A stretch of DNA of 64,000 nt from Saprospiraceae bacterium (GTDB lineage: Bacteria > Bacteroidota > Bacteroidia > Chitinophagales > Saprospiraceae): positions 1 through 64,000 of the forward strand of contig CATQHI010000005.1 of assembly GCA_958295895.1 (NCBI GenBank). The letters run 5' to 3'. A model generated the notes under the pieces. That model searched no databases. It was not told the DNA's origin and saw only the letters and a program-made list of their open reading frames with translations. This document shows, in pieces, positions 1-64,000 of this stretch. The position numbers were made by a program, and so were the translations under genes. Positions within the stretch are counted from its first letter, which is position 1. Each line of letters begins with the position of its first letter.

Positions 1-1434
1 TCACCTACGTAATTGCGCAGCATGTGCAGTACGGCCCCGCCCTTGTTGTAGCTGTGGGCGTCAAACATCTGCTCCTTGTCGTCGTAGTCGTACCAGATGA
101 GCTCATGGGGCGGGCTGCTGCGTAGCGAGCCCAGGTAGCCCTGCCACTCCTCGAGCAGGTGATAATCAGCGGCATCGCGGCCGTGCTTCTTTTCCATCCA
201 CAGGTACTCGCTGTAGTTGGCGAAACCCTCGTTCAGCGTCAGGTTCGACCAGCTCTCACAGGTCACGTAGTCGCCGAACCAGTGGTGAAACATCTCGTGG
301 GCTACGATCTTCTCGTTCATGTCTACGTCGATCAGGTCGCGCGCCGTACCGTGCATGAACTCCCCGAAGATCACGGCCGTCGTATTCTCCATCGCGCCGC
401 TCACGTAGTCCCGCACCGCCACCTGGCTAAATTTCGGCCAGGGATACTGCACCCCCGTCAGCTCGCTGAAGAAGGTCAGCATTTCCCGGGTGTAGGGGTA
501 GATCGCCTTAGCGTAGGGAGCGTACTCTTCTTCCACGTAATAGTTCACGGGAATACCGTTCCAGTCCTCGTCCTCCACCACCTCGAACTCGCCCACCACA
601 AGAGCAAATAGGTAGGGCGCATGCGGTAGGTCCATCTTCCAGTAGTCGGTGCGCATACTATCTTCCACGGTGGTGGAGCTCACCAGCGTACCGTTCGAGA
701 GTGTCTTATAGCGGTCGTTTACGGTCACGTAGATTTCTTCCGTGCACCGCTCGTTGGGCTTATCGATGGTGGGGAACCAGCGGCTGTTGTTCTCCGTCTC
801 GCCCTGCGTCCATATCTGCTGCGGCTTATTGCCGTCCTCTCCCCGTGGGTTGATGAAAAAACAGCCCCTTATCGCTCGTGATGGCCCCGCCGGCCGTACC
901 GCCCTCGTGGGGGATGGCCGTATAGTCTAGCACGACCGTAAAGTCCTCGCCCCGGGCGTAGGTCTGGTCCAGCTCAATCGTTACCTTCTGCTTCTCGTCA
1001 TCGTAGCTATACTTCAGCTCCTTACCGGCGGGGTTGGTGATCGATTTGAAGTCAAGCCCCTTCGCATCCAGCACCACGCTGCGTACGGGACTGAATACGG
1101 GCCGTAGCCGTAGCGTTGCCTTACCAATCACCATCTCCTGCGCCCAGTCAAAACGCACCTCCAGTTTGGTATGCAGCAAATCACTCACCCGGTTAAAGGC
1201 TAGCGCCCTAGGTGCCCGCTGGGTGGGGATAGAATCGGGGGCCGCGGCGATATCCTCCTCCTCGATCACGCCGTTCGCCTCCGGGGTCACGGTCATCGTA
1301 TCCAGGTTACGGGTCTCAGTCTCGGTGACGTCCGGGCTCGGCGGCGGTGGGGGGCTTACGGCGGGCTTGGTGGTAGTACAGCTCAGGGCCAGCAGCAGGC
1401 TCGCCAGCAGGCTCACGTAGGGGAAGGTGCGCAT
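1..1434 (-). CDS. M1 family zinc aminopeptidase lipoprotein, 3' end beyond window, one-base frameshift
   Basis: Secreted or outer-membrane M1 metallo-aminopeptidase that trims N-terminal residues from peptides. I chose the ATG at 1434: it begins a lipoprotein signal (MRTFPYVSLL..., lipobox LALSC), whereas the longer frame needs a TTG 21 bases upstream. The reading frame is open to about 826, where it ends in TAA. Homology continues in another frame: after the A6 run at 856-861 (T6 on the coding strand), removing one base joins GLFF to INPRGEDGNKPQQ, and that frame stays open to base 1. It carries GAMEN, HEMFHHW and NEGFANYSEY, the M1 substrate and zinc motifs (HExxH plus downstream Glu). The family is normally 550-900 residues, so the C-terminal part is missing off the edge. 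The shift is either a homopolymer error or a real lesion. Family assignment is very secure. Confidence 0.88.
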
Positions 1435-1552
1435 CAAGGTGCTCGGTTTAAGCAACTAGGACGCACGGAAGGGGGTAGTTGTTGAGGAGTGAGTTGTTGA
1501 ATTGGCGAGTTGTTGCGGGGCCGTCGTTGCAGGCACGGCAGGCGTAACGGGT

Positions 1553-1571
1553 GGCCGCGGCCGCAGGTGCA
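1553..1571 (+). repeat. Dispersed GGCGGGGMCGCAGGTGCA motif, copy 1
   Basis: Intergenic copy reading GGCCGCGGCCGCAGGTGCA, 62 bases before the YciI start. A degraded relative (GCGGGGCCG, then TGCAGGCA) lies at about 1514-1535. Confidence 0.7.
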
Positions 1572-1632
1572 GTGGTAAACCCGAAACACGTTGAGGCTGT
1601 ACCTTCAATGGCTCAACAACCTAAACCCCCCA

Positions 1633-1902
1633 ATGAACCACTACATCCTCTTCTACGAAACCGTAAACGGCTACGTAGAAAAACGGCAGCCCTACCGTGA
1701 TACCCACCTCACCCTGGCCCGCAAGGCCTCCGAGGCCGGTGAACTGGTCATGGCCGGTGCCTACGATCCGGCGGACGGCGCGGCGCTGGTCTTCAGGGGT
1801 GCATCGGAGGAGGTCGCCGAAGCCTTCGCCCGTGAGGACCCCTACGTGAAGAACGGGCTGGTGACGCGGTGGTGGGTGCGGAAGTGGAACGTGGTGGTGT
1901 AG
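1633..1902 (+). CDS. YciI family protein
   Basis: Small 89-residue protein of the YciI (YCII-domain, ferredoxin-like) family, usually a dimeric enzyme-like fold of unclear substrate. The domain is seen in MNHYILFYETV at the N-terminus, the central RDTHLTLARKASEAGELVMAGAY segment with the conserved His and Gly, and the C-terminal DPYVKNGLVTRWWVRKW block. I chose the ATG at 1633 rather than an ATG-less extension from 1591, because the extension has no homology and the family starts at the first beta strand. A TACCTTCA box at 1600-1607 fits a Bacteroidota -7 element and would give a short leader. The gene sits alone between two copies of the dispersed motif in inverted orientation. The function in this organism cannot be named. 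Confidence 0.85.
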   Translation: MNHYILFYETVNGYVEKRQPYRDTHLTLARKASEAGELVMAGAYDPADGAALVFRGASEEVAEAFAREDPYVKNGLVTRWWVRKWNVVV

Positions 1903-1903
1903 A

Positions 1904-1966
1904 CTGCCTTCGGCAGGTAGACGCCTTCGGCTGGTTAGACCGCTGCGCGGGTAGCCCCTCCGGGGG
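1904..1966. repeat. Array of four mini-hairpins with three-base loops
   Basis: Directly after the YciI stop codon there are four consecutive short palindromes: CTGCC-TTC-GGCAG (1904-1916), GCC-TTC-GGC (1923-1931), CCGC-TGC-GCGG (1940-1950) and CCCC-TCC-GGGG (1955-1965). They are separated by GTAGAC/TTAGAC/GTAG spacers. The repeated architecture and similar spacers argue against chance. The array resembles those at 21600-21738 and 40296-40336. The lack of a T-run makes simple intrinsic termination unlikely. Confidence 0.6.
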
Positions 1967-2001
1967 TAGAAGGGCGGCCGAGTTTGTTGGCTGTGACGTT
2001 C

Positions 2002-2020
2002 TTTGCACCTGCGGCCCCGC
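2002..2020 (-). repeat. Dispersed GGCGGGGMCGCAGGTGCA motif, copy 2
   Basis: Intergenic copy on the minus strand (plus strand TTTGCACCTGCGGCCCCGC), 36 bases upstream of hisA. Its flank (ATTCAACAACCC...) is the complement of the GTTGTTGAATTG flank of the region near copy 1. Confidence 0.75.
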
Positions 2021-2056
2021 AACAATTCAACAACCCAGTAACTCACCACCTGACCC

Positions 2057-2770
2057 TTGCACATCATCCCGGCCATAGACCTCATCGACGGAAAGTGCGT
2101 ACGCCTCACCCAGGGTGACTACGACCGTAAGACTGTGTACAACGAAGACCCCCTGGCGGTGGCACGGGAGTTCGAGGCGGCGGGGCTGGAGCGGCTGCAC
2201 GTGGTGGACCTGGACGGGGCGCGGGGCGGCGGTATTGTGAATCACCGGGTACTGGAACGGATCGCGGGGGGGACGAAGCTGAAGATTGACTGGGGTGGGG
2301 GAATGAAGAGTGACGAGGACCTGCGCATAGCCTTCGAGGCTGGCGCGCACCAGGTGACGGGCGGGACGATCGCGGTGAAGCAGCCGGAGGTATTTCTGGG
2401 CTGGCTGGAGCGGTACGGACCGGAGCGGATCATCCTGGGCACGGATGTGCGGGAAGATAAGATCGCGGTGAGTGGCTGGGAGGAGGCCAGCGACCGGGAG
2501 CTGTTTGAGTTTCTGGCGGAGTACGTGGAGCGGGGGGTGCGGTATACGATCTGTACCGACGTGAGTAAAGACGGGCTGCTACAGGGTACGGCGCGGGAGC
2601 TTTACGCCCGGATACGGCGGGAGCAGCCGGAGGTGAAGCTGATCGCTAGCGGGGGGGTGGCGACGACGGACGACCTGGATGCCCTGGCGGCGCTGGACTG
2701 CTATGGGGTGATCGTGGGTAAGGCGATTTATGAGGGGCGGATTGGGTTGGAGGAGTTAGTACAATACTAA
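2057..2770 (+). CDS. hisA: 1-(5-phosphoribosyl)-5-[(5-phosphoribosylamino)methylideneamino]imidazole-4-carboxamide isomerase (ProFAR isomerase)
   Basis: Catalyses the fourth step of histidine biosynthesis, an Amadori rearrangement of ProFAR to PRFAR, in the cytoplasm. The 237-residue protein matches the family's usual length and TIM-barrel layout: IIPAIDLIDGKCVRL with catalytic Asp8, VVDLDGARGG, the phosphate-binding WGGGM and IASGG segments, and the second catalytic Asp in LGTDVRED. The start codon is TTG (TTG CAC ATC ATC CCG), fixed because the family begins exactly at this strand and no ATG is available. The gene stands alone rather than in a his operon, so the other his genes must lie elsewhere. 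A weak inverted repeat (CTACAAT-AATC-ATTGTAG, 2837-2854) lies downstream without a clear T-run. HisF is excluded by the IDLIDGKCVRL N-terminus. Confidence 0.95.
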   Translation: MHIIPAIDLIDGKCVRLTQGDYDRKTVYNEDPLAVAREFEAAGLERLHVVDLDGARGGGIVNHRVLERIAGGTKLKIDWGGGMKSDEDLRIAFEAGAHQVTGGTIAVKQPEVFLGWLERYGPERIILGTDVREDKIAVSGWEEASDRELFEFLAEYVERGVRYTICTDVSKDGLLQGTARELYARIRREQPEVKLIASGGVATTDDLDALAALDCYGVIVGKAIYEGRIGLEELVQY

Positions 2771-2941
2771 GCGCTGGCAATATGGTGTTCAACCCTGCGT
2801 TGACACTTCGATGCTGTTGGGCTCAGTTTCTTACCGCTACAATAATCATTGTAGGGTAGGGATAGGGTGAGTTGTTGGGTCAAGTTTTACGTGTGTTTAC
2901 GTAGCGCGGCAGCGATCAGAACTTTCGAAAATGTATTGACC

Positions 2942-4153
2942 ATGAAGCAATTAGTATTGCTAGCATGGGTGTTGTTAACCTCTCAGTTAACTTTTGCGCA
3001 AGACACCCTTCTTTATTTTTCCTGGAACACTTCAGTGACGGTGCCCGATATTGGGCCGGCAGGCTTTGAAGCTAGTACTGCAAGCCTCTACGCTGAAATT
3101 AGTGCGGGAGGTGCCAACGGGACGAACGGCCTGAACCCTGGTAGGGGGCCGGGTGGCGAGAAGGCGGACTTAGATATTACATTTCCTTCCGATCCCGTTT
3201 TTGATGTAGGGGGTATAGACATTGCGCTGGACTATCAGCGGGATGAAACTGCCGGAACACTGTTTTCCCGCGGGTCTGGCTTCAAATTTGGAGAGGCACA
3301 GGGGGCCTCGGTGACCTACCGGGTGGACAATGGCGATGGGTCATTCAATGCCATTTCATCTGGTTTGTTTGAGACGAGTCGGACGGATGAGGTGTTTCAT
3401 AACATTCGGTTTGTCTACGAGCCGGCTACCGGCAACGCCTCCCTGCGCGTAGATGGTACCGAAGTATGGACAAACCCCACTAAGACCCCCGGTAAGGACC
3501 TATACTGGGATGGGGGGGCACCGATTTTAATTGGCACTCTCATCGACGGTAGTGGAGAAAATAAGCCCGTACTGGATAACTTAGTCTTCCGCAGCCGGCC
3601 CTCTGCGGTGGGACTTCCGATCCGGCTCGCGGTTTTTGAAGCCGTTCCGCTGACCGACCGGCGGGTTGGGTTAGAGTGGCAAACCGATTCGGAGTGGGAC
3701 AATGATTATTTTACCATTGAGCGTAGTGAATCTACCTCTGGTCAGTGGCAAACCGTGCACCGGGTGAAGGGGCAGGGCAATTCCAACGAACTGACCGCCT
3801 ACCAGGCTGAGGATTGGGTACCCCACGGAGGTGTTTTTTACTACCGCCTGCAACAGGTCGATTATGATGGTAGCCGGAGCTATAGCGCGATAAAATCGGT
3901 AGTTATGGATGCATCCGCCGCCCCTGACGCAACCGTGTACCCAAACCCAACCACCGGAACACTTTACCTTAAGGGAGCAATAGAGGGGGAGGGGTACGTA
4001 CGAATAGTTGATGCTGCGGGCCGGGACCTCTCCGGCGAAGTTATACAGCGATGGCAGGACCGCGAGGGAATACGCCTTGATCTAAGTGCCCTTCCCACTG
4101 GCGTATATACACTCATCCATGGCGCCGGCACCCACCGCATCGTAAAGCGGTAG
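2942..4153 (+). CDS. Secreted protein with T9SS type A C-terminal sorting domain
   Basis: A 403-residue exported protein of unknown function. The ATG at 2942 starts a signal peptide (MKQLVLLAWVLLTSQLTFAQ, cleaved after the AQ), so the longer open frame from 2867 is not needed. The N-terminal 240 residues look like a beta-rich LamG/concanavalin-like domain (VDGTEVW, ILIGTLIDG, LDNLVF). A linker is followed by a fibronectin-like stretch typical of Bacteroidota T9SS proteins (VGLEWQTDSEWDNDYF, ERS). The last about 75 residues are a type IX sorting domain: VYPNPTTG, LYL, VRIVDAAGRD, LDLSALPTGVYTL and a basic end (IVKR). It would cross the outer membrane by T9SS and be surface-attached or released. 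The first two-thirds could be a carbohydrate-binding module, but I cannot name a ligand. Confidence 0.8.
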   Translation: MKQLVLLAWVLLTSQLTFAQDTLLYFSWNTSVTVPDIGPAGFEASTASLYAEISAGGANGTNGLNPGRGPGGEKADLDITFPSDPVFDVGGIDIALDYQRDETAGTLFSRGSGFKFGEAQGASVTYRVDNGDGSFNAISSGLFETSRTDEVFHNIRFVYEPATGNASLRVDGTEVWTNPTKTPGKDLYWDGGAPILIGTLIDGSGENKPVLDNLVFRSRPSAVGLPIRLAVFEAVPLTDRRVGLEWQTDSEWDNDYFTIERSESTSGQWQTVHRVKGQGNSNELTAYQAEDWVPHGGVFYYRLQQVDYDGSRSYSAIKSVVMDASAAPDATVYPNPTTGTLYLKGAIEGEGYVRIVDAAGRDLSGEVIQRWQDREGIRLDLSALPTGVYTLIHGAGTHRIVKR

Positions 4154-4172
4154 TCGACCTCCTGGCGCGAAC

Positions 4173-4181
4173 TACCTTTGC
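4173..4181 (+). promoter_or_regulatory. Bacteroidota -7 box (TACCTTTGC) of aroA
   Basis: A consensus TAnnTTTG element ends six bases before the aroA ATG (4187). With the usual start-site spacing, the transcript would have almost no leader. Confidence 0.5.
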
Positions 4182-4186
4182 CCGCC

Positions 4187-5446
4187 ATGCCCTCCGTTAC
4201 CCTAAGCTACCCCGGTGGACCCCTGACCGGCCACCTCACCCTTACCGGCTCCAAATCGATTGCCAACCGGGCCCTCCTGATCCGGGCCCTGACGCCGGGG
4301 GGCTTTGCCATCGAGGGGCTAGCCGCGGCCGACGATACGGTGCGCCTACAGCAGCTACTGGAAAGTGAGGAGGAGGTACTCGACTGCGGTCCGGCCGGTA
4401 CCACCTACCGCTTCCTCACCGGCTACCTGTGCCGGCGGCGGGGTACGCAGCTACTGACCGGTAGCGAACGGATGAAGGAGCGCCCCATCGGTATCCTGGT
4501 GGATGCCCTGCGCAGCCTCGGGGCCAATATTGAATACGCGGAAAAGGAGGGCTACCCCCCACTGCGCATCGGCTACAGTGCCCTGGACCGCGACGCTCGA
4601 GTCAGCATCGCCGCCGATACCAGTAGCCAGTACATCTCGAGCCTGCTGATGCTGGCACCCACTCTGCCCACCGGCCTCAAGCTGACCCTGGAGGGAAAGA
4701 TTGTGAGCCTGCCCTACATCAAGATGACGCTGGCCCTGATGGGCTACTTCGGCGTCAAGCACCACTGGGAGGGGCAGACCATCGTGGTGGACCCGCAGTA
4801 CTACCAGGCGCGCGACTTCACGGTGGAGGCCGACTGGTCGGCGGCCAGTTATTACTACAGCCTGGCGGCGGTGAGTGAGGAGGCCGACCTGCGCATCGAT
4901 GGGCTGTTTGAGCACAGTTTACAGGGGGACGCGGTAGTGCGTGAGCTGTATGAAGAATTCGGGGTCACGACCACCTTTACCGACACGGGCGTGCGGATCA
5001 CGAAAACCACCGGAGTTGTAGCACCCCCCCTCTTCGAGCATAATTTCGTGGAGTGCCCGGACGTGGCCCAAACCCTAATGGCTACCTGCGCCGCGTTGGG
5101 GGTGCAGGGGCTATACTCCGGCCTACAGACGCTATCCATTAAGGAGACCGACCGGGTGAAGGCGATGAAAACGGAGTTAGGTAAGGTAGGGGTGTCGCTT
5201 TACAAGATCCCCGCCCGTATGGCGGGTAAGACCGGCATCCAGTACTTTGCCCAGGAGGGGCGGGCCGACTACGCCGCCGGTACGCCCGCCTTCGCCACCT
5301 ACCACGATCACCGGATGGCAATGGCCCTGGTGCCCTTAGCGCTGCAGCACGCCATCACACTGGAGGATCCCGACGTGGTCAAAAAGAGCTACCCGGACTT
5401 CTACCGTGACCTGGAGCAAATCGGCTTGAAAGTAAACCGGGACTGA
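4187..5446 (+). CDS. aroA: 3-phosphoshikimate 1-carboxyvinyltransferase (EPSP synthase)
   Basis: Transfers enolpyruvyl from PEP to shikimate-3-phosphate, the sixth step of the shikimate pathway. The 419-residue protein has the family landmarks in order: the N-terminal GSKSIANRALLIRAL shikimate-3-P loop, the central TSSQYISSLLMLAP segment, the catalytic ETDRVKAMKTEL block near the C-terminus, and HDHRMAMAL just before the end. I use the ATG at 4187; a TTG three codons upstream lies within the -7 box and is unlikely. It heads an apparent three-gene run, with the YgjP-like gene starting one base after its stop and the OmpA lipoprotein eight bases later. The lineage variant (short GPAGTTYRFLTGYL N-domain) is typical of Bacteroidota AroA. 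Assignment is secure; the functional link to its two neighbours is not obvious. Confidence 0.95.
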   Translation: MPSVTLSYPGGPLTGHLTLTGSKSIANRALLIRALTPGGFAIEGLAAADDTVRLQQLLESEEEVLDCGPAGTTYRFLTGYLCRRRGTQLLTGSERMKERPIGILVDALRSLGANIEYAEKEGYPPLRIGYSALDRDARVSIAADTSSQYISSLLMLAPTLPTGLKLTLEGKIVSLPYIKMTLALMGYFGVKHHWEGQTIVVDPQYYQARDFTVEADWSAASYYYSLAAVSEEADLRIDGLFEHSLQGDAVVRELYEEFGVTTTFTDTGVRITKTTGVVAPPLFEHNFVECPDVAQTLMATCAALGVQGLYSGLQTLSIKETDRVKAMKTELGKVGVSLYKIPARMAGKTGIQYFAQEGRADYAAGTPAFATYHDHRMAMALVPLALQHAITLEDPDVVKKSYPDFYRDLEQIGLKVNRD

Positions 5447-5447
5447 C

Positions 5448-6224
5448 GTGGCCCGCCGCCGCAAAACCCAGGAGCTACGCACCACCGTCCGGCTGGGGCA
5501 GTTGACGGTACCCGTGCGCATCATCACCGAGCGGGGACGGCGGGCTACGATCGCCTCGGTGCGGCAGCGGGCGCTGTATATCCGCCTACCCTACGGACTG
5601 GACGAAGCGGTGCGCAAGCAGCGGATCGCCGAGATGATAGTCTGGGCCGAGCAGACGGCCCTCGAAAAGCCCGAAGCCTTCGCCCACTTCGCCGGGCCGC
5701 CGGAGGCGGCGCGCTATGTGTTTCGGCTGGGGGAGGAGGAGTTCGGGATCGAGGTCGGGGAGTGTGCGGCCGCCCACCATAAGCTCGAGGTCAGGGGGGA
5801 GGGGGAGCTATACCTCGCACTCAGCACCCGCGATACCCGCCCAAATGTGACGCGGGTGATCCCCAAGCTACTAGCCAAACACTTTGCGGTGCGGGAACTG
5901 CCCCGGGTAGCCGAGCGCGTACGTGCCCTGAATGAAGCGCACTTCCAGCGTCCGGTACGGCAGGTCAAACTGAGCGATACGTACAGTCGCTGGGGTTCTT
6001 GCTCGCACAAGGGAAATATCAGCCTGGCCACCCGCCTGCTACTGGCCCCGGAGCCGGTGCTGGATGCCGTAATCGTACACGAACTGGCCCACCTGGTGCA
6101 CGCCGATCACTCCCCACGCTTCTGGGCGGAGGTGGGCCGGGCCCTGCCGGAATACAAACTATACGACGCCTGGCTGAAAGAACACGGGGGAAAACTGCGT
6201 TTCACTCCTACTCCCGTGACCTAA
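5448..6224 (+). CDS. YgjP-like / SprT-type zinc metallopeptidase (DUF45)
   Basis: A 258-residue member of the YgjP-like M48-related metallopeptidase family. The C-terminal half carries the family block: WGSCSHKGNISLATRLLLAP, then VIVHELAHLVHADHS (HExxH zinc site) and RFW. The N-terminal half (residues 1-130) is the beta-rich region usual for this family. The start is GTG, chosen because it lies one base after the aroA stop and the protein then begins MARRRKTQELRTTVRLG. The spacing implies co-transcription and perhaps translational coupling with aroA. Its substrate is unknown; E. coli YgjP itself is poorly understood. It is cytoplasmic, with no signal peptide. Confidence 0.85.
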   Translation: MARRRKTQELRTTVRLGQLTVPVRIITERGRRATIASVRQRALYIRLPYGLDEAVRKQRIAEMIVWAEQTALEKPEAFAHFAGPPEAARYVFRLGEEEFGIEVGECAAAHHKLEVRGEGELYLALSTRDTRPNVTRVIPKLLAKHFAVRELPRVAERVRALNEAHFQRPVRQVKLSDTYSRWGSCSHKGNISLATRLLLAPEPVLDAVIVHELAHLVHADHSPRFWAEVGRALPEYKLYDAWLKEHGGKLRFTPTPVT

Positions 6225-6232
6225 GCCCGCCT

Positions 6233-7120
6233 ATGCGTCTGTTTACCCTGCTTTTGTTTGCCCTTACCGGCCTCGGCCTCAGCTCCTGTATCTCACCGAA
6301 AAAGGCCGCCGAGCGCTACCAGCCCCGCATCGATAGCCTGGCGGTGGTGACGCGGGTGCAGGCCGATACCATCCAACATCTCACTCTGGCGCTGGAACGT
6401 AGCCGTGGGGGCAACGACATGCTGCTCGAAACCCAGAACCGCCTACAGGACCGTCTGGGGGTACAGGACGACCGCATCGAGGAGCTAGAAAGTAACCTGA
6501 GTAGCACCAGCGACCAGATGAGCCAGCGGGTGACCGATCTGCGCGCCGCGCTGGTGGCCAACGACCGGATGGTGGATAGTCTGCTGCGGGTGCAATCGGC
6601 GGCCATCAACGCCTTTTCGGCCGATATTCGGCGGGCGGCCGATCTGCTGAGTGACTCCCTGGAAACCAAGCTGGCCCCCGATACCTACGAGATCGCGGAG
6701 CTACCCGGCGAGCTGGTGCTGAGCGTGCAGGAGATGGTACTGTTCCGGCCCCGCTCGGTGGGCTACCTAGCCCGCGGCAATGAGGTGGTACTCAAGGTGG
6801 TCACCCAGATCCTACAGCAAAACCCCCTGCTCAAACTCCGCATCGTGGGCCACACCGACAACCAGCCCAATACGCTCAAGGGCACCGACAACTGGAAGTA
6901 CGCCGCCCTACGCGCCAGTACCCTGACCAAGGAACTGGCCGAGACCTACTACGTGAGCCCCAACCGCTTACTTGCCGCCAGCCAGGGAGAGTACGGCCCC
7001 GCCCGCTCCAACGCCTCACCCGAGGGGCGCTCGCGCAACCGCCGTGTCGACTTCGTCTTTATCAATAATGTAGGCAACCTAGTACGGCAGTTAGAGCGGC
7101 TGGATCCGACAGGAAAGTAA
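6233..7120 (+). CDS. OmpA-family peptidoglycan-binding lipoprotein with coiled coil
   Basis: A 295-residue lipoprotein that probably tethers the outer membrane to peptidoglycan. The ATG at 6233 begins a lipoprotein signal (MRLFTLLLFALTGLGLSSC), so the much longer upstream frame from 5999 is only a shadow of the preceding gene. Residues about 25-150 are rich in heptad-like Leu/Asp/Arg and look like a long coiled coil (RLQDRLGVQDDRIEELE...). The C-terminal about 110 residues are an OmpA domain: LRIVGHTDNQPN, the NWKYAALRA segment, LLAASQGEYGP and the RNRRVDF end that contacts diaminopimelate. It is the third gene of the aroA run, eight bases after the YgjP stop. No beta-barrel is present, so it is not a classical OmpA porin. 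Confidence 0.85.
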   Translation: MRLFTLLLFALTGLGLSSCISPKKAAERYQPRIDSLAVVTRVQADTIQHLTLALERSRGGNDMLLETQNRLQDRLGVQDDRIEELESNLSSTSDQMSQRVTDLRAALVANDRMVDSLLRVQSAAINAFSADIRRAADLLSDSLETKLAPDTYEIAELPGELVLSVQEMVLFRPRSVGYLARGNEVVLKVVTQILQQNPLLKLRIVGHTDNQPNTLKGTDNWKYAALRASTLTKELAETYYVSPNRLLAASQGEYGPARSNASPEGRSRNRRVDFVFINNVGNLVRQLERLDPTGK

Positions 7121-7139
7121 CTTTTTTGATCAAATCTAC

Positions 7140-7170
7140 TTGTAGTTACGCTAATTAGCGTATATCTTCG
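7140..7170 (+). promoter_or_regulatory. Promoter with 16-bp perfect palindrome between -33 and -7 elements
   Basis: A TTG at 7140-7142 and TATCTTCG at 7163-7170 are 20 bases apart, fitting the Bacteroidota -33/-7 promoter. The gap contains the perfect palindrome TACGCTAATTAGCGTA (7147-7162), ending exactly at the -7 box. This is a classic place for a repressor operator. The regulated gene would be the exonuclease at 7190. Confidence 0.55.
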
Positions 7171-7189
7171 GCCCTCACCTTAGCTACGT

Positions 7190-7942
7190 ATGGTAGAGCA
7201 GATCGACATCACCCGCATTCTTTTTTTGGACATCGAGACGGTGAGTAGCCAACCCACCTACCGGCAACTCAGCGAACAGTTTCAGCAGCTATGGGCCTAC
7301 AAAGCGCCCGGTGCCCTCAAGCGCTACGGCGAGGAGCTCACCGAGGAGGAACTCGCGGCGTCCTACACCGATAAGGCCGCCATTTTTGCCGAGTTCGGTA
7401 AGATCGTGTGCATCAGCGTGGGCGCCGTGTACCGCGATAAGGACAAGCAACTGAAGTTGCGCCTCAAGTCCTTCGCCGACCGCGACGAGGCCCGGCTACT
7501 CCGGGAGTTCAGCGAGATGCTCGACCAGTACTACGGCGACCCTGCCAAGTACTTCATCTGCGGCCACAACATCAAGGAGTTCGACGTACCCTACATGTGC
7601 CGCCGCATCGTGGCCCACCAGCAGAAGCTGCCCGCCCTACTCGACATCAGCGGCAAGAAACCCTGGGAGACCAAGCACCTGGTGGATACCATGGAACTAT
7701 GGAAGTTCGGCGACCGCAAGGCCTACGTCTCCCTCAAACTACTGGCCGCCGTACTGGGCTTTCCGAGCCCGAAGGACGACATCGACGGCAGCGACGTGGG
7801 CCGCGTATTCTGGGAGGAGGACGACGTGGAGCGCATCGCGGCCTACTGCGAGAAGGACGTACTGGCCACCGCCCAATTGTTCCTGCGCTACCAGCGCAAA
7901 CCGCTCTTCGGGGAGGCTCAGGTCCACTACGTGGAGCGTTAA
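7190..7942 (+). CDS. DEDDy-type 3'-5' exonuclease (predicted PolB-exonuclease-like)
   Basis: A 250-residue stand-alone 3'-5' exonuclease of the DnaQ/RNase H fold, in the group of predicted polymerase-B-like exonucleases found widely in Bacteroidota. The Exo I motif is FLDIET (residues about 11-16), Exo II lies in the CGHNIKEFDVPYM block, and Exo III is YCEKDV, whose Tyr makes it DEDDy. These four acidic residues bind the two metals that cut the terminal phosphodiester. No polymerase domain or signal is present. The ATG at 7190 is preceded by a clear promoter and a 16-bp palindrome, which suggests the gene is individually controlled. The exact DNA or RNA substrate is unknown. A role in repair or proofreading is inference from the fold. 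Confidence 0.85.
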   Translation: MVEQIDITRILFLDIETVSSQPTYRQLSEQFQQLWAYKAPGALKRYGEELTEEELAASYTDKAAIFAEFGKIVCISVGAVYRDKDKQLKLRLKSFADRDEARLLREFSEMLDQYYGDPAKYFICGHNIKEFDVPYMCRRIVAHQQKLPALLDISGKKPWETKHLVDTMELWKFGDRKAYVSLKLLAAVLGFPSPKDDIDGSDVGRVFWEEDDVERIAAYCEKDVLATAQLFLRYQRKPLFGEAQVHYVER

Positions 7943-8046
7943 ACGCGGGCTTTTGTCGGCGGGGGGCCGCTCTGGTACACGTTTCGGCTTAGCTTTGGGG
8001 TTCTAGCCTTATTACTACCGGCTACGTCCACCGCGTAAAGATCCTC

Positions 8047-11000
8047 ATGAAAGCACTTTTACCCCTCGTCTTACTCATTTGCTGTTTACCCCTCGCCGGC
8101 CAGGAGGGCGGCTCGCCCGCCCTGCAGTTCCTCCGCGACCGCGTCGAGCGGCTCGACCTGGTCGACTCCGACCTCTGGGAGCTGCGCCTCACCGATCAGT
8201 ACGCCTCCCCCGACGGTACCGAGCACGTCTACGTAGGTCAGTCACTCTACGGCACCCCCATTTACAACGCCCAGGCCGCCGTGCACTACCGCGGGGGGCG
8301 GGCCGTTTACCACACCTCCAGCCTGGAGCACGACATCCGCCGGCGCGGGCAGGCCACCGTGCCCCGGTTGACCGGCGACCAGGCTTTTTTGCGCCTGGGT
8401 TTGCCGGCTAGCACCCGCATGCTCACAGCCGATATGGTCTATTATCCCCTGCCCGGCCCCGGGGCTACGTTGGAGCTCGCCTGGCAAGTGGTGACCGAGG
8501 ACGCCGAGCAGCACACCACCCTCCACCTGGTCGACGCAGCCACCGGCGCGGAACTTTACCAAACTAGCCTCACCCTCAGCTGCTCCTTCGACGAGGCACC
8601 GGGCGCGGCCGCGGGTGCAAAGCAGATGGAAGTGACCCCGAGCGTAGCGGCAGGCCTGCGCGGTGACGGGGCCCTCTACAACGTTTTCCCCTTCGGCCTA
8701 GAGTCTCCCAATGACGGCCCCCGCCAGCTACTGTTAGAGCCCGCCGATACCCTCGCCTCGCCCTACGGCTGGCACGATACCAACGGCAAGCCCGGGCCGG
8801 AGTACACCACCACTCGAGGCAATAACATCTGGGCCTACCGCGATGCCGATACCACCCGGAACGAGCCCGACCCCGGCTTCGAGGCCGATGGCGGCGCGGA
8901 ACTGGACTTCGATTTCTTTTTCGACACGATGCAACGGCCGGCCGATATCGTCGAGGCCTCTCTGACCCAGCTGTTCTACACGAATAATATGCTGCACGAC
9001 TGGCTCTACCACCACGGCTTCGACGAGGCCTCCGGCAACTACCAGCAGAACAATTACGGCCGCGGCGGGCGGGGCCGGGATCCCGTACGGGCCGAAACCC
9101 ACGATTCCTCGGGAACCAATAATGCCAACTTCAGCACCCGGGGCGATGGAAGCTCCGGCCGCATGCAGATGTACCTCTGGGGCACCAGCAGTCTACTCAC
9201 CGTTCTTGCTCCCGACGACCTAGCCGGCAATCGCCGCACGGGCAGCGCCGAGTTCGGTGCGCGGATCGGGGAGGAGCCGCTGACCGCCCAGCTAGCCATC
9301 GGCCGCGATAGCACTCAGTCGCCTAACCTGGGCTGCGCCGAGCTCATCAACCCCGAGGAGGTACGCGGTAAGATCGCCCTGATCGACCGCGGCGACTGCA
9401 CCTTTCAACAAAAGGCCTTCAACGCCGAGCAGGCCGGTGCGGTCGGCGTCATCATCTGCAACCCTGCCAACGATATACTCACGATGGCCGCCGTAAACGA
9501 CCGCGACGATATGCCCGTGACCGTCCCCGCCGTGCTGCTGCGGGAGCGCGACTGTACCCCCCTCAAGCAGGTCATCACCGCGGGTGGAACGGTGGAGGTA
9601 GCTTTTCAGGATAACAACCTGACCCCCACCGATGGCTCCTTCGACAACGGCGTGGTGGCCCACGAATACGCCCACGGATTGAGCATTCGCCTGGTCGGTG
9701 GCCCCTCGGAGTACACCTGCCTACAGAACGACGAGCAGATGGGGGAGGGTTGGAGTGATTTCTTCCTGCTGGCCTCGACGCCGCAGTCCGCCACCCCTAG
9801 CCCCAATGGCACCGAAAAGCGGGGCATCGGGGTATACTCCACCTCCGGAGAGCCCGGGGCTCGGGGCTTCCGCTCGCAGTTCTACTCCACGGACTTCGCC
9901 ATCAACAACCATACCTACGACGATGTCATCACCGATGCCATCCCCCACGGGGTGGGGGAGACCTGGGCGGCCGTGCTCTGGGACCTATACTGGCGGATGG
10001 TGCAGACTTACGGCTTCGACGACGACCTGATCACCGGTACGGGGGGCAACAACGCCGCCGTCCGCCTGGTCGTCGAGGGGTTAAAATACACCCCCTGTAG
10101 CCCCGGCCTCGTCGACGGCCGTGACGCTCTACTGGTCGCCGATCGGGCACTCAGTGGCGGGGCCAATGCCTGTATGATCTGGGAGGTATTCACCCGCCGT
10201 GGCCTCGGGGTATCGGCCGAACAGGGCTCGGGTGACCTGCGCAGCGACAACCGCGAGGCCTTCGATCTTCTCCCCGACTGTATCCCCACAGTCAAGTTGC
10301 TGAAGCAAGCCGATACCACCTTCATCAGTCCCGGCGACGAGATCACCTACACCCTGATCGTACGCAACGATAAGCCTACGGCCGTTACCGGCCTCACGGT
10401 AACCGACGTGCTGCCCGCTGGCGTCCAGTTAATTGCTGGTAGTCTCAATAAGGGCAATGCCGAGGTCAGCCCGACCCCGAATGCAATCACCGTCACCCTG
10501 CCACAACTAGCTGCCGGTGCGCGCGACACGGTAAGCTACACGGTGACCACAGCCCCCGACAAAACCAGCAGTCGCCTGCTGTACAGCAATGCCGATACCA
10601 CCGATGGCTTCCTCTGGGACGTGGTCTCCGGTACCGGCACCGCCACCTGGATACGCTCCGACTCTACGCCCTTCGCCGGACGGCACGCCTGGTTCGTGCC
10701 CAATACAGCATCGGCTCAGGATCAAATCCTACAGCTGCGCGATCCGCTTACCATCAGCGGTCCGCGTCCCGCCCTGCGCTTTTTCACTAAGTACCGTACG
10801 GAGGCCGCCTTCGACGCCGGTGTCGTGGAGGTGAGCACCAACGGGATGGACTGGGAGAACGTAGACGATAAGTTCCTACGCTTTGGCTACCGCGGGCTCA
10901 TCAGCGGCAGAGCAGCCCGGCCCCTGCGGGATACTCCAACCTTCTGGGGCAATAGCGAGGGCTACCGGGAGGCAATCGTCGACCTGGCCGCCTATCGGGG

Positions 11001-11481
11001 GCAGGCCATCTACCTGCGGTATCGCTTCGTCAGCGACGGCTCCTTCGGCGCCGGTGGCTGGTGGGTCGATGAGATTGAGGTACTCTCCGATCTGCTGACC
11101 TACAACGGGCTGGCTACCCTCACCACCGCCGGGGGCGACACCAGCACGGCCCGCGTACTGGAGTATGGGGTGGTCGTCAACGCCAGCGAAATCATCAGCG
11201 GTATGGCCACGCGATCCCTGCCGACCAACCGCAGCGTACGGATGTACCCCAACCCCGCTACGGACCGCGTACAGCTCCGGCTACAGGCGGCCGGCTCCGG
11301 TGAGCTACTGGTCGAGCTATTCAGCGTCGACGGCCGTCGGCTGCTACGCCAAACGACCCGGGTGGAACAAGGCAGCGGTGCCCTCGATTTTTCGGTCGCC
11401 GGTCTACCCAACGGGCAGTATACCGTACGGCTCACGGAAGCCGCGGCCCTCACGACCGCTAAACTTACCGTGGCCCGCTAG
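8047..11481 (+). CDS. M36 (fungalysin-type) zinc metallopeptidase with PA insert, DUF11 repeat and T9SS domain
   Basis: A 1144-residue secreted protease. A signal peptide (MKALLPLVLLICCLPLAGQ) is followed by an FTP-like propeptide (about 20-190) and the M36 catalytic domain. A PA domain (about 410-510, ELINPEEVRGKIALIDRGDC) is inserted just before the active site. Zinc ligands and the catalytic Glu are in HEYAH at 539-543, with the third ligand Glu567 in GEGWSD. After the catalytic domain come a DUF11-like domain (about 755-840, TYTLIVRND...VTDVLPAGV), a beta-sandwich region and a T9SS sorting domain (MYPNPATDRVQL...LPNGQYTVRL). It is likely surface-attached or released to digest external protein. 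Copy 3 of the dispersed motif lies inside the poorly conserved propeptide junction as GAAAGAK. Its stop codon abuts the tamL stop on the other strand. Confidence 0.93.
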   Translation: MKALLPLVLLICCLPLAGQEGGSPALQFLRDRVERLDLVDSDLWELRLTDQYASPDGTEHVYVGQSLYGTPIYNAQAAVHYRGGRAVYHTSSLEHDIRRRGQATVPRLTGDQAFLRLGLPASTRMLTADMVYYPLPGPGATLELAWQVVTEDAEQHTTLHLVDAATGAELYQTSLTLSCSFDEAPGAAAGAKQMEVTPSVAAGLRGDGALYNVFPFGLESPNDGPRQLLLEPADTLASPYGWHDTNGKPGPEYTTTRGNNIWAYRDADTTRNEPDPGFEADGGAELDFDFFFDTMQRPADIVEASLTQLFYTNNMLHDWLYHHGFDEASGNYQQNNYGRGGRGRDPVRAETHDSSGTNNANFSTRGDGSSGRMQMYLWGTSSLLTVLAPDDLAGNRRTGSAEFGARIGEEPLTAQLAIGRDSTQSPNLGCAELINPEEVRGKIALIDRGDCTFQQKAFNAEQAGAVGVIICNPANDILTMAAVNDRDDMPVTVPAVLLRERDCTPLKQVITAGGTVEVAFQDNNLTPTDGSFDNGVVAHEYAHGLSIRLVGGPSEYTCLQNDEQMGEGWSDFFLLASTPQSATPSPNGTEKRGIGVYSTSGEPGARGFRSQFYSTDFAINNHTYDDVITDAIPHGVGETWAAVLWDLYWRMVQTYGFDDDLITGTGGNNAAVRLVVEGLKYTPCSPGLVDGRDALLVADRALSGGANACMIWEVFTRRGLGVSAEQGSGDLRSDNREAFDLLPDCIPTVKLLKQADTTFISPGDEITYTLIVRNDKPTAVTGLTVTDVLPAGVQLIAGSLNKGNAEVSPTPNAITVTLPQLAAGARDTVSYTVTTAPDKTSSRLLYSNADTTDGFLWDVVSGTGTATWIRSDSTPFAGRHAWFVPNTASAQDQILQLRDPLTISGPRPALRFFTKYRTEAAFDAGVVEVSTNGMDWENVDDKFLRFGYRGLISGRAARPLRDTPTFWGNSEGYREAIVDLAAYRGQAIYLRYRFVSDGSFGAGGWWVDEIEVLSDLLTYNGLATLTTAGGDTSTARVLEYGVVVNASEIISGMATRSLPTNRSVRMYPNPATDRVQLRLQAAGSGELLVELFSVDGRRLLRQTTRVEQGSGALDFSVAGLPNGQYTVRLTEAAALTTAKLTVAR
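8601..8622 (+). repeat. Dispersed GGCGGGGMCGCAGGTGCA motif, copy 3 (GCGGGTGCAAA variant)
   Basis: Inside the M36 protease gene, in a frame reading Gly-Ala-Ala-Ala-Gly-Ala-Lys, between the propeptide and the catalytic domain. Confidence 0.55.
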
Positions 11482-13983
11482 TTAGAAGGGGTAACCCAGA
11501 CCGATTTGCGGACGTACCTCGCCCAGGTCGAAGGTGCGCAACCAGTAGGCGCTCTCGGGGTAGTTGGTGGCGTCCCGCACCGCCTGGAACCCACTAGCAT
11601 CGCGGGGATAATTGTACCGTAGGGGCAGGGCCAGATCGAGCCGGAAGACGAAGTAGCTCAGATCGATGCGTATACCGAATCCGCCATCCACGGCCAGCTG
11701 CCGGTAGAAGGGTTGGTGGTAAAAGGGGGTGCTGCCCTCGTCCTCCCGTAGCCGCCCCCGGAGGAGAAACTGGGAGCCGGGCCGGTCGGGGTCCTCCTTG
11801 ACCCGCCAGACGTTGCCAATATCGGTAAACACCGCCCCGCGGACGAAGGAGAATAAATTGAAGCGGTACTCGAGGTTGAGCTCTAGTTGCAGGTCGCCGG
11901 TTTGGTAAAGCCGCAGGTTATTGTTGATGTTGCCATTGTTGTCGATGCTAAGGGGATCGACGTAGCCTCCCGGCCCCAGTCCCTGGGGGGCCCAGGCCCG
12001 CATGGAGTTGGCCCCTCCGGCAAAGAATTGCTTGACGTAGGGCACCTCCTCATCCTGGCTAAAGGGCCGGCCGATCCCGATCAGTAGGCGACTGGCAAAA
12101 CTGCGCAGGGGCGAAAACTGCTTCTTAAACCGGGTATCCACCAGACCCACGGCGAACTGCGCCAGCCGGTTGTTGGGGTCGAGGTCGTTGATGAACCGAT
12201 CGGCGATAAATACCTCCGCTCCGGCCAGCTCGAACTGTGCGTTTAGGGAGACCGAGCGCCCCCGCTGATCCGGCCGACCGGTACGGCTGTACTCCAGGCT
12301 CCGGAAGAGTAGGCTCACGAAGTACTGGTCACTGATGCTGAGACGCAGTCGCTGGTTGTTGTCCAGTATGTCCTGAAACTGCTGCTCTACGCTGAAATTT
12401 AGCACATCCAGCGCCGCGTGATTGATTCGGTAGAGGGTAGTAGGCGAGCGGCGAAAGTCGTAGCCCAGGCGGGCATTGGCAATGTTGTAGGCGTAGAAGG
12501 TACTGATGAACAGGTACTCGTAGGCCAGACTATAGCGGGTGTTCGCCCGCTCCCGCAGCTGCTGGTAAAAGCGGTCGGAGATCAGTCCCGTACTGCGGCC
12601 CAGTCCGTACAGGCCGAAGTCCTTGAAGCGCGGCAGATTGAGGGTAGTCTCCGCGGCCAGATCGACGGTATTGAAAAAAGGTGCTCGGTTGCTCGGGCTG
12701 GGATTAATCTCCACACCCCCACGTAGGCCTACCGTAAGTAGCTCCGCCCCGCCGAAAACGTTGCGGTTACGAAAGCTGGGGCTTAGGCTCAGTCCGATCA
12801 GGTTGCTGTTCTGGGTGACGGTGTTATTACCGGGCAGCTGACTCCGATTGGTATAGTTGACGTCCAGATCGATGCCCAGGGCCATGCGCTTATCGGTACT
12901 GAGCTGGATTTGATAATTGAGCACGTCAGGCCGTAGGGGGTCCGGCAGCTGATTGATGCGTACGAAGCGATAGATACCCAGCCCACTCAGGGCAAGGTTG
13001 GTCTTCTCGTAGGCCTCGCGACTGTAGAGGCTGTCGGTGTCCAGGAAGATATTTTCCGCCAGGATGTCCGGCCGCATGCGGAAGGTAGCCGAGGGGGAAA
13101 GAAAGCGGATGCCCTCCACCAGCGTATCGCCGGGGTAAACCTCCCCGGAGGCGTCCCGGGCCGGGGAGTAATCGGTCAGCACCGTGATCTGCCCGATGCG
13201 GTACTTACGGTAATTTTGTTCTTCCTGCGGCGGCAGTACGGTGAGGTAGATATCGGCGTAGCCCTGCTGTTGACTGGTATCGATCTCTAGCTTATCGAAG
13301 TAGGTAGTGGAAAAGTAGGCGTACCCCTCGTTGCGCAGGGCGGTGCTGAGGCGGGCCTTCTCGGCGTCGAAGGCGGTCAGGTCGAGCGGTGCCCCCGGCT
13401 GCAGGGTACTGCCGGCCTTGAGCAGTTGCAGCAGACTATCGATGGCCGGTGCGGGGCTGCTGTAGTCGACCGAGTCAATCAGGTAGCGCCGGCCCGGATC
13501 GACGTGGTAGATCAGGTTCACCCGCTGGTTCCGCCGCCGGTCTGCCTCGTGGTAGGCCGTAGCGTTGAAGTAGCCCCGGTAGCGCATGAAGTCCGCCATC
13601 AGGGCCGCCGAGCGCCGGGAAAGGCTGTCGCTGTACAGGGTGGGGGGCTGGCCGATGGTATTGCGCAGGAAACGGTCGATGCGCGTAGTGTCCCTTGCCT
13701 TGTTATTGGCCAGGTAGAAATGCTCGCGGGGGAAGAGAAAGAGAAAGTTGCCGTTCGGCTTCTGCTTGGCTAGGGTAGAGAGCTCGTAGGCTACCTCACT
13801 TCGGTTACTTACCTTGCTTTTTTTGGCCAGCTCTACTTGCTGTCCGGCCAGCAGTTCCTGCCCCTCGTCGAGGTATTTCGTAACATTGCAGGCCGTCAGG
13901 AACAGGGCCAACAGGGCCACCGGCACCGCACGGCCGAGACCTCCCGCTAGTATGCCCATTCCCTCCGGTACCATCAAGTTCAT
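11482..13983 (-). CDS. tamL: TamL: BamA/TamA-family outer membrane lipoprotein
   Basis: An 833-residue Omp85-superfamily protein of the lipoprotein type found in Bacteroidota in place of TamA, expected to work with TamB in outer-membrane assembly or lipid transport. It begins with a lipoprotein signal ending LFLTAC, followed by NVTKYLDEGQELL. That beginning is characteristic, and is followed by POTRA-like repeats (about 60-380) and a C-terminal 16-strand barrel region ending EVRPQIGLGYPF with a terminal aromatic. Possible starts are ATGs at 13983, 13974 and 13959. A TAATTTTG -7 box at 14011-14021 (minus strand) fits 13983, but all keep the signal peptide. Each start overlaps the divergent methyltransferase gene (start 13952) by 8-32 bases. 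No tamB is adjacent. The alternative label, generic BamA/TamA family protein, is equally valid. Confidence 0.82.
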   Translation of the reverse strand: MNLMVPEGMGILAGGLGRAVPVALLALFLTACNVTKYLDEGQELLAGQQVELAKKSKVSNRSEVAYELSTLAKQKPNGNFLFLFPREHFYLANNKARDTTRIDRFLRNTIGQPPTLYSDSLSRRSAALMADFMRYRGYFNATAYHEADRRRNQRVNLIYHVDPGRRYLIDSVDYSSPAPAIDSLLQLLKAGSTLQPGAPLDLTAFDAEKARLSTALRNEGYAYFSTTYFDKLEIDTSQQQGYADIYLTVLPPQEEQNYRKYRIGQITVLTDYSPARDASGEVYPGDTLVEGIRFLSPSATFRMRPDILAENIFLDTDSLYSREAYEKTNLALSGLGIYRFVRINQLPDPLRPDVLNYQIQLSTDKRMALGIDLDVNYTNRSQLPGNNTVTQNSNLIGLSLSPSFRNRNVFGGAELLTVGLRGGVEINPSPSNRAPFFNTVDLAAETTLNLPRFKDFGLYGLGRSTGLISDRFYQQLRERANTRYSLAYEYLFISTFYAYNIANARLGYDFRRSPTTLYRINHAALDVLNFSVEQQFQDILDNNQRLRLSISDQYFVSLLFRSLEYSRTGRPDQRGRSVSLNAQFELAGAEVFIADRFINDLDPNNRLAQFAVGLVDTRFKKQFSPLRSFASRLLIGIGRPFSQDEEVPYVKQFFAGGANSMRAWAPQGLGPGGYVDPLSIDNNGNINNNLRLYQTGDLQLELNLEYRFNLFSFVRGAVFTDIGNVWRVKEDPDRPGSQFLLRGRLREDEGSTPFYHQPFYRQLAVDGGFGIRIDLSYFVFRLDLALPLRYNYPRDASGFQAVRDATNYPESAYWLRTFDLGEVRPQIGLGYPF

Positions 13984-14701
13984 AAGTAGCCTGCGTCAGA
14001 AGAAGGTCCGGCAAAATTACCACAAGTTCGTAGCCGAGGGACCGCGCATCGTCGCCGAACTCCTCCAGCAAGACCGCTACCCCGTCGATCACCTCTATGC
14101 ACTCCCCGCCTGGCTACAACAGGCCGCGGCGCCGATAGGTGTACCCACAACGGCCGTCACCCCCAAAGAATTGGGGCGCATCAGTCAGCTAGCTACCCCC
14201 CATCAGGTGCTGGCCGTCGTCGATACCCCACCAGTACCCCCGGCCATACCCCCCACCGTAGCCACCAACTGGTCACTGTACCTCGACGGCATCCAGTCGC
14301 CCAGCAACCTCGGGGCCCTACTGCGCATCGCCGACTGGTTCGACTTTCCCTTCGTCTTCGGCGGCCCAGGCACGGCCGATCTGTATAACCCCAAAAGCAT
14401 CCAGGCCAGCATGGGCTCCTTCCTGCGCATTCAGTACCGGGAGGCGGAGCTCACCACCCTCACCGACGCATTCCCGGACCTGCCCGTCTTTGGTGCCGAT
14501 CTGGACGGCGAAGACATCTACCACGTCACGCCACCCCCCGCCGGCATCCTCGTCCTCGGTGCGGAGGGGCCAGGCATCCGGGCGGGGACGCAGGTGCAGA
14601 TCAATCGCCGGGTGACGATCCCACGGGCCGCCGGCCGCACCACGGAGAGCCTGAATGCGGCGGTGGCGGCGGGGATTTTGTGTAGTGCGTTGCGGCGATA
14701 A
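13952..14701 (+). CDS. TrmH/SpoU-family RNA 2'-O-methyltransferase
   Basis: A 249-residue SPOUT methyltransferase that transfers a methyl group from SAM to a ribose 2'-OH in rRNA or tRNA. The substrate-binding N-terminal part is FISSLRQKKVRQNYHKFVAEG; motif 1 is SPSNLGALLRIADWF, motif 2 is LGAEGPGIR, and motif 3 is TTESLNAAVAAGILCSALRR, forming the trefoil-knot SAM site. I chose the ATG at 13952 because the family starts a few residues before KFISSL; the upstream extension has no homology and is antisense to tamL. Its 5' end overlaps tamL head-to-head (ATGCCCAT holds both an outgoing and a possible incoming ATG). Its TAA abuts the sugar-transferase stop. Copy 4 of the dispersed motif lies right after motif 2 (AGTQVQ). 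Which nucleotide it modifies is unknown. Confidence 0.88.
   Translation: MPIPSGTIKFISSLRQKKVRQNYHKFVAEGPRIVAELLQQDRYPVDHLYALPAWLQQAAAPIGVPTTAVTPKELGRISQLATPHQVLAVVDTPPVPPAIPPTVATNWSLYLDGIQSPSNLGALLRIADWFDFPFVFGGPGTADLYNPKSIQASMGSFLRIQYREAELTTLTDAFPDLPVFGADLDGEDIYHVTPPPAGILVLGAEGPGIRAGTQVQINRRVTIPRAAGRTTESLNAAVAAGILCSALRR
14011..14021 (-). promoter_or_regulatory. Possible tamL -7 box (TAATTTTG) inside the divergent methyltransferase gene
   Basis: The minus strand reads GGTAATTTTGC, 28 bases upstream of the tamL ATG at 13983. It lies within codons of the methyltransferase, as expected when divergent genes overlap. Confidence 0.4.
14580..14598 (+). repeat. Dispersed GGCGGGGMCGCAGGTGCA motif, copy 4
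   Basis: Inside the SPOUT methyltransferase gene, reading GGGCGGGGACGCAGGTGCA in the frame Arg-Ala-Gly-Thr-Gln-Val-Gln, right after SAM-binding motif 2. Confidence 0.7.
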
Positions 14702-16165
14702 TCACTTCCCCTTGCCCTGCACCAATACTACTAGCGTATAGAACAAGATTTTAAAGTCCAGCCCCAGCGAGCGGTTCTCGATGTAGAGGATGTCGAACTT
14801 AAGGCGCTGCACCATCTCCTCGACGTTGCTGGCGTAGCCGTACTTCACCTGCCCCCAGCTGGTGATGCCCGGGCGTACGCGCAGCAGGTGGCGGTAGTGG
14901 GGTGCGCGGGCGCTGATCAGGTCGATGTAGTACTGCCGTTCGGGGCGGGGACCGACGAGCGACATCTCCCCAATCACGACATTCCAGAACTGCGGGAGCT
15001 CGTCGAGGCGCCACTTGCGCATCGTGGCCCCCCAGGGCGTGCAGCGCACGTCCTCGTCGCGGCTGAGCTGCGGCCCGCCCGCCTCGGCATCCGGGTACAT
15101 GGAGCGGAACTTAATGATGCGAAAGGGACGGCCATTGAGCCCGATCCGCTCCTGAGTGTAAAGGATTGGGCCCCGGGAGGAGAGTCGTACCCGGAGGGCT
15201 ACGTAGAGCAGGAGGGGCAACAGTAGGATCAGCAGGAAGACCGCGGTGGTCAGGTCTAGTATCCGCTTTACGATCCGTTGCCAGCGGGGCATCATGTTCT
15301 GGCGGATCTCGATGAGCACCGCACCGAAAACGTGGTTCATCTTCACCGTGCCGAGCATGATGTCGTACATGTCGGGGATGATCTTGACCAGTATCTGCCC
15401 TTCGTAATCGCTCAGTACGCCCAGCAGCTCCCGCAGTCGGCTGTGCTGGCTGGTATCAATGGCGATGATCACCTCCTCGACGTTGCGCACCTCGATCAGG
15501 TCGGAAAGCTCTCCCAGGCTGCCCAGGCGGGGCAGGTGGTGCTGCAGGGCCGGCTGGCTCTTGGTGCGGCTGTCCACGAAGCCGATGAAGCGGTTACCCA
15601 GCCCCTTGGGTCGGCCACTGATGTCCTGGTAGAGATGGACGGCCCGCTCACCGCCGCCCACGATGAGGGTGTTGAAGGCTACCTCGCCGGCCTTGAGGCG
15701 CTGACTGGCCCGGGTGAGCAGGAGCATCCGTAGTCCGGCAGTGAACAGGAAGTGCAACGCGAAGAGTGTAAACAGGCTCCGGGCGTACATCGAGTAGTCC
15801 ACCACGGCATCGTCTAGCAGCACCGTGAAGAAGAGCACCAGCGTCCCCGCCCCGGACAGTACCAGCGTGTGTACCAGCGTAGTGAGGCGGCTCAGGCGGT
15901 AGATGTCGCGGTACTGATCGAAGAGTACGTAGGCCAGCGACCAGCAGAGGGGGATAAAGAAGCTGCCCCAGCCGTAGTTCTGGTCGCTGAGCATATCGGC
16001 CGGTCCTTCCAGGGAGCCCTCCGCCCGCCCCCGTAGGTAGAAAAAGACCGTCCAGGCGAGCCAGGCGGTCAGCAGATCGCCCACCACGTACACCCACCGA
16101 TCCCGCCGCCGGCGGGCGGCCGTATCCGGCTGGAGGCCGGTGGGCGGGGGAAGCGGATGCGTCAT
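14702..16165 (-). CDS. Exopolysaccharide polyprenyl glycosylphosphotransferase (bacterial sugar transferase)
   Basis: A 487-residue inner-membrane enzyme that moves a sugar-1-phosphate from a nucleotide sugar to undecaprenyl phosphate, the first step of exopolysaccharide or O-unit synthesis. The N-terminal 150 residues contain four hydrophobic segments. A CoA-binding/Rossmann-like domain (about 155-280, NTLIVGGGERAVHLYQ) follows, then a fifth membrane segment and the catalytic PF02397 domain (from about 300). That domain shows KRILDLTTAVFLL, GPILYTQERIGLNGRPF, IKFRSM, KWRLDELPQFWNV and the signature MSLVGPRPE. The next gene upstream on this strand is a Gfo/Idh-type oxidoreductase 32 bases away, which may be sugar-related. 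No other polysaccharide genes are adjacent. The specific sugar is unknown. Confidence 0.9.
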   Translation of the reverse strand: MTHPLPPPTGLQPDTAARRRRDRWVYVVGDLLTAWLAWTVFFYLRGRAEGSLEGPADMLSDQNYGWGSFFIPLCWSLAYVLFDQYRDIYRLSRLTTLVHTLVLSGAGTLVLFFTVLLDDAVVDYSMYARSLFTLFALHFLFTAGLRMLLLTRASQRLKAGEVAFNTLIVGGGERAVHLYQDISGRPKGLGNRFIGFVDSRTKSQPALQHHLPRLGSLGELSDLIEVRNVEEVIIAIDTSQHSRLRELLGVLSDYEGQILVKIIPDMYDIMLGTVKMNHVFGAVLIEIRQNMMPRWQRIVKRILDLTTAVFLLILLLPLLLYVALRVRLSSRGPILYTQERIGLNGRPFRIIKFRSMYPDAEAGGPQLSRDEDVRCTPWGATMRKWRLDELPQFWNVVIGEMSLVGPRPERQYYIDLISARAPHYRHLLRVRPGITSWGQVKYGYASNVEEMVQRLKFDILYIENRSLGLDFKILFYTLVVLVQGKGK

Positions 16166-16197
16166 CGGGGCCGAAAATACAGGGCCTGGGGCGGAAC

Positions 16198-17205
16198 CTA
16201 TGTCGCCACGGGGTCAGGGAGGCGTTCCTGGTTGCGGCGTACGGCCGCGGAAATACGGTCGGCAAGCTCCAGGGCGCGGTAGCCATCCTCGATGCTGACG
16301 GCGGCGGCGGTGCCCGTCTCGATGCTGTGCGCGAGGCTCTCGAGTTCCAGCTGAATGGCGTTTACCGGCCCGCTGGCGGGCTGATCAACGTGGATGATCC
16401 GGGGGCCGCGGGGCGTGTCGAGGGGGAACTGCTGCCCCCGTTCGGGCACGTCCGTGGCATCCGCCCCGAAGAGCCGTACGACCTGACTTTCTTTTTCCAG
16501 TAGGTCGAGACTGATGTAGGCGTCGCGCTGGAAGAGCCGCACCTTGCGCATATTCTTCAGGCTGATGCGCGAAGCGGTGAGGTTGGCCACCGCGCCGTGG
16601 CGAAACTCGATGCGGGCGTTGACGATGTCGGGGGTCTCGCTCAGTACGGCTACGCCACTGGCCCGTACCTCGGTGACCTCGTCATCAGCGAGCTTGAGTA
16701 CGATATCGAGGTCGTGAATCATGAGGTCCAGTACCACGCTTACGTCCGTACCCCGTGGGTTGAACATAGCCAGCCGGTGAGCCTCGATGAAGTAGGGACG
16801 TACTTGCACGTCCTCCAGGGCCAACAGGGCGGGGTTAAAGCGCTCTACGTGTCCGACCTGGACCAGCTTGCCGCTGCGCCGACTGAGCGCAATGAGTTCC
16901 TTAGCTTCCTCCAGGGTATGGGTGAGTGGTTTTTCGACGAAGACGTGGCAGCCGCCCAGCAGGGCCTCCTTGACCACCCGGAAGTGGGTGGTGGTGGGGG
17001 TAACCACATCGACCACCTCTACGGCAGCAATGAGCTCCGCGGCCGAGGGGAAGGCCCGGGTGCCGTGCTCCGCGGCCAGGCGCTGGGTGAGTTCCGCGTC
17101 CGCATCGTATATACCCACCAGGTCGTAGGCCTCCGCGGCCAGCAGAATGCACTTCAGGTGAATTTTGCCGAGGTGGCCGAGGCCGATGAGTCCGATCTTG
17201 AGCAT
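16198..17205 (-). CDS. Gfo/Idh/MocA family NAD(P)-dependent oxidoreductase
   Basis: A 335-residue cytoplasmic oxidoreductase, probably acting on a sugar or sugar-derived substrate. The N-terminal Rossmann fold is IGLIGLGHLGKIHLKC, with EKPLTHTLEEAKELI and VGHVERFNPAL carrying the conserved EKP motif and the family's catalytic region. HDLDIVLKLADDEV begins the C-terminal alpha/beta substrate domain. I chose ATG 17205 (MLKIGLIG) over an upstream TTG at 17226 because the TTG falls in a TAGCTTTG -7 box (17224-17231), giving a near-leaderless transcript. It precedes the sugar transferase by 32 bases, so co-transcription and a role in nucleotide-sugar metabolism are reasonable inferences. The C-terminus is regular, ending RNQERLPDPVAT. 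Confidence 0.87.
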   Translation of the reverse strand: MLKIGLIGLGHLGKIHLKCILLAAEAYDLVGIYDADAELTQRLAAEHGTRAFPSAAELIAAVEVVDVVTPTTTHFRVVKEALLGGCHVFVEKPLTHTLEEAKELIALSRRSGKLVQVGHVERFNPALLALEDVQVRPYFIEAHRLAMFNPRGTDVSVVLDLMIHDLDIVLKLADDEVTEVRASGVAVLSETPDIVNARIEFRHGAVANLTASRISLKNMRKVRLFQRDAYISLDLLEKESQVVRLFGADATDVPERGQQFPLDTPRGPRIIHVDQPASGPVNAIQLELESLAHSIETGTAAAVSIEDGYRALELADRISAAVRRNQERLPDPVAT

Positions 17206-17631
17206 GGGGGCTAGAGCTTCGGACAAAGCTACGGCACGGCGTACGGACCCCCGGAGCAGGCGAAAAGTGTTAAAACGGGCAGGTGGAAGACGTTTAACGT
17301 TTCGTTTGCCCCGTTCTTTATCGGGGGGGCTTACGCCGGTTAGACCAACATAATTTTGTCCAATTGGGAATAAAGTGTAGGTGAAGGAATACTATGCAAG
17401 TTGTCGCCAAACAATCAATGGTAACGATCTTGAGATCGTCGGACCGGCCCTCCAAACACGGAGATTGGTCAACAGTTAAACCTAGACCGGGCCGTACTGC
17501 CACCCTTGCTGGGCGTTGGTTACTGCCCCTACCTTTGCTTTTTCGTAGGCGCAGGACGATGGTCCCGCTCAGCCTGCCCACACGCTAGGTATTGCACTAC
17601 CTGGTGTGATCTTTTCACGAAACACTATGAA
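17206..17631. other. 426-base intergenic region between divergent genes, with promoter-like motifs
   Basis: No convincing gene. It holds the -7 box of the oxidoreductase at the left edge, GTTAAAACG (17269-17277) and CGTTTAACG (17291-17299), both of which recur upstream of the gene at 52949. There is also a CCAATTGG palindrome near 17356, a near-perfect inverted repeat ACGATCT-TG-AGATCGT (17423-17438), and a TACCTTTGC box (17530-17538) that may serve the transglycosylase. A 64-codon open frame (17394-17588) has no recognisable features and is rejected. Confidence 0.5.
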
Positions 17632-18747
17632 ATGAGCAAGCTCCAACGGGCCTGCTACCTGTGGCTCCTGCTGAACCTGCTGGTAGCGATCCCCACTACA
17701 GCTAGCGCCACCCTTTCTTCACCCGTCAAACCAACCAAGCGGACCGAGGCCCAACTAACCAACCGCCTTCAACGTCTCGATCTGCCGCTGCCCACCACCG
17801 TTACCGACGCCTTTACCCAGCGCAAGATCGAGGATTACCTCGGTCCCGGAGGCCGCAATACCGAGCGCATGCTGGGCCGCGCCAACCTTTACTTTCCCGT
17901 CTTCGAGTACTACCTCGCCAAGCACGAGCTACCCGCCTCGCTAAAGTACCTGGCCGTAGCCGAGTCCATGCTGGTACCCGGTGCGGTCTCCTCCGCCCGC
18001 GCCGCCGGACTGTGGCAGTTGATGCCGGCTACCGCCCGCGAGATGGGCCTGCGCGTGGATGGGACCGTCGACGAGCGATTAGACATTCACCGCAGCACCG
18101 AGGCCGCCGTGCTAATGCTCAAGGCTCTACACGGGGAGTTCACCGATTGGAACTTGGTACTTGCCGCCTACAATGCCGGCGGCGGGCGCGTGCGGCGCGC
18201 CATCCGGGCCGCCGGATCCGATATGTACGACGAGGTCAAGGCTTATCTGCCGGGCGAGACTCAGCGCTACGTCGCCGCCTATCTGGCCGCCGCCTACGCC
18301 GTCAATTACTACGAGGACCACGGACTCATTCCCCACGAACTGCCCGGTACGGAAAGCGTGCGGGTCCACCATCGTATCAGTCTGGCCAAACTAGCCCGTG
18401 AGTGTAATATCCGTCCGGCCACCCTGCGCCGGATCAACCCGATGTTCGTGCAGGCCTACATTCCGGCTAGTGCGACGGGCTACCGGCTGCGGGTGCCCGC
18501 GGGGCGGAAATCCGCCGTGCAACGGTTCCTCTGGGGCCGGCCCAACTTGGTGGAGCTGCCGGCGGAGGAGAACCTGGAACTGGCGACCACCCTGGCGCAG
18601 GAGCGGGGCTTCGATCCGGTACGGATGCTTCTGGGCGTACGTGGCGATCGGTTGATCTACGTTACGCCGGTGTGGAGTCTAGAGCAGTTGCGGGAGCGTC
18701 TGCTGCTGGAATACTTTGATGATTATCGCTCCTTCGCCAGTCTATAG
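17632..18747 (+). CDS. Lytic transglycosylase (MltD-like) with LysM-like region
   Basis: A 371-residue exported murein lytic transglycosylase that cleaves the MurNAc-GlcNAc bond to a 1,6-anhydro product. A signal peptide lies in MSKLQRACYLWLLLNLLVAIPTTASA. The SLT domain starts with the catalytic Glu in LAVAESMLVPGAVSSARAAGLWQLMPATA and continues to AAYNAGGGRVRRAI and VAAYLAAAYAVNYY. The C-terminal region (HHRISLAKLARECNIRPATLRRINP) looks like a LysM-type peptidoglycan-binding repeat. I chose ATG 17632 because it gives a proper signal peptide. Just upstream, ATGAAATGAGC contains a two-codon out-of-frame ORF whose TGA overlaps this ATG. The gene is convergent with smpB. The short C-terminus distinguishes it from multi-LysM MltD. 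Confidence 0.88.
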   Translation: MSKLQRACYLWLLLNLLVAIPTTASATLSSPVKPTKRTEAQLTNRLQRLDLPLPTTVTDAFTQRKIEDYLGPGGRNTERMLGRANLYFPVFEYYLAKHELPASLKYLAVAESMLVPGAVSSARAAGLWQLMPATAREMGLRVDGTVDERLDIHRSTEAAVLMLKALHGEFTDWNLVLAAYNAGGGRVRRAIRAAGSDMYDEVKAYLPGETQRYVAAYLAAAYAVNYYEDHGLIPHELPGTESVRVHHRISLAKLARECNIRPATLRRINPMFVQAYIPASATGYRLRVPAGRKSAVQRFLWGRPNLVELPAEENLELATTLAQERGFDPVRMLLGVRGDRLIYVTPVWSLEQLRERLLLEYFDDYRSFASL

Positions 18748-18775
18748 TCCAACATCTAAGGTCGAGTGGCCTGTT

Positions 18776-19240
18776 TTACAGGTACTGCTTCTTGATCCGG
18801 TCCATCGTACGCTTGCTTTCACGCTGCCGGATAGTCTCGCGCTTATCGTACACCTTCTTGCCCTGCACCAGGGCCACCTCCACCTTAGCCAGTCCTCTCT
18901 CATTGAGGTACAGGCGGTAGGGCACGATGGTAAAACCTTTTTCCTTGACCTTCTTTTCCCACTTGCGCAGTTCCTGCCGTTTGAGTAATAGTTTACGGGG
19001 GCGGCGTTCCTCGTGGTTGAACTGGTTGCCCTGCTTGTACTCCCCGATGTAGAGAGAGCGCAGGATGAGCTCGCCCCGGTCGAAGGCGCAGTAGCCATCG
19101 CGCAGGTTGACGTGGCCGGCCCGGATGCTTTTGATCTCGGTGCCGGTGAGCTTAATACCCGCCTCGACGGATTCAATAAATTCGTACTCGAACTTCGCCT
19201 TGCGGTTTACAAACTCCTTTTCCTTCGTCTTTTTAGCCAT
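18776..19240 (-). CDS. smpB: SsrA-binding protein
   Basis: Binds tmRNA and is needed for trans-translation rescue of stalled ribosomes. The 154-residue protein shows the family order: NRKAKFEYEFIESVEAGI, LTGTEIKSIRAG, VNLRDGYCAF and YKQGNQFNHEERRPRKLLL. The C-terminal tail KKVYDKRETIRQRESKRTMDR inserts into the mRNA channel. ATG 19240 (MAKKTKEKEF) is preferred over a start four codons upstream because homology begins there. It lies immediately downstream of the intrinsic terminator of the dipeptidyl peptidase gene, so it should have its own promoter in the 125-base gap. No ssrA RNA gene was recognised in the window. Confidence 0.95.
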   Translation of the reverse strand: MAKKTKEKEFVNRKAKFEYEFIESVEAGIKLTGTEIKSIRAGHVNLRDGYCAFDRGELILRSLYIGEYKQGNQFNHEERRPRKLLLKRQELRKWEKKVKEKGFTIVPYRLYLNERGLAKVEVALVQGKKVYDKRETIRQRESKRTMDRIKKQYL

Positions 19241-19250
19241 GCGGAAGTGC

Positions 19251-19284
19251 AAAAAGAAAGGCTCCGCCGGGTCATGACGGAGCC
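19251..19284 (-). terminator. Intrinsic terminator of the dipeptidyl peptidase gene
   Basis: On the minus strand a 7-bp stem GGCTCCG/CGGAGCC (19260-19266 with 19278-19284, 11-base loop) is followed by TTTCTTTTT (19251-19259). It sits 80 bases after the peptidase stop and just before the smpB start. Confidence 0.7.
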
Positions 19285-19364
19285 TCTCGTGATATTCAAT
19301 AATACTGTGCGTTAGGGAACGGCCCTCTTAGCTTTGGAGTTCGCGGTTAGCGTAAAAATCTTGC

Positions 19365-21524
19365 CTACTTCGTAGCGGCCGCGGGGCCGATGCTACGGAG
19401 CAGAAAGTTAGTCATTTTCGTGTATAAGTGCAGGCGGGTGGGGCCGCCGTAGATGCCGTGATTTCGGTTGGGGTAAAAGTAGGTCTCAAACTGCTTGTTG
19501 TGCATAATTAATGCGTTGGCCATCTCCGCGGTGTGCTGAAAGTGGACGTTATCGTCGCCCATACCGTGTACCAACAACAGATCTCCCTCCAGGCGGTCGG
19601 CAAAATTAACGGGGCTATTCTCGTCGTAGCCCGCCTTATTCTCTTCGTAGGTGCGCATGTAGCGCTCGGTGTAGATGGAGTCGTACCACTTCCAGTTCGT
19701 TACGGGGGCTACCGAGATGGCGGCGGCAAAGATGTCGTTACCGTGCAGGATAGCGTTGAGGGCCATGAAGCCACCGTAGCTCCAACCGAAGATACCGATG
19801 CGGTCGGCGTCGATATAAGGGAGGCTGCCGAGGTAGCGGGCGGCGCTGATCTGGTCTTCGGTCTCCTGCTTGCCGAGCGTCAGGTAGGTCTGTTTTTTCA
19901 TCTCCTCGCCGCGGGCGCCGGTGCCCCGGTTATCGACAACGGCCACCACAAAACCCTGCTGCGCGAGCATTTGGAACCAAGCCATGTTCTGTCCCCGCCA
20001 ATTGTCGAGTACCTGCTGGCTACCGGGGCCGCCGTAGACGTGCATGAGTAGGGGGTGAGCTACGGTAGAGTCCATGTTGGCCGGCTTGACCAGGTAGCCG
20101 TTCAGTTCCGTACCCTCCTCGCTGGTGAAGGTGAAAAATTCAGCGGGTTGGAAGTCGTAGTCCTGGACGGTCTGCGCGAGGGTTGCGTTGTCCACGATCT
20201 TCCGCACCTGCGAGCCCGCAGCATCCATCACTCTGACGGTCTCCGGGGAATTGATGGTCGAGTGTGAGAGCACGAAGTAGTCGTAGGTGCCCGAAAATTC
20301 CGCGCTGTTGTAACCCGGTTCGGAAGCCAGGGGGCGGGGCAGGTCGCGGCCACGCAGACTCTTCGCGTACACCTCCCGCTCCATGGGATCGCGGCCGGCG
20401 GCCTGGAAGTAGAGCGTGCCGTCGTGCACGCCGTAGAACTCGGTGACATCGTAGCGCTGGGAGGTGAGGCGCTCGGGCGTGCCGCCCTGCATATCGTAGC
20501 GGTAGAGCTGGTTGAAGCCATCCTGCTCGCTGGTCCACACGAAGCCATCGTCGAGGAAGGTGAGGTTGTCGTGGACGTCGATGTAGTAGCGGTTTTCCTC
20601 CTCCAGCAGGGTGCGCTGGCTGCCTTCCTGGAGGTTGAATAGGATGAGCTCTAGCTTACTCTGGTGGCGGTTCATACGCTGGGCGGTGAGCTCGTCGGCG
20701 TTGTTGGTCCACTGTACGCGGGGCAGGTAGTGCCATTCCTGTTCGGAGTTCTCGTTGACGGTGAGCAGGTCGCTGGTCTCGCCGCTACTGAGGTCGTAGC
20801 TGTGCAGACTGACCGTACTGTTTTCGGCCCCCACCTTCGGGTACTTGAAGGTGACGTAGTCGGGGTAGAGGTTGTTGTGGAAGTCAGTGTAGGTAAACTC
20901 GGGCACCTTGCGCTCGTCGAACTTGAGGTAAGCCAGCCGCTGCCCGTCGGGGCTCCAGTACAGGGCCTTACTGAAGCCAAACTCCTCCTCGTACACCCAG
21001 TCGGTGGCTCCGTTGATGATGGCGTTGATCTCGCCGTCCTCGGTGACCTGGGTAAGCTGGCCGTCGGCTAGGTTTTTGATGTACACATTATTGTCGACCA
21101 CGAAGGCTACGCGCTGGCCGGTGGGGTCGAGGGTAGCTAGGCGGTGCTTCTTCTCGGGGTAGACGGGGGTGGTGGTGCCGGCCGCCGTATCGTAGACGTA
21201 GTAGAAGGACTCGGAGCTACGGCGGAACAACTGCTCGGTCTCGCTGCTCAGCAGCAATTTCTTCTCATCGGCGCTAAACTCGTAGTCATCAATGCGACCG
21301 TCGAAGTCTGCTAGGATAGTACCCGTTTGCTCCCCGGTAGTGATGTCGTAGGTCACTACCTGATTATCTTCCAGCGCGGCGTAGGAGGTGCCGTCCTGTA
21401 AAAAATTGAAGCCGCTGACGCCGTCGGGGCTGAAGGTATAGGTGGCCCAGATGTCTTCGAGGGTGATGGCTTTTTGGGCGGTGAGGCCGGTGGAAAATAG
21501 GAGTAGTAGGAGGAGGTAGCGCAT
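19365..21524 (-). CDS. S9 family dipeptidyl peptidase IV-type serine peptidase
   Basis: A 719-residue exported prolyl-oligopeptidase-family enzyme that removes Xaa-Pro or related dipeptides. The signal peptide is MRYLLLLLLFSTGLTAQ. Residues about 40-450 form a DPP-IV N-terminal beta-propeller (YWSPDGQRLAYLKFDERKVPEF, ATDWVYEEEFGFSKAL with the Glu-Glu pair that binds the substrate amino terminus). The catalytic alpha/beta-hydrolase domain has Ser582 in GWSYGG, Asp657/658 in GMGDDNVHF and His689 in NRNHGIYGG. The normal length of about 720 residues is kept. It is a single-gene unit ending in a good terminator at 19251-19284. The double-Glu motif favours dipeptidyl peptidase over endopeptidase activity. 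Confidence 0.93.
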   Translation of the reverse strand: MRYLLLLLLFSTGLTAQKAITLEDIWATYTFSPDGVSGFNFLQDGTSYAALEDNQVVTYDITTGEQTGTILADFDGRIDDYEFSADEKKLLLSSETEQLFRRSSESFYYVYDTAAGTTTPVYPEKKHRLATLDPTGQRVAFVVDNNVYIKNLADGQLTQVTEDGEINAIINGATDWVYEEEFGFSKALYWSPDGQRLAYLKFDERKVPEFTYTDFHNNLYPDYVTFKYPKVGAENSTVSLHSYDLSSGETSDLLTVNENSEQEWHYLPRVQWTNNADELTAQRMNRHQSKLELILFNLQEGSQRTLLEEENRYYIDVHDNLTFLDDGFVWTSEQDGFNQLYRYDMQGGTPERLTSQRYDVTEFYGVHDGTLYFQAAGRDPMEREVYAKSLRGRDLPRPLASEPGYNSAEFSGTYDYFVLSHSTINSPETVRVMDAAGSQVRKIVDNATLAQTVQDYDFQPAEFFTFTSEEGTELNGYLVKPANMDSTVAHPLLMHVYGGPGSQQVLDNWRGQNMAWFQMLAQQGFVVAVVDNRGTGARGEEMKKQTYLTLGKQETEDQISAARYLGSLPYIDADRIGIFGWSYGGFMALNAILHGNDIFAAAISVAPVTNWKWYDSIYTERYMRTYEENKAGYDENSPVNFADRLEGDLLLVHGMGDDNVHFQHTAEMANALIMHNKQFETYFYPNRNHGIYGGPTRLHLYTKMTNFLLRSIGPAAATK

Positions 21525-21599
21525 CGGCGAGTAGGGGGTGAGGTAGGTAGTTCATAACGGTAGTGAGTGCGTGGAGGTTGGGTGGGAGGGCAGTACGAT

Positions 21600-21738
21600 G
21601 CTGCCTCCGGCAGCGCCGTCCGATGCACTCTCCGAGTGCGAGAGCCACTCTGGCGGCCATACGATTCCGTTGCCGGGGCTCCACGCCCCGGACGCTCGGG
21701 CTGCAAGCCCTCGACCTTAGACCATACCTTCGGGGTAT
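21600..21738. repeat. Hairpin array covering the leader and start codon of the next gene
   Basis: About 140 bases contain at least six short palindromes in a row: GCTGCC-TCC-GGCAGC (21600-21614), GCACTC-TCC-GAGTGC (21625-21639), GCCA-CTC-TGGC (21644-21654), CCGGGGC-TCCAC-GCCCCGG (21673-21691), GGGCT-GCA-AGCCC (21698-21710) and ATACCT-TCG-GGGTAT (21724-21738). The first two share the frame RATGC-stem-TCC-stem-GCG with the copies at 40296-40336 while their stems differ by compensating bases. The last hairpin contains the ATG of the gene at 21737. Confidence 0.65.
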
Positions 21739-23449
21739 GCGGGTGAAGGCCTCTTGGGTGCGGTGGATTCAGCGGATAGCGTATGGTATAGCTGTAGTAT
21801 CTCTTCTGGCCGGCATCATCTACGCCATCTGGTACCGTATCCAGGCCTACGTCATCCTTCGCGACACCTATCTCGCCCAGGCACCCTTCTACCGCTCCGC
21901 CCACTGGGCCACCGACTTCTTCACCCCCCAAACCAAGGTCGCCGGTGATCGCTTTGCCGCACTAGGTATCATACTAGCCCTGCTTGCCGGTAGCTACCTC
22001 ACCTACTGCTGGCGGCGAATGGAGCGGCACCCCACACCGACCCTACAACTGCACGTCTCCCAGCGTGATGTACTGGCGTTCGTCACCCTGACCTCGCTCC
22101 AGCTCAGCCTCTGGGCCTACGCCAACCACCTCCTCCCCCCCGCCTACGACGAGGTGTTCAGTGCCGTGCACGCCGCCGGGGCCGGTCCCTTCTACGCGCT
22201 GACCTACTACATGCTGCCCAACAACCACGTCCTATTTAACGTGCTGAACGGCGCGCTATTCGGGTGGTGGACGGACAATCTGGTGCTCACGGGGCGGCTC
22301 CTCTCGCTGGGGGCCTATCTGGCGTTGGGGGTGCTCCAGTACTTCTGGCTCCGCTCACTACTACACGACCGATTTGCGGCCTTTGGGTTGGCGGTGCTAC
22401 TGGCCGTCCTGCTGCCAGTATGGGGCTTTGCGGCTCAGGCACGGGGGTATATGCTGTTGCTGCTATTTAGCTGGGGTGCTTTCGTGGCGGTCTGGCGGTA
22501 TCAGAGTGGCCGGTGCCGCGGGATGCAGTGGCTACTGAGCGGCTGCTGTCTACTGGCTTATGCTACCGTACCGGTCTTTCTGTATCTCCACCTCGCGCTG
22601 TTGGCGTGGATCGGTATGGGCTGGCTGCGGGCGCGGCGGGTGGACTGGACACTGCTTGCTAATCAGTTGGTGGCGGGGGTGGCAGTATTCCTGTTCTACC
22701 TGCCGGCCATCAGCTTTTCGGGGCTGGGGTCTATCACCAGCAACCGCTACGTGGCGGGCGGGCAGCAGGGGGTGGGGGAGTTCGCGGCGAAGTTTCTGCC
22801 CACCCTGCCGGACTACGTCAACTACCTGGCGCTGGACGTGGCGGGGGTGGTACCGTGGGTATTGCCGGCACTGGCGCTGCTACCACTAGTGTACGGGTGG
22901 GCACCAGCGCGGAAATTCCGCCGACTGGCTACGTTCTATGCCCTGCTGCTGAGCGTCACTCTAGCAACGGTGCTATTGATGCGGGCCGTACCCTTTCACC
23001 GTACACTCATCTTTCAGCTACAATTCGTGGGTTTGTCGATTGCGTGTTTGCCGCTTATCGGGCGTGTGTTCACTTCAGTTGGTGGGTCTGCGTCCAGGCA
23101 GCGTCCACGGTGGCTACGTGGGGTGGCGGTGGGCTGGCTACTGCTAGCGGGCTGGCTAGTGTGGGTGACGCCGGAGCAGTTTTCGTTGTACCTTTATTAT
23201 TACGATATCGTGCCTACGTACCGGTCGGTACAGGGGCTGGTAGAGCGAGTTCCGGCGGGGGCGCGGGTGGCGGGGGGTGACGAGGCGTTTTATCCGTTGT
23301 ATTTATTGCAGCGCGATGGACATCATACCACATCGGTCCTTAAGGCTGATTACTACGTTAAACGGCCCGGGGAGGCGCTGCCGGTGGAGGTGTGGAACCT
23401 CGCTGGCCGGGATGCGGAGTATGAGCTCTACGTACGGGATACGGAGTGA
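21737..23449 (+). CDS. Polytopic membrane protein, glycosyltransferase 39/PMT-like
   Basis: A 570-residue integral membrane protein with about 11-13 hydrophobic segments, resembling GT-C fold glycosyltransferases that use lipid-linked sugars. The family-like features are a first extracytoplasmic loop with acidic residues (YDEVFSAVHAAG), the motif MLPNNHVLFNVLNGAL, and long Leu-rich membrane spans ending in a soluble C-terminal domain (from about residue 500, VERVPAGARVAGGDE). I chose ATG 21737 (MRVKASWVRWIQRIAYG). The open frame extends to 21563, but that part merely reads through the hairpin array and is Arg/Cys-rich nonsense. The ATG is buried in the last hairpin of the array, so initiation may be structure-dependent. 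The acceptor substrate cannot be inferred. Confidence 0.65.
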   Translation: MRVKASWVRWIQRIAYGIAVVSLLAGIIYAIWYRIQAYVILRDTYLAQAPFYRSAHWATDFFTPQTKVAGDRFAALGIILALLAGSYLTYCWRRMERHPTPTLQLHVSQRDVLAFVTLTSLQLSLWAYANHLLPPAYDEVFSAVHAAGAGPFYALTYYMLPNNHVLFNVLNGALFGWWTDNLVLTGRLLSLGAYLALGVLQYFWLRSLLHDRFAAFGLAVLLAVLLPVWGFAAQARGYMLLLLFSWGAFVAVWRYQSGRCRGMQWLLSGCCLLAYATVPVFLYLHLALLAWIGMGWLRARRVDWTLLANQLVAGVAVFLFYLPAISFSGLGSITSNRYVAGGQQGVGEFAAKFLPTLPDYVNYLALDVAGVVPWVLPALALLPLVYGWAPARKFRRLATFYALLLSVTLATVLLMRAVPFHRTLIFQLQFVGLSIACLPLIGRVFTSVGGSASRQRPRWLRGVAVGWLLLAGWLVWVTPEQFSLYLYYYDIVPTYRSVQGLVERVPAGARVAGGDEAFYPLYLLQRDGHHTTSVLKADYYVKRPGEALPVEVWNLAGRDAEYELYVRDTE

Positions 23450-23540
23450 GCCTCGCTCGTCTGCCGACTCGATACAAAGCATCGCGATTTGGATATCACC
23501 AACCGATAGCGCTGCAGCGAACGATCAGGTGGAGAGACAG

Positions 23541-24536
23541 CTATCGCCCAATCAGCGCGTGTTTGCACCCGCGGCCCCGCCCTTTTGCCAGCCAGTTGTC
23601 CTGCCCGGCTGCCAGCAACTCTGCCATAGCCCTGGTAATAGGTTGACCAGTTACCTGCTCGATGAATAGCCACTGTCCGGCAGGATTGATTTCCAGAAAA
23701 AGGTATTCACCATCCGGAGTAAGGCGCATATCGATGGCCCCGTAGCTCAATCCCAACTCACGCATAAGGGCAAGCAGTTGGTGTTCGATTTCGGAGGGTA
23801 GCTCGGTGGCTGCGATCGTGCAGTTGCCGAGGTCCATGCGAAAGTCTTGAGGATAGCTGCTTTTCCGAAGATCGATCGCGGCGGCAAATAATTGCCCCCC
23901 AACCGCCGTGATACGCAGGTCCGCAACAGCCTCAATGTATTCCTGAAAGATGACAGGGGCGTACTTTACCTTCTCGAGTAGCGAGAGCTCCCTGCGTTTG
24001 AGGATGCGAGTCTCACGCCAGGCCACCTCGGCGCCCTTAAAGGGTTTATAAACGGTGCGCTTGCAACCGAGCGTTTCGGCGAAGGCCCGGGCCCGGGCGG
24101 GGTCGTTCGTAATGAGAGTGCGTGGCGTACGGAGGCCTAGCTTCTGGGCTACCGTTAACTGGTAGGCTTTGCGACCGGCGCGCTGATCGAGCAGCGGATC
24201 GTTGACCCAGAAAGCGTCGAGCAACTGGTACATCCCCTCAAAAGCCTCGCCGATCTCTCCGTAGGCGAAATTGCGTACGTCGGTAGTGGTAAGCTCGGAG
24301 TGTAGGCAAAAGGGCTGCGGCCGCCGCCACCAGGCGGTGGCAACCTGTGTGAGGTCGATAAGCCGGTCACCTGCGCTAAGGATCCTCTCAGCATCCGGAT
24401 CGTAGTCTAGAATGAGGCGGGAAGCAGTCGGAAAGCTGGCCGTATCGTATAGGGTATAGGGGGCGGACAGCGCGTCCAGCTCGGCGGTCACCCGCCGAGC
24501 GTGGACGTCCTGCTCGTTGGAGAAGACGAGAATCAT
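23541..24536 (-). CDS. MvdD-like ATP-grasp ligase (RiPP maturase type)
   Basis: A 331-residue ATP-grasp protein most like the MvdC/MvdD ligases that install ester or amide crosslinks in graspetide (microviridin-type) peptides. The N-terminal domain has the WWRRP signature (69-73). A family-like segment NDPLLDQRAGRKAYQLTVAQ (from 112) is followed by LGLRTPRTLITN, the ATP-binding Lys164 in VYKPF, QEYIEAVADLRIT, and metal-binding acids in GAIDMRL and FLEINPAGQW (near 280-289). It starts three bases after the S8 protease stop, so the two form one operon. No separate precursor peptide gene was recognised. The last about 16 residues (Lys/Arg/Gly-rich) are encoded by copy 5 of the dispersed motif and look like an added tail. 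The substrate is unknown; ATP-grasp family membership is strong, the RiPP role is inference. Confidence 0.75.
   Translation of the reverse strand: MILVFSNEQDVHARRVTAELDALSAPYTLYDTASFPTASRLILDYDPDAERILSAGDRLIDLTQVATAWWRRPQPFCLHSELTTTDVRNFAYGEIGEAFEGMYQLLDAFWVNDPLLDQRAGRKAYQLTVAQKLGLRTPRTLITNDPARARAFAETLGCKRTVYKPFKGAEVAWRETRILKRRELSLLEKVKYAPVIFQEYIEAVADLRITAVGGQLFAAAIDLRKSSYPQDFRMDLGNCTIAATELPSEIEHQLLALMRELGLSYGAIDMRLTPDGEYLFLEINPAGQWLFIEQVTGQPITRAMAELLAAGQDNWLAKGRGRGCKHALIGR
23562..23581 (-). repeat. Dispersed GGCGGGGMCGCAGGTGCA motif, copy 5 (GCGGGTGCAAA variant)
   Basis: Encodes the extreme C-terminus of the ATP-grasp ligase in the frame Lys-Gly-Arg-Gly-Arg-Gly-Cys-Lys. The plus strand reads TTTGCACCCGCGGCCCCGCC. 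Confidence 0.65.
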
Positions 24537-24539
24537 GGG

Positions 24540-26345
24540 TCACAGCTTTTTGTACTCCTCGTATAGGGCGTCGATCTCCGAAATTTCCTGCTGGCTGAGG
24601 TCGCCGCTAGCCAACCGGCGCGCCGCCTCGGCAAAGACCTGCTGATAGCGCTGCTTCACCTCATTTCCAGGCTCGCGATCGGTATAGTGGTGGGGCGTAG
24701 CTAGTACGAAGGGGGAGGCCCCACTGGGAAGATCGCCCCGGTCGGGGATACGGTCGCCAATTGGTGCCTTGTCCAGCCCCCGGGCTTTGTCGGAGAAGCT
24801 ATTCTTCACGTCGCCATTACGGGGAGTGGTGCCGGGGATACGCCACTTGTCGCGGTCAAAACCAATATCGCGGATAGGAGAGGTAACAATGCGCCAGTCG
24901 TGGTTGTCCCACCAGGCAGTCGTATTGATGACAATATCGTCGATCCAAGGTCGCTTGATAACTACCGGGGGGCAGGCACGATCCAGCGCCGCCTTAGCGT
25001 TGATGAGTCCGGTGCCGTAGTTGTTGTTCGGCACGGGGTCACCCGGATTATCGCGTAAGGGTTTGGCTGTGTCCCGGATGATCTGAACCACTTGGGTGGG
25101 GGTGAGGCTACCGTTACAGGATAAGATGAGCGCGGCTAGACCGGCCACGTAGGGTGTCGCCATTGAGGTGCCGCTCTTATCGGAGTAGGTGTCGTCCCAG
25201 TCGGTACTTCGGATGCTGACTCCCGGAGCGCACACATCAATGTGCGGACCGGTGGCCGAGAACCACGCGCGGTTCTCGGCGCTATCTACCGCACCTACCG
25301 AAAGCACGTTGGCAAAAGCGGCGGGATACGCCGGGGTGCCGGAGCCGTGATTGCCCATGGCAGCCACCACTACACAGCCCTGGGTGATAGCATACTGAAC
25401 GGCTGTATTCAGGCCCGGGTCGTTGAAGAAACCACCGAGGCTGAGGTTGATAACGTCGGCTCCGTTGTCGGCCGCCCAGCGGATGCCCGCACTGATGTTG
25501 GCGTTGGTGCCCGACCCGGTAACAAAGCCGTCGCTGAGCCGTACCAAACGATACATTACGCGCATCGGCATCAGGCGGCAGTTCCAGGCTACACCGGTCA
25601 CCCCCTGGGTGTTGTTCGACTCGGCACCGATGATGCCTGCCACGTGGGTGCCGTGACCGACCTCGTCCTGTGGCACAGTATCGACCGTGCGTATATCGCC
25701 CTCAATGCGCCACTGTTGACCGCTGATGGTAATGATGTCGCCTACATTCGTAGTATTGGGCAGGTTGACGAAGTCCCTCCCCTGTACCAAGTTGTCATTT
25801 AGGTCGGGATGGTTAAGGTCTACTCCGGAATCCACTACTGCGACCACAACGGAACTACTTCCTTTCGTACGGGTCCAGGCCTCGGGGCAATGAATACTGT
25901 TGAGACCCCACTGACTGGCGTAGAATGTATCATTGGGAGTCACGGCCATCGCAAAGCTCAGGTAGTTAGGGTATGCTGCTTCGACTTGCGGCAGCCGTTC
26001 TAATTCTGTGGCAATCGTCTTGACCTCAGCTCCTTCGCTCAGCTTTATGCGGTAGGTCGCTGCGAGGCTAGCGGCCAGTTCGCGACTGCCATTATTCTTG
26101 TTGACGCGCGAATCGGGCATCAGGCCGTGCACCCTGTTGATACTCACCGGGTGGCTGGGCTCCAGTGCCTTGTCTATCTCCTCCAGGCCGAAGCGGGTCG
26201 GGATGGAATCATTGGAAAGAGGCGACAGCGTATCGGGGATGAGTGGCATAACCTCACCGTTGACTGCGGCGGTCAACGTAATGATCAATTCACCCGGCAC
26301 GTAAGGTGGGTTCTTGGGGTCGAGGTCAAGGTCTGGAGTAAGCAT
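24540..26345 (-). CDS. S8 subtilase-family serine protease without a signal peptide
   Basis: A 601-residue subtilisin-like protease. Residues 1-130 resemble an inhibitory propeptide (YVPGELIITL...LERLPQVEAAYPNYL). The catalytic domain has Asp172 in VVDSGVDLNHPDL, His231 in GHGTHVAG, oxyanion Asn332 in GNHGSG and Ser394 in SGTSMATPYVAG. About 150 extra residues follow the catalytic core and end in an acidic helix (SQQEISEIDALYEEYKKL). Unlike the other proteases here, it has no visible N-terminal signal (MLTPDLDLDPKNPPYVPGE) and no T9SS domain, so it looks cytoplasmic or exported by another route. It is the first gene of a two-gene operon with an MvdD-like ATP-grasp ligase. A role in processing, or serving as substrate for, that ligase is inference. 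Confidence 0.88.
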   Translation of the reverse strand: MLTPDLDLDPKNPPYVPGELIITLTAAVNGEVMPLIPDTLSPLSNDSIPTRFGLEEIDKALEPSHPVSINRVHGLMPDSRVNKNNGSRELAASLAATYRIKLSEGAEVKTIATELERLPQVEAAYPNYLSFAMAVTPNDTFYASQWGLNSIHCPEAWTRTKGSSSVVVAVVDSGVDLNHPDLNDNLVQGRDFVNLPNTTNVGDIITISGQQWRIEGDIRTVDTVPQDEVGHGTHVAGIIGAESNNTQGVTGVAWNCRLMPMRVMYRLVRLSDGFVTGSGTNANISAGIRWAADNGADVINLSLGGFFNDPGLNTAVQYAITQGCVVVAAMGNHGSGTPAYPAAFANVLSVGAVDSAENRAWFSATGPHIDVCAPGVSIRSTDWDDTYSDKSGTSMATPYVAGLAALILSCNGSLTPTQVVQIIRDTAKPLRDNPGDPVPNNNYGTGLINAKAALDRACPPVVIKRPWIDDIVINTTAWWDNHDWRIVTSPIRDIGFDRDKWRIPGTTPRNGDVKNSFSDKARGLDKAPIGDRIPDRGDLPSGASPFVLATPHHYTDREPGNEVKQRYQQVFAEAARRLASGDLSQQEISEIDALYEEYKKL

Positions 26346-26498
26346 GGCGTAGGTATGGTTTGGCCCCCCCCAAAGGGTAGGCGGGTGATAAAAAGGATAG
26401 CGTTTGGAGGTTTATGCGCTACTGGCCGAGAAGTGTTACACTAGCTCGTGCAGTAATGCCCCATACGCTTATCTTGGAGGCGACCAACACCAGTTCCC

Positions 26499-28376
26499 GT
26501 GCGCCACGCCCTACCTCTGCTGCTTCTCCTAAGTGTTTGCACCTGCGTCCGCGCCCAGGAGAGTGACGCCTACCTGGAGCTAGCCGAAATTGCCCACATC
26601 GAGCAAAAGATCATGGTACCCATGCGCGACGGCAAGCGGCTGGCCACCGACGTCTACCGGCCAAAAAACGTAGATAAGGCCCCCATCATCTTCAGCCGCA
26701 CGCCCTACCAGTTCAACGGCTACGTGGACGGGGAGGAGCAGACCCGGACCTACGAGACGGCCCTGGAGATGGTCGAGCGCGGCTTCGCCTACGTGGTGCA
26801 GAACGAGCGCGGCCGCTACTTTTCGGAAGGGGAGTGGGACATCCTCGGCGTGCCGCTGACCGACGGCTACGACGCCATCGAATGGATGAGCAGCCAGCCC
26901 TGGAGCAACGGCAACGTAGGCCTGCTGGGCTGTAGCTCGACGGCCGAGTGGCAAATGGCCGTGGCGAGTATGGGCCACCCCGCCCTGAAGGCCGCCGTAC
27001 CCATGGGCTACGGAGCCGGCGTGGGACGGGTGGGGGACTTTATGGAACAGGGCAACTGGTACCGCGGCGGCGCCCAGCAGATGCTCTTCACCAGTTGGCT
27101 CTACCAGGTGCAGCACGATCCGCTGGCGCCGAAACTGCAGGAGGGACTGAGCCAGGCCGACCTCCAGCGGCTCTCCCGTTTTTACGACATGGCACCGGAG
27201 TACCCGGAGATCTCCTCCACGGAGTTACTGGCCACCCTGCCCGTGCGCGACATCATCAAAGCCAAGCAAGGCCCGACCGGCGTCTACGAGGAGATGATCA
27301 TGCGTAAACCCAACGATCCGGCCTGGTACGAGGGCGGCCTGTACCACGACGATATGCCCTACGACGTGCCGACCTTCTGGTTCACGAGCTGGTACGACGT
27401 GTCGATCAGCCCCAACCTGGCGCTCTTCGACCATGTGCGGGAAAACGCGACCAGCCAGGAGGCCCGCGACAACCAGTTTCTCTGGATTGCCCCCACCCTC
27501 CACTGCGCCTACACCCGCGCTACCCAGAACACCATCGTCGGCGAACGCAGCGTGGGCGATGCCCGCTACGATTACGACGCCCTCATTTACGGCTTCTTCG
27601 ACAAGTGGCTTAGGGGCGACTCCCCCGAGATAATCGATACCCTAGCCCGCGTTACCTACTACACCATGGGCAGCAACGCGTGGCAGACCACCACGGCCTG
27701 GCCGCCACCGGACGTAGAAATGACGGACTTTTACCTCAGCAGTCAGGGCAATGCCAATACCATGTACGGGGCGGGGACGCTGGTGCGTAGTGCTTCGGGC
27801 GAGGAACGAGTCAGCCGTCCGGATACGATCGTCTACGACCCCATGAACCCCGTGAAGAGCTATGGCGGCAACGTCTGCTGTACCGGCGATGCGGTCCGGG
27901 GCGGCAGCTTCGACCAGCGGGTGATGGAGGCGCGCAACGATATTCTGGTCTACACCACCGAACCCTTTGCGGAGGATACGGAGGTAAGCGGCTTCGTGGA
28001 GTCGACTCTCTACCTCAGCAGTGACGCCAAGGACACCGACCTGACCGTTAAGCTTATCGACGTCGACGCCGACGGGGCGGCCTACAACCTCGACGAGACC
28101 ATCCAGCGCGTGCGCTACCGGGAGGGCTACGATAAGGAAGTATTCATGGAGCCGGGCGAGGTATACGAGGTAAAGATGACGCCGATGAGCACCAGCAATG
28201 TGTTCAAGGCCGGCCACCGGCTGCGCGTGGAGGTGAGCAGCTCCAACTTCCCCCGCTTCGACCGCAACCTGAATACGGGTGGGGATAACGTGACGGAAAC
28301 CGAGGGCGTGGTGGCGCGCAACGTGATTCACCACTCGGCGGAGTATCCTAGTGTGGTGCGGGTGCCGATACGGTAG
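26499..28376 (+). CDS. CocE/NonD family X-Pro dipeptidyl-peptidase-like hydrolase
   Basis: A 625-residue secreted serine hydrolase of the CocE/NonD (S15-related) family, which includes cocaine esterase, glutaryl-7-ACA acylase and X-Pro dipeptidyl peptidases. The N-terminal block [20 protein letters not shown] is followed by [15 protein letters not shown]. The nucleophile is in [14 protein letters not shown] (in place of GxSYxG), and a C-terminal jelly-roll domain (from about 430) ends [10 protein letters not shown]. The start is GTG (GTG CGC CAC GCC), required for the signal peptide [20 protein letters not shown]. Copy 6 of the dispersed motif encodes the end of that signal peptide (VCTCVRAQ). 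The last 29 bases overlap the broken Uma2 gene on the other strand. The natural substrate is unknown. Confidence 0.87.
26536..26556 (-). repeat. Dispersed GGCGGGGMCGCAGGTGCA motif, copy 6
   Basis: Lies in the signal-peptide codons of the CocE hydrolase; the plus strand reads TTTGCACCTGCGTCCGCGCC. Confidence 0.7.
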
Positions 28377-28846
28377 GGTCAGTTTCCTCGTCTTCTTCCG
28401 GGTCGGGCAGTAGCTCGGCCACGGTGACTTCTCCGGCGAAGGGACTGGTGAAGGTGACCTGCTCGGTGTAGGTAACCACCGAGCCGTAGCGCCCCTGCTC
28501 CGGTTGGGGTTGTAGGTGGACTTCGATCTGCCGGTCGGCGAGGTTGACGATCCAGTATTCGGCTAGTCCGGCGCGGGCGTAGAGTTCTGCTTTTAGGGTG
28601 CGATCTTTATCTAAGGAGAAGTTGGCTACCTCGATGATGAGGTAGAGATCTTCAGCGACTGGACGGTACGTTCCGTAGCTTTTATCGGCTACGACGGCAA
28701 AATCGGGTTCGGGCTCCGACTCCAGCTCAACCAGGCTGATGGATTTTCCTGGCGGTAGCGGAACTGTTTACCGAAGCGATCCCGAAAATATTCGGCTAGT
28801 AGTGTAACGCATTCCTCGTGGGGGGCGGAAGGATGGCTTTGGTCAT
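28348..28846 (-). pseudogene. Uma2 (DUF820) family endonuclease-fold gene with two frameshifts
   Basis: Members are about 190-residue PD-(D/E)XK nuclease-fold proteins of unclear role, common in multicopy families. Read on the minus strand from ATG 28846, MTKAILPP would continue as HEECVTLLAEYFRDRFGKQFRYR only if one base is added at the G6/C6 run (28820-28825). The frame then shifts again near 28738-28746 (FRYRQENP to ISLVELES). The rest, PEPDFAVVADKSYGTYRP, DLYLIIEVANFS, KAELYARAGLAEYWIVNL (conserved Tyr-Trp and core acids) and the acidic tail, is open to TAG at 28348-28350. It overlaps the 3' end of the CocE gene by 29 bases. Both shifts equal a missing base, one clearly in a homopolymer, so sequencing error remains possible. 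Confidence 0.7.
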
Positions 28847-28955
28847 GGCGCGGGGGATGCGGGGAGGGAATAAAGATAAAGGGGGAGGTGCTATTGGCGC
28901 TTACAGGCTATTATGAATGTTGGCTAGCATGCGGCGGGAGTTGAACACTTCAGCC

Positions 28956-28994
28956 ATGAGTAGTTCATAAATCGTCAGTTTGTGAACTATTCAT
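28956..28994. promoter_or_regulatory. Inverted repeat, probable operator upstream of the Fic gene
   Basis: Arms ATGAGTAGTTCATAAA (28956-28971) and TTTGTGAACTATTCAT (28979-28994) are complementary except at two positions, with a 7-base spacer. A related half site (AGTTGAACA) lies just upstream. It is 36 bases before the original Fic start. Because this Fic type carries its own C-terminal winged helix, autoregulation is plausible. Confidence 0.55.
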
Positions 28995-29029
28995 GTAACT
29001 AATGTGCATTATAAAGAGGTTTTTGAAAC

Positions 29030-29161
29030 ATGGATAAGTTCAAATCAGGCCTTTCGGTTGATCAAGGCTGCTACAGGGCATTCATTCCAAGCGAGATTAA
29101 TCGGGAGTGGACGATTACTGACAACAAGATCCTACATCTACTTAGCCAGGCAGATCAGTAG
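29030..29161 (+). other. Original 5' end of the Fic gene, closed by an in-frame amber codon
   Basis: ATG 29030 opens 43 codons (MDKFKSGLSVDQ..., YRAFIPSEINREW, ILHLLSQADQ) ending in TAG at 29159-29161. The same frame continues LGRLDMYSHYVNV. The joined sequence is the normal N-terminus of this Fic subfamily, where a residue such as Leu is expected at the TAG (TTG to TAG would be one change). Confidence 0.75.
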
Positions 29162-29176
29162 CTCGGACGGCTTGAC

Positions 29177-30151
29177 ATGTACTCCCACTACGTCAACGTA
29201 GCCCACTACATCAATCTTCATATCGCCAAAGAGGCTACCCAGTCCTCACGCATCGAGGGCACACGAACGGAAGTGCGGGAAACCTTCCTTAAGGCGGAGG
29301 ATATTGCGGCGGACCGCCGCGCGGATTGGGAAGAGGTGCAGAATTACATCGAGGCTATGAATTTTGCGGTGGAGGAGCTGACGCGACTCCCCTACAGTTC
29401 ACGCTTGTTCCGCAAGGCCCACGAGTTGTTGCTACAGGGCGTACGGGGGCAGTCAAAGATGCCCGGTGAGTTTCGCCAGAGCCAGAACTGGATCGGGGGC
29501 GCTACCATCAATGATGCACGCCACGTACCCCCACCCCACAACGAGATCGGTCGCCTGATGTCGGACCTAGAGCATTTCGCAAATGATCCACAAAACTTGC
29601 TACCCAATTTGCTCAAGATCGGGATCATCCACTACCAGTTCGAAACTATCCACCCCTTTCTGGACGGCAACGGTCGGGTAGGGCGGCTCATGATCACCCT
29701 TTTCCTCGTCGATAAGGGAATCTTGAGGCGACCGATCCTCTACTTATCGGACTTTCTGGAAAAGCACCGACAACTATACTACGACAACCTTTCGGGGGTG
29801 CGGGGAGCTGCGGGTATCGAGCAGTGGCTTAAGTTCTTCCTCACCGGTGTCATTCAGACCGCCCAGGCGGGCATCGCCACCTTCGACGGTATCCTGCAAC
29901 TGGAACGCTCAATGGTAGATCGGTTAGCTCCCTTAGGCAACAGAATTTCCGATGGCCTCTTGGTAGTAAATAGGCTCTATGAGCAACCCGTTCTGGAAAC
30001 TGAGGAAATTGCCACAATCATCGGAAAGTCTAGACCTACAGCCAGTCGATTGGTTAGTGAGCTTTCTTCCCTAGGTGTCCTTAAACAGATAGAGCGTATT
30101 GGGCGCAGGAATCTCTATGCATTTCAGGAGTATATCGACCTTTTTGCCTGA
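29177..30151 (+). CDS. Fic family protein with C-terminal winged helix (part after the amber codon)
   Basis: Fic enzymes usually transfer AMP from ATP to hydroxyl groups of target proteins. This 324-residue remainder keeps every known functional part: the inhibitory helix motif SSRIEGT (about 23-29, class II [S/T]xxxE[G/N]), the active-site motif HPFLDGNGRVGR (159-170), and a C-terminal winged-helix region (about 255-324, EEIATIIGKSRPTASRLVSEL). ATG 29177 could start translation after the amber codon, but it has no clear ribosome-binding site and drops the N-terminal 49 codons that normally fold against the core. Possibilities are a nonsense-inactivated gene, amber suppression, internal restart or sequencing error. 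The gene has no partner toxin or antitoxin; its operator-like repeat lies upstream at 28956-28994. Confidence 0.88.
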   Translation: MYSHYVNVAHYINLHIAKEATQSSRIEGTRTEVRETFLKAEDIAADRRADWEEVQNYIEAMNFAVEELTRLPYSSRLFRKAHELLLQGVRGQSKMPGEFRQSQNWIGGATINDARHVPPPHNEIGRLMSDLEHFANDPQNLLPNLLKIGIIHYQFETIHPFLDGNGRVGRLMITLFLVDKGILRRPILYLSDFLEKHRQLYYDNLSGVRGAAGIEQWLKFFLTGVIQTAQAGIATFDGILQLERSMVDRLAPLGNRISDGLLVVNRLYEQPVLETEEIATIIGKSRPTASRLVSELSSLGVLKQIERIGRRNLYAFQEYIDLFA

Positions 30152-30172
30152 GTCAATAAGTCGGCAGACGAG

Positions 30173-30202
30173 CTTTCCGTCCGACTACGTCAGGACGGAA
30201 AG
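30173..30202. terminator. Perfect 10-bp hairpin after the Fic gene
   Basis: CTTTCCGTCC (30173-30182) pairs with GGACGGAAAG (30193-30202) around a 10-base loop, 21 bases after the Fic stop. No T-run follows, so it may be a weak terminator or an mRNA end-stabilising hairpin. Confidence 0.4.
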
Positions 30203-30254
30203 AACTCGGCTGACAACCCTCCACCCCAACGAGCGAAGCGAGCTGCCAAACAAA

Positions 30255-30291
30255 TCGTAAGTCGTACGTTATAAATCGTACATCGTAAATC
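30255..30291 (+). repeat. 7-bp tandem repeat (TCGTANN) next to the exonuclease start
   Basis: Five units in register: TCGTAAG, TCGTACG, TTATAAA, TCGTACA, TCGTAAA, then TC, ending three bases before ATG 30295. The unit length leaves no room for a normal ribosome-binding site other than the repeat itself. Confidence 0.55.
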
Positions 30292-30294
30292 CCA

Positions 30295-31341
30295 ATGCCC
30301 CTCCTCACCTTCAACGACCGTGGCATCTACTGCGAGCGCGCCGACGTCTACATCGACCCCTGGAAGCCCGTGCCCCGCGCCCTGATCACCCACGGCCACG
30401 CCGACCACTCCCGTTGGGGCAACGACCACTACCTGAGCACCCGCACCGCCGCCCCGGTGATCAGGTACCGCCTCGGAGACATCGATCTGGAAGCCGTGGA
30501 ATACGGCGAGGTCAGGACCATCAACGGGGTCAAGTTCAGCTTCCACCCGGCCGGGCACATCATCGGCTCGGCGCAGATCCGGGTTGAGTACAAGGGGGAA
30601 ATCTGGGTAGCCAGCGGCGACTACAAGCTTGAGGACGACGGACTGAGCGAGGCCTACGAACCCGTGCAGTGTCAGCACTTCATCACCGAGTCCACCTTCG
30701 GCCTACCCGTCTACCGCTGGATCACCCAGGAGGAGCTATTTGCCGACATTAACGACTGGTGGCGCCAGACCGCCAGCGAGGGCCGCACCGCCATCCTCAC
30801 CGGCTACGCCCTCGGCAAAGCCCAGCGCCTACTCGCCGGACTCGACACCTCCATCGGTAAGATCTACACCCACGGGGCCATCGAAAATACCAACGAGGTG
30901 CTGCGCAAACAGGGCATCAAGCTTCCCGAGACCACCCGCGTCAACCGCGAGATCAACAAGAAGGAATATCCCGGCAACATCGTCATCGCCACCCCCGGCG
31001 CCATTGGACAGCCCTGGGTCAAGAAATTCGGCAACGCCAGCATCGGTGCGGCCTCCGGCTGGATGACCCTACGTGGTGCGCGAAGACGCCGGGGGGCCGA
31101 CCGCGGCTTCGTCCTCTCCGATCACTGCGACTGGCCCAGCCTCCTGGAGGCCATCGACCTCACCGGTGCCGACAATATCTACGTCACCCACGGCTATACC
31201 TCCATCTTTTCCAAATATCTGCGCGAGCAGGGCTACAACGCCGTCGAGCTGGAGACTGAGTATGAGGGCGAGCTGGCCGAGATCGAAACGAAAGGGAGCG
31301 AGGAGACTAGTAAGGAAAATGCGGTAGCAGATGGGGAGTAA
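30295..31341 (+). CDS. Ligase-associated DNA exonuclease (MBL fold, SNM1-like)
   Basis: A 348-residue metallo-beta-lactamase/beta-CASP protein of the bacterial group that always travels with an ATP-dependent ligase; homologues are related to SNM1/Artemis 5' exonucleases. The metal-binding motif HGHADHSRWG is at about residues 33-42, with AGHIIGSAQIRVEY, SGDYKLEDDGLS (metal-bridging Asp) and LSDHCDWPSLLEAI (C-terminal His/Asp) in family order. It is followed 13 bases later by the ligase, so the two form an operon. The usual third and fourth partners (a DEXH helicase and a phosphoesterase) are not in the window. The expected role is processing DNA ends before ligation. Cleavage polarity is not inferable here. 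Confidence 0.9.
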   Translation: MPLLTFNDRGIYCERADVYIDPWKPVPRALITHGHADHSRWGNDHYLSTRTAAPVIRYRLGDIDLEAVEYGEVRTINGVKFSFHPAGHIIGSAQIRVEYKGEIWVASGDYKLEDDGLSEAYEPVQCQHFITESTFGLPVYRWITQEELFADINDWWRQTASEGRTAILTGYALGKAQRLLAGLDTSIGKIYTHGAIENTNEVLRKQGIKLPETTRVNREINKKEYPGNIVIATPGAIGQPWVKKFGNASIGAASGWMTLRGARRRRGADRGFVLSDHCDWPSLLEAIDLTGADNIYVTHGYTSIFSKYLREQGYNAVELETEYEGELAEIETKGSEETSKENAVADGE

Positions 31342-31353
31342 TAAAATAAACCC

Positions 31354-32949
31354 ATGAAAAACTTCGCCGAACTCTTCCGCCGCCTAGACCGCACCACCAA
31401 GATCAACGCCAAGGTAGCCGCCCTGGCCGACTACTTCCTTCAGGTAGACGACGAGGACAAGCTCTGGACCGTCGCCCTCCTTTCGCACCGGCGACCCCGC
31501 CGTACCGTCAACTCTAAACTGCTGCGCGCCTGGGCCTCGGAACTGAGCGAGGTAGCGACCTGGATCCTGGAAGAAAGCTACCACGTCGTGGGTGACCTGG
31601 CCGAGACCATCGCTCTGGTCCTACCCCCACCCGAGACCGACTACGACTACACCCTCACCTACTGGATCGACTACATCGAGCAGTTTGCCGGCTACGATGA
31701 GCTGGGTAAGAAGGAGGCCGTACAGGAAGCCTGGCGCGGGCTAGGTACTACGGAGCGTTATCTATTCAACAAGCTCATCACGGGCAACTTCCGCGTAGGC
31801 GTAAGCCAGAAGCTCATGACCCGCGCCCTGGCCCGCGCCACCGGCATCGAGGAGACCAACCTAGCCCACCGCCTCATGGGCAACTGGACGCCCAACGACA
31901 CCACCTTCGAGGAGCTGATCCACTCGGAGTCGGCCACTGACGACATCTCCCGCCCCTATCCCTTCTACCTCGCCTACCAACTCGAGCAGCCCGCCGAGGA
32001 GCTAGGCGACCCCCACGAGTGGCAGGCCGAGCACAAGTGGGACGGCATCCGCGGTCAGGTGATCGTGCGCAATGATGAGGTTTTTGTCTGGTCGCGGGGC
32101 GAAGAACTGGTCAACGATAAGTACCCGGAGTACGACATCCTGGCTAAGGCCATCCCTAACGGCACGGTGATCGACGGTGAGATTCTGCCCTACAAAGACG
32201 GCAAGCCCCTCGGCTTCAACGTCCTGCAGACCCGCATCGGCCGCAAGACCGTCAGCAAGAAGCTCCTCAAGGAGGCCCCCGTCGTGCTCATGTGCTACGA
32301 CCTACTGGAGTATGAAGGCCGCGACATCCGCAAGCTGCCCCTTTCCGGCCGCCGGGAGTTATTGGAGCGGCTGGTGAAGGAGTACGATACCCAGGGCATC
32401 CTCCAGCTTTCCCCGGTGTTCCACTTCGCGCACTGGGATGAGCTGGCCATCGAGCGCGAGACCGCCCGCGAGAAGTACTCCGAGGGCATCATGCTCAAGC
32501 GCCGCGACTCCGAGTACAAGCAGGGCCGCAAGAAGGGCGACTGGTGGAAGTGGAAGGTCGACCCCCTGACCATCGACGCGGTCATGATGTACGCCCAGCG
32601 CGGCCACGGCCGGCGCGCCAACCTTTACACCGACTTCACCTTCGGGGTCTGGGACGGCGATACGCTGGTACCCTTCACCAAGGCCTACTCGGGCCTCACC
32701 GACCAGGAGTTCAACAAGATCACCGCCTGGGTGCGGCGCAATACGGTGGAGAAGTTCGGTCCGGTGCGCTCGGTGAAGCCGAAGCAGGTCTTCGAGATCG
32801 GCTTCGAGGGCATTCGGAAGAGTACGCGGCATAAGTCGGGTGTGGCCCTTCGCTTTCCACGGATGCTGCGCTGGCGGCACGATAAGCCGGTGGAGGAGGC
32901 GAATACGAAGGCGGACCTGGAGGGGATGCTGGAGGTGTATGGGAGTTGA
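31354..32949 (+). CDS. ATP-dependent DNA ligase (bacterial exonuclease-linked type)
   Basis: A 531-residue ATP-dependent ligase that seals nicks or ends, distinct from the NAD-dependent replicative LigA. An N-terminal DNA-binding domain (1-200) precedes the nucleotidyltransferase domain with the adenylated Lys in EHKWDGIRGQ (motif I). This is followed by VFVWSRGEELV, VIDGEILPY (motif III/IIIa), SEGIMLKRRDSEYKQGRKKGDWWKWKVDP (motifs IV-V), and an OB-fold with the C-terminal RFPRMLRWRHDKP. ATG 31354 is 13 bases after the exonuclease stop. The length and motif spellings match the ligase subtype paired with MBL exonucleases. Likely roles are repair and desiccation or double-strand-break tolerance, by inference from related systems. 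Confidence 0.92.
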   Translation: MKNFAELFRRLDRTTKINAKVAALADYFLQVDDEDKLWTVALLSHRRPRRTVNSKLLRAWASELSEVATWILEESYHVVGDLAETIALVLPPPETDYDYTLTYWIDYIEQFAGYDELGKKEAVQEAWRGLGTTERYLFNKLITGNFRVGVSQKLMTRALARATGIEETNLAHRLMGNWTPNDTTFEELIHSESATDDISRPYPFYLAYQLEQPAEELGDPHEWQAEHKWDGIRGQVIVRNDEVFVWSRGEELVNDKYPEYDILAKAIPNGTVIDGEILPYKDGKPLGFNVLQTRIGRKTVSKKLLKEAPVVLMCYDLLEYEGRDIRKLPLSGRRELLERLVKEYDTQGILQLSPVFHFAHWDELAIERETAREKYSEGIMLKRRDSEYKQGRKKGDWWKWKVDPLTIDAVMMYAQRGHGRRANLYTDFTFGVWDGDTLVPFTKAYSGLTDQEFNKITAWVRRNTVEKFGPVRSVKPKQVFEIGFEGIRKSTRHKSGVALRFPRMLRWRHDKPVEEANTKADLEGMLEVYGS

Positions 32950-32956
32950 TGGGGTA

Positions 32957-32977
32957 GGGGCGTGGCCGCAGGTGTAA
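32957..32977 (+). repeat. Dispersed GGCGGGGMCGCAGGTGCA motif, copy 7
   Basis: Intergenic copy GGGCGTGGCCGCAGGTGTAAA, 8 bases after the ligase stop, at the left edge of the AT-rich patch. Confidence 0.65.
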
Positions 32978-33032
32978 AAATAGTAGAAATTGGCAGCATC
33001 AAGTATTCGTCTATACTGGCAAGCTCATCTTG

Positions 33033-33209
33033 CTAGATTTCGTCCTTTGCGTCTAGGCAGATTGCCTTTATAATCCTCTTTTGATCAGAAGGGCTAATTA
33101 GACACCGTGAAGGAATGTGGATACGGTAGCGAATGAGCACGCGGCTAAGGGTTCTTCGACTGATACCAAGTGTGTCAGCTAACTGTTGGCGGGTACAGTA
33201 TTTGTCCAT
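33033..33209 (-). CDS. Small helix-turn-helix protein
   Basis: A 58-residue protein beginning MDKYCTRQQLADTLGISRRTLSRVLIRYRIHIPSR, a helix-turn-helix of the excisionase/AraC-like or MerR-like small type. I prefer ATG 33209 because homology-like sequence starts there; the longer frame to 33299 adds 30 unstructured residues. It stands alone at the edge of the AT-rich patch, downstream of the ligase and opposite in strand. A TACTTTCA box lies further upstream on this strand. Small HTH proteins like this are often leftovers or regulators of mobile elements, but no integrase or transposase is visible here. It could also be a helix-turn-helix fragment of a larger lost gene. Confidence 0.5.
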   Translation of the reverse strand: MDKYCTRQQLADTLGISRRTLSRVLIRYRIHIPSRCLISPSDQKRIIKAICLDAKDEI

Positions 33210-33601
33210 TAGGTTGAGCTTTCGGCGGTGTGAGATATGGTAGATGGGGTTTGAAAGTAGGCAACTTTTTGCGGTTTGCAAAGCCGGGGGGTTGGACACA
33301 AGGCAAAAGTTCGTGAAACTTATGTTGCTACATGAGGCCGACCGTTGAGTAATAAACTAAATCTTACCACTTCAAGAGGATCAGAAATTGTCTAAGCTGA
33401 ATGGTTAGATTGCAATCTTGGAGCAAAGATGTCCCGCCTCCTGTCACTGTGTGAGGCTTCCGTTACTAGGACGCCGAAGTTCCTGTCCCAAGATGACTCA
33501 AGACTACCTAAGTTGGCAATATTTTACTCAATGCTGTACGTATGGACAGTGTAATTTAGCAGCGGCTACAATGACGTAGCTCTATCAAAATCCTTATAGG
33601 C
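33210..33601. other. AT-rich intergenic stretch without a recognisable gene
   Basis: About 390 bases of lower-GC DNA with no open frame of note on either strand and no clear hairpin terminator. I see no insertion-sequence ends. It forms the left part of the AT-rich patch that runs to about 35150. Confidence 0.5.
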
Positions 33602-34972
33602 ATGAAACTCCTCTCGCTAATTCTGTTCGTATTATGTTTTTCTCCGTCTTTGGGAGCTCAATTCGCTACATTAGATGTTCGTTTAATCAATTCTAGTAGT
33701 AGTGGAATAGTTTGCCCTGGAGAAAATGCCTCCTATGCGATCAGATATCAATACGGTCTTGATTGCAGGTTTGAGGGAGAAGGCTGCACATCATTTGTTC
33801 AACGAGTGCTGAGTAATAAGCTTATCCTTACTGCCGAAAATGGTGTCATATTGCAAGTTACTGATCCTTTAGGTGTACGTACAATAAATTCTTCGCAGGC
33901 ATCTATTACACTACCTAATATTGGAGGCGGCACATTTCAAGTCGTTGTGCGATGGGACAAAGTTTCTTCTACCAGCAAAGGAAAGCTTGCTGTTGCAGTA
34001 GAGGGAACTTTCGAGGGGTTATGTGTGGACGTCCGAAATGCAACGGCCTGTAGTTCTCTAGTTACGAAGAAAATTGCAGGTGGAATTGATTTACAAGAAG
34101 AAGGACTTAATGTATTTCCAAACAACCTGGCAGTTACTTTCGGAACGAATGACGCGTTGTTTTGTAACGGGCGCGCAACTTTCACCACCATTGTACCGCC
34201 AGATTCAAGGTGTGCTGATGTTGTAGCATTCGATTGGTACATTGGGACATCAAACACGCAGGTAGCTACTACATCAAGTAATTCTACAACTCTAAACTTT
34301 AACGCTGAGACGACACAGAGCGTTGGGGTAAGATTTAGATACGCTAATAACGGGTTTAGTCCAATATACAGGAGAACGTTCAATTCGAGACGGAAATCAA
34401 TTGTGGGACCTGATATAGCAGTTACTAACTCTCGAGACGGTACTTACCAATTCTCCGAGAAGCTAGGTATAAGTGGAACCGGTAAATTTGCTGTTGTACC
34501 TAGTAGCGGTGCAACTATTGAAGGGTTAGGGTCGAGAGTGCTGGTTATTTTTAGTGTGCCAGGAACTTATGAAATCAGATTTACAGCAGTAGAGTGTGGT
34601 AAGACAAAAACATGGAGCAAAGTTGTCACTGCAGTGCGTAGCGGAAGTCGCGCTATGCTATCACCTAATTTGGCGGCAAATATACAAATCGGAGATGAAG
34701 ATATATATGATCATATGTCAAAAATAAGTATCTATCCGACGCTGCTTGAAAAGGGCTCCTCCACTATCAATGTTACGGGAATCGACCGGTTGTTCAATAT
34801 GACAGATTGTACCTTGACTATATATAATAGCTTAGGCAGTGAGGTCTCAACGATTCCTTTAGCATCAAAGATAGATTTGAGTCCTATGAATCTAGGTTCT
34901 GGTATTTACATCGTGACATTAAATTCTCCTAACAAAAGTTCTAGTCTTATAGGTAAGGTGGTAGTGAATTAA
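33602..34972 (+). CDS. Secreted protein with T9SS sorting domain, AT-rich codon usage
   Basis: A 456-residue exported protein of unknown function. The signal peptide is MKLLSLILFVLCFSPSLGAQ. The body is beta-rich and Ser/Thr/Asn-rich with several Cys (GIVCPGENASYAIRY, CADVVAFDWYIG), resembling PKD/Ig-like repeats of Bacteroidota adhesin-type proteins. The C-terminus is a divergent type A sorting domain (ISIYPTLLEKG, CTLTIYNSLGSEV, DLSPMNLGSGIYIVTL, VVVN). Its codon usage is strikingly AT-rich compared with every neighbour (many ATA, TTA, AGA codons), pointing to recent acquisition from a lower-GC Bacteroidota. It lies just upstream of the decayed SusC. No catalytic motif is visible; a surface-binding role is only a guess. 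Confidence 0.72.
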   Translation: MKLLSLILFVLCFSPSLGAQFATLDVRLINSSSSGIVCPGENASYAIRYQYGLDCRFEGEGCTSFVQRVLSNKLILTAENGVILQVTDPLGVRTINSSQASITLPNIGGGTFQVVVRWDKVSSTSKGKLAVAVEGTFEGLCVDVRNATACSSLVTKKIAGGIDLQEEGLNVFPNNLAVTFGTNDALFCNGRATFTTIVPPDSRCADVVAFDWYIGTSNTQVATTSSNSTTLNFNAETTQSVGVRFRYANNGFSPIYRRTFNSRRKSIVGPDIAVTNSRDGTYQFSEKLGISGTGKFAVVPSSGATIEGLGSRVLVIFSVPGTYEIRFTAVECGKTKTWSKVVTAVRSGSRAMLSPNLAANIQIGDEDIYDHMSKISIYPTLLEKGSSTINVTGIDRLFNMTDCTLTIYNSLGSEVSTIPLASKIDLSPMNLGSGIYIVTLNSPNKSSSLIGKVVVN

Positions 34973-35148
34973 AGCAACTCGTTACGTACGGTGGGTGCTT
35001 GATACAGCAGCTAAATCAGAGTATAATATAGCGCAATAATCTGACTGTCCACGTTTGTTTAGGGAGTGCAATACTGGCCGGTTACAACAAAAATCATCCG
35101 GGCCACATTAACTGTATCTGTGAATATCCTATGCGGCTTAGGTATCAA

Positions 35149-36420
35149 TTGAGGAACTCAAGGCGATTTGGTACCAGCAATTAGTATACCTTCTTCCCCG
35201 CCGCGGCGGTTGGCTGGGTCGTCAGTGAAGAAGAATTCTTCAACGATGCCGGCCCGGTGAGCTACCTTAAGGTTCGCACCAGCTACGGACTTACCGGCAA
35301 TGCCAGCATTAGCAACTTCGCCAGCCGGGGCCTCTATGGCGCACGCGTCTATGCGGGTAGCGGCCTGGCCCCCACTCAGATCGCTAACCCCGATCTTACG
35401 TGGGAGGAGACCGCTCAATTCGACGTAGGCATCGATTTCGGTTTCTTCAATAACCGCCTAAGTGGAGAAATTGACTACTACGTTAAGAATACCTCCGATC
35501 TTTTGCTTGACGTACCCGTGCCGAGTACGACCGGCTTTCGCACCCAGTTTCGAAATGTGGGTGACCTGCGCAACCGTGGGGTAGAGCTTCTACTCAACGC
35601 CACGGTATTCGACGATGAATTTGGTTGGAGCACCAGTGCGAACTTCGCCTACAACGATAACAAAATCGTCTCACTGGCGGCCGGACAGGACATCATCGAC
35701 GACGGCGGTAGCCGCTATATGAACGTCGTTAAGGTAGGAGAGAGTATTGGCGCCTTTTACGGACTGGAGTACGCCGGCGTAGATCCCGAGAACGGCGATG
35801 GACTGTACTTTAACGCGCTCGATGAAGAAGGAAACCTGATCAGTCCCGAAGCCACCACTAATGATCCCAACATGGCTCAATTTGTGGTCCTTGGCGACGC
35901 CTTACCGACCACCCTCGCCGGCTGGAACAACAAATTTAACTTCAAAGGAATAAGCCTAGACGTCTTTGTACAGGGCAGCTTCGGCAAGGAGGTGCACAAT
36001 TCCGCCGGGGTGTTCCAGAGCTGCGGCGGCTGCTGGTTCGACAACCAGACCCGTGACCAACTCGATGCCTGGACGCCTGAGAGTACTGATACAGATGTGC
36101 CCGAGGCCCGCTTCTTCTGGGGCAATGCCGACCAGGGCCGTAGCAGTCGCTACCTCAGCAGTGGCAACTTTGTACGACTCAAGACAGTCACCCTGGCCTA
36201 CGAGCTACCGGCCAATCTCATCGACCGCATCGGTGTGAACCGCCTGCGCTTCTACATCACGGGCCAAAACCTCGCGACGATCACCAACTACGCGGGTTGG
36301 GACCCGGAGGTAGCCGCCGACTTCCTCGCCGACGATTCGCCCAACATTCGCACGAGCGTCGATTTCTACACCGCGCCCCAACCCCGGACCATCATCTTCG
36401 GCATCAACGTCGGTCTGTAA
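35149..36420 (+). pseudogene. SusC/RagA-type TonB-linked outer membrane protein, truncated C-terminal remnant
   Basis: Intact SusC proteins of about 1000 residues import polymers or peptides with a SusD lid. Only about the last 410 residues are present. Homology is good from SYLKVRTSYGLTGNASI onward (barrel strands, NPDLTWEETAQFDVGIDFGFFNNRLSGEIDYY, final PRTIIFGINVGL). It extends backwards through FFPAAAVGWVVSEEEFF, then crosses an in-frame TAG at 35182-35184 (probably a mutated Lys or Arg codon) into SRRFGTSN. Upstream of about 35149 the similarity fades into AT-rich DNA, so the plug, the carboxypeptidase-like domain and the signal peptide are gone. A GTG at 35257 could start a 387-residue fragment, but without a signal it would not reach the outer membrane. 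SusD follows 28 bases later. Confidence 0.85.
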
Positions 36421-36448
36421 GCCTACTCCCACTCCCCAATTTTATACC

Positions 36449-37790
36449 ATGAAAACCATAACTTTCATCGCCTTACTGGGTCTGGGATTACTCACGTTTT
36501 CCTGCTCTAACGAGCTTGATCTCCAGCCCGCCCAGAGCATCGGCGAAGATGTCGCCCTGAATTCCGACGCTACCGTTAAGGCCGTCCTCATCGGTGCCTA
36601 CGATCAACTCGGCGACGGTGACCTCTACGGTGGTAATGCCCTGCGCGATGCCGACCTCCTTTGGGGGTACTGGCGAGCTGCTTTTCGTCGGCACTTTCAA
36701 TAGCCCAGACGAGATCGCCCGTAAGCAGATCACTACCGGCAACGCTGATGCCGAAGCCCGCTGGATCGAAAGCTACGAAGGCATCAACATCGTCAATAAT
36801 GTCCTCTCTGCCCTCGATGTCGTTAATGCTGACGACCAGGCACGGGTGGAGGGGGAAGCTCGCTTCATCCGCGGGCTGCTGTATTTTGACCTCGTTCGGT
36901 ACTACGGTCAGGCTTACGAGGGCGGCGAGGCGAATGACCAAGTTGGGGTACCGATCGTACTGACCCCCACCCGCGGGATCAGTGACGAAAATGATGTGAC
37001 CCGAGCCACCGTAGCGGCCGTATACGATCAAATCCTAAGCGATCTAACCACTGCCGTAGATCTGCTTCCCCCAACGAATGATGTGTACGCCGGAAGTCTC
37101 GCCGCTCGTGCTCTGCTCGCCCGCGTCTATCTACAGATGGACCGCTACGCCGACGCGCGCGATGTCGCAGATGCAGTCATTGAGAGTGGTTCTTTTGCTC
37201 TCACTCCGAGCTACGCTGAGGCCTTCATGAACGGTAGCAATAGTGTGGAGGACATCTTCGCCGTACAGGTCAGCTCTCAGGATGGTACCAACAGCCTTAC
37301 CACCTTCTACTCCGTACCTGAGTTCGGCTATGGCGATATCGAAGTGCTTGACAACCACCTCGCGCTCTACGAAGACGGGGACACTCGCGGAGATTTATTC
37401 TTCGAGCGCGGCGGCGTTACCTACACTGGTAAATTCAATAACCAGTTTGCCAATGTCACCGTGATCCGCCTAGCCGAAATGTACCTCATCCGCGCCGAGG
37501 CCAACGCCCGCCTCGATAGCGAAGTAGGTGCCTCCCCCACCGAAGACATTAACCGTCTGCGCAACCGCGCGGGGCTCGACGATCTTGACGATGATGACGT
37601 AGACCTCGACTTTATTCTGGAAGAGCGCCGCCGCGAGCTCGCCTTCGAGGGCTTCCGCATCCACGACATCAAGCGCCTACAGGGTAGCGTCGGCACCTTC
37701 GCCTACGATGCCAATGAACTGGTCTTCCCAATCCCCGCCCGCGAGATTGTAGCTAACCCGAATATTGAGCAGAACCCAGGGTATAACTAG
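36449..37790 (+). pseudogene. SusD/RagB-type nutrient-binding lipoprotein with one-base frameshift
   Basis: The substrate-binding lid lipoprotein partner of SusC. ATG 36449 gives a lipoprotein signal (MKTITFIALLGLGLLTFSC) and an N-terminal TPR-like start (NSDATVKAVLIGAYDQLGDGDLYG), then the frame closes at TAG about 84 codons in. Homology resumes one base later: removing a base at CTCCTTTGG (36656-36664) joins DADLFGG to TGELLFVGTF. The rest is a normal SusD body (ARFIRGLLYFDLVRYYGQ, LTTAVDLLPP, RALLARVYLQMDRYADA, FILEERRRELAFEGFRIHDIKR and the end IPAREIVANPNIEQNPGY). With the SusC 5' end lost too, the pair is unlikely to work. The frameshift alone could be an assembly error; the SusC loss could not. 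Confidence 0.87.
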
Positions 37791-37800
37791 GGGCGGTTGA

Positions 37801-37846
37801 GCAACTATTGGCAAATAGTGGGGTTTATTTGCCAAATAGTTGTTGC
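37801..37846. promoter_or_regulatory. Inverted repeat upstream of the toxin-antitoxin genes
   Basis: GCAACTATTGGCAAATA (37801-37817) is mirrored by TATTTGCCAAATAG...TTGC (37826-37846) with a small indel. ACTATT...AAATAGT also forms an inner palindrome. It runs right up to the antitoxin ATG (37847), as expected for autoregulation by an AbrB-type antitoxin complex. Confidence 0.6.
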
Positions 37847-38137
37847 ATGGTACTTACGCTGGATAAATTTGGACGGATACTGATTCCGAAAAAGGCGCGT
37901 CAGGCCCTACGGCTAGAAGCGGGATCGAAGGTTGAGCTAACGGTCGATGAAGTAACTGGCACGGCCGAGCTTAAACTTCAGACGGACCAGGAAGAAGGCT
38001 CGTCCTATATAAAGTATGCCGAATGGGGCTGGCCTTACTTAGACGTTGGCCCTCCTACCGTAGAGGCGATAGATACCGCAGCTTTGATAAAAAGTATTCG
38101 TCAAGCTTACTTAGACCGAAAGTTTGGACTCAAGTGA
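37847..38137 (+). CDS. AbrB/MazE-type antitoxin (VapB-like)
   Basis: A 96-residue DNA-binding antitoxin. The N-terminal swapped-hairpin AbrB domain is MVLTLDKFGRILIPKKARQALRLEAGSKVELT. The acidic C-terminal half, which would wrap the toxin, ends SIRQAYLDRKFGLK. I chose ATG 37847: it follows the inverted repeat directly and begins the domain, whereas the frame upstream (37808) reads through the operator. Its stop overlaps the toxin start (GTGA). It is likely to repress its own promoter through the palindrome at 37801-37846. Assignment rests on the domain plus the adjacent PIN toxin. Confidence 0.82.
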   Translation: MVLTLDKFGRILIPKKARQALRLEAGSKVELTVDEVTGTAELKLQTDQEEGSSYIKYAEWGWPYLDVGPPTVEAIDTAALIKSIRQAYLDRKFGLK

Positions 38138-38586
38138 GGTGCTTCTTCGATACCTCCATCCTGCTACCGGCCGCACTTACCGCACACCCCAATCATGACC
38201 GCGCGTTCGGTCTACTTCGGCAAGCTGCCCGGGAAACAAAGCCTTCCGACTTACTATGCCTGAGTACACATGTGATTGCCGAAATGTATGCAACTTTTCC
38301 AAACGTGGCACGCCAACTTGGTATTGAAGTGACACTCCCTCAGGTATTTGCCGAGATAAAGGCAGTAGTGCGGCATCTCAATACTGTCGACCTTAATGAA
38401 GCTGACTACTTCACAGCACTCGAACGCTGTGTGGATTTAGCCCTGAGCGGGGCGGTGTTCTACGATGCGCTCCATTTTCAGGCCGCGCTAAAGGCGAAAG
38501 CTGATATACTTTATACCGAAAACCGTCGCGACTTCGACCGTCTGCTTCGGGCTGATGAGTTAACGATTCGAAGCTTGCCCGACTAG
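38134..38586 (+). CDS. PIN-domain toxin ribonuclease (VapC-like)
   Basis: A 150-residue PIN nuclease expected to cut a specific RNA when freed from its antitoxin. Acidic metal-binding residues are visible at Asp6 (CFFDTSILL), Glu50 (VIAEMYATFP), Asp111 (FYDALHFQAAL) and in ENRRDFDRL. I chose the GTG at 38134, which overlaps the antitoxin stop as GTGA, the typical coupled arrangement; the ORF is open upstream but unrelated. The protein has the usual VapC length and ends LTIRSLPD. The target RNA (often tRNA or rRNA) cannot be told from sequence. The pair sits beside the decaying SusCD locus and could be part of an accessory segment. Confidence 0.85.
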   Translation: MRCFFDTSILLPAALTAHPNHDRAFGLLRQAARETKPSDLLCLSTHVIAEMYATFPNVARQLGIEVTLPQVFAEIKAVVRHLNTVDLNEADYFTALERCVDLALSGAVFYDALHFQAALKAKADILYTENRRDFDRLLRADELTIRSLPD

Positions 38587-38595
38587 TCTAGCGTC

Positions 38596-40194
38596 CTACA
38601 ACACCGAATACTGCACAAACCCCGCCCGCTCCGGATAGTCCGTCGTGTAGTGCAACCCCCGGCTTTCTTTCCTGAGACTCGCCGCCTTAGTCACCAAATA
38701 CCCCACCGAGATCAAATTCCGGAGCTCACACAACTGCGGACTCACCAGGCTATTCCGGTACAGCTCCTCGGTCTCCTCGTGCAGCAGGGTCAGTCGATCC
38801 CTGGCCCGCTTCAGGCGCTTATCGCTACGCACGATGCCCACGTAGCTCGACATCACCTCTTTGAGCTCCTTAACACTCTGGGTGATTAGTACCTGCTCCT
38901 TCGGCTCCATCGTGCCGGTGCGCTCCCACTGTGGAATATCCTCCTGGAGCTCCAGGTTGTCGATGTTAGTAGCGATTGAGTGAGCGATGCGATGACCGAA
39001 GACCAGTGCCTCCAGCAGGCTGTTACTGGCCAGGCGATTAGCCCCGTGTAACCCCGTACTCGTGCACTCCCCGGCAGCGTACAGGCGGTTGACCGAGCTG
39101 CGCCCGAACTCGTCCACCTTCACCCCCCCACACATGTAGTGGCAGGCCGGGTTGATCGGCACCAGCTCCCGCATGGGGTCGATGCCGTTCTCGATGCACT
39201 TATCGTAGATTGTCGGAAAGTGCGCCCGGAATTTCTCCTCGTCCAGTTCCCGGCAGTCCAGGCACATGAACTCCGCCCCCGTCAGCTTCATCTCGTTGTC
39301 GATGGCCCGGGCCACGATATCGCGCGGTGCCAGACTCCCCCGCGGATCGTAGTCGTGCATGAACTCCGACCCGTCCGGCCGCTTCAGGATTGCCCCGAAG
39401 CCCCGTACCGCCTCACTAATTAAGAACGCCTGCTTCTCAATCCCCGGACTATACAGCGCCGTCGGGTGAAACTGCACGAACTCCATATTCTCCAGGTGCA
39501 CCTTGGCCCGGTACGCCATCGCGATCCCGTCCCCCGTAGCGATCACTGGATTGGTCGTACTCCGGTAAATCTGCCCATTGCCACCAGCCGCTAGCACGGT
39601 CGTTCGCGCCAGGATCGTACTGATCTCCCAGTTTTCCTTATTCAGTACGTAGGCACCGTAGCACTCAATGTTCTCCGTCAGCCGGGTCACGATGTGGCCC
39701 AGGTGATGCTGCGTTAGCAGATCCAGTGCGAAGTAGTGCTCGTGCACCTTTAAGTTATCCAGCGTGGCCGCCTTCGCACTCAGCGCCCGCTGGATCTCCC
39801 AGCCCGTCAGGTCCTTATAGTGCAGGATCCGATTCTCCGAGTGCCCCCCTTCCCGCCCCAGGTCGTACTTCTGAAACTGGTCCAGGTCGAAGCGTGTGCC
39901 CCATTCGATGATCTCCTCCACCCGCTCCGGCCCTTCCTCCACTACGATGCGCACGATGTGCTCGTCGCACAGTCCCGCTCCGGCGTCTAGGGTATCCTCG
40001 ATGTGTTTTTCGTAGTTGTCCGTACCGTGATCCCACACCGCCGCCACGCCTCCCTGTGCGTAGCTGGTATTACTCTCCCGTTCGTTGACCTTCGTGAGTA
40101 CGTCGATCTGTAGTTCGGGTCGGAGCATGGCCAGTTTGATTCCGGTGCTGAGGCCGGCGATGCCGGAGCCGATGATGAGTACGTCGGTGGTCAA
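38596..40194 (-). CDS. nadB: L-aspartate oxidase
   Basis: FAD enzyme converting L-aspartate to iminoaspartate, the first step of de novo NAD synthesis. The 532-residue length and motifs fit NadB: DVLIIGSGIAGLSTGIKLA, SNTSYAQGGVAAV, the substrate region DLGREGGHSENRILHYKDLTG, VLAAGGNGQIYRSTTNPVIATGDG, and the signature CHYMCGGVKVDEFGRSSVNRLYAAGECTSTGLHGANRLASNSLLEALVFG. The start is TTG (TTG ACC ACC GAC), since no ATG lies nearer the domain start; a TACCTTCA -7 box (40217-40224, minus strand) is suitably placed. It is 9 bases from the toxin stop on the opposite strand. NadA and NadC are not in the window. Succinate dehydrogenase is excluded by the EGGHSE and C-terminal features. Confidence 0.93.
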   Translation of the reverse strand: MTTDVLIIGSGIAGLSTGIKLAMLRPELQIDVLTKVNERESNTSYAQGGVAAVWDHGTDNYEKHIEDTLDAGAGLCDEHIVRIVVEEGPERVEEIIEWGTRFDLDQFQKYDLGREGGHSENRILHYKDLTGWEIQRALSAKAATLDNLKVHEHYFALDLLTQHHLGHIVTRLTENIECYGAYVLNKENWEISTILARTTVLAAGGNGQIYRSTTNPVIATGDGIAMAYRAKVHLENMEFVQFHPTALYSPGIEKQAFLISEAVRGFGAILKRPDGSEFMHDYDPRGSLAPRDIVARAIDNEMKLTGAEFMCLDCRELDEEKFRAHFPTIYDKCIENGIDPMRELVPINPACHYMCGGVKVDEFGRSSVNRLYAAGECTSTGLHGANRLASNSLLEALVFGHRIAHSIATNIDNLELQEDIPQWERTGTMEPKEQVLITQSVKELKEVMSSYVGIVRSDKRLKRARDRLTLLHEETEELYRNSLVSPQLCELRNLISVGYLVTKAASLRKESRGLHYTTDYPERAGFVQYSVL

Positions 40195-40230
40195 GGGGTG
40201 AGGAGGTTGTGAGTGTTGAAGGTATGATAC

Positions 40231-40254
40231 GGGGCGGGGCCGCAGGTGCGAAAA
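40231..40254 (+). repeat. Dispersed GGCGGGGMCGCAGGTGCA motif, copy 8
   Basis: Intergenic copy reading GGGGCGGGGCCGCAGGTGCG then AAAA, upstream of nadB and adjoining a hairpin array. Confidence 0.75.
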
Positions 40255-40345
40255 CTACAATACGGTCTCCGGCAGCGCCTCCAGACATTTCCAGCGCAGC
40301 CAGAGGCTGCATTTTGCTGACGCTGCCGGAGGCAGCATTGTACTG
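40255..40345. repeat. Hairpin array between nadB and zwf
   Basis: Read on the minus strand, two mini-hairpins follow the same frame as those at 21600-21639: AATGC-TGCC-TCC-GGCA-GCG (stem arms 40322-40336) and AATGC-AGCC-TCT-GGCT-GCG (40296-40310). Stems differ by compensating changes (GCTGCC/GGCAGC versus GCAGCC/GGCTGC). A further TCCGGCAGCGCCTCC segment at 40267-40281 is related. The array joins directly to copy 8 of the dispersed motif. Confidence 0.62.
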
Positions 40346-40362
40346 TGCCCGGGCGAAGCGAT

Positions 40363-41898
40363 CTACAACTTCGTGTAGTGCTTATCATCCACCAGAGAAG
40401 CCACCGGGTTCCGCCAGCTGCCGCCCTTCACATCATCCCAGAGCTCGTCCGCCTCGCTAGGCCCCCAGGTGCCGGCCTCGTAGGTAGCTAGGGGCGCTTC
40501 GCCCTTTTCCCAGGCCTCGATGATGGGGTCGACGAAGGCCCAGGCCACCTCGACACTATCACCGCGGGCGTAGAGGGTAGGATCACCCTTCATGCAGTCG
40601 AGCAGGAGGCGGCTATAGGACTCGGGCACGTCCTTAGTGGTCAGGTCGCGGTAAAAGAAGTCCATGTCGACGTTCTTCACGCGGAAGCCCTCCCCAGGTA
40701 CCTTCATGCCGAACTCCATGGCCATACCCTCGTCGGGCTGGATGCGGATGATGAGCTGGTTGTCGCACTTCATCGCGTAGTCATCGAACTGGGCGAAGAT
40801 GGCCTGCGGGGGGTTCTTAAAGGTGATGACTACCTCAGTGACCTTGAGTGGCAGACACTTACCGGTGCGAATGAAGAAGGGAACACCCGCCCAGCGCCAG
40901 TTGTCGATGAAGAACTTCATGCCCACGTAGGTCTCGGTGGTACTGTCGTCGGGTACGCCCTCGGCGTCCTTGTACGATACTACCTGACCCTCCTTGGTCT
41001 CGCCGGCCGTGTACTGCGCACGCACTACCTGCTCGGCAACCTGTTCCCCGGTGATGGGCCGTAGCGACTGAAACAACTTCATCTTCTCGCCCCGAATGGA
41101 TATGGCATCGGCCCGAATGGGGGGCTCCATCGCTACGTGGGCCAGTACCTGTAGCAGGTGGTTCTGGATCATATCGCGCATGGCCCCACTGCCATCGTAG
41201 TAGCCGCCGCGGCTGCCTACGCCCACGGTCTCGGCGGCGGTGATCTGTACCGACTGAATGTAGTTACGGTTCCATAGCGGCTCGAAGAAGCCGTTGGCGA
41301 AGCGGGTCACCAGTAAGTTCTGCACCGTTTCCTTACCCAGGTAGTGGTCGATGCGGTAGATGTTGTTCTCGGGGAAGAAGGACTGGATGTCCTCGTTCAG
41401 TTTTTTTGCCGAGGCCTCGTCGTAGCCAAAGGGCTTTTCGACCACCAGGCGGGCCCAGCCGCCCTCCGGTTTGTTGAGGCCCGAGGCGGCCAGGGCTCCC
41501 GGGATCGTGCTGTATAATTTGGGCGGCGTGGAAAGGTAAAAAATATAGTTACTGCCCGTCTGAAACTCCTGGCTCAGTTTATCGAGGCGTGCCTTCAGCT
41601 TGTCCACATCCTCCTTTCCATCGTACACCTGTAGGTCCTGGTAGAAAAGCAGTTTGGCGAACTCCTGCATTTGCGGTTGGGACTTCTGCTCGTCGGTAAA
41701 GAACTCACTCTCGAACACGACCTTATCCCGGAAGGCCTCGTCGGTGTAGTCCGTACGGCTTGCGCCCAGCAACGCGAAGTGCTCCGGCAAGTAGCCGCCC
41801 CGGTACAGATCGTAGACGGCGGGGATAAGCTTGCGCTGGGCCAGGTCACCGGAGGCACCGAAGATGATCAGAATGTGAGATTGTACGGAGTTGGCCAT
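40363..41898 (-). CDS. zwf: Glucose-6-phosphate 1-dehydrogenase
   Basis: Oxidises glucose-6-phosphate to 6-phosphogluconolactone with NAD(P)+, the entry of the oxidative pentose phosphate pathway. The 511-residue protein has the dinucleotide fold IIFGASGDLAQRKLIPAVYDLYR, the active-site peptide RIDHYLGKETVQNLL, EKPFGYDEASA, the G6P/NADP region FIRTGKCLPLKVTEV, and the end PVASLVDDKHYTKL. I chose ATG 41898 (MANSVQSHILIIFGASGD); the open frame upstream overlaps the divergent rpiB and is not needed. It lies divergent from rpiB and near gnd, giving a loose pentose phosphate cluster. A 6-phosphogluconolactonase gene is not present here. Confidence 0.96.
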   Translation of the reverse strand: MANSVQSHILIIFGASGDLAQRKLIPAVYDLYRGGYLPEHFALLGASRTDYTDEAFRDKVVFESEFFTDEQKSQPQMQEFAKLLFYQDLQVYDGKEDVDKLKARLDKLSQEFQTGSNYIFYLSTPPKLYSTIPGALAASGLNKPEGGWARLVVEKPFGYDEASAKKLNEDIQSFFPENNIYRIDHYLGKETVQNLLVTRFANGFFEPLWNRNYIQSVQITAAETVGVGSRGGYYDGSGAMRDMIQNHLLQVLAHVAMEPPIRADAISIRGEKMKLFQSLRPITGEQVAEQVVRAQYTAGETKEGQVVSYKDAEGVPDDSTTETYVGMKFFIDNWRWAGVPFFIRTGKCLPLKVTEVVITFKNPPQAIFAQFDDYAMKCDNQLIIRIQPDEGMAMEFGMKVPGEGFRVKNVDMDFFYRDLTTKDVPESYSRLLLDCMKGDPTLYARGDSVEVAWAFVDPIIEAWEKGEAPLATYEAGTWGPSEADELWDDVKGGSWRNPVASLVDDKHYTKL

Positions 41899-41995
41899 GC
41901 TGTGGGGGTCTTTGCCTTGCAAAGGTGGGTTCTTTTTAGAAGGTTTACGCCCCCGGCAAGGTAATTTGTGCCCGTACAACAAAAACCCCACGCCC

Positions 41996-42439
41996 ATGAC
42001 CCTCGGCATCGCTACCGATCACGGAGGCATCGAACTTAAGCAGCAGCTCCAGCAGTACCTCGAAGAACAGGGCTACACCGTACGCGACTTCGGTGCCTTC
42101 GATTATGACGCTCAGGACGACTTCCCCGACTTTGTGGTGCCCCTGGCCCGTGCCGTCGGATTGGGCGAGGTGGAGCGCGGCGTAGCCGTCTGCGGCAGTG
42201 GGGTAGGGGCCAGTATTGCCGCCAACAAAATTAAGAACGTGCGCGCCTGCCTTATCAACGAGACCTACTCCGCCCGTCAGGGCGTCGAGCACGACGATAT
42301 GAATATGATCTGCCTCGGCGGCCGTGTGATCGGTATCGCGCTGGCTAAGGAGCTGCTCGACAACTTCGTGGGGGCGGAGTATCAGGGCCTGCCCCGCCAG
42401 CTCCGCCGCATGGGTAAGGTGGCTGAGCTGGAAAAATAA
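41996..42439 (+). CDS. rpiB: Ribose-5-phosphate isomerase B
   Basis: Interconverts ribose-5-phosphate and ribulose-5-phosphate. The 147-residue protein has the RpiB/LacAB pattern: MTLGIATDHGGIELKQQL, TVRDFGAF, GVAVCGSGVGASIAANKIKNVRACLINETYSARQGVEHDDMNMICLGGRVIG (catalytic Cys in the CGSG loop), then the phosphate-binding Arg residues in the C-terminal helix. ATG 41996 is used; the in-frame upstream extension is only antisense to zwf. Divergent from zwf with a 97-base shared promoter region; gnd is downstream beyond a broken membrane-protein gene. The C-terminus KVAELEK is normal. LacA/LacB is unlikely outside a galactose cluster. Confidence 0.94.
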   Translation: MTLGIATDHGGIELKQQLQQYLEEQGYTVRDFGAFDYDAQDDFPDFVVPLARAVGLGEVERGVAVCGSGVGASIAANKIKNVRACLINETYSARQGVEHDDMNMICLGGRVIGIALAKELLDNFVGAEYQGLPRQLRRMGKVAELEK

Positions 42440-42441
42440 GT

Positions 42442-42461
42442 GGGCGGGGCCGCAGGTGCAA
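42442..42461 (+). repeat. Dispersed GGCGGGGMCGCAGGTGCA motif, copy 9
   Basis: GGGCGGGGCCGCAGGTGCAA between rpiB and the next gene; its final A is the A of that gene's ATG (42461). Confidence 0.75.
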
Positions 42462-43800
42462 TGAGTTCAAACAAAGCGCAATGACCGGAGAAGCTCGGCT
42501 CCTGGCTAGATAACCTCCAGCAGGAGAGCTGGCAGCTGGAGCTTCTCATCAGTGGCTTTGCGATTTTCTTACTCATTGGGGGCTACGGTCCGTTTGCCGA
42601 GCTGTCTGGTACACTAGACAGATTGCTGCTGCAGTCGGAGCAGTTTCGTGCCCTCATGATTTCCTACTACGTGCTGCGCACCGCTTACGTGGTGCTACTG
42701 ATCTGCCTCATCATTCACGTACTGCTGCGCGGCGTCTGGATCGCGGCGATCGGCCTGCGGTACGTGTCGGGAGATATCGACTACGCCAAGCTTCGTTACC
42801 AGCCCCGCTTTACTGACTGGCTGGCCCACCACATAGGGAGCTTCGACGACTACATCGAGCGGCTGGAGCGCTACTGTAGCATCCTGTTTTCGGTAGCTTT
42901 CCTGATCATTTTCTGCTTCCTCAGCTTAGTGACCTACATGCTGGTCACCGTGGTCTTGCGCTTCGTATTTAGCTGGGGGGGGCGAGGTCGACTGGCAGCA
43001 TAACGGGCTATTCGGAGGCAGTGTCGTGGGCCTAATTTCGCTGCTTTTGGGCTTTATCTACTTCATCGATTTCCTTACGCTCGGTTTCTTCAAGCGCAAT
43101 CGCTTTACCGCCCGGGTGTACTATCCCCTGTACCGACTCATGGGCTGGGCCACGCTGTCGAGTCTTTACCGGCCGCTGTACCATAACCTGGTCGATAACC
43201 GCTTCGGTCGCCGGTTCGCGCGGTTGCTGCCCGCGGCCATTGTGGTGGCCCTATTGGTGGTATCGCTACAGTTCGTCGATGCCCCCTACTTTCCCGCCTA
43301 CAACCGTGATGGTAACCCATACCATTAATGCGAACAACTACGACGATATCGTGCCCGACCCCGGGGGCATTTTACGGTCGCCGAGTCTTCACGGTAAGTA
43401 CCCCGCCAATAACTACGTCGAACTCTTCGTACCGTACTTACCGATCTACAACGACCGGGTCATCCGGCGGGAGTTTCCCGATCTGGCGGTGAGCCGCTAC
43501 GCGGGGCTTAAACTACGCGGGGCCTTCAATGCCGGTACGCTACACAACGCCGAGGCCGACTATCCCGCCCTGCTCCGCGCACTCGGTAGTCTGCACCGCC
43601 TCACCGTCGATGGGCAGCCGGTACCGGGAGTAGATCCCCGCTTCCACTATCACCCCACCCGCGAGCAGGCAGGGCTTCCGTACCTGGTGCCCACCCACAA
43701 CCTAGCTGTGGGAGAGCACACCCTTCTTCTCGAAACGTCTTACCTCACCGCCGATACGCTGCGCTGGGCGGATTACGGAGCTATCTACTTCTATAAGTAG
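42461..43800 (+). pseudogene. Polytopic membrane protein gene broken by a stop codon and two frameshifts
   Basis: Joined conceptually, this is a 440-residue membrane protein of unknown function with about six hydrophobic segments and a soluble C-terminal domain. ATG 42461 reads MSSNKAQ, then in-frame TGA (42482-42484), then PEKLGSWLDNLQQESWQLELLISGFAIFLLIGG without any alternative start codon nearby. The frame shifts by one at the G8 run 42975-42982 (FVFSWGG to EVDWQHNGLFGG). It shifts again near 43322 (DGNPY to INANNYDDIVPDPGG), and the last part is open to TAG at 43798-43800. Both indels look like one extra base. Candidate partial translations (42656-43003, 43026-43328, 43240-43800) are fragments of this one gene. 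The DNLQQESWQLELL beginning looks like a conserved Bacteroidota hypothetical family. Sequencing error or real decay cannot be separated here. Confidence 0.75.
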
Positions 43801-43910
43801 CTTGCCACTAGCTCCGCACCAGCGCCCCCGCCCCCCTATCCCGCCCGTGAACACTCAGCCCCATTTTACCTTACCGCTAGCGTACCTTACCACTAAAATC
43901 AGCACCCCAC

Positions 43911-45413
43911 ATGGACCAGCAACTGTATGACTTCGGCATGATCGGCCTCGGCGTAATGGGCCGCAATTTTCTTCTCAACGTAGCCGACGACGGCTACGGC
44001 GCACTCGGCACCGACATCAACGAGGAATCGGTCAGCGCCCTCAACGAGGAGGGAAAGGAGATGCGCGTAAAGGGTGTGAGTACCCAGAAAGAATTCGTAA
44101 GCCTGCTGAGTAAGCCGCGTAAGATCATGATGCTGGTGCCGGCCGGCTCCATCGTCGATAAGGTGATCGAGGGCCTGTTGCCGCTGATTGACGAGGGCGA
44201 TGTCATCATTGACGGCGGCAATAGCCACTACGACGATACCAACCGACGCTACGAGTACCTAAAGACCAAAAACATTCGCTTCCTGGGGGCCGGTGTGTCC
44301 GGTGGTGCGAAGGGCGCCCGCCTGGGTCCGAGTATCATGCCCGGCGGCGACCGCTCGGCCTGGGAAGTCGTGAAGCCCATCCTAGAAACCGTAGCCGCTA
44401 AGGTGAACGGGGAGCCCTGCGTCACCTACATCGGCGAGAGCAGCAGCGGCCACTACGTAAAGATGGTGCACAATGGCATCGAGTACGGACTCATGCAGCT
44501 CATCGCCGAGGCCTACGACATCCTCAAGCGCGTGGGCGGCATGGGTAACGACGAGATGTCGGAGCTCTTCGCCAAGTGGAATAAGGGACGGCTGAATAGC
44601 TACCTGATCGAAATTAGCGCTTCCATCCTGAAGCGGCGCGACGACCAGACCGACGAGCACCTGCTCGACGTCATCCTCGACAAGGCCAAGCAGAAGGGCA
44701 CCGGGAAGTGGACCAGCCAGTCGGCCATGGACCTCGGCGTGCCCGTGCCCACGATCGACTGCGCGGTGACCATGCGCGCTATTTCGGCCTTCAAGGAGTA
44801 CCGGCAGGATAACAGCAAACTCTACGTCGATATTCACCCCGAGCTGCCCGATCTGCACGGAGAGGGACTGGCCGAGTCGGTCGAAAAGGCACTCTACTTC
44901 AGCTTCATCACCTGCTACGCCCAGGGCATGCAGCTGCTGGCGGAGGCGAGCGTGGATATGAAGTACGACCTCGATCTGGAGGGCATCGCCCGCATCTGGC
45001 GCGGCGGCTGCATCATCCGGGCCGAGATGCTAGAGAAAATTCGCCACGCCTACGGTACCCGCGAGGGGCTGAAGAATATGATGGCTACCGAGGAGTTCCG
45101 CCACGACCTCTTCGACTGCCGCGAGGCCATTGTCGAAGTGACCCACCAGGCCAGCGAGCGCGGGGTGCCTACCATGTGTATGAGTACCTCGCTACAGTAC
45201 TTCGACGCCTTCCGCTCCGAGCGGCTACCGCTGAATATGGTGCAGGCCCAGCGGGACTACTTCGGCTCGCATACCTACGAGCGGCTGGACCAGAAGGGCG
45301 TGTTCCACACCGCCTGGGACGCCCAGGTCATTCACAAGGCGGGCGACGAAACGGACCGCCTGGGCCCCAAGGAGACCGGAGTCGTAGACCCCACCGATAC
45401 TCAGAAGGCCTAG
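43911..45413 (+). CDS. gnd: 6-phosphogluconate dehydrogenase, decarboxylating
   Basis: Oxidatively decarboxylates 6-phosphogluconate to ribulose-5-phosphate with NADP+. The 500-residue protein has the Rossmann start FGMIGLGVMGRNFLLNVAD, DGGNSHYDDTNRRY, GAGVSGGAKGARLGPSIMPGG, the active-site HYVKMVHNGIEYGLMQLIAEAYDIL, and IWRGGCIIRAEMLEKI. The long C-terminal helical domain ends with GSHTYERLDQKGVFHTAW. This is the long dimeric type (about 480-500 residues). It sits 110 bases downstream of the broken membrane-protein gene and within 2 kb of zwf and rpiB. Its own promoter is probably in that gap. Assignment is very secure. Confidence 0.96.
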   Translation: MDQQLYDFGMIGLGVMGRNFLLNVADDGYGALGTDINEESVSALNEEGKEMRVKGVSTQKEFVSLLSKPRKIMMLVPAGSIVDKVIEGLLPLIDEGDVIIDGGNSHYDDTNRRYEYLKTKNIRFLGAGVSGGAKGARLGPSIMPGGDRSAWEVVKPILETVAAKVNGEPCVTYIGESSSGHYVKMVHNGIEYGLMQLIAEAYDILKRVGGMGNDEMSELFAKWNKGRLNSYLIEISASILKRRDDQTDEHLLDVILDKAKQKGTGKWTSQSAMDLGVPVPTIDCAVTMRAISAFKEYRQDNSKLYVDIHPELPDLHGEGLAESVEKALYFSFITCYAQGMQLLAEASVDMKYDLDLEGIARIWRGGCIIRAEMLEKIRHAYGTREGLKNMMATEEFRHDLFDCREAIVEVTHQASERGVPTMCMSTSLQYFDAFRSERLPLNMVQAQRDYFGSHTYERLDQKGVFHTAWDAQVIHKAGDETDRLGPKETGVVDPTDTQKA

Positions 45414-45540
45414 CACTACCCGGGGCTATAAATTCAATGTAGCTACAATTAATTTTAGTGTATCGTTCAACCTAGCCGGTGCTGGGCGGTTTGCTCTGTA
45501 CTGACTGCGACGCTGCGGTCCTCACCAAATTACGCAACAC

Positions 45541-46194
45541 ATGTTACGCTACCTATCCCTTTTTGCCTTTGCCGCCGTGCTCACCGCCTGCGGCCCCTCG
45601 GGTACCGAGGTGGAATCTTCCGATGCCCAGACCGAGAATACTGCTGCCCAGGCGTCCGCCACCTATGCCATCGACGCTCAAGCCAGTACGGTCGAGTGGG
45701 AGGGTACCAAGCTCATCGGCGGTGGCCACCAGGGCACGATCCCCATCACCCAGGGCAACCTGGAGGTAGATGGTAGCTCGCTCGTCGGCGGCGAAGTGAC
45801 CCTCGACATCACCGGCCTGAAAAACGCCGATCTCGATGAGGAGGGCAAAGCTAAGCTAGAAGGCCACCTCAAGAGTGCCGACTTCTTTGACGTAGCCCAG
45901 CACCCCTCGGCGAAATTCGTCATCACTAACGCCACCCCGGCCGCAAATGCCGAGGATGGCCACAATTACGACATCACCGGCAACCTGACCCTCAAGGGGG
46001 TATCGCGTAGCATCACCATCCCCGCCACGGTCACCATGAGCGACAGCCGCATCGAGGCCACTACGCCCGACTTCGTGATCGACCGCACCGAGTGGGGTAT
46101 GGAGTACGGCTCCGGCGGCATCGAGGGCATCGCTCAGGACAATATCATTAACGACGAGGTGGGCCTGAAGCTGAACCTGGTAGCGATGAAGTAG
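45541..46194 (+). CDS. YceI-family lipoprotein
   Basis: A 217-residue lipoprotein with a YceI lipocalin-like domain, which binds isoprenoid-type ligands in characterised relatives. The lipoprotein signal is MLRYLSLFAFAAVLTAC followed by an acidic linker (about 19-45). The domain runs from YAIDAQASTVEWEGTKLIGGGHQGTIPI through DITGLKNADLDEEGKAKLEGHLKSADFFDVAQHPSAKFVIT and ITGNLTLKGVSRSITIPATV to LKLNLVAMK, matching the whole family. It is monocistronic, followed by a CACAGAG repeat element and a strong intrinsic terminator at 46281-46314. It is presumably anchored to a membrane facing the periplasm. Confidence 0.92.
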   Translation: MLRYLSLFAFAAVLTACGPSGTEVESSDAQTENTAAQASATYAIDAQASTVEWEGTKLIGGGHQGTIPITQGNLEVDGSSLVGGEVTLDITGLKNADLDEEGKAKLEGHLKSADFFDVAQHPSAKFVITNATPAANAEDGHNYDITGNLTLKGVSRSITIPATVTMSDSRIEATTPDFVIDRTEWGMEYGSGGIEGIAQDNIINDEVGLKLNLVAMK

Positions 46195-46230
46195 TGTGAG
46201 TGCAGTTTGTGCACTCTTGTGTGATAGGTT

Positions 46231-46275
46231 TTAACCACACAGTTACACGGAGGGAAGCACAGAGTATCACAGATT
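46231..46275 (+). repeat. CACAGAG-type repeat element
   Basis: TTAACCACACAGTTACACGG, then AGGGAAGCACAGAGTATCACAG, a pattern of roughly 12-base CACAG units also seen in the large inverted repeat at 62935-63006. It lies between the YceI gene and its terminator. Confidence 0.55.
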
Positions 46276-46280
46276 TAGGA

Positions 46281-46314
46281 GAGGTCAGTCGCAGGTTGTG
46301 ACTGACCTCTTTTT
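46281..46314 (+). terminator. Intrinsic terminator of the YceI gene
   Basis: GAGGTCAGTC (46281-46290) pairs perfectly with GACTGACCTC (46300-46309) around a 9-base loop, then TTTTT. Confidence 0.85.
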
Positions 46315-46388
46315 GTATATGCCTCCTACAGCACTACTAGGTGCTGACCTCTGCTTACCTCCCTATCGCGACGGCTCTGTGGCTTATA

Positions 46389-46412
46389 CATCAGGGCCCC
46401 CTACCCCTGATG
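46389..46412. repeat. Hairpin with CCCCCTAC loop
   Basis: CATCAGGG (46389-46396) and CCCTGATG (46405-46412) enclose CCCCCTAC and are followed by ACGC. The same loop style and 3' flank occur with a different stem at 63075-63098. Confidence 0.5.
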
Positions 46413-46494
46413 ACGCGTGTGAAGCCCTCTGTGTAGGCTGAAAGCCGCTCCGTGGTGAGCCCTCTGCCGCTTTCCCAAACCCCTCCACCAGTCC

Positions 46495-46503
46495 TACCTT
46501 TGC
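46495..46503 (+). promoter_or_regulatory. -7 box (TACCTTTGC) of tsaE
   Basis: Consensus TAnnTTTG element ending four bases before ATG 46507; predicts a leaderless or nearly leaderless transcript. Confidence 0.5.
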
Positions 46504-46506
46504 TAG

Positions 46507-46929
46507 ATGGACCACTGGTACACCCTAGCCGACCTACCCACCCTAGCCGACCAGCTCCTCCACGACTACCCACCCCCTCGTATCTACGCCCTAGAAGGTG
46601 AGCTAGGCACCGGCAAAACTACCCTAGTCACCCAACTTTGCCGCCAGCTCGGCGTAAAGGAGCCCATCTCAAGCCCCACCTACAGCATAGTCAACGAGTA
46701 CACCGGAGCCATCGACGTGGTCTATCACCTCGATTGCTACCGCCTGGAGAATATAAGCGAGGCCATTGACGCAGGGCTAGAGGAGCTCCTAGACGGGGCC
46801 GCAGGTGCCGTATTCGTAGAATGGCCGGCGGTCATAGAACCCTTATTGCCCCCCGGCGTTGTTTTTCTGCGCCTGTACCACGATCCGGCAGGGGAGGGGC
46901 GGCGGCGCATCCACGTCACCACCGGCTAG
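46507..46929 (+). CDS. tsaE: tRNA t6A37 biosynthesis ATPase TsaE
   Basis: P-loop ATPase that cycles the TsaB-TsaD-TsaE complex making N6-threonylcarbamoyladenosine at tRNA position 37. The 140-residue protein shows the Walker A in LEGELGTGKTTLVTQL, the TsaE motif SSPTYSIVNEY, HLDCYRLENISEAIDAGLEELL and VFVEWPAVIEPLLP. The ATG at 46507 follows a -7 box at once. Copy 10 of the dispersed motif encodes Asp-Gly-Ala-Ala-Gly-Ala between the helical segment and the VFVEWP strand, a loop that tolerates change. The alanine dehydrogenase gene follows after 15 bases, so the two are probably co-transcribed. Confidence 0.93.
   Translation: MDHWYTLADLPTLADQLLHDYPPPRIYALEGELGTGKTTLVTQLCRQLGVKEPISSPTYSIVNEYTGAIDVVYHLDCYRLENISEAIDAGLEELLDGAAGAVFVEWPAVIEPLLPPGVVFLRLYHDPAGEGRRRIHVTTG
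46792..46810 (+). repeat. Dispersed GGCGGGGMCGCAGGTGCA motif, copy 10
   Basis: GACGGGGCCGCAGGTGCCG inside tsaE, read as Asp-Gly-Ala-Ala-Gly-Ala. Confidence 0.65.
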
Positions 46930-46944
46930 CCCGTAAGCTAATCC

Positions 46945-48180
46945 ATGAGCAGTAAGGATAAGGAAAAGATCGACCTCCCGAAGGAGCTCACCTCGGGCTA
47001 CGCCCAAACCCAGACGGAAACCCTGGCCATCGAGACGCGCGCCGAGGAGTTGTTCATTGGTATACCTAAGGAGATCACGCTGCAGGAAAAGCGCGTTGCC
47101 CTAGTGCCCAGTGGCGTCCATAACCTGACTACCCGCGGCCACCGCGTCTTACTCGAAACCCAGGCCGGTGAGCCCAGCAGCTTTAGCGATCACGACTACA
47201 GCGAGTGCGGCGCCGAGATCGCCTACTCCGCCCAGGAAGTGTACCGCAAGGCCCGCGTGATCATCAAGGTGGCCCCGCCCACCCTCGACGAGATCGAGAT
47301 GATGCAGGAGGGCTCCATCCTGATCTCCCCCCTGCAGCTGCCCATCATCAACGCCGATTACCTCTACCGCCTCAAGCACAAGCGCATCATCGCCCTGGCG
47401 ATGGAATACATGCAGGACGAGGAGGGCAGCTTCCCCATCGTGCGCATCATGAGCGAGATGGCCGGGGTCAGCGCCATCCAGACCGCCGCCGAGTTGCTCA
47501 GCACCAGCCACGGCGGACCCGGCGTACTCCTGGGCGGTATCTCCGGCGTCCCTAGCGCCAAGGTGGTCATCCTGGGGGGCGGGGTCGTAGCCGAGTACGC
47601 CACCCGGGCCGCCATAGGTATGGGGGCCGAAGTACGCATCTTCGACGATAACATCCACAAGCTCATGCGACTGCAGAACTCAGTGGGTCGCCAGCTCTAT
47701 ACCTCGGCCATGAATCCGGTCTATCTGCGCCGCGAGCTGCTCGATGCCGACGTAGCCATCGGAGCCATCCACGCCGAGCACGGTCGGGCCCCCGTCGTCG
47801 TGAGCGAAGACATGGTGCGTGGCATGAAGCCCCACAGCGTCATCATCGACGTCAGCATCGACCAGGGCGGCTGCTTCGCCACCAGCGAGCTCACCAGTCT
47901 GGACCGCCCCACCTTCGTCAAGTACGACATCATTCACTACTGCGTGCCCAACATCGCCAGCCGGGTGGGTCGTACGGCCTCCATCGCGGTGAGCAATATT
48001 CTTACCCCCATCCTACTCCGTGCCGAGGGGGCCCGCAACTTCGAGCACTTCCTCTTCCAGCACAGCGGTCTGCGCCATGGCATCTACACCTTCCGGGGTT
48101 GCCTCACCAACCGCTACCTCGGCCAGCGCTTCGAGATGCGCCACACTGACATCGACCTGCTGATGACTAGCGGCATGTAA
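46945..48180 (+). CDS. ald: Alanine dehydrogenase
   Basis: NAD-dependent interconversion of L-alanine and pyruvate plus ammonia. The 411-residue protein has an N-terminal catalytic domain (FIGIPKEITLQEKRVALVPSGVHNLTTRGHRVLLETQAG) and a Rossmann domain (AKVVILGGGVVAEYATRAAIGMGAEVRIFD). The family's C-terminal region follows, with VSIDQGGCFATSELTSLDRPTFVKYDIIHYCVPNIASRVGRTAS. It carries about 40 extra N-terminal residues compared with textbook Ald, as is usual in Bacteroidota homologues. It follows tsaE by 15 bases. Its TAA stop abuts the TGA of the GHMP kinase gene (TAATCA). A saccharopine or transhydrogenase function is excluded by the PNI/DQGG signatures, though substrate preference is not certain. 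Confidence 0.88.
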   Translation: MSSKDKEKIDLPKELTSGYAQTQTETLAIETRAEELFIGIPKEITLQEKRVALVPSGVHNLTTRGHRVLLETQAGEPSSFSDHDYSECGAEIAYSAQEVYRKARVIIKVAPPTLDEIEMMQEGSILISPLQLPIINADYLYRLKHKRIIALAMEYMQDEEGSFPIVRIMSEMAGVSAIQTAAELLSTSHGGPGVLLGGISGVPSAKVVILGGGVVAEYATRAAIGMGAEVRIFDDNIHKLMRLQNSVGRQLYTSAMNPVYLRRELLDADVAIGAIHAEHGRAPVVVSEDMVRGMKPHSVIIDVSIDQGGCFATSELTSLDRPTFVKYDIIHYCVPNIASRVGRTASIAVSNILTPILLRAEGARNFEHFLFQHSGLRHGIYTFRGCLTNRYLGQRFEMRHTDIDLLMTSGM

Positions 48181-49020
48181 TCAGAGCCAGTAAAGTCGAT
48201 CACCAAAAATAGCCTCCGCCCTAGCCTCATCCTGGGCAAGCCCCAGTAGCATGCCCCCGCCGCCCGCACCGCAGAGTTTGAGCCGGTAGGCCTGTCCGCC
48301 ATTCCATAGGTCGTGAAACTCTACCGGTACGAGGTAGGGAAAGTTGGGGAGCTGGTACACCGATATCTCGCTAAACGCCCCGTAAAGCGCATTCCGGTCA
48401 CCGTTCAGCAGGGCCGTAATGGCCCGCTCGTTCGGCTCCATCCACCCGCTGCGGATATCGGGCACTAGCCCCCCGTCGACCGCCTGGGTGAACCGCCAGA
48501 TAAGGTCGCTCGCACTACGCGTGACCCCGGTGTCGACCAGGAAAAAACCCCGCTGCCAGCCTTGCGCGAGTTGCACCGCACCTGCGTCCCCGCCCTGGAG
48601 AAGCAGGGGTTGTTGTAGATAGCACACTAGAGGGTCGGTGCCGGAGCTCTCCCCGTGGAAGTGTCGCTCCATCGTAGCCAGCGTACCACGCAAACTTCTC
48701 ATATTCAGCGACTTACCGGCTGTAGTGGCGTAGCGGTCGAATACGGCGGCACATACCGCTCCGCTACTGCCCAGTCCGTAGCCGGTAGGGATATTGCCAT
48801 CCAGGCGTGCACCCTGTTGCAGTTCGGTAGCGAGTCTATCATGATCCAGCAGGTGGGCGGGGACGCAGGTACGCAGGTAATGGCAAAGGCCGAGTAGGCG
48901 GGAGTCCGGTTTCTCCTGCGCCCACTGGATCGTGAACCTCGGGTAGGGCACCGCCAGCCCCCGGCTACCGCATAGGATAATGTGCTCGCCGAAGAGGAGA
49001 ATTTTGGCGGGGTAGGTCAC
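48181..49020 (-). CDS. GHMP-family kinase, mevalonate kinase-like
   Basis: A 279-residue small-molecule kinase. The N-terminal AKILLFGEHIILCGSRGLAVPY is a GHMP start like that of mevalonate kinase (KxILxGEH), GYGLGSSGAVCAAVFDRYA is the phosphate-binding loop, ESSGTDPLVCYLQQ resembles the mevalonate kinase segment, and LKLCGAGGGGMLLGL is the C-terminal glycine motif. I prefer GTG 49020, which overlaps the SDR stop as GTGA, to a TTG three bases upstream. Two dispersed-motif copies lie in it (GGDAGA and CVPA), both in variable loops. It is the last gene of an FMO-SDR-GHMP operon. Mevalonate kinase fits best; galactokinase or homoserine kinase fit less well. Confidence 0.75.
   Translation of the reverse strand: MTYPAKILLFGEHIILCGSRGLAVPYPRFTIQWAQEKPDSRLLGLCHYLRTCVPAHLLDHDRLATELQQGARLDGNIPTGYGLGSSGAVCAAVFDRYATTAGKSLNMRSLRGTLATMERHFHGESSGTDPLVCYLQQPLLLQGGDAGAVQLAQGWQRGFFLVDTGVTRSASDLIWRFTQAVDGGLVPDIRSGWMEPNERAITALLNGDRNALYGAFSEISVYQLPNFPYLVPVEFHDLWNGGQAYRLKLCGAGGGGMLLGLAQDEARAEAIFGDRLYWL
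48578..48595 (-). repeat. Dispersed GGCGGGGMCGCAGGTGCA motif, copy 11
   Basis: Plus strand GCACCTGCGTCCCCGCCC; in the GHMP kinase gene it encodes Gly-Gly-Asp-Ala-Gly-Ala. Confidence 0.7.
48855..48873 (+). repeat. Dispersed GGCGGGGMCGCAGGTGCA motif, copy 12
   Basis: GGGCGGGGACGCAGGTACG, opposite in orientation to copy 11 within the same GHMP kinase gene; it encodes Arg-Thr-Cys-Val-Pro-Ala. Confidence 0.65.
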
Positions 49021-49799
49021 CAACCAATCACCTTACGACTCACCCACTTACGTACCCGGTAGGGAAGTAGCCGGCTTAGGGGGGCAAACACCTTCGTATC
49101 CCGCCCCACGTAGGTGCGGAACTTACCCGTACGCACGATCTTCCAGGTTGCCTCGGCGATGTCGCGGGGGGTGAGCTTGATGTCGGTCGGACGAAGCTTG
49201 CGGTGTACGTTGACGTAATCCAGGACGATGGGGGTGGTGGCGTACATGGGCAGCAGGTCGCTGACGCGGATACCGTCAGCCTCTAGTCCGATGTCGAGAC
49301 TCTCGGAGAAGCTCAGCACGGCCCGCTTGGTGGCCGAGTAGCTGACCAGCTCGGGATTGCCGTGGAGGGCCGAAGCCGAGGCGACGTTGATCAGGTGAGC
49401 TCCCGGAGTGACGCGCAGCAGGGGAATAGCGGCATAGGCTACGTTCATGACTCCGAAGAGATTGACGTCGATGACGCGGCGGTGTTGTTCGATGGGTACA
49501 TCGGTGAAAGCTCCCACTCCGGTAATGCCGGCGTTGTTGAATAATACGCGGAGGTGGCCGCCGGTATGCTCCCCGAAGTGGGCGACGGCCTGGCGGGCGC
49601 CCTCGATGTCGGTGACGTCGAGGCGGGCGTAGCAGGCGTGGTCGGGTCCCCCGAGGTCAGCGGCCAGAATCGCCAGCGCCTCCGGATCGAGATCGTACAG
49701 GCCCACAAACCAGCCTTCGCTAACAAACTTGCGGGCTACCGCCTGACCGAAGCCGCCGGCCGCGCCGGTAATGAAGATGCTTGGTTTAGTGGTGGCCAT
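49017..49799 (-). CDS. Short-chain dehydrogenase/reductase
   Basis: A 260-residue SDR oxidoreductase. The cofactor-binding motif is ITGAAGGFGQAVARKF (TGxxxGxG), the NAG motif is LFNNAGITG, and the catalytic residues are Ser in INVASASALHGN and Tyr-x3-Lys in YSATKRAVLSF. A C-terminal tail with basic residues (LSRLLPYRVRKWVSRKV) suggests membrane proximity. The start ATG overlaps the stop of the FMO-like gene by one base (TGATG), and its own stop overlaps the GHMP kinase start (GTGA), so the three genes are translationally coupled. Its likely substrate is a ketone, alcohol or fatty-acyl derivative handled with the flavin monooxygenase. Exact substrate unknown. Confidence 0.88.
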   Translation of the reverse strand: MATTKPSIFITGAAGGFGQAVARKFVSEGWFVGLYDLDPEALAILAADLGGPDHACYARLDVTDIEGARQAVAHFGEHTGGHLRVLFNNAGITGVGAFTDVPIEQHRRVIDVNLFGVMNVAYAAIPLLRVTPGAHLINVASASALHGNPELVSYSATKRAVLSFSESLDIGLEADGIRVSDLLPMYATTPIVLDYVNVHRKLRPTDIKLTPRDIAEATWKIVRTGKFRTYVGRDTKVFAPLSRLLPYRVRKWVSRKVIGW

Positions 49800-51145
49800 C
49801 AGTACACTTCTTCAAGGGGTGCTACGTGGGCGGGGGCAGCGATGGGCACATTGTGGTGGGTACCGTGGGTCCGATCGTAGGCCCGAGCCTGCTTCCGAAG
49901 GCGGTCGTAGCGCTTGAGCTGTTTGGCTACGCCGCGCACTACGTCGTAGGGGTCGATGAGGTGAGTATCCATGATGCGGTCGCCGTTGTGCTTGTAGACG
50001 GCACCGACCGGTTGACTAATCTCACGCTGTAGCTTAATGTGCGCGGCCATGAGCTTGCCGTAGGGCTCGAAGACCTGTCCGACCCCGCCGCGGAACTGGT
50101 ACCAGCCCAGGTAGTAGATGCCGCGGTAGTCGGGCAGCATGGACCAACCGTAGACCTGGGCCACGGTGCCCTCCACCCGTTGTAGCTTCTCCGGCAGAAA
50201 GGGATAACTAAGGTGGTAGCCGGTGGCACAGGCGATGAGGTCGGCTTCGACACGGCTGCCATCGGTGAAGACGACCTCCTTACCATCAAGGCGCTCGATA
50301 CCGGGTTTGGCGGTGAGCCGCCCGTGCTTGATGTAGTGCAATACCTCCGAGCCCAGGGTGGGGTGCTTTTCGAAGGGCTCGTAGTCGGGCTCCGGTAGGT
50401 TGTAATCGGACCAGGAGCCCTGTACAATCTTCACCATTAGCTTGATGAAGGGGCGTTGAAACCACACCGGCCAGGTCGCGAAGGGGCTATCGGCGATGGG
50501 CTTACCCATGAAGGTCTTGGGGAAGAACCAGACACCGGAGCGCAAACTTAGATAGGCCTTCTCTGCCAGCCGGGCGCTCTCGCTAGCCAGGTCGCAGGCG
50601 GAGTTGCCACCTCCCACTACGACGACCCGCCGGCCCGCCAGTTGCTCCCGTTTCTTGTAGTCCTTGGAGTGCATGATCTCGCCGTCGAACTGTCCGGCGA
50701 ATTCAGGTATATTCCGGTCCCAGTGGTGGCCGTTGGCCAGTAACACCCCCTCGTAGTGCCGTATCTCCCCGCTATCCAGGGTTACCTCCCACAAATCGTC
50801 CTCGATCGGTCGTACGTAATCGACACGGGTGTTGAACTCGATGACCTCGCGCAGTCCGAAGTGCTGGCTATAGTCGATGTAGTAATCCAGCATATTCTGC
50901 GCGCTGGGGAAGTCAGGGTAGTGCTCCGGCATGGGGTAGCCGGGGTACTGGGTAATGAGCTTGGAGGAGATGATGTGCGCGGTGGGATAGACGCCGTGCA
51001 GCCAGTTGCCGCCCACCTCGCGGTCGGCCTCGATGTGGTCGTAGGCAATACCGGCTTCCTGGAGGCCGCGGGCGGTGCCGAGGCCGCAGGGGCCGGCGCC
51101 GATGATAAGGTGATGGTGGCGGCGGTCGGAGGGGGTAGTGGACAT
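49799..51145 (-). CDS. FMO-like flavin-containing monooxygenase
   Basis: A 448-residue flavoprotein monooxygenase that would hydroxylate a heteroatom or insert oxygen using NADPH. The FAD motif is HLIIGAGPCGLGTARGLQEAGI and GGNWLHGVYPTAHIISSK is a family signature. The FMO-type fingerprint region DYKKREQLAGRRVVVVGGGNSACDLASESARLA holds the NADPH site (GGGNSA). IACATGYHLSYPFLPEKL is the ATG motif. It is first in an operon with an SDR (one-base overlap) and a GHMP kinase. A proS terminator (51187-51238) separates it from the upstream gene. Baeyer-Villiger versus N- or S-oxidation cannot be decided, but the FxGxxxHxxx(Y/F)K-like EIMHSKDYKK segment is present. Confidence 0.87.
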   Translation of the reverse strand: MSTTPSDRRHHHLIIGAGPCGLGTARGLQEAGIAYDHIEADREVGGNWLHGVYPTAHIISSKLITQYPGYPMPEHYPDFPSAQNMLDYYIDYSQHFGLREVIEFNTRVDYVRPIEDDLWEVTLDSGEIRHYEGVLLANGHHWDRNIPEFAGQFDGEIMHSKDYKKREQLAGRRVVVVGGGNSACDLASESARLAEKAYLSLRSGVWFFPKTFMGKPIADSPFATWPVWFQRPFIKLMVKIVQGSWSDYNLPEPDYEPFEKHPTLGSEVLHYIKHGRLTAKPGIERLDGKEVVFTDGSRVEADLIACATGYHLSYPFLPEKLQRVEGTVAQVYGWSMLPDYRGIYYLGWYQFRGGVGQVFEPYGKLMAAHIKLQREISQPVGAVYKHNGDRIMDTHLIDPYDVVRGVAKQLKRYDRLRKQARAYDRTHGTHHNVPIAAPAHVAPLEEVY

Positions 51146-51179
51146 GGCGTGTATCTGCTTAGGGGTGAGGAAGATACAC

Positions 51180-51240
51180 CGGAAAAGGTCGAGGCGTTGT
51201 ACGCCGAGGTGCTATCTACCCGGTGTGCAACGCCTCGATC
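51180..51240 (-). terminator. Intrinsic terminator of proS
   Basis: The minus strand has TCGAGGCGTTG (51228-51238) complementary to CAACGCCTCGA (51189-51199), an 11-bp perfect stem around a 28-base loop. It is followed by CCTTTTCC just before the FMO gene. Confidence 0.7.
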
Positions 51241-51242
51241 CT

Positions 51243-52712
51243 TTAGTACGCCTTAGCAAACACCACCCGCCCCTGACTCGGCTTTCCCGATAGCATATCC
51301 ACCCCCTGCTCCTCCGGCCGGTCGTTGGGGATACAGCGGATGGTCGCCTTAGTTAGCTCCTTAATTTTAAGCTCGGTCTCGGTGGTGCCGTCCCAGTGGG
51401 CGTACACGAAGCCCGGGATGTTGCGCTCGATCACCTCCTGAAACTCCTCGAAAGTGTCGACGTAGGTCGTGTGCTCCTCGCGAAAGCGCACCGCCCGGTC
51501 GAAGAGGTTCTGCTGGATGTCGGCGAGCAGCTGCACGACGTGATCCACGATGCCTTCCAGGGGCTGGCTCTCCTTCGTTTTCTCATCGCGGCGGGCTACC
51601 TCGATGGTGCCGTTCTCCAGGTCGCGCTTGCCGAGGCCCAGGCGGATGGGGATACCCTTCAGTTCGTTTTCGGCGAACTTGAAGCCGGGGCGCTGCTTGG
51701 CATCATCGTCGTAGGTGACGCGGACGCCCCGGGCCTTCAACTGCTCCATGAGCTCGCGGGCCTTGGCGTCGAGCGTTTCGTTAGGTTTGGGGATGGGGAC
51801 GATAACGACCTGAACGGGGGCCAGCTTAGGCGGTAACACTAACCCCTCGTCATCGCTGTGGGTCATGATCAGTCCGCCGATCAGGCGGGTGGAGACGCCC
51901 CAGCTACTGGCCCAGACGTACTCCTCCTGGTTATCCGCGTTGCTGAACTTGACGTCGAAGGCCTTGGCAAAGTTCTGCCCCAGATTGTGACTCGTACCGG
52001 CCTGGAGGGCCTTGCCATCCTGCATCAGCGCCTCGATGGTGTAGGTGTCGATGGCTCCGGCAAAGCGCTCGTTGACCGTTTTCACACCCCGCAGTACGGG
52101 CATGGCCATATACTCCTCGGCAAAGGTGGCGTAGACCTCCTGCATCTTTAGGGCTTCCTCGAGGGCCTCTTCGGCGGTGGCGTGGGCGGTGTGCCCCTCC
52201 TGCCAGAGGAACTCGGCGGTGCGTAGGAACAGCCGGGTGCGTAGTTCCCAGCGCACCACGTTAGCCCACTGATTGATGAGTAGCGGCAGGTCGCGGTAGC
52301 TGGTGATCCAGTCGCGGTAAGTGTGCCAGATGATGGTCTCGGAGGTGGGCCGTACGATGAGCTCCTCCTCCAGCTTAGCCTCGGGGTCGACGATGACGCC
52401 GCTACCGTCCTCTGCGTTCTTGAGCCGGTAGTGGGTGACTACGGCGCACTCCTTGGCGAAGCCCTCGACGTGATCGGCCTCCCGGCTCAGGAAGGACTTG
52501 GGAATGAACAGGGGGAAGTAGGCGTTGACGTGGCCCGTTTCTTTGAACATGTCGTCGAGCTGCCGCTGCATCCGTTCCCAGATCGCGAAGCCATTGGGTT
52601 TGATGACCATGCAGCCCCGTACCGCACTATTGGAGGCTAGGTTGGCCTGCTTGACAATGTCTAGGTACCATTCGGAATAATTCTCGTTCCGGGCGGTGAT
52701 TGCTTTGGCCAT
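51243..52712 (-). CDS. proS: Prolyl-tRNA synthetase, short (archaeal/eukaryotic-like) form
   Basis: Charges tRNA-Pro. The 489-residue enzyme is the short form without the bacterial editing insert. It shows [34 protein letters not shown] (motif 1 region), the motif 2 block [33 protein letters not shown]-like [19 protein letters not shown] (motif 3), the anticodon-binding domain ([23 protein letters not shown]), and a C-terminal zinc-domain-like tail ending with Tyr (VVFAKAY). This type occurs in many Bacteroidota in place of the long enzyme. It is monocistronic, ending in the terminator at 51180-51240. Confidence 0.95.
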
Positions 52713-52948
52713 GGGTCAACTTTGGGGTGGGGTAACACGTTGATAATTAGTGGATAAGGGGCTGAGGCCAGTAACGACTGACCGCTCTATATCCACCCGT
52801 TTCGTATCTTCCGTTTGGTAAGCAAACTGGCGTTTAACGCTTTTGCCGGCACCTTTTAAGGGCGTTTTAACCAAATGGCGGGCACAAACTTACTACTTTA
52901 GACCTTGAATCAGTGGCAGACTCACGGATTGCACAATTACCAAACATC

Positions 52949-54124
52949 ATGCTTAAGCAAAAGCTACTCTTCGCGGCTATCTCCCTACTCGCCCTGCTGT
53001 TCGTCACGACCAGCTTACAGGCGCAGTACGACGATATGTACTACGATCCGGACGAGTTCCGTAGCGTAGAGCCCGCACCCGATTACTATCAGGACGATTA
53101 CGCCGCGCGCGACGATGCGCCCCGCGACAATTCGTTCCGCTCTTCGTCGAGCTACGACGATGATTACTACGATTATGCCTACTCCAGCCGCATTCGCCGC
53201 TTCAATCGGCCCTACGCTGGCTTTGGCTACTACGATCCGGTCTACGTGGATGCAGCCTACTACGATCCGTTCTACCGGCCTTTCGGTACCACGTCGCTGA
53301 TTTACAACAGTGGCTTTGGCTACAACCGCTTCGGTCGTAGTGCCTTTCTGGAGCCCGTTATCACGCCCTACGGTATTGCCTATGTTGATCGTGGCTTCGG
53401 TGGTTGGAACCGGGGTTTTGGTTGGAACGACCCCTACTACGGTAATGCCTGGGGTGGCGGTGGCTTTGGCCGCGGCTACTACGGTGGAGGTGGCTTCGGC
53501 TACGGTGGCTTTGGCGGTGGCGGTTTTGTTACCCCCGGTGGTTACTACTGTCCCCCCGCCTGGGGTGGTGGCAACACCTACGTAGTGAACAACAACGTAA
53601 GCAATGCTCCCGCTCGCCGTACGGTGACCTCCGTGCCCCGTGCCGCTACTACCTCGATCGCCGACCGCGTAGTTCGCAACCGCGACAATACTACGGTGAG
53701 CCCCCGCTCGCTCGACAACCGCGGTACTACGACCCGCAGCAGCAGTGGACGCACGCTGCGCAGTGACGACCGTGCCCGCACTACCGTCAACCCGCGATCG
53801 AATACCCGGTCCGCCGTACCCAGCCGCACCTATACCCCTAGCCGCTCCGCCACGCCTAGCCGTAGCACCACGCCCCGGACCTACACCCCGAGCCGCAGTA
53901 CTACGCCGACCCGGAGCTACTCGCCGAGCCGTAGCACCGCACCCCGCAGCTATTCGCCCAGCCGGAGTGCTACTACCCCGAGCCGCAGCTACAGCCCGAG
54001 CCGTAGCGCGACCCCGAGCCGCTCCTATACTCCCAGCAGCAGCAGTACGCGTAGCTCTAGTCCCAGTCCGTCGCGTTCTACGACCAGTACCCGCTCCACC
54101 ACCCGGGGGGGCGGCGGCCGTTAA
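52949..54124 (+). CDS. Secreted low-complexity protein with Tyr/Asp/Gly-rich body and Arg/Ser-repeat tail
   Basis: A 391-residue exported protein I do not recognise. ATG 52949 starts a signal peptide (MLKQKLLFAAISLLALLFVTTSLQAQ). Residues 27-130 are Tyr/Asp-rich (YDDMYYDPDEF...). About 130-210 is Gly/Tyr/Phe-rich (GGGFGRGYYGGGG). Residues 225 to the end are an Arg/Ser/Thr/Pro tail in which the unit TPSRS/SPSRS recurs more than a dozen times, giving a strongly basic end. No catalytic motif or T9SS domain is visible. CGTTTAACG and CGTTTTAAC lie in its promoter region (52831-52871), shared with the transglycosylase at 17632. A strong terminator (54146-54183) follows. The build suggests a structural or matrix-type protein, or an extracellular nucleic-acid or polyanion binder, but that is speculation. 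Confidence 0.7.
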   Translation: MLKQKLLFAAISLLALLFVTTSLQAQYDDMYYDPDEFRSVEPAPDYYQDDYAARDDAPRDNSFRSSSSYDDDYYDYAYSSRIRRFNRPYAGFGYYDPVYVDAAYYDPFYRPFGTTSLIYNSGFGYNRFGRSAFLEPVITPYGIAYVDRGFGGWNRGFGWNDPYYGNAWGGGGFGRGYYGGGGFGYGGFGGGGFVTPGGYYCPPAWGGGNTYVVNNNVSNAPARRTVTSVPRAATTSIADRVVRNRDNTTVSPRSLDNRGTTTRSSSGRTLRSDDRARTTVNPRSNTRSAVPSRTYTPSRSATPSRSTTPRTYTPSRSTTPTRSYSPSRSTAPRSYSPSRSATTPSRSYSPSRSATPSRSYTPSSSSTRSSSPSPSRSTTSTRSTTRGGGGR

Positions 54125-54145
54125 GTCAGCAATCCACAATCATTC

Positions 54146-54183
54146 AAAGGGGATGCGTACCACCGGTACGCATCCCCTTTTTT
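54146..54183. terminator. Strong intrinsic terminator
   Basis: A 16-bp perfect stem AAAGGGGATGCGTACC / GGTACGCATCCCCTTT with a 3-base loop (54162-54164), followed by TTT. It follows the Arg/Ser-repeat gene; the opposite strand also ends in a T-run, so it could act in both directions. Confidence 0.9.
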
Positions 54184-54276
54184 CGTCGCCGCCGCTTAAA
54201 GAAAGCATAAACCGAAGTACGGGCCCAAACTTTCGATTTACCCCCGGCCTTCTTAAGGGACCAAGCACTTCGACAC

Positions 54277-55758
54277 ATGAACCTACGGCTAGTCCTCGCC
54301 GCAATCTTGCTAGCGGGTACCCTGAGCGGACAAACCTTCGACGACGCGCTCCGCTTTTCCTTCGTCACCCCCCAGGGTTCGGCGCGCTTTGCCGGCACGG
54401 GAGGTAGCCTCACCCCCCTGGGCGTGGATGCTACCACCCTGCATACCAACCCCGCCGGTATCGGCTGGAACCGCTACAACATGGCCCAGGTCACGCCGGG
54501 CTTCACCTTTACCGGCGTGAAGTCGGACCTAGCACCCGATGCCGCCTCCGGGCCCCTCAATGAGTCGGTGGCTAATTTCAACCTACCTAGCGTAGGGCTC
54601 CTCTTTGCTGGCACCACCCGCTCGGTCAACTGGTCTACCCTCAACTTTGGGGTCAGCGTGACCCGGCTGGCCGATTATAACCGGCAAACGCGCTTTAGTG
54701 GACGGAGTCAGGGCAGTATTATCGACGGATACGCCGCTGACCTGAATGACGGCTTCAACGATTCCTACGGAAGCGACCTGGCCCTTCAGACCGGAGCACT
54801 TTTCCAGGACGATCAGGGGTACTTTAGCGATTTCGACCTGGCAGAAAATGACGGTGGGCGCGTTCGTCGCGATGGCCTCTTCGACCGCCGCGGCAGCATG
54901 AGCGAAGTGGCCATCGGATTCGGGGGCAACTACCGCGAGAAGCTTCTCTGGGGAATCTCCTTCGGTATCCCTTTCTTCACCTATGACGATGTATATTCTT
55001 ACGAGGAGGTAGATGATCAGGGAGAGATCTCCGGCTTCGACAATTCCTCCTTTGACCGGAGCCTGGTCAACAGCGGTACGGGTTTCAATCTGAAGTTTGG
55101 CCTCACCTACCTGCCCACCGAGCAGCTGCGCCTTTCCGGGGCCATCCACTCGCCTACGGCCTGGACCATCGACGAGCAGTTCTCTACTGGTTTTACCTAC
55201 AACTACACAGATAGTAACGGCGCTGCGCTCGGGGGTACTGCGCTTAGCGACCTTAGCACCATAACCTACAACCTGCGCACCCCCTGGCGCTTCATGCTCG
55301 GTGCCGGCTACCTCATCGGCAACCGGGGCTTCCTGAGCCTGGATGCCGACTACGCCGATTACCGCGGTAACAGCATCAGTTTCGATGACTTCGCGACTGC
55401 CGCTGAGGAGACAAACCGCAGTATCGACGACAACCTCAGCAACAGCATCGGCCTGCGCCTCGGCGGCGAGCTCAACCTCAAGCCCATTCAGCTACGCGCC
55501 GGCGTCGGCTACCGTCAGGTTCCCTACGCCCTATTCCTCAACGATGAGGACGAGGCCTACCTCACCTACAGTGCCGGGGCCGGCTACAGCATTGGTAAGT
55601 TCTTCATCGACCTCGCCGCCCAGTACAGCGGGGCGAGCGGTTTCGAGACGGCCTACAATGCACCGGCCAACCTGGAGCAACCCCTTATCACCACCGACCG
55701 CACCCAGGTCTCGGTCCTTCTCACCGTAGGCTTCCGCGGTTGGAACGCCGGCTTCTAG
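54277..55758 (+). CDS. FadL/OmpP1-like outer membrane beta-barrel protein
   Basis: A 493-residue outer membrane barrel resembling the FadL/toluene-transport family that lets hydrophobic molecules through. The signal peptide is MNLRLVLAAILLAGTLSGQ. The N-terminal hatch-like segment GSARFAGTGGSLTPLGVDATTLHTNPAGIGW is a family hallmark (NPAG). Alternating beta-strand pattern follows, with aromatic girdles, ending LLTVGFRGWNAGF (terminal Phe for BAM recognition). It is followed 6 bases after its stop by the YdjM-like gene, suggesting a shared transcript. A PorV-type T9SS shuttle is an alternative because PorV is also FadL-like, but PorV partners are absent here. Confidence 0.75.
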   Translation: MNLRLVLAAILLAGTLSGQTFDDALRFSFVTPQGSARFAGTGGSLTPLGVDATTLHTNPAGIGWNRYNMAQVTPGFTFTGVKSDLAPDAASGPLNESVANFNLPSVGLLFAGTTRSVNWSTLNFGVSVTRLADYNRQTRFSGRSQGSIIDGYAADLNDGFNDSYGSDLALQTGALFQDDQGYFSDFDLAENDGGRVRRDGLFDRRGSMSEVAIGFGGNYREKLLWGISFGIPFFTYDDVYSYEEVDDQGEISGFDNSSFDRSLVNSGTGFNLKFGLTYLPTEQLRLSGAIHSPTAWTIDEQFSTGFTYNYTDSNGAALGGTALSDLSTITYNLRTPWRFMLGAGYLIGNRGFLSLDADYADYRGNSISFDDFATAAEETNRSIDDNLSNSIGLRLGGELNLKPIQLRAGVGYRQVPYALFLNDEDEAYLTYSAGAGYSIGKFFIDLAAQYSGASGFETAYNAPANLEQPLITTDRTQVSVLLTVGFRGWNAGF

Positions 55759-55764
55759 CCCCCG

Positions 55765-56994
55765 GTGGACTCCCTCACCCAGATCGTCCTCGGAGCCGCC
55801 GTCGGGGAGGCTGTCCTCGGCCGTCGCGTCGGTAATCGCGCCATACTCTGGGGGGGCATTGCCGGCACGCTACCGGACCTGGATGTACTCTCCGGGCTGG
55901 TCACCGATCCGATGAGCGCCCTGGCCTACCACCGGGCGTTCACCCACAGTTTACCCTTTGCACTTCTTGCCGCCCCGCTGATCGGACTTACCGTACACCG
56001 CATCTATGGGGGCCGGAGTTTACTGCGCTCCGACCGGATATTTTATCCACTGGCTATTTTCGCCTTTTGGTTACTGCTGTTCGTAGGTAGCCGCTGCATG
56101 CCACTGCCCATCTACGGTATTCCGGCTATCACGGCTACAATCACGCTGGTCTTTGTCCTTCTTTGTGCTACCGTGGCCCTATTCACCCGGCGCAGGGCTG
56201 GTACACAAAAACACGACCGTCCCAACGCAGGCGGTTGGCAGTGGACGCTGCTCTTCTTTCTGGCCGTCGTCACCCACCCTCTACTGGATTGCTTTACCGC
56301 CTACGGCACCCAGTTTTTTGAGCCCCTGTCGCGGTTGCGTATTGCTTGGAACACGGTATCCGTCGTAGATCCCCTCTACACCCTTCCCTTCCTGCTACTC
56401 CTCATCCTGGCGGCAAGGTCCGGGCGGGGCACGCAGGTGCGGCGTCGGTTGAACCGGGCGGGGCTCCTGATTTCGAGCTCCTATCTTCTGCTCACCCTGG
56501 TCAATCACTTCAACGTCCGATCCGTATTCAGCACCAGCCTAGCCGAACGGGGCATCACCGCCGAGCGCCGGTTGATCGGTCCGAGCCTGGGCAACAATCT
56601 GCTGTGGTCGGGTACCGCCGAGACCACTGACGGTACCTACTACTTAGGGCAGTACAGCCTGCTCGACCGGCGGAGAGTATTCGAGCCCCTGGTCGAAGTG
56701 CCCGGTCGCCACGATCTGCTCGCCCCCTACCGCGAGGATCGGGATATGGAGATCCTCGAGTGGTTTACCGACGGCTACTACGTGGTGATACCGGCTGACA
56801 GCGGTCGGGTACAACTCAGCGACCTACGCTACGGCATGCTGGGCAAGGACCCCAGCGATCCGGCGGCCTATCTTTTCGGCTGGACGATCGATACCACGGT
56901 ACGGCCGGTACGGGTGGTGGAGCAGTTCTCGGGTCCGCGGGGTAACAGCCGGGCCATGTTCGGGTCGCTCTGGGAACGCATGTGGGGGATTTGA
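55765..56994 (+). CDS. YdjM-like (metal-dependent hydrolase family) inner membrane protein
   Basis: A 409-residue membrane protein of the YdjM/LexA-regulated 'metal-dependent hydrolase' family of unproven activity. The N-terminal signature MDSLTQIVLGAAVGEAVLGRRVGNRAILWGGIAGTLPDLDVL is followed by HRAFTHSLPFALLA (conserved His-x3-His-type motif), several membrane spans (about 95-235), VTHPLLDCFTAYGTQFF, and a soluble C-terminal half. The start is GTG (55765), since the homology begins at this codon. It follows the FadL-like gene by 6 bases. Copy 13 of the dispersed motif encodes RSGRGTQVR in the loop between two membrane spans. No substrate is known. Confidence 0.82.
   Translation: MDSLTQIVLGAAVGEAVLGRRVGNRAILWGGIAGTLPDLDVLSGLVTDPMSALAYHRAFTHSLPFALLAAPLIGLTVHRIYGGRSLLRSDRIFYPLAIFAFWLLLFVGSRCMPLPIYGIPAITATITLVFVLLCATVALFTRRRAGTQKHDRPNAGGWQWTLLFFLAVVTHPLLDCFTAYGTQFFEPLSRLRIAWNTVSVVDPLYTLPFLLLLILAARSGRGTQVRRRLNRAGLLISSSYLLLTLVNHFNVRSVFSTSLAERGITAERRLIGPSLGNNLLWSGTAETTDGTYYLGQYSLLDRRRVFEPLVEVPGRHDLLAPYREDRDMEILEWFTDGYYVVIPADSGRVQLSDLRYGMLGKDPSDPAAYLFGWTIDTTVRPVRVVEQFSGPRGNSRAMFGSLWERMWGI
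56422..56441 (+). repeat. Dispersed GGCGGGGMCGCAGGTGCA motif, copy 13
   Basis: GGGCGGGGCACGCAGGTGCG in a membrane-protein loop, read as Gly-Arg-Gly-Thr-Gln-Val-Arg; it has one extra base in the middle relative to the consensus. Confidence 0.6.
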
Positions 56995-57200
56995 CGTGTC
57001 ATTTCCCCTTGCATTCAAAAAAACGGTAGTAAAACCTATAAATGGTGGTTTGCAACCGATTTAAGAAAAAATTTATGATCGGAATGTGTACAGCAGATCG
57101 TGAATCGCACTAGTTTTGGTACGATCACGCGCGGTGATTTGCTGGGTACCGAGCCCGGCGACCAAACCCATTTTTCACACCCATTAGCTGTTACCCTATC

Positions 57201-59021
57201 ATGCAAAAACTACTCCTTTTATTCGTGCTGTTCCTGCTTTGCACGGCAGGCGGCACGGCCCAAACCATCGTCGAGCGCTACGGTCAGCTGACCGTCGACG
57301 GCAACCGCATCAAAGACGAGTGCGGCCGCGTTGCCCAGGTCAAGGGCATGTCCTACTTCTGGAGCCAGTGGGAGGGCAAAGAATACTACAATGCCAATGT
57401 GGTCAAGTGGCTGCGCGACGACTGGAAGGTCGAGATCGTGCGGGCCGCCATCGCCGTACGCGGCGAGGATGACTACATCACCGATCCCACCACCCACTAC
57501 AACCGCGCCGTAGCGGTCATCGACGGGGCCGTGCAGCACGGCATCTATGCCATTGCCGACTTCCACGCCCACGATGCCGATCAGTACACCGCCCAGGCGA
57601 AGACGCTGTTCGGCCAGCTTTCCGCCCGCTACAAGGGAAAACCCAACATCATCTACGAAATTTGGAACGAGCCCGTCGGCGGTGGTGACGATGCCTCCGC
57701 CCGGGCTACCTGGAGCCGGATCAAGACGTACGCCCGCGAGGTGATTTCCGTGATTCGCGACAACGACCCTAACGGACTTATCGTCGTCGGTACCCCTTTC
57801 TATTCCCAGCGCGTCGACATTGCCACCGAAAGCCCGCTGACTACGGACAGCAAGGGCCGCCCCGTCGGCAACGTGGCCTACACCATCCACGCCTACGTCG
57901 GTACCCACAAGGCCGACCTACGCGCTAAGGGGGATGTTGCACTGGGTCGCGGCTACGCCCTATTCATGACCGAATGCGGCCGCACCGACGCCTCCGCCAA
58001 CGGAGCCGTTTACCCCGGCGAGTGGGACACCTGGGAAGCCTGGATGGATGCCCGCGGTATCTCCTACGCCAAGTGGAGCCTGTCGAATAAGAACGAAACT
58101 TGCTCCAGTCTCCAGCCCGGCGCTCCGGCTAACGGCGGCTGGACGACCGCGCAACTTCGCCCCGAGGGCCAGTGGAACCGTACGCACTTCCGCAGTGTAA
58201 ACGCCAGCCAGCCCTCCGTATGCGGCGGTACCACTCCGCCAACCACGCCTCCGCCCACCGGCACGCCCACCACCAACCGCAATATCTATACCGATAACCT
58301 CAACAATACCTGGGCAGATTGGTCCTGGGGAGGTACCAGCACGGTACGCGACGGCGGCATCAAGAAGAACGGCAGCTACAGCTTCAAGTACGACTTCAAT
58401 GCCGGCGGCGCGATCTCCTTCCGCCACCCCAGCGGCCTGTCGTCCGATAACCTGGTGCGGCTAGAATTCTGGGCCCGCACCTACAGCGGTAGCGCTACCT
58501 TCCAGGTCAGTGGCTCCTACGACGATACCTACGGAAATCGCGGCAGCACCACTAATGCTGCCATTACCACCACCTGGAAGAAGTTCTCCTTTACCAAGGC
58601 CCAGCTCGGGAACTTCGGTTGGTACCGCCGCTTCTTCCTCTTCAACGGCTCTACCGGCGTGGCCGTCTTCCTCGACGACGTACGGCTGGTGTATAACTCG
58701 ACCGGCTCCCAGACACTCGGTGGCCTGAGTACCGAGACCACTACGGCACTCGACCAGACGGGCGTCCTCAGCCTCTTCCCGAACCCCACCCGTGGGGCCT
58801 TCACGATGGAAGTTAATCTAGCCACTGCCGTCCCCCAGCTCAATGTGACCGTCACCGACATCGCCGGCCGTACTGTCCTTCAGCAGCGTCAGGATGCTTT
58901 CCTCGGCACTAATCGCTTCGACCTCACGCTACCGTCCGGCTCGGCCACCGGCGTCCACCTCGTCAGAGTATACGACGATAGCGGCAGCATCCAGTTCACC
59001 CAGCGCCTACTGCTAGAGTAG
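57201..59021 (+). CDS. GH5 family glycoside hydrolase (endoglucanase-like) with T9SS sorting domain
   Basis: A 606-residue secreted enzyme likely to cut beta-1,4-glucans or related polysaccharides. The signal peptide is MQKLLLLFVLFLLCTAGGTAQ. The GH5 barrel (about 25-330) has DFHAHDAD, the acid/base Glu157 in IYEIWNEP, YTIHAYVGTHK and the nucleophile Glu258 in FMTECGR. A Pro/Thr linker (about 340-355) leads to a beta-sandwich domain (about 360-490, FRHPSGLSSDNLVRLEFWA) that may bind carbohydrate, then the sorting domain LFPNPTRGAFTMEVN...FTQRLLLE. The gene is monocistronic with a hairpin-plus-T-run terminator at 59045-59085. Cellulase is the default, but mannanase or chitosanase-type substrates in GH5 are possible. 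Confidence 0.92.
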   Translation: MQKLLLLFVLFLLCTAGGTAQTIVERYGQLTVDGNRIKDECGRVAQVKGMSYFWSQWEGKEYYNANVVKWLRDDWKVEIVRAAIAVRGEDDYITDPTTHYNRAVAVIDGAVQHGIYAIADFHAHDADQYTAQAKTLFGQLSARYKGKPNIIYEIWNEPVGGGDDASARATWSRIKTYAREVISVIRDNDPNGLIVVGTPFYSQRVDIATESPLTTDSKGRPVGNVAYTIHAYVGTHKADLRAKGDVALGRGYALFMTECGRTDASANGAVYPGEWDTWEAWMDARGISYAKWSLSNKNETCSSLQPGAPANGGWTTAQLRPEGQWNRTHFRSVNASQPSVCGGTTPPTTPPPTGTPTTNRNIYTDNLNNTWADWSWGGTSTVRDGGIKKNGSYSFKYDFNAGGAISFRHPSGLSSDNLVRLEFWARTYSGSATFQVSGSYDDTYGNRGSTTNAAITTTWKKFSFTKAQLGNFGWYRRFFLFNGSTGVAVFLDDVRLVYNSTGSQTLGGLSTETTTALDQTGVLSLFPNPTRGAFTMEVNLATAVPQLNVTVTDIAGRTVLQQRQDAFLGTNRFDLTLPSGSATGVHLVRVYDDSGSIQFTQRLLLE

Positions 59022-59044
59022 GCTAGCTCACTGCGCGTGATCGG

Positions 59045-59085
59045 CGAGCGCCTCCGGACTTGTTCCGGGGGCGCTCGTTGTTTAT
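59045..59085 (+). terminator. Intrinsic terminator of the GH5 gene
   Basis: CGAGCGCCTCCGG (59045-59057) pairs with CCGGGGGCGCTCG (59065-59077), one T-G wobble, 7-base loop, followed by TTGTTTATT. Confidence 0.75.
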
Positions 59086-59190
59086 TAAACACAGTATGGT
59101 TAAAACGTGCTGAAAGAATTGTTAAGGTGAGTGGAAAAGGGCAAATCGCCCACAGATCAGTGTTAATTTGACCAGTATAATCTGATTCCC

Positions 59191-59727
59191 ATGTACCTAC
59201 GTCTACTCTATTTACTTCTCTCACTCATCGTAGCTGCCACAGCTGCCGGTCAGGAGTCTCGCTTCGATCTTCGTATCGGCAGCGGAATTTACCGAACCGG
59301 AGCATTGGACATGCGGGGATTGATGATAGAGAACGAGTTCAATTACACCCTTAATCGCAAACTAGCGCTGAGCGGTCAATTGGGCTTTGGCCGTAGCAAC
59401 ACCGGAGTGGGTACGACTTCCAGCTTTCTACAGGGCAACGGCACCCTTTTTTGGTCACCCTTCGGCAACGATGGCCGGCACGATTTCCGCCTCGGTGCCG
59501 GCGTAGGCTACGCTTCCATTACGGATGCCTACGTAGCCAGGGCCGAGTTTTTTAACAACCACTTAATCGACGAGGACCACGTCTTCCGTTACCGGCACAA
59601 GACGGGCGTAAACCTGGTGCTGGAGCACACGTATGTACTCACTCGGCGCCTACTCCTCGGCATCAAATTGTTCGGCCAGACCCACGCTAACGGTGGCCTG
59701 CTACTTAAACTCGGCGTGCGGCTATAG
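59191..59727 (+). CDS. Small outer-membrane beta-barrel protein of unknown function
   Basis: A 178-residue exported protein. The signal peptide is MYLRLLYLLLSLIVAATAAGQ. The rest is eight or so amphipathic strands with alternating hydrophobic residues (FDLRIGSGIYRTGALD, FNYTLNRKLALSGQLGFGRS, DFRLGAGVGYASIT, LLLGIKLFGQT) and ends LLLKLGVRL, consistent with an eight-stranded OmpW/OmpX-size barrel. I do not recognise a specific family. It stands alone between the GH5 terminator and the serine hydrolase, and GTTAAAACG (59099-59107) lies in its upstream region. A lipid or small hydrophobic ligand role is only a guess. Confidence 0.65.
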   Translation: MYLRLLYLLLSLIVAATAAGQESRFDLRIGSGIYRTGALDMRGLMIENEFNYTLNRKLALSGQLGFGRSNTGVGTTSSFLQGNGTLFWSPFGNDGRHDFRLGAGVGYASITDAYVARAEFFNNHLIDEDHVFRYRHKTGVNLVLEHTYVLTRRLLLGIKLFGQTHANGGLLLKLGVRL

Positions 59728-59773
59728 GAGCCTGCCAAATGGCGGATGACCCAAAACATTCGCTACTAGGATC

Positions 59774-59781
59774 TACTTTCG
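59774..59781 (+). promoter_or_regulatory. -7 box (TACTTTCG) of the serine hydrolase gene
   Basis: TAnnTTYG variant ending five bases before ATG 59786. Confidence 0.4.
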
Positions 59782-60125
59782 CCACATGACCTTCCGGCTT
59801 ATTCTGCTTCTTTGCCTCGTTTCTACTCTGACTGCTCAGTCCGGTAACCCCCTGGCCGACGTCATCGCCGAGCACCGCGCCGACTTCACCCCCTGGGTCG
59901 ACCAGCCCGATAGCTTCGAGGTGCAGGTGTTATACTCCCAGATTGACCGGCAGCCCGACGGTTCGGTCCGCCTGCACACCTACCGCTGGGGGGCGGACAG
60001 CACCCAGTATTTCTACCCCGCCAGCTCCGTCAAGATGCCGGTTGCCGCGCTGGCCCTACAGAAGCTCAATGAGCTCGGCGTAGTGGGGATGGGTCCGGAA
60101 ACGCCGATGTACACTGCCACGGGGG

Positions 60126-60146
60126 GCGCACCTGCGTCCGCGCCCC
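60126..60146 (-). repeat. Dispersed GGCGGGGMCGCAGGTGCA motif, copy 14
   Basis: Plus strand GCGCACCTGCGTCCGCGCCC; in the serine hydrolase it encodes Gly-Ala-Pro-Ala-Ser-Ala-Pro within an apparent insertion. Confidence 0.7.
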
Positions 60147-60299
60147 AAACTGCCGTAAGCCGTGACACAAGCAGTACGACGGGGCTACCTAGCATAGCCC
60201 ATTACATCCGTAAGATTTTCCTAACTAGTGATAATGACGCCTACAACCGCCTTTTCGAATGGCTGGGGCCTACCTACATCAATAAGGCGTTACGGGCTG

Positions 60300-60317
60300 C
60301 CGGGGTCGCAGGTGCAA
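60300..60317 (+). repeat. Dispersed GGCGGGGMCGCAGGTGCA motif, copy 15
   Basis: CCGGGGTCGCAGGTGCAA in the serine hydrolase gene, read as Gly-Val-Ala-Gly-Ala-Arg, opposite in orientation to copy 14. Confidence 0.6.
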
Positions 60318-60944
60318 GAGTGCAGCACCGGGTGGGCGTACCGGGCTTTGACGATACGACGCATGCCTACCTCAATCCCGTGCGCTTCGGCGAGGGGTAC
60401 GAGACGTTGTACCAAATTGGGGAGCGCCACGATACCTACTATGATCCGCTGCCCGGGGTGGCGGGACAGTACCGGGGGGTGGGGTACATGAGCGACGATA
60501 GCCTGATTCACGAACCTTTCGACTTTAGCCATAAGAACTACCTGAGCGTGCGCAACCTGCACGATATCTTGGTGCGGATCGTGCTGCCGGAGGCGGTGAA
60601 GACTTCCTTTCAGCTGACGGAATCAGACTATGCCCTACTGCGGGAGGCCATGTCGCAGCGGCCGCGCGAGAGTGTATCGCCGCGCTACGATGAGCCGGAT
60701 AACTACGTCAAGTTTTGGATTTACGGCGATGAGCCGGAGGAGACGGTGATCCCCGACAACGTGCGTATCCTCAATAAGGTGGGCTGGGCCTATGGCTACC
60801 TGACGGATGCGGCCTACATCACCGACGGGGAGGTCGAATTTATCCTGGTAGGCACCATCCACACCAACGCCAACCGTATTTACAACGACGGGGTGTACGA
60901 GACCGACGAGGTGGGCATGCCCTTTTTCGGTAAGCTCGGACGGG

Positions 60945-61688
<744 letters not shown>

Positions 61689-61706
61689 GAGAGGGGGGTG
61701 GTTTGG

Positions 61707-61715
61707 GCAAAGATA
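61707..61715 (-). promoter_or_regulatory. -7 box (TATCTTTGC) of pyrH
   Basis: Consensus TAnnTTTG element on the minus strand, 18-19 bases before the ATG. Confidence 0.55.
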
Positions 61716-61729
61716 GACGGAAGGGGATT

Positions 61730-61780
61730 AGACCCGGCTTTGCCAGCGAGGCCTCTACCCGGTCGCGGCAGCGCCGGTCT
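61730..61780. repeat. Compound hairpin between tgt and pyrH
   Basis: An outer stem AGACCCGGC (61730-61738) / GCCGGTCT (61773-61780) encloses small palindromes GGC-TTT-GCC, GAGGCCTC and CCG-GTCG-CGG. It belongs with the mini-hairpin arrays and reaches the tgt stop codon. Confidence 0.45.
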
Positions 61781-62912
61781 ATAACCTCCGTTCAAGGTCA
61801 GGGGCCATAGCTTCTTTCCACGCTGCAAATGACCCATTTAGAATCCGCCGGCGCGCCTCCCTGACCAGCGATAGGTAGAACGCCAAATTATGCAGACTAG
61901 CTAGTTGTGGCCCAAGTAGCTCATTAGTGCGAAACAGGTGGCAGAGGTACGCCTTAGAGTGCACCCGTGAGGTGGGCGCCGCATCAGCATCGTCGTCGAT
62001 GACAGAGTGGTCGTTCTTCCACCGCGCATTACGAATGTTGAGAATGCCCCGGCGGGTGTAGAGCATGCCGTGGCGGGCGTTGCGGCTGGGTAGCACGCAG
62101 TCGAACATGTCGACGCCGCGGCTGATGCACTCCAGCAGGTTAGCGGGGGTGCCGACGCCCATGAGGTAACGGGGCTTGGCTCTGGGAAGGATGTCGCAGC
62201 AGAGCTTAGCGATACGGTACATGTCGGGAATGGGCTCACCGACGGAAAGCCCACCAATGGCATTGCCGGGCTGATCCTGACCGGCGATGAACTCGCAGGA
62301 CTGGGTGCGGAGGTCATCGAAGCTGCCGCCCTGTACAATGGGGAAGAGCGCCTGGGTATGACCGTACAGCGGTTTCGATTTTTGCATAAAGGCCACGCAG
62401 CGCTTCAGCCAGCGGTGGGTGAGGTGCATACTCGTTTCGGTGTACTCCCGGGTGGAGGGGTAGGGGGGGCATTCGTCAAAAGCCATCACGATGTCGGCCC
62501 CGATAGAGCGCTGGATGCCGAGGCTACTTTCGGGGCTAAAGAGGTGCTTGCTCCCGTCGATGTGGCTGGCGAAGGTGGCCCCCTCCTCGGTGATCTTGCG
62601 GCGGTGGGCGAGGCTGTAGACTTGGTAGCCGCCGCTGTCGGTGAGGATGGGCCAGTCCCACTGCATGAACTTATGCAGGCCACCGGCCGCCTCCATCACC
62701 TCCATACCGGGGCGGAGGTAGAGGTGGTAGGTGTTGCCGAGGATGATCTGGGCCCGGACCTGTTCCTTCAGTTCCCGCTGGTGTACCCCCTTGACCGTGC
62801 CCAGGGTGCCGACGGGCATGAAGATGGGTGTCTCGATCTGGCCGTGGTCGGTGGTGAGCAGGCCGGCGCGGGCGTCGGTTTTAGTATCGGTGTGCTGGAG
62901 GTCGAAGGTCAC
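61779..62912 (-). CDS. tgt: tRNA-guanine transglycosylase (queuine/preQ1 inserting)
   Basis: Exchanges guanine at position 34 of tRNAs with GUN anticodons for the queuosine precursor preQ1. The protein is about 377 residues: GLLTTDHGQIETPIFMPVGTLGTVKGV, YHLYLRPGMEVMEAAGGLHKFMQWDWPILTDSGGYQVYSLA (catalytic Asp and substrate pocket), IMAFDECPPYP, GGLSVGEP, YLMGVGTPANLLECISRGVDMFDCVLPSRNARHGMLYT, and the zinc-binding C-terminal region (CHLFRTNELLGPQLASLHNL). The start is GTG 62912, since the protein then begins at the domain and TACCTTCG (62919-62926) lies just upstream; the open frame to 63011 runs through the inverted repeat and is spurious. Confidence 0.96.
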   Translation of the reverse strand: MTFDLQHTDTKTDARAGLLTTDHGQIETPIFMPVGTLGTVKGVHQRELKEQVRAQIILGNTYHLYLRPGMEVMEAAGGLHKFMQWDWPILTDSGGYQVYSLAHRRKITEEGATFASHIDGSKHLFSPESSLGIQRSIGADIVMAFDECPPYPSTREYTETSMHLTHRWLKRCVAFMQKSKPLYGHTQALFPIVQGGSFDDLRTQSCEFIAGQDQPGNAIGGLSVGEPIPDMYRIAKLCCDILPRAKPRYLMGVGTPANLLECISRGVDMFDCVLPSRNARHGMLYTRRGILNIRNARWKNDHSVIDDDADAAPTSRVHSKAYLCHLFRTNELLGPQLASLHNLAFYLSLVREARRRILNGSFAAWKEAMAPDLERRL

Positions 62913-62918
62913 GGGGGG

Positions 62919-62926
62919 CGAAGGTA
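62919..62926 (-). promoter_or_regulatory. -7 box (TACCTTCG) of tgt
   Basis: TAnnTTYG element on the minus strand, seven bases upstream of GTG 62912. Confidence 0.45.
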
Positions 62927-62934
62927 AATTTTGC

Positions 62935-63006
62935 ACCGCAGAGTACACGGAGGGTCGCAGAGCAGTGGCAATGTGTGTCTCTGCGCTTCTCTGCGTACTC
63001 TGCGGT
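62935..63006. repeat. CGCAGAG-type inverted repeat upstream of tgt
   Basis: ACCGCAGAGTAC (62935-62946) and GTACTCTGCGGT (62995-63006) are perfect complements, and further CGCAGAG units (GGTCGCAGAG, TCTCTGCGCTTC) inside extend the fold. It belongs with the CACAGAG element at 46231-46275. Confidence 0.65.
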
Positions 63007-63074
63007 TCCATATCGTGCGCTTACTGCCTCCACGTAGTACCTTGACCGCTTCCACTTACCCTGCACCTGACTTA

Positions 63075-63098
63075 CAGCTGGGGCCCCTCCCCCAGCTG
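63075..63098. repeat. Hairpin with CCCCTC loop
   Basis: CAGCTGGGG (63075-63083) and CCCCAGCTG (63090-63098) form a 9-bp stem around CCCCTC, followed by ACGC. Same loop style and flank as 46389-46412 with a different stem; it lies 20 bases before pth. Confidence 0.5.
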
Positions 63099-63118
63099 AC
63101 GCTGCCCCAACCATAGCT

Positions 63119-63667
63119 ATGAAGTTCCTAATCGTAGGCCTAGGCAACCCCGGCCCCAAGTACGCCGACACCCGCCACAACGTAGGCTTCCGCGTGGTAG
63201 AACAACTCAGCGACGAGTGGGAAAGCGTGACCCACGGTGATCTGGCCCGCACCAAGCACCGGGGCAAGCAGCTCACCCTGCTTAAGCCGAATACTTACAT
63301 GAACCTGAGCGGTAAGGCCGTGCGCTACTGGCTACAGGCTGAGAATGTACCGAAGGAGAACCTGCTGGTCGTGATGGACGATCTGCACCTCGATTTCGGT
63401 CGCCTACGACTCAGGGGTAAGGGCAGCGATGCCGGCCACAACGGCCTCAAGGACATCGACCGGCTCACCGGCGGCAACAACTACGCCCGACTGCGAGTGG
63501 GTATCGGGAAGGATTTTCACCCCGGGCAGCAGGCCGACTACGTGCTGAGTGAGTGGAATCCGGAGGAGCGCGGCGAGCTGCCGGCCGTACTAAAGGATGC
63601 CAGCGAGGCCTGCCTGAGCTTCTGCGCCCACGGGCTGGCTAACACCATGAGCGCGTTTAACCGATAA
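63119..63667 (+). CDS. pth: Peptidyl-tRNA hydrolase
   Basis: Cleaves the ester bond of peptidyl-tRNAs released by stalled ribosomes. The 182-residue protein has the family signatures FLIVGLGNPGPKYADTRHNVGF (catalytic His in RHN), LLKPNTYMNLSGKAV, NLLVVMDDLHLDFGRLRLRGKGSDAGHNGLKDI and RLRVGIGKDF. Length and order are normal. ATG 63119 follows the CCCCTC-loop hairpin by 20 bases. The phytoene-desaturase-like gene starts 51 bases downstream on the same strand. Confidence 0.96.
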   Translation: MKFLIVGLGNPGPKYADTRHNVGFRVVEQLSDEWESVTHGDLARTKHRGKQLTLLKPNTYMNLSGKAVRYWLQAENVPKENLLVVMDDLHLDFGRLRLRGKGSDAGHNGLKDIDRLTGGNNYARLRVGIGKDFHPGQQADYVLSEWNPEERGELPAVLKDASEACLSFCAHGLANTMSAFNR

Positions 63668-63717
63668 ACCCGATGGATTAAACGGCGTTACTCCCTCACA
63701 CGATTACACCAGTCTAC

Positions 63718-64000
63718 TTGAACACACAAGTCACCATCGTCGGCGCCGGATTCGCCGGGCTGTCCGCCGCGGCCTACTTGGCCCAGGACGGCTATCGGGT
63801 GCGCATCCTGGAAAAGAACGAGGGGCTGGGGGGGCGTGCCCGGCAGTTCTCCGCCCAGGGCTACACCTTCGATATGGGGCCGAGCTGGTACTGGATGCCG
63901 GAGGTGTTCGAGCAATTCTTCAATGACTTCGGGAGTACGGCCGCGGCGCACTATGAGTTGGTGCGGCTCGATCCGAGCTACGAGGTAGTCTTTGGCGTGG
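63718..64000 (+). CDS. Phytoene desaturase-like FAD oxidoreductase, 3' end beyond window
   Basis: The N-terminal 94 residues of a flavin amine-oxidase/CrtI-type carotenoid desaturase. It starts with the FAD motif TIVGAGFAGLSAAAYLAQDGY and RILEKNEGLGGRARQF, then GYTFDMGPSWYWMPEVFEQFFNDFG, the spelling typical of phytoene desaturases (DMGPSWYxMPDVFExFF). The start is TTG 63718, as no ATG precedes the FAD motif. In related genomes a phytoene synthase and other carotenoid genes usually follow; here they would be off the edge. Confidence 0.85.
   Translation, partial: MNTQVTIVGAGFAGLSAAAYLAQDGYRVRILEKNEGLGGRARQFSAQGYTFDMGPSWYWMPEVFEQFFNDFGSTAAAHYELVRLDPSYEVVFGV

What the first reader, a model, noticed from the sequence alone, without database searches (positions are those of the whole stretch)
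1553..60317. A ~20-base DNA motif dispersed about 15 times, in intergenic DNA and inside unrelated genes
Seen directly: the motif GGCGGGGMCGCAGGTGCA (then usually AAA) or a close variant occurs at 1553, 2002, 8601, 14580, 23562, 26536, 32957, 40231, 42442, 46792, 48578, 48855, 56422, 60126 and 60300, on both strands. The 9-mer core CGCAGGTGC alone is present at 11 of these sites, where well under one is expected by chance in 64 kb. Spacing is irregular. It is far shorter than known insertion sequences and is not a palindrome. It could be a short mobile repeat, a recognition site for a chromosome-organising or modification system, or a relic of a larger element.
Basis: seen in the sequence. Interest (0 to 1): 0.78.

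Follow-up and report, generated by a model that had tools for sequence, protein, structure and literature searches.

The report
Uptake-sequence-like DNA motif in Neolewinella
A 20-base DNA word is written hundreds of times, mostly by point mutation, across the genomes of one genus of marine bacteria and also occurs in some phages, with species-specific spellings and an unusual strand-by-strand spacing rule, as if it marked DNA as 'self' for uptake or recombination.

Summary
Consensus GGGCGGGGNCGCNGGTGCA(AA); an 18-mer form occurs 871 times (up to 2 mismatches) in 4.77 Mb, against 7 for the reversed pattern. It does not look mobile: aligned sites show no motif-sized insertion relative to a congener and are better conserved than their flanks. 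Outside the genus no genome of 378 from the order has more than 3 matches. Two congeners that lack it carry other words (445 and 761 copies). A 73-kb accessory island is nearly free of it, while some phages, at least one temperate, carry several copies. Unexpected: two copies on the same strand rarely lie within 3 kb (16 pairs, 108 expected), while opposite-strand copies are near expectation or closer. Best reading (0.55): a self-DNA mark that works like the DNA uptake sequences of Neisseriaceae and Pasteurellaceae, but read strand by strand and without detectable type IV pilus motor ATPases. That defining feature was not met, so I do not file it as a member. Main rival: a very long Chi-like recombination signal. 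No function was tested.

The parts
1553..1571 (+). motif, 2 mismatches, intergenic
2004..2022 (-). motif, 2 mismatches, intergenic
8601..8619 (+). motif, 1 mismatch, in M36 metallopeptidase gene
14580..14598 (+). motif, exact, in SpoU rRNA methylase gene; identical in G009
15834..15852 (-). motif, 1 mismatch, in sugar transferase gene; lost in G009 (6 mismatches)
23564..23582 (-). motif, exact, last codons of an ATP-grasp gene
26538..26556 (-). motif, 1 mismatch, near the start of ORF 26499-28376 (antisense to it); conserved in G009 with diverged flanks
27769..27787 (+). motif, 1 mismatch, coding; conserved in G009
31484..31502 (-). motif, 2 mismatches, antisense in ATP-dependent DNA ligase gene
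32958..32976 (+). motif, 2 mismatches, just after the ligase stop codon
40232..40250 (+). motif, 1 mismatch, intergenic; conserved in G009 with diverged flanks
42442..42460 (+). motif, exact, intergenic; degraded in G009 (5 mismatches)
43815..43833 (-). motif, 1 mismatch, intergenic; conserved in G009
48577..48595 (-). motif, 1 mismatch, in GHMP-kinase gene; partly conserved also in N. aquimaris and N. marina
48855..48873 (+). motif, 2 mismatches, opposite-strand partner 278 bp from 48577; the pair exists in G009 too
60127..60145 (-). motif, 2 mismatches, in a gene of the PF13354 enzyme family
60298..60316 (+). motif, 2 mismatches, opposite-strand partner 171 bp from 60127; the pair exists in G009 too

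Best explanation
The motif is a genome-wide self-DNA recognition sequence of the Neolewinella lineage that works like a DNA uptake sequence. SHOWN: it is a non-palindromic word of about 20 bases with weaker conserved flanks in some species. It changes by point mutation in genes and spacers, is kept against drift, and is spelt differently in different species. It is nearly absent from one foreign island, present in some phages, and spaced by a rule that acts within each DNA strand. INFERRED: a DNA-processing machine recognises the word on one strand, probably as that strand is captured or fed through ComEC in a natural-transformation pathway without type IV pilus motors. DNA carrying the word is imported or recombined more often, so the word accumulates. 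One copy per roughly 3 kb of a given strand is enough, so further same-strand copies gain nothing, while a copy on the other strand serves the other strand. A change in the recogniser changes the dialect.
For: Abundance: 871 against 7. Mismatch spectrum in 683 kb, 0 to 5 mismatches: 39, 47, 35, 35, 127, 586, against reversed-sequence control 0, 0, 1, 17, 106, 677: a peak near the exact word on top of background. Place (G000 and G009 stretches, three of the seven; the other four gave 14 matches in all): 71 of 196 matches intergenic where 9 to 12% of the DNA is, and 10 of the 125 coding matches in frame 1. Of sites that aligned between G000 and G009, 17 of 19 and 13 of 16 have no gap inside the motif, and none has a motif-sized block. 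Identity inside the motif 210/238 against 695/945 in flanks, P 6e-7; GC-rich control words 5380/6782. Dialects: G001 445 copies of GGCGGAGCGCAGGTAR, the other 20 genus members 0 to 25; G011 761 copies of GGCTAACAAAGTAGCAA, the others 0 to 2; G007 54 copies of its own spelling in 240 kb, control 0. A 72.8-kb stretch without refined-pattern sites, P 0.001, has no match over about 700 bp in 20 congeners in the 16 kb tested. No strand polarity seen along contigs. ComEC in 21 of 21 genomes. A yardstick phage of a competent host, HP1, also carries its host's uptake word, 17 against 3 in the control.
Against: No uptake or transformation data exist here, and no recognising protein was found. The family that holds the type IV pilus motor ATPases (PF00437) gives hits in 20 of 21 genomes, over the cut-off in 11, but only just (25.5 bits at best) and over less than a quarter of the profile; I read these as unrelated ATPases. 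The same-strand rule is not a reported property of uptake sequences as far as I saw, and HP1 is too small to decide: 4 same and 1 opposite pair under 1 kb, 6 and 10 under 3 kb. The rule is not significant in G001 (2 same, 4 opposite) and weaker in G007 (7 same, 19 opposite adjacent pairs). Strand independence is only approximate: divergent pairs at 0.5 to 3 kb are 28 against 43.5 expected, convergent 42 against 43.5. Plain molecular drive does not by itself predict the rule. Phage carriage would suit an intracellular function equally well. The island is not wholly free: a looser pattern finds 2 matches in it against 65 in the other 327 kb.
Confidence: 0.55

Rival explanations
1. An unusually long Chi-like signal: a helicase-nuclease travelling from a DNA end recognises the word on one strand and switches to recombination. 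Each strand then needs its own sites every few kb.
For: Same-strand spacing with near-independent strands is what two independent travel directions would need. The core GCNGGTG fits the first 7 bases of E. coli Chi GCTGGTGG at its six fixed positions (Chi sequence seen in a reference title). Some phages carry it. Overall density is about one per 5.5 kb, in the range I recall for E. coli Chi.
Against: The variable base is T, as in Chi, in only about 5% of copies. About 20 to 28 positions and 24 to 32 bits, flank columns included, whereas known Chi are 5 to 8 bases (recalled). Species of one genus use unrelated words, GGCTAACAAAGTAGCAA in G011. No replication-strand bias seen. RecBCD/AddAB genes were not searched for.
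Confidence: 0.2
2. A binding site of a chromosome-organising protein, kept for nucleoid structure.
For: Many sites, conserved against flanks, spaced out per strand.
Against: A 73-kb stretch has almost none; the word is rewritten between species of one genus; some phages carry it in one of the dialects; no polarity seen.
Confidence: 0.1
3. Dispersed strand-specific nick sites of a conjugation-like export system.
For: Strand-specific action over a few kb would give the same-strand spacing.
Against: Relaxase and type IV secretion genes were not searched for; nothing else points to them.
Confidence: 0.05
4. A short mobile repeat (REP, MITE, fragment of an insertion sequence).
For: Hundreds of dispersed copies. 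Sites that did not align (5 of 24 in G000, 3 of 19 in G009) could hide insertions.
Against: No palindrome, almost no shared flank in G000, no motif-sized gap at aligned sites, graded mismatches, frame-dependent occurrence in genes, same-strand exclusion.
Confidence: 0.03
5. Chance or ordinary conserved codons of GC-rich DNA.
For: Some window sites lie in conserved coding context, for example 48577, partly conserved also in N. aquimaris and N. marina.
Against: Control counts of 7 against 871 and at most 3 per genome in 378 genomes of the order outside the genus.
Confidence: 0.02

Closest known systems
DNA uptake sequence (DUS) of Neisseriaceae
   Same: Hundreds of non-palindromic copies in both orientations, in genes and spacers, with species dialects (PMC3630211, passages seen; PMC12616744, passages seen). 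DUS distribution has been used to find foreign elements (PMC7371117, title and start of abstract only).
   Different: Here the word is about 20 to 28 bases rather than about 9 to 13; the host is a Bacteroidota genus without a convincing pilus motor ATPase; close opposite-strand pairs are mostly too far apart for a terminator hairpin (57 to 388 bp, though the G002 listing shows a few at 35 to 42 bp); and same-strand copies tend to exclude each other within 3 kb.
Uptake signal sequence (USS) of Pasteurellaceae
   Same: A core plus weaker flanking segments; even spacing reported by Karlin et al. as cited in PMC1939737, which itself finds them less even than compaction would need (passages); copies in the temperate phage HP1.
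   Different: Different lineage and sequence; whether USS obey a same-strand rule could not be tested on a chromosome, and HP1 is too small to decide (4 same, 1 opposite under 1 kb; 6 and 10 under 3 kb).
Chi recombination sites (RecBCD/AddAB)
   Same: Asymmetric word, strand-specific action, similar density (recalled), core fitting E. coli Chi at six positions.
   Different: Much longer, species dialects within a genus, no replication-strand bias seen.
HIP1 of cyanobacteria
   Same: Highly iterated short word written throughout genomes (PMC4390886, title and start of abstract only).
   Different: HIP1 is an 8-base palindrome linked to methyltransferases; this is a long non-palindrome.

Membership tests
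DUS/USS uptake sequences | One asymmetric word over-represented by orders of magnitude, both strands | tested here: met
   871 vs 7; strands 467/404
DUS/USS uptake sequences | Located in genes and enriched between genes, accumulated by point mutation | tested here: met
DUS/USS uptake sequences | Dialects among related species | tested here: met
DUS/USS uptake sequences | Depleted in recently acquired DNA | tested here: met
   one island only: 0 refined-pattern sites in 72.8 kb, 2 with a looser pattern
DUS/USS uptake sequences | Type IV pilus motor ATPase (PilB/PilT) in the host | tested here: not met
   PF00437 hits in 20 of 21 genomes, over the cut-off in 11, at best 25.5 bits and over less than a quarter of the 370 positions, in frames of 301 to 1,074 aa; no full-length motor ATPase. 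Minor pilins and other pilus genes not searched
DUS/USS uptake sequences | Motif raises DNA uptake or transformation | not testable with these tools
   needs an experiment
DUS/USS uptake sequences | ComEC channel present | tested here: met
   21 of 21 genomes; weak evidence, since 10 of 14 control genomes have it too
Chi sites | Short (5 to 8 base, recalled) word | tested here: not met
   about 20 to 28 positions with information
Chi sites | Orientation bias with replication | tested here: not met
   none seen against GC skew in 40-kb blocks, 683 kb of G000 and 229 kb of G009; no formal test, origin not located
Chi sites | Attenuates a RecBCD/AddAB nuclease | not testable with these tools
   needs biochemistry; the enzymes were not searched for
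REP / MITE / insertion sequence | Insertion of a block, inverted ends or target duplication | tested here: not met
   no motif-sized gap at 19 + 16 aligned sites; almost no flank conservation in G000
KOPS / matS / parS chromosome sites | Replichore polarity, or a palindrome clustered near terminus or origin | tested here: inconclusive
   no polarity in the stretches examined and no palindrome, but origin and terminus were not located

The most novel reading that the evidence does not exclude
A third, independent lineage of self-DNA marks, outside Neisseriaceae and Pasteurellaceae, which is read on single strands: each strand carries its own set of marks with a minimum same-strand spacing of about 3 kb. 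This would imply that the machine recognises single-stranded DNA (for example during ComEC-only entry, or by a strand-tracking enzyme), that its specificity drifts into species dialects, and that some phages mimic it.
Probability: 0.35. Interest if true: 0.93.

Novelty: new variant of a known kind. Interest (0 to 1): 0.84.

Why it matters
[quoted passage not shown] A parallel system in Bacteroidota, with dialects in one genus, would show that such marks evolve repeatedly and need not depend on type IV pili. The same-strand spacing rule is a new quantitative clue to how such a mark is read, and it can be tested directly by varying strand and spacing of the marks. The dialects offer a natural screen for the recogniser: a gene whose sequence tracks the spelling across the genus. 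Riemerella, another Bacteroidota, is already known to transform with an unusual gene set (PMC8459023, abstract and two sections read).

Tried and rejected
Strand polarity seen at first in tool listings was rejected: the listings are cut off unevenly, and fetched sequence shows balanced strands. Terminators: close opposite-strand pairs are mostly 57 to 388 bp apart, and intergenic sites show no consistent excess between convergent genes (3 seen, 5.3 expected; 1 and 6.1; 3 and 2.4). Direct-repeat deletion as cause of the same-strand gap: depletion is near complete to about 1.5 kb and ends between 3 and 4 kb, whereas deletion between 20-base repeats should fall steeply with distance (inference). 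G-quadruplex or hairpin: the G011 dialect has no G-runs; folding was not run. Rfam and tRNA scans of the window found nothing. De novo words in two other genera of the family, G021 and G023 (100 and 84 kb): none stood out as in this genus. Dialect swap at orthologous sites of G001 or G011 and other genomes: no site lay in an alignment, so untested. A chromosome-scale control of the strand rule in a Haemophilus-type genome could not be reached. Left out of the pair counts: G004 and G020 (60 kb each, few sites); G007 was counted apart, adjacent pairs only. A looser mismatch cut-off gave the same trend, 239 opposite and 114 same adjacent pairs (before the G011 C1 stretch was fetched). Distance bins and mismatch cut-offs were chosen after a first look. 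Genes were called with a simple hexamer model of my own, so intergenic shares are approximate.
Full report
WHAT WAS CLAIMED AND WHETHER IT HOLDS. The exact 9-mer core occurs 12 times (1.05 expected) and the 18-mer with up to 3 mismatches 19 times (0.39 expected). In the whole genome (G000, 4.77 Mb, window = contig C5:1-64000) the 18-mer with up to 2 mismatches occurs 467 + 404 times against 4 + 3 for the reversed pattern. A profile trained on the window plus 400 kb gives GGGCGGGG-N-CGC(A/G)GGTGCAA(A) with little information further out. With the refined pattern, 17 sites lie in the window.

WHICH ORGANISM. The glucose-6-phosphate dehydrogenase of the window is 85, 81 and 81% identical to those of Neolewinella aquimaris, N. 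marina and Lewinella sp. IMCC34191, and 55% or less to the other 77 loci kept. Neolewinella belongs to Saprospiria, Bacteroidota.

HOW WIDE. In 21 genomes of the genus the word is abundant in most, nearly absent in G001 (7) and G011 (6), and rare in G007 (54). Of 396 genomes drawn from the order 68 have at least one match; 18 of the 396 are of the genus, and none of the other 378 has more than 3. With a shorter pattern N. aquimaris has 680 and N. marina 517 matches (controls 97 and 83); Lewinella sp. IMCC34191 27 (22) and Hymenobacter sp. BT188 33 (23) are near background.

DIALECTS. Over-represented words in the genomes that lack the motif showed that they have words of their own. G001: GGCGGAGCGCAGGTAR, 445 copies with up to 1 mismatch, against 0 to 25 in the other 20 genomes of the genus, the 25 being in G007. 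G011: GGCTAACAAAGTAGCAA, 761 copies with up to 2 mismatches, against 0 to 2 in the others. G007: ttttGGGCGnCGGAGCGCaGGAg, 54 copies in 240 kb, reversed control 0. In G005 and G014 the word extends to about GGGCGCGGcCGCAGGTGCAAGgGaAGGT. Several profiles share a T-rich upstream flank and a GGC start; whether they derive from one ancestor is inference.

IT CHANGES BY POINT MUTATION AND DOES NOT LOOK INSERTED. The window is collinear with G009 C2 at about 80% identity. Of 24 G000 sites examined 19 aligned, 17 without a gap inside the motif; of 19 G009 sites 16 aligned, 13 without; the gaps in the others are 1 to 12 bases, never a motif-sized block. Sites 40232 and 43815 between genes and 26538 near an ORF start keep the word while their flanks have diverged; others are intact in one genome and degraded in the other (15834, 42442). 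Over the 14 of 18 sites that aligned, identity is 210/238 inside the motif and 695/945 in flanks (P 6e-7), against 5380/6782 for GC-rich control words; the sites were chosen in G000 only, and ten are coding, where the protein may add conservation. The mismatch spectrum has a peak at 0 to 2 mismatches over a background that starts at 3. In G000 and G009 stretches, 10 of 125 coding matches are in frame 1, and 71 of 196 matches are intergenic, about three times their share of DNA.

THE STRAND RULE. This was not expected. I took 15 stretches, 1.88 Mb and 353 sites, from six genomes (hits with up to 2 mismatches, 3 for G011). Adjacent motifs lie on opposite strands 230 times and on the same strand 108 times (P 3e-11). 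All pairs by distance: same-strand from 0 to 3 kb 16 seen, 108 expected; 3 to 4 kb 24 seen, 35 expected; beyond that about as expected. Opposite-strand below 500 bp 34 seen, about 18 expected; 0.5 to 3 kb 70 seen, 87 expected (convergent 42 of 43.5, divergent 28 of 43.5), so independence of the strands is approximate. Shuffling strand labels at fixed positions never gave so few same-strand pairs: under 2 kb, 7 seen, mean 44.5, lowest of 400 shuffles 31. By genome, same/opposite under 3 kb: G000 6/38, G005 0/15, G009 2/11, G011 5/28, G014 1/8, G001 2/4; G007, adjacent pairs, 7/19. G000 and G009 share some orthologous pairs and are not independent. So each strand carries its own set of marks with a usual minimum spacing near 3 kb. 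No polarity along contigs was seen.

FOREIGN DNA AND PHAGES. The largest gap between refined-pattern sites, 72.8 kb on C3 (229,973-302,795), is longer than expected (simulated P 0.001); a looser pattern finds 2 matches in it and 65 in the other 327 kb. Of 16 kb of it, 3 of the other 20 genomes have no match and 17 only short ones (up to about 700 bp, 64 to 91%), some of them to its multi-copy insertion sequence; the region also has a type I methylase (HsdM) gene. Twelve kb of the window matched all 21 genomes. In the IMG/VR virus collection, exact patterns hit 22 and 76 stretches. Of 78 distinct stretches, 19 hold at least 2 separate sites, several of them related or pieces of one contig; all were found by the motif, so their density is not a fair sample. 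Three stretches of one 38.7-kb contig hold 7 sites with up to 1 mismatch, a tail tape-measure gene, an integrase and a Cro/CI-like regulator: a temperate phage. A second contig, L245, has portal, large terminase and head-protease hits and four sites in 10.9 kb; 43 of 52 records matching its terminase are phages named for Bacteroidota genera, the best Polaribacter phage Leef_1 at 27% identity. That their hosts are Neolewinella is inference from the spelling. As a yardstick, Haemophilus phage HP1 holds 17 exact uptake words (reversed control 3), so phage carriage is compatible with an uptake sequence; HP1 is too small to decide on the strand rule (4 same and 1 opposite pair under 1 kb, 6 and 10 under 3 kb).

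MECHANISM. A long asymmetric word that accumulates by point mutation in genes, differs by species and is scarce in foreign DNA is known to me only from DNA uptake sequences, where biased uptake followed by recombination drives it up. PMC1939737 (passages) and PMC3630211 (passages) describe such features. The genus has ComEC in 21 of 21 genomes. The pilus-motor family PF00437 gives only partial hits near the cut-off, which I read as unrelated ATPases. That fits Riemerella anatipestifer, which transforms with ComEC, DprA, ComF, RecA and four proteins of unknown function (PMC8459023). DprA, ComF, minor pilins, the Riemerella genes and RecBCD/AddAB were not searched for here. The strand rule suggests that recognition happens on single strands. 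A Chi-like role would also explain it, and the core fits E. coli Chi at six positions, but the word's length and the dialects speak against it.

LITERATURE. No held paper combines Lewinella with 'uptake sequence'. DNA uptake sequence + Bacteroidetes + natural competence returned two papers, neither by title or abstract start about such a system. A search with Neolewinella as one of four terms listed 10 of 2,059 papers, none of the ten with the name; one for Chi sites in Bacteroidetes listed three, none by title about them. PMC12616744 states that only Neisseriaceae and Pasteurellaceae are known to discriminate in this way. Most subscription papers and bioRxiv are not held.

LIMITS.

Noticed in passing
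window genome C5:181860-185700 (outside the window): A CRISPR array of 48 repeats (GTTTCAATCCATCTATCGCT..., unit about 73 bp); cas genes not looked for.
   Followed up: partly
window 40256-40345 and 21591-21615: A separate dispersed element with inverted arms (CAGTACGATGCTGCCTCCGGCAGCG): more than ten further copies at 86-98% identity in G000 and others in G007, G009, G012 and G020; REP- or terminator-like.
   Followed up: no
L009:12763-14160 (G000 C3): An insertion sequence (DDE transposase gene) with six further copies at 100% and one at 88% in G000.
   Followed up: no
window 1489-1531 and 2004-2046: Low-complexity inverted repeat (GTGAGTTGTTGAATTG...) 472 bp apart, the right arm containing a motif copy.
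   Followed up: no
G007 C1:720001-960000: A dispersed AT-rich word around GAATTAGTGAATGG / TGAGGGACTGAA, clustered in places and unrelated to the motif.
   Followed up: no
window 53830-54043: A run of about 18/33-base imperfect tandem units (families D1 and D2), possibly coding a low-complexity stretch.
   Followed up: no
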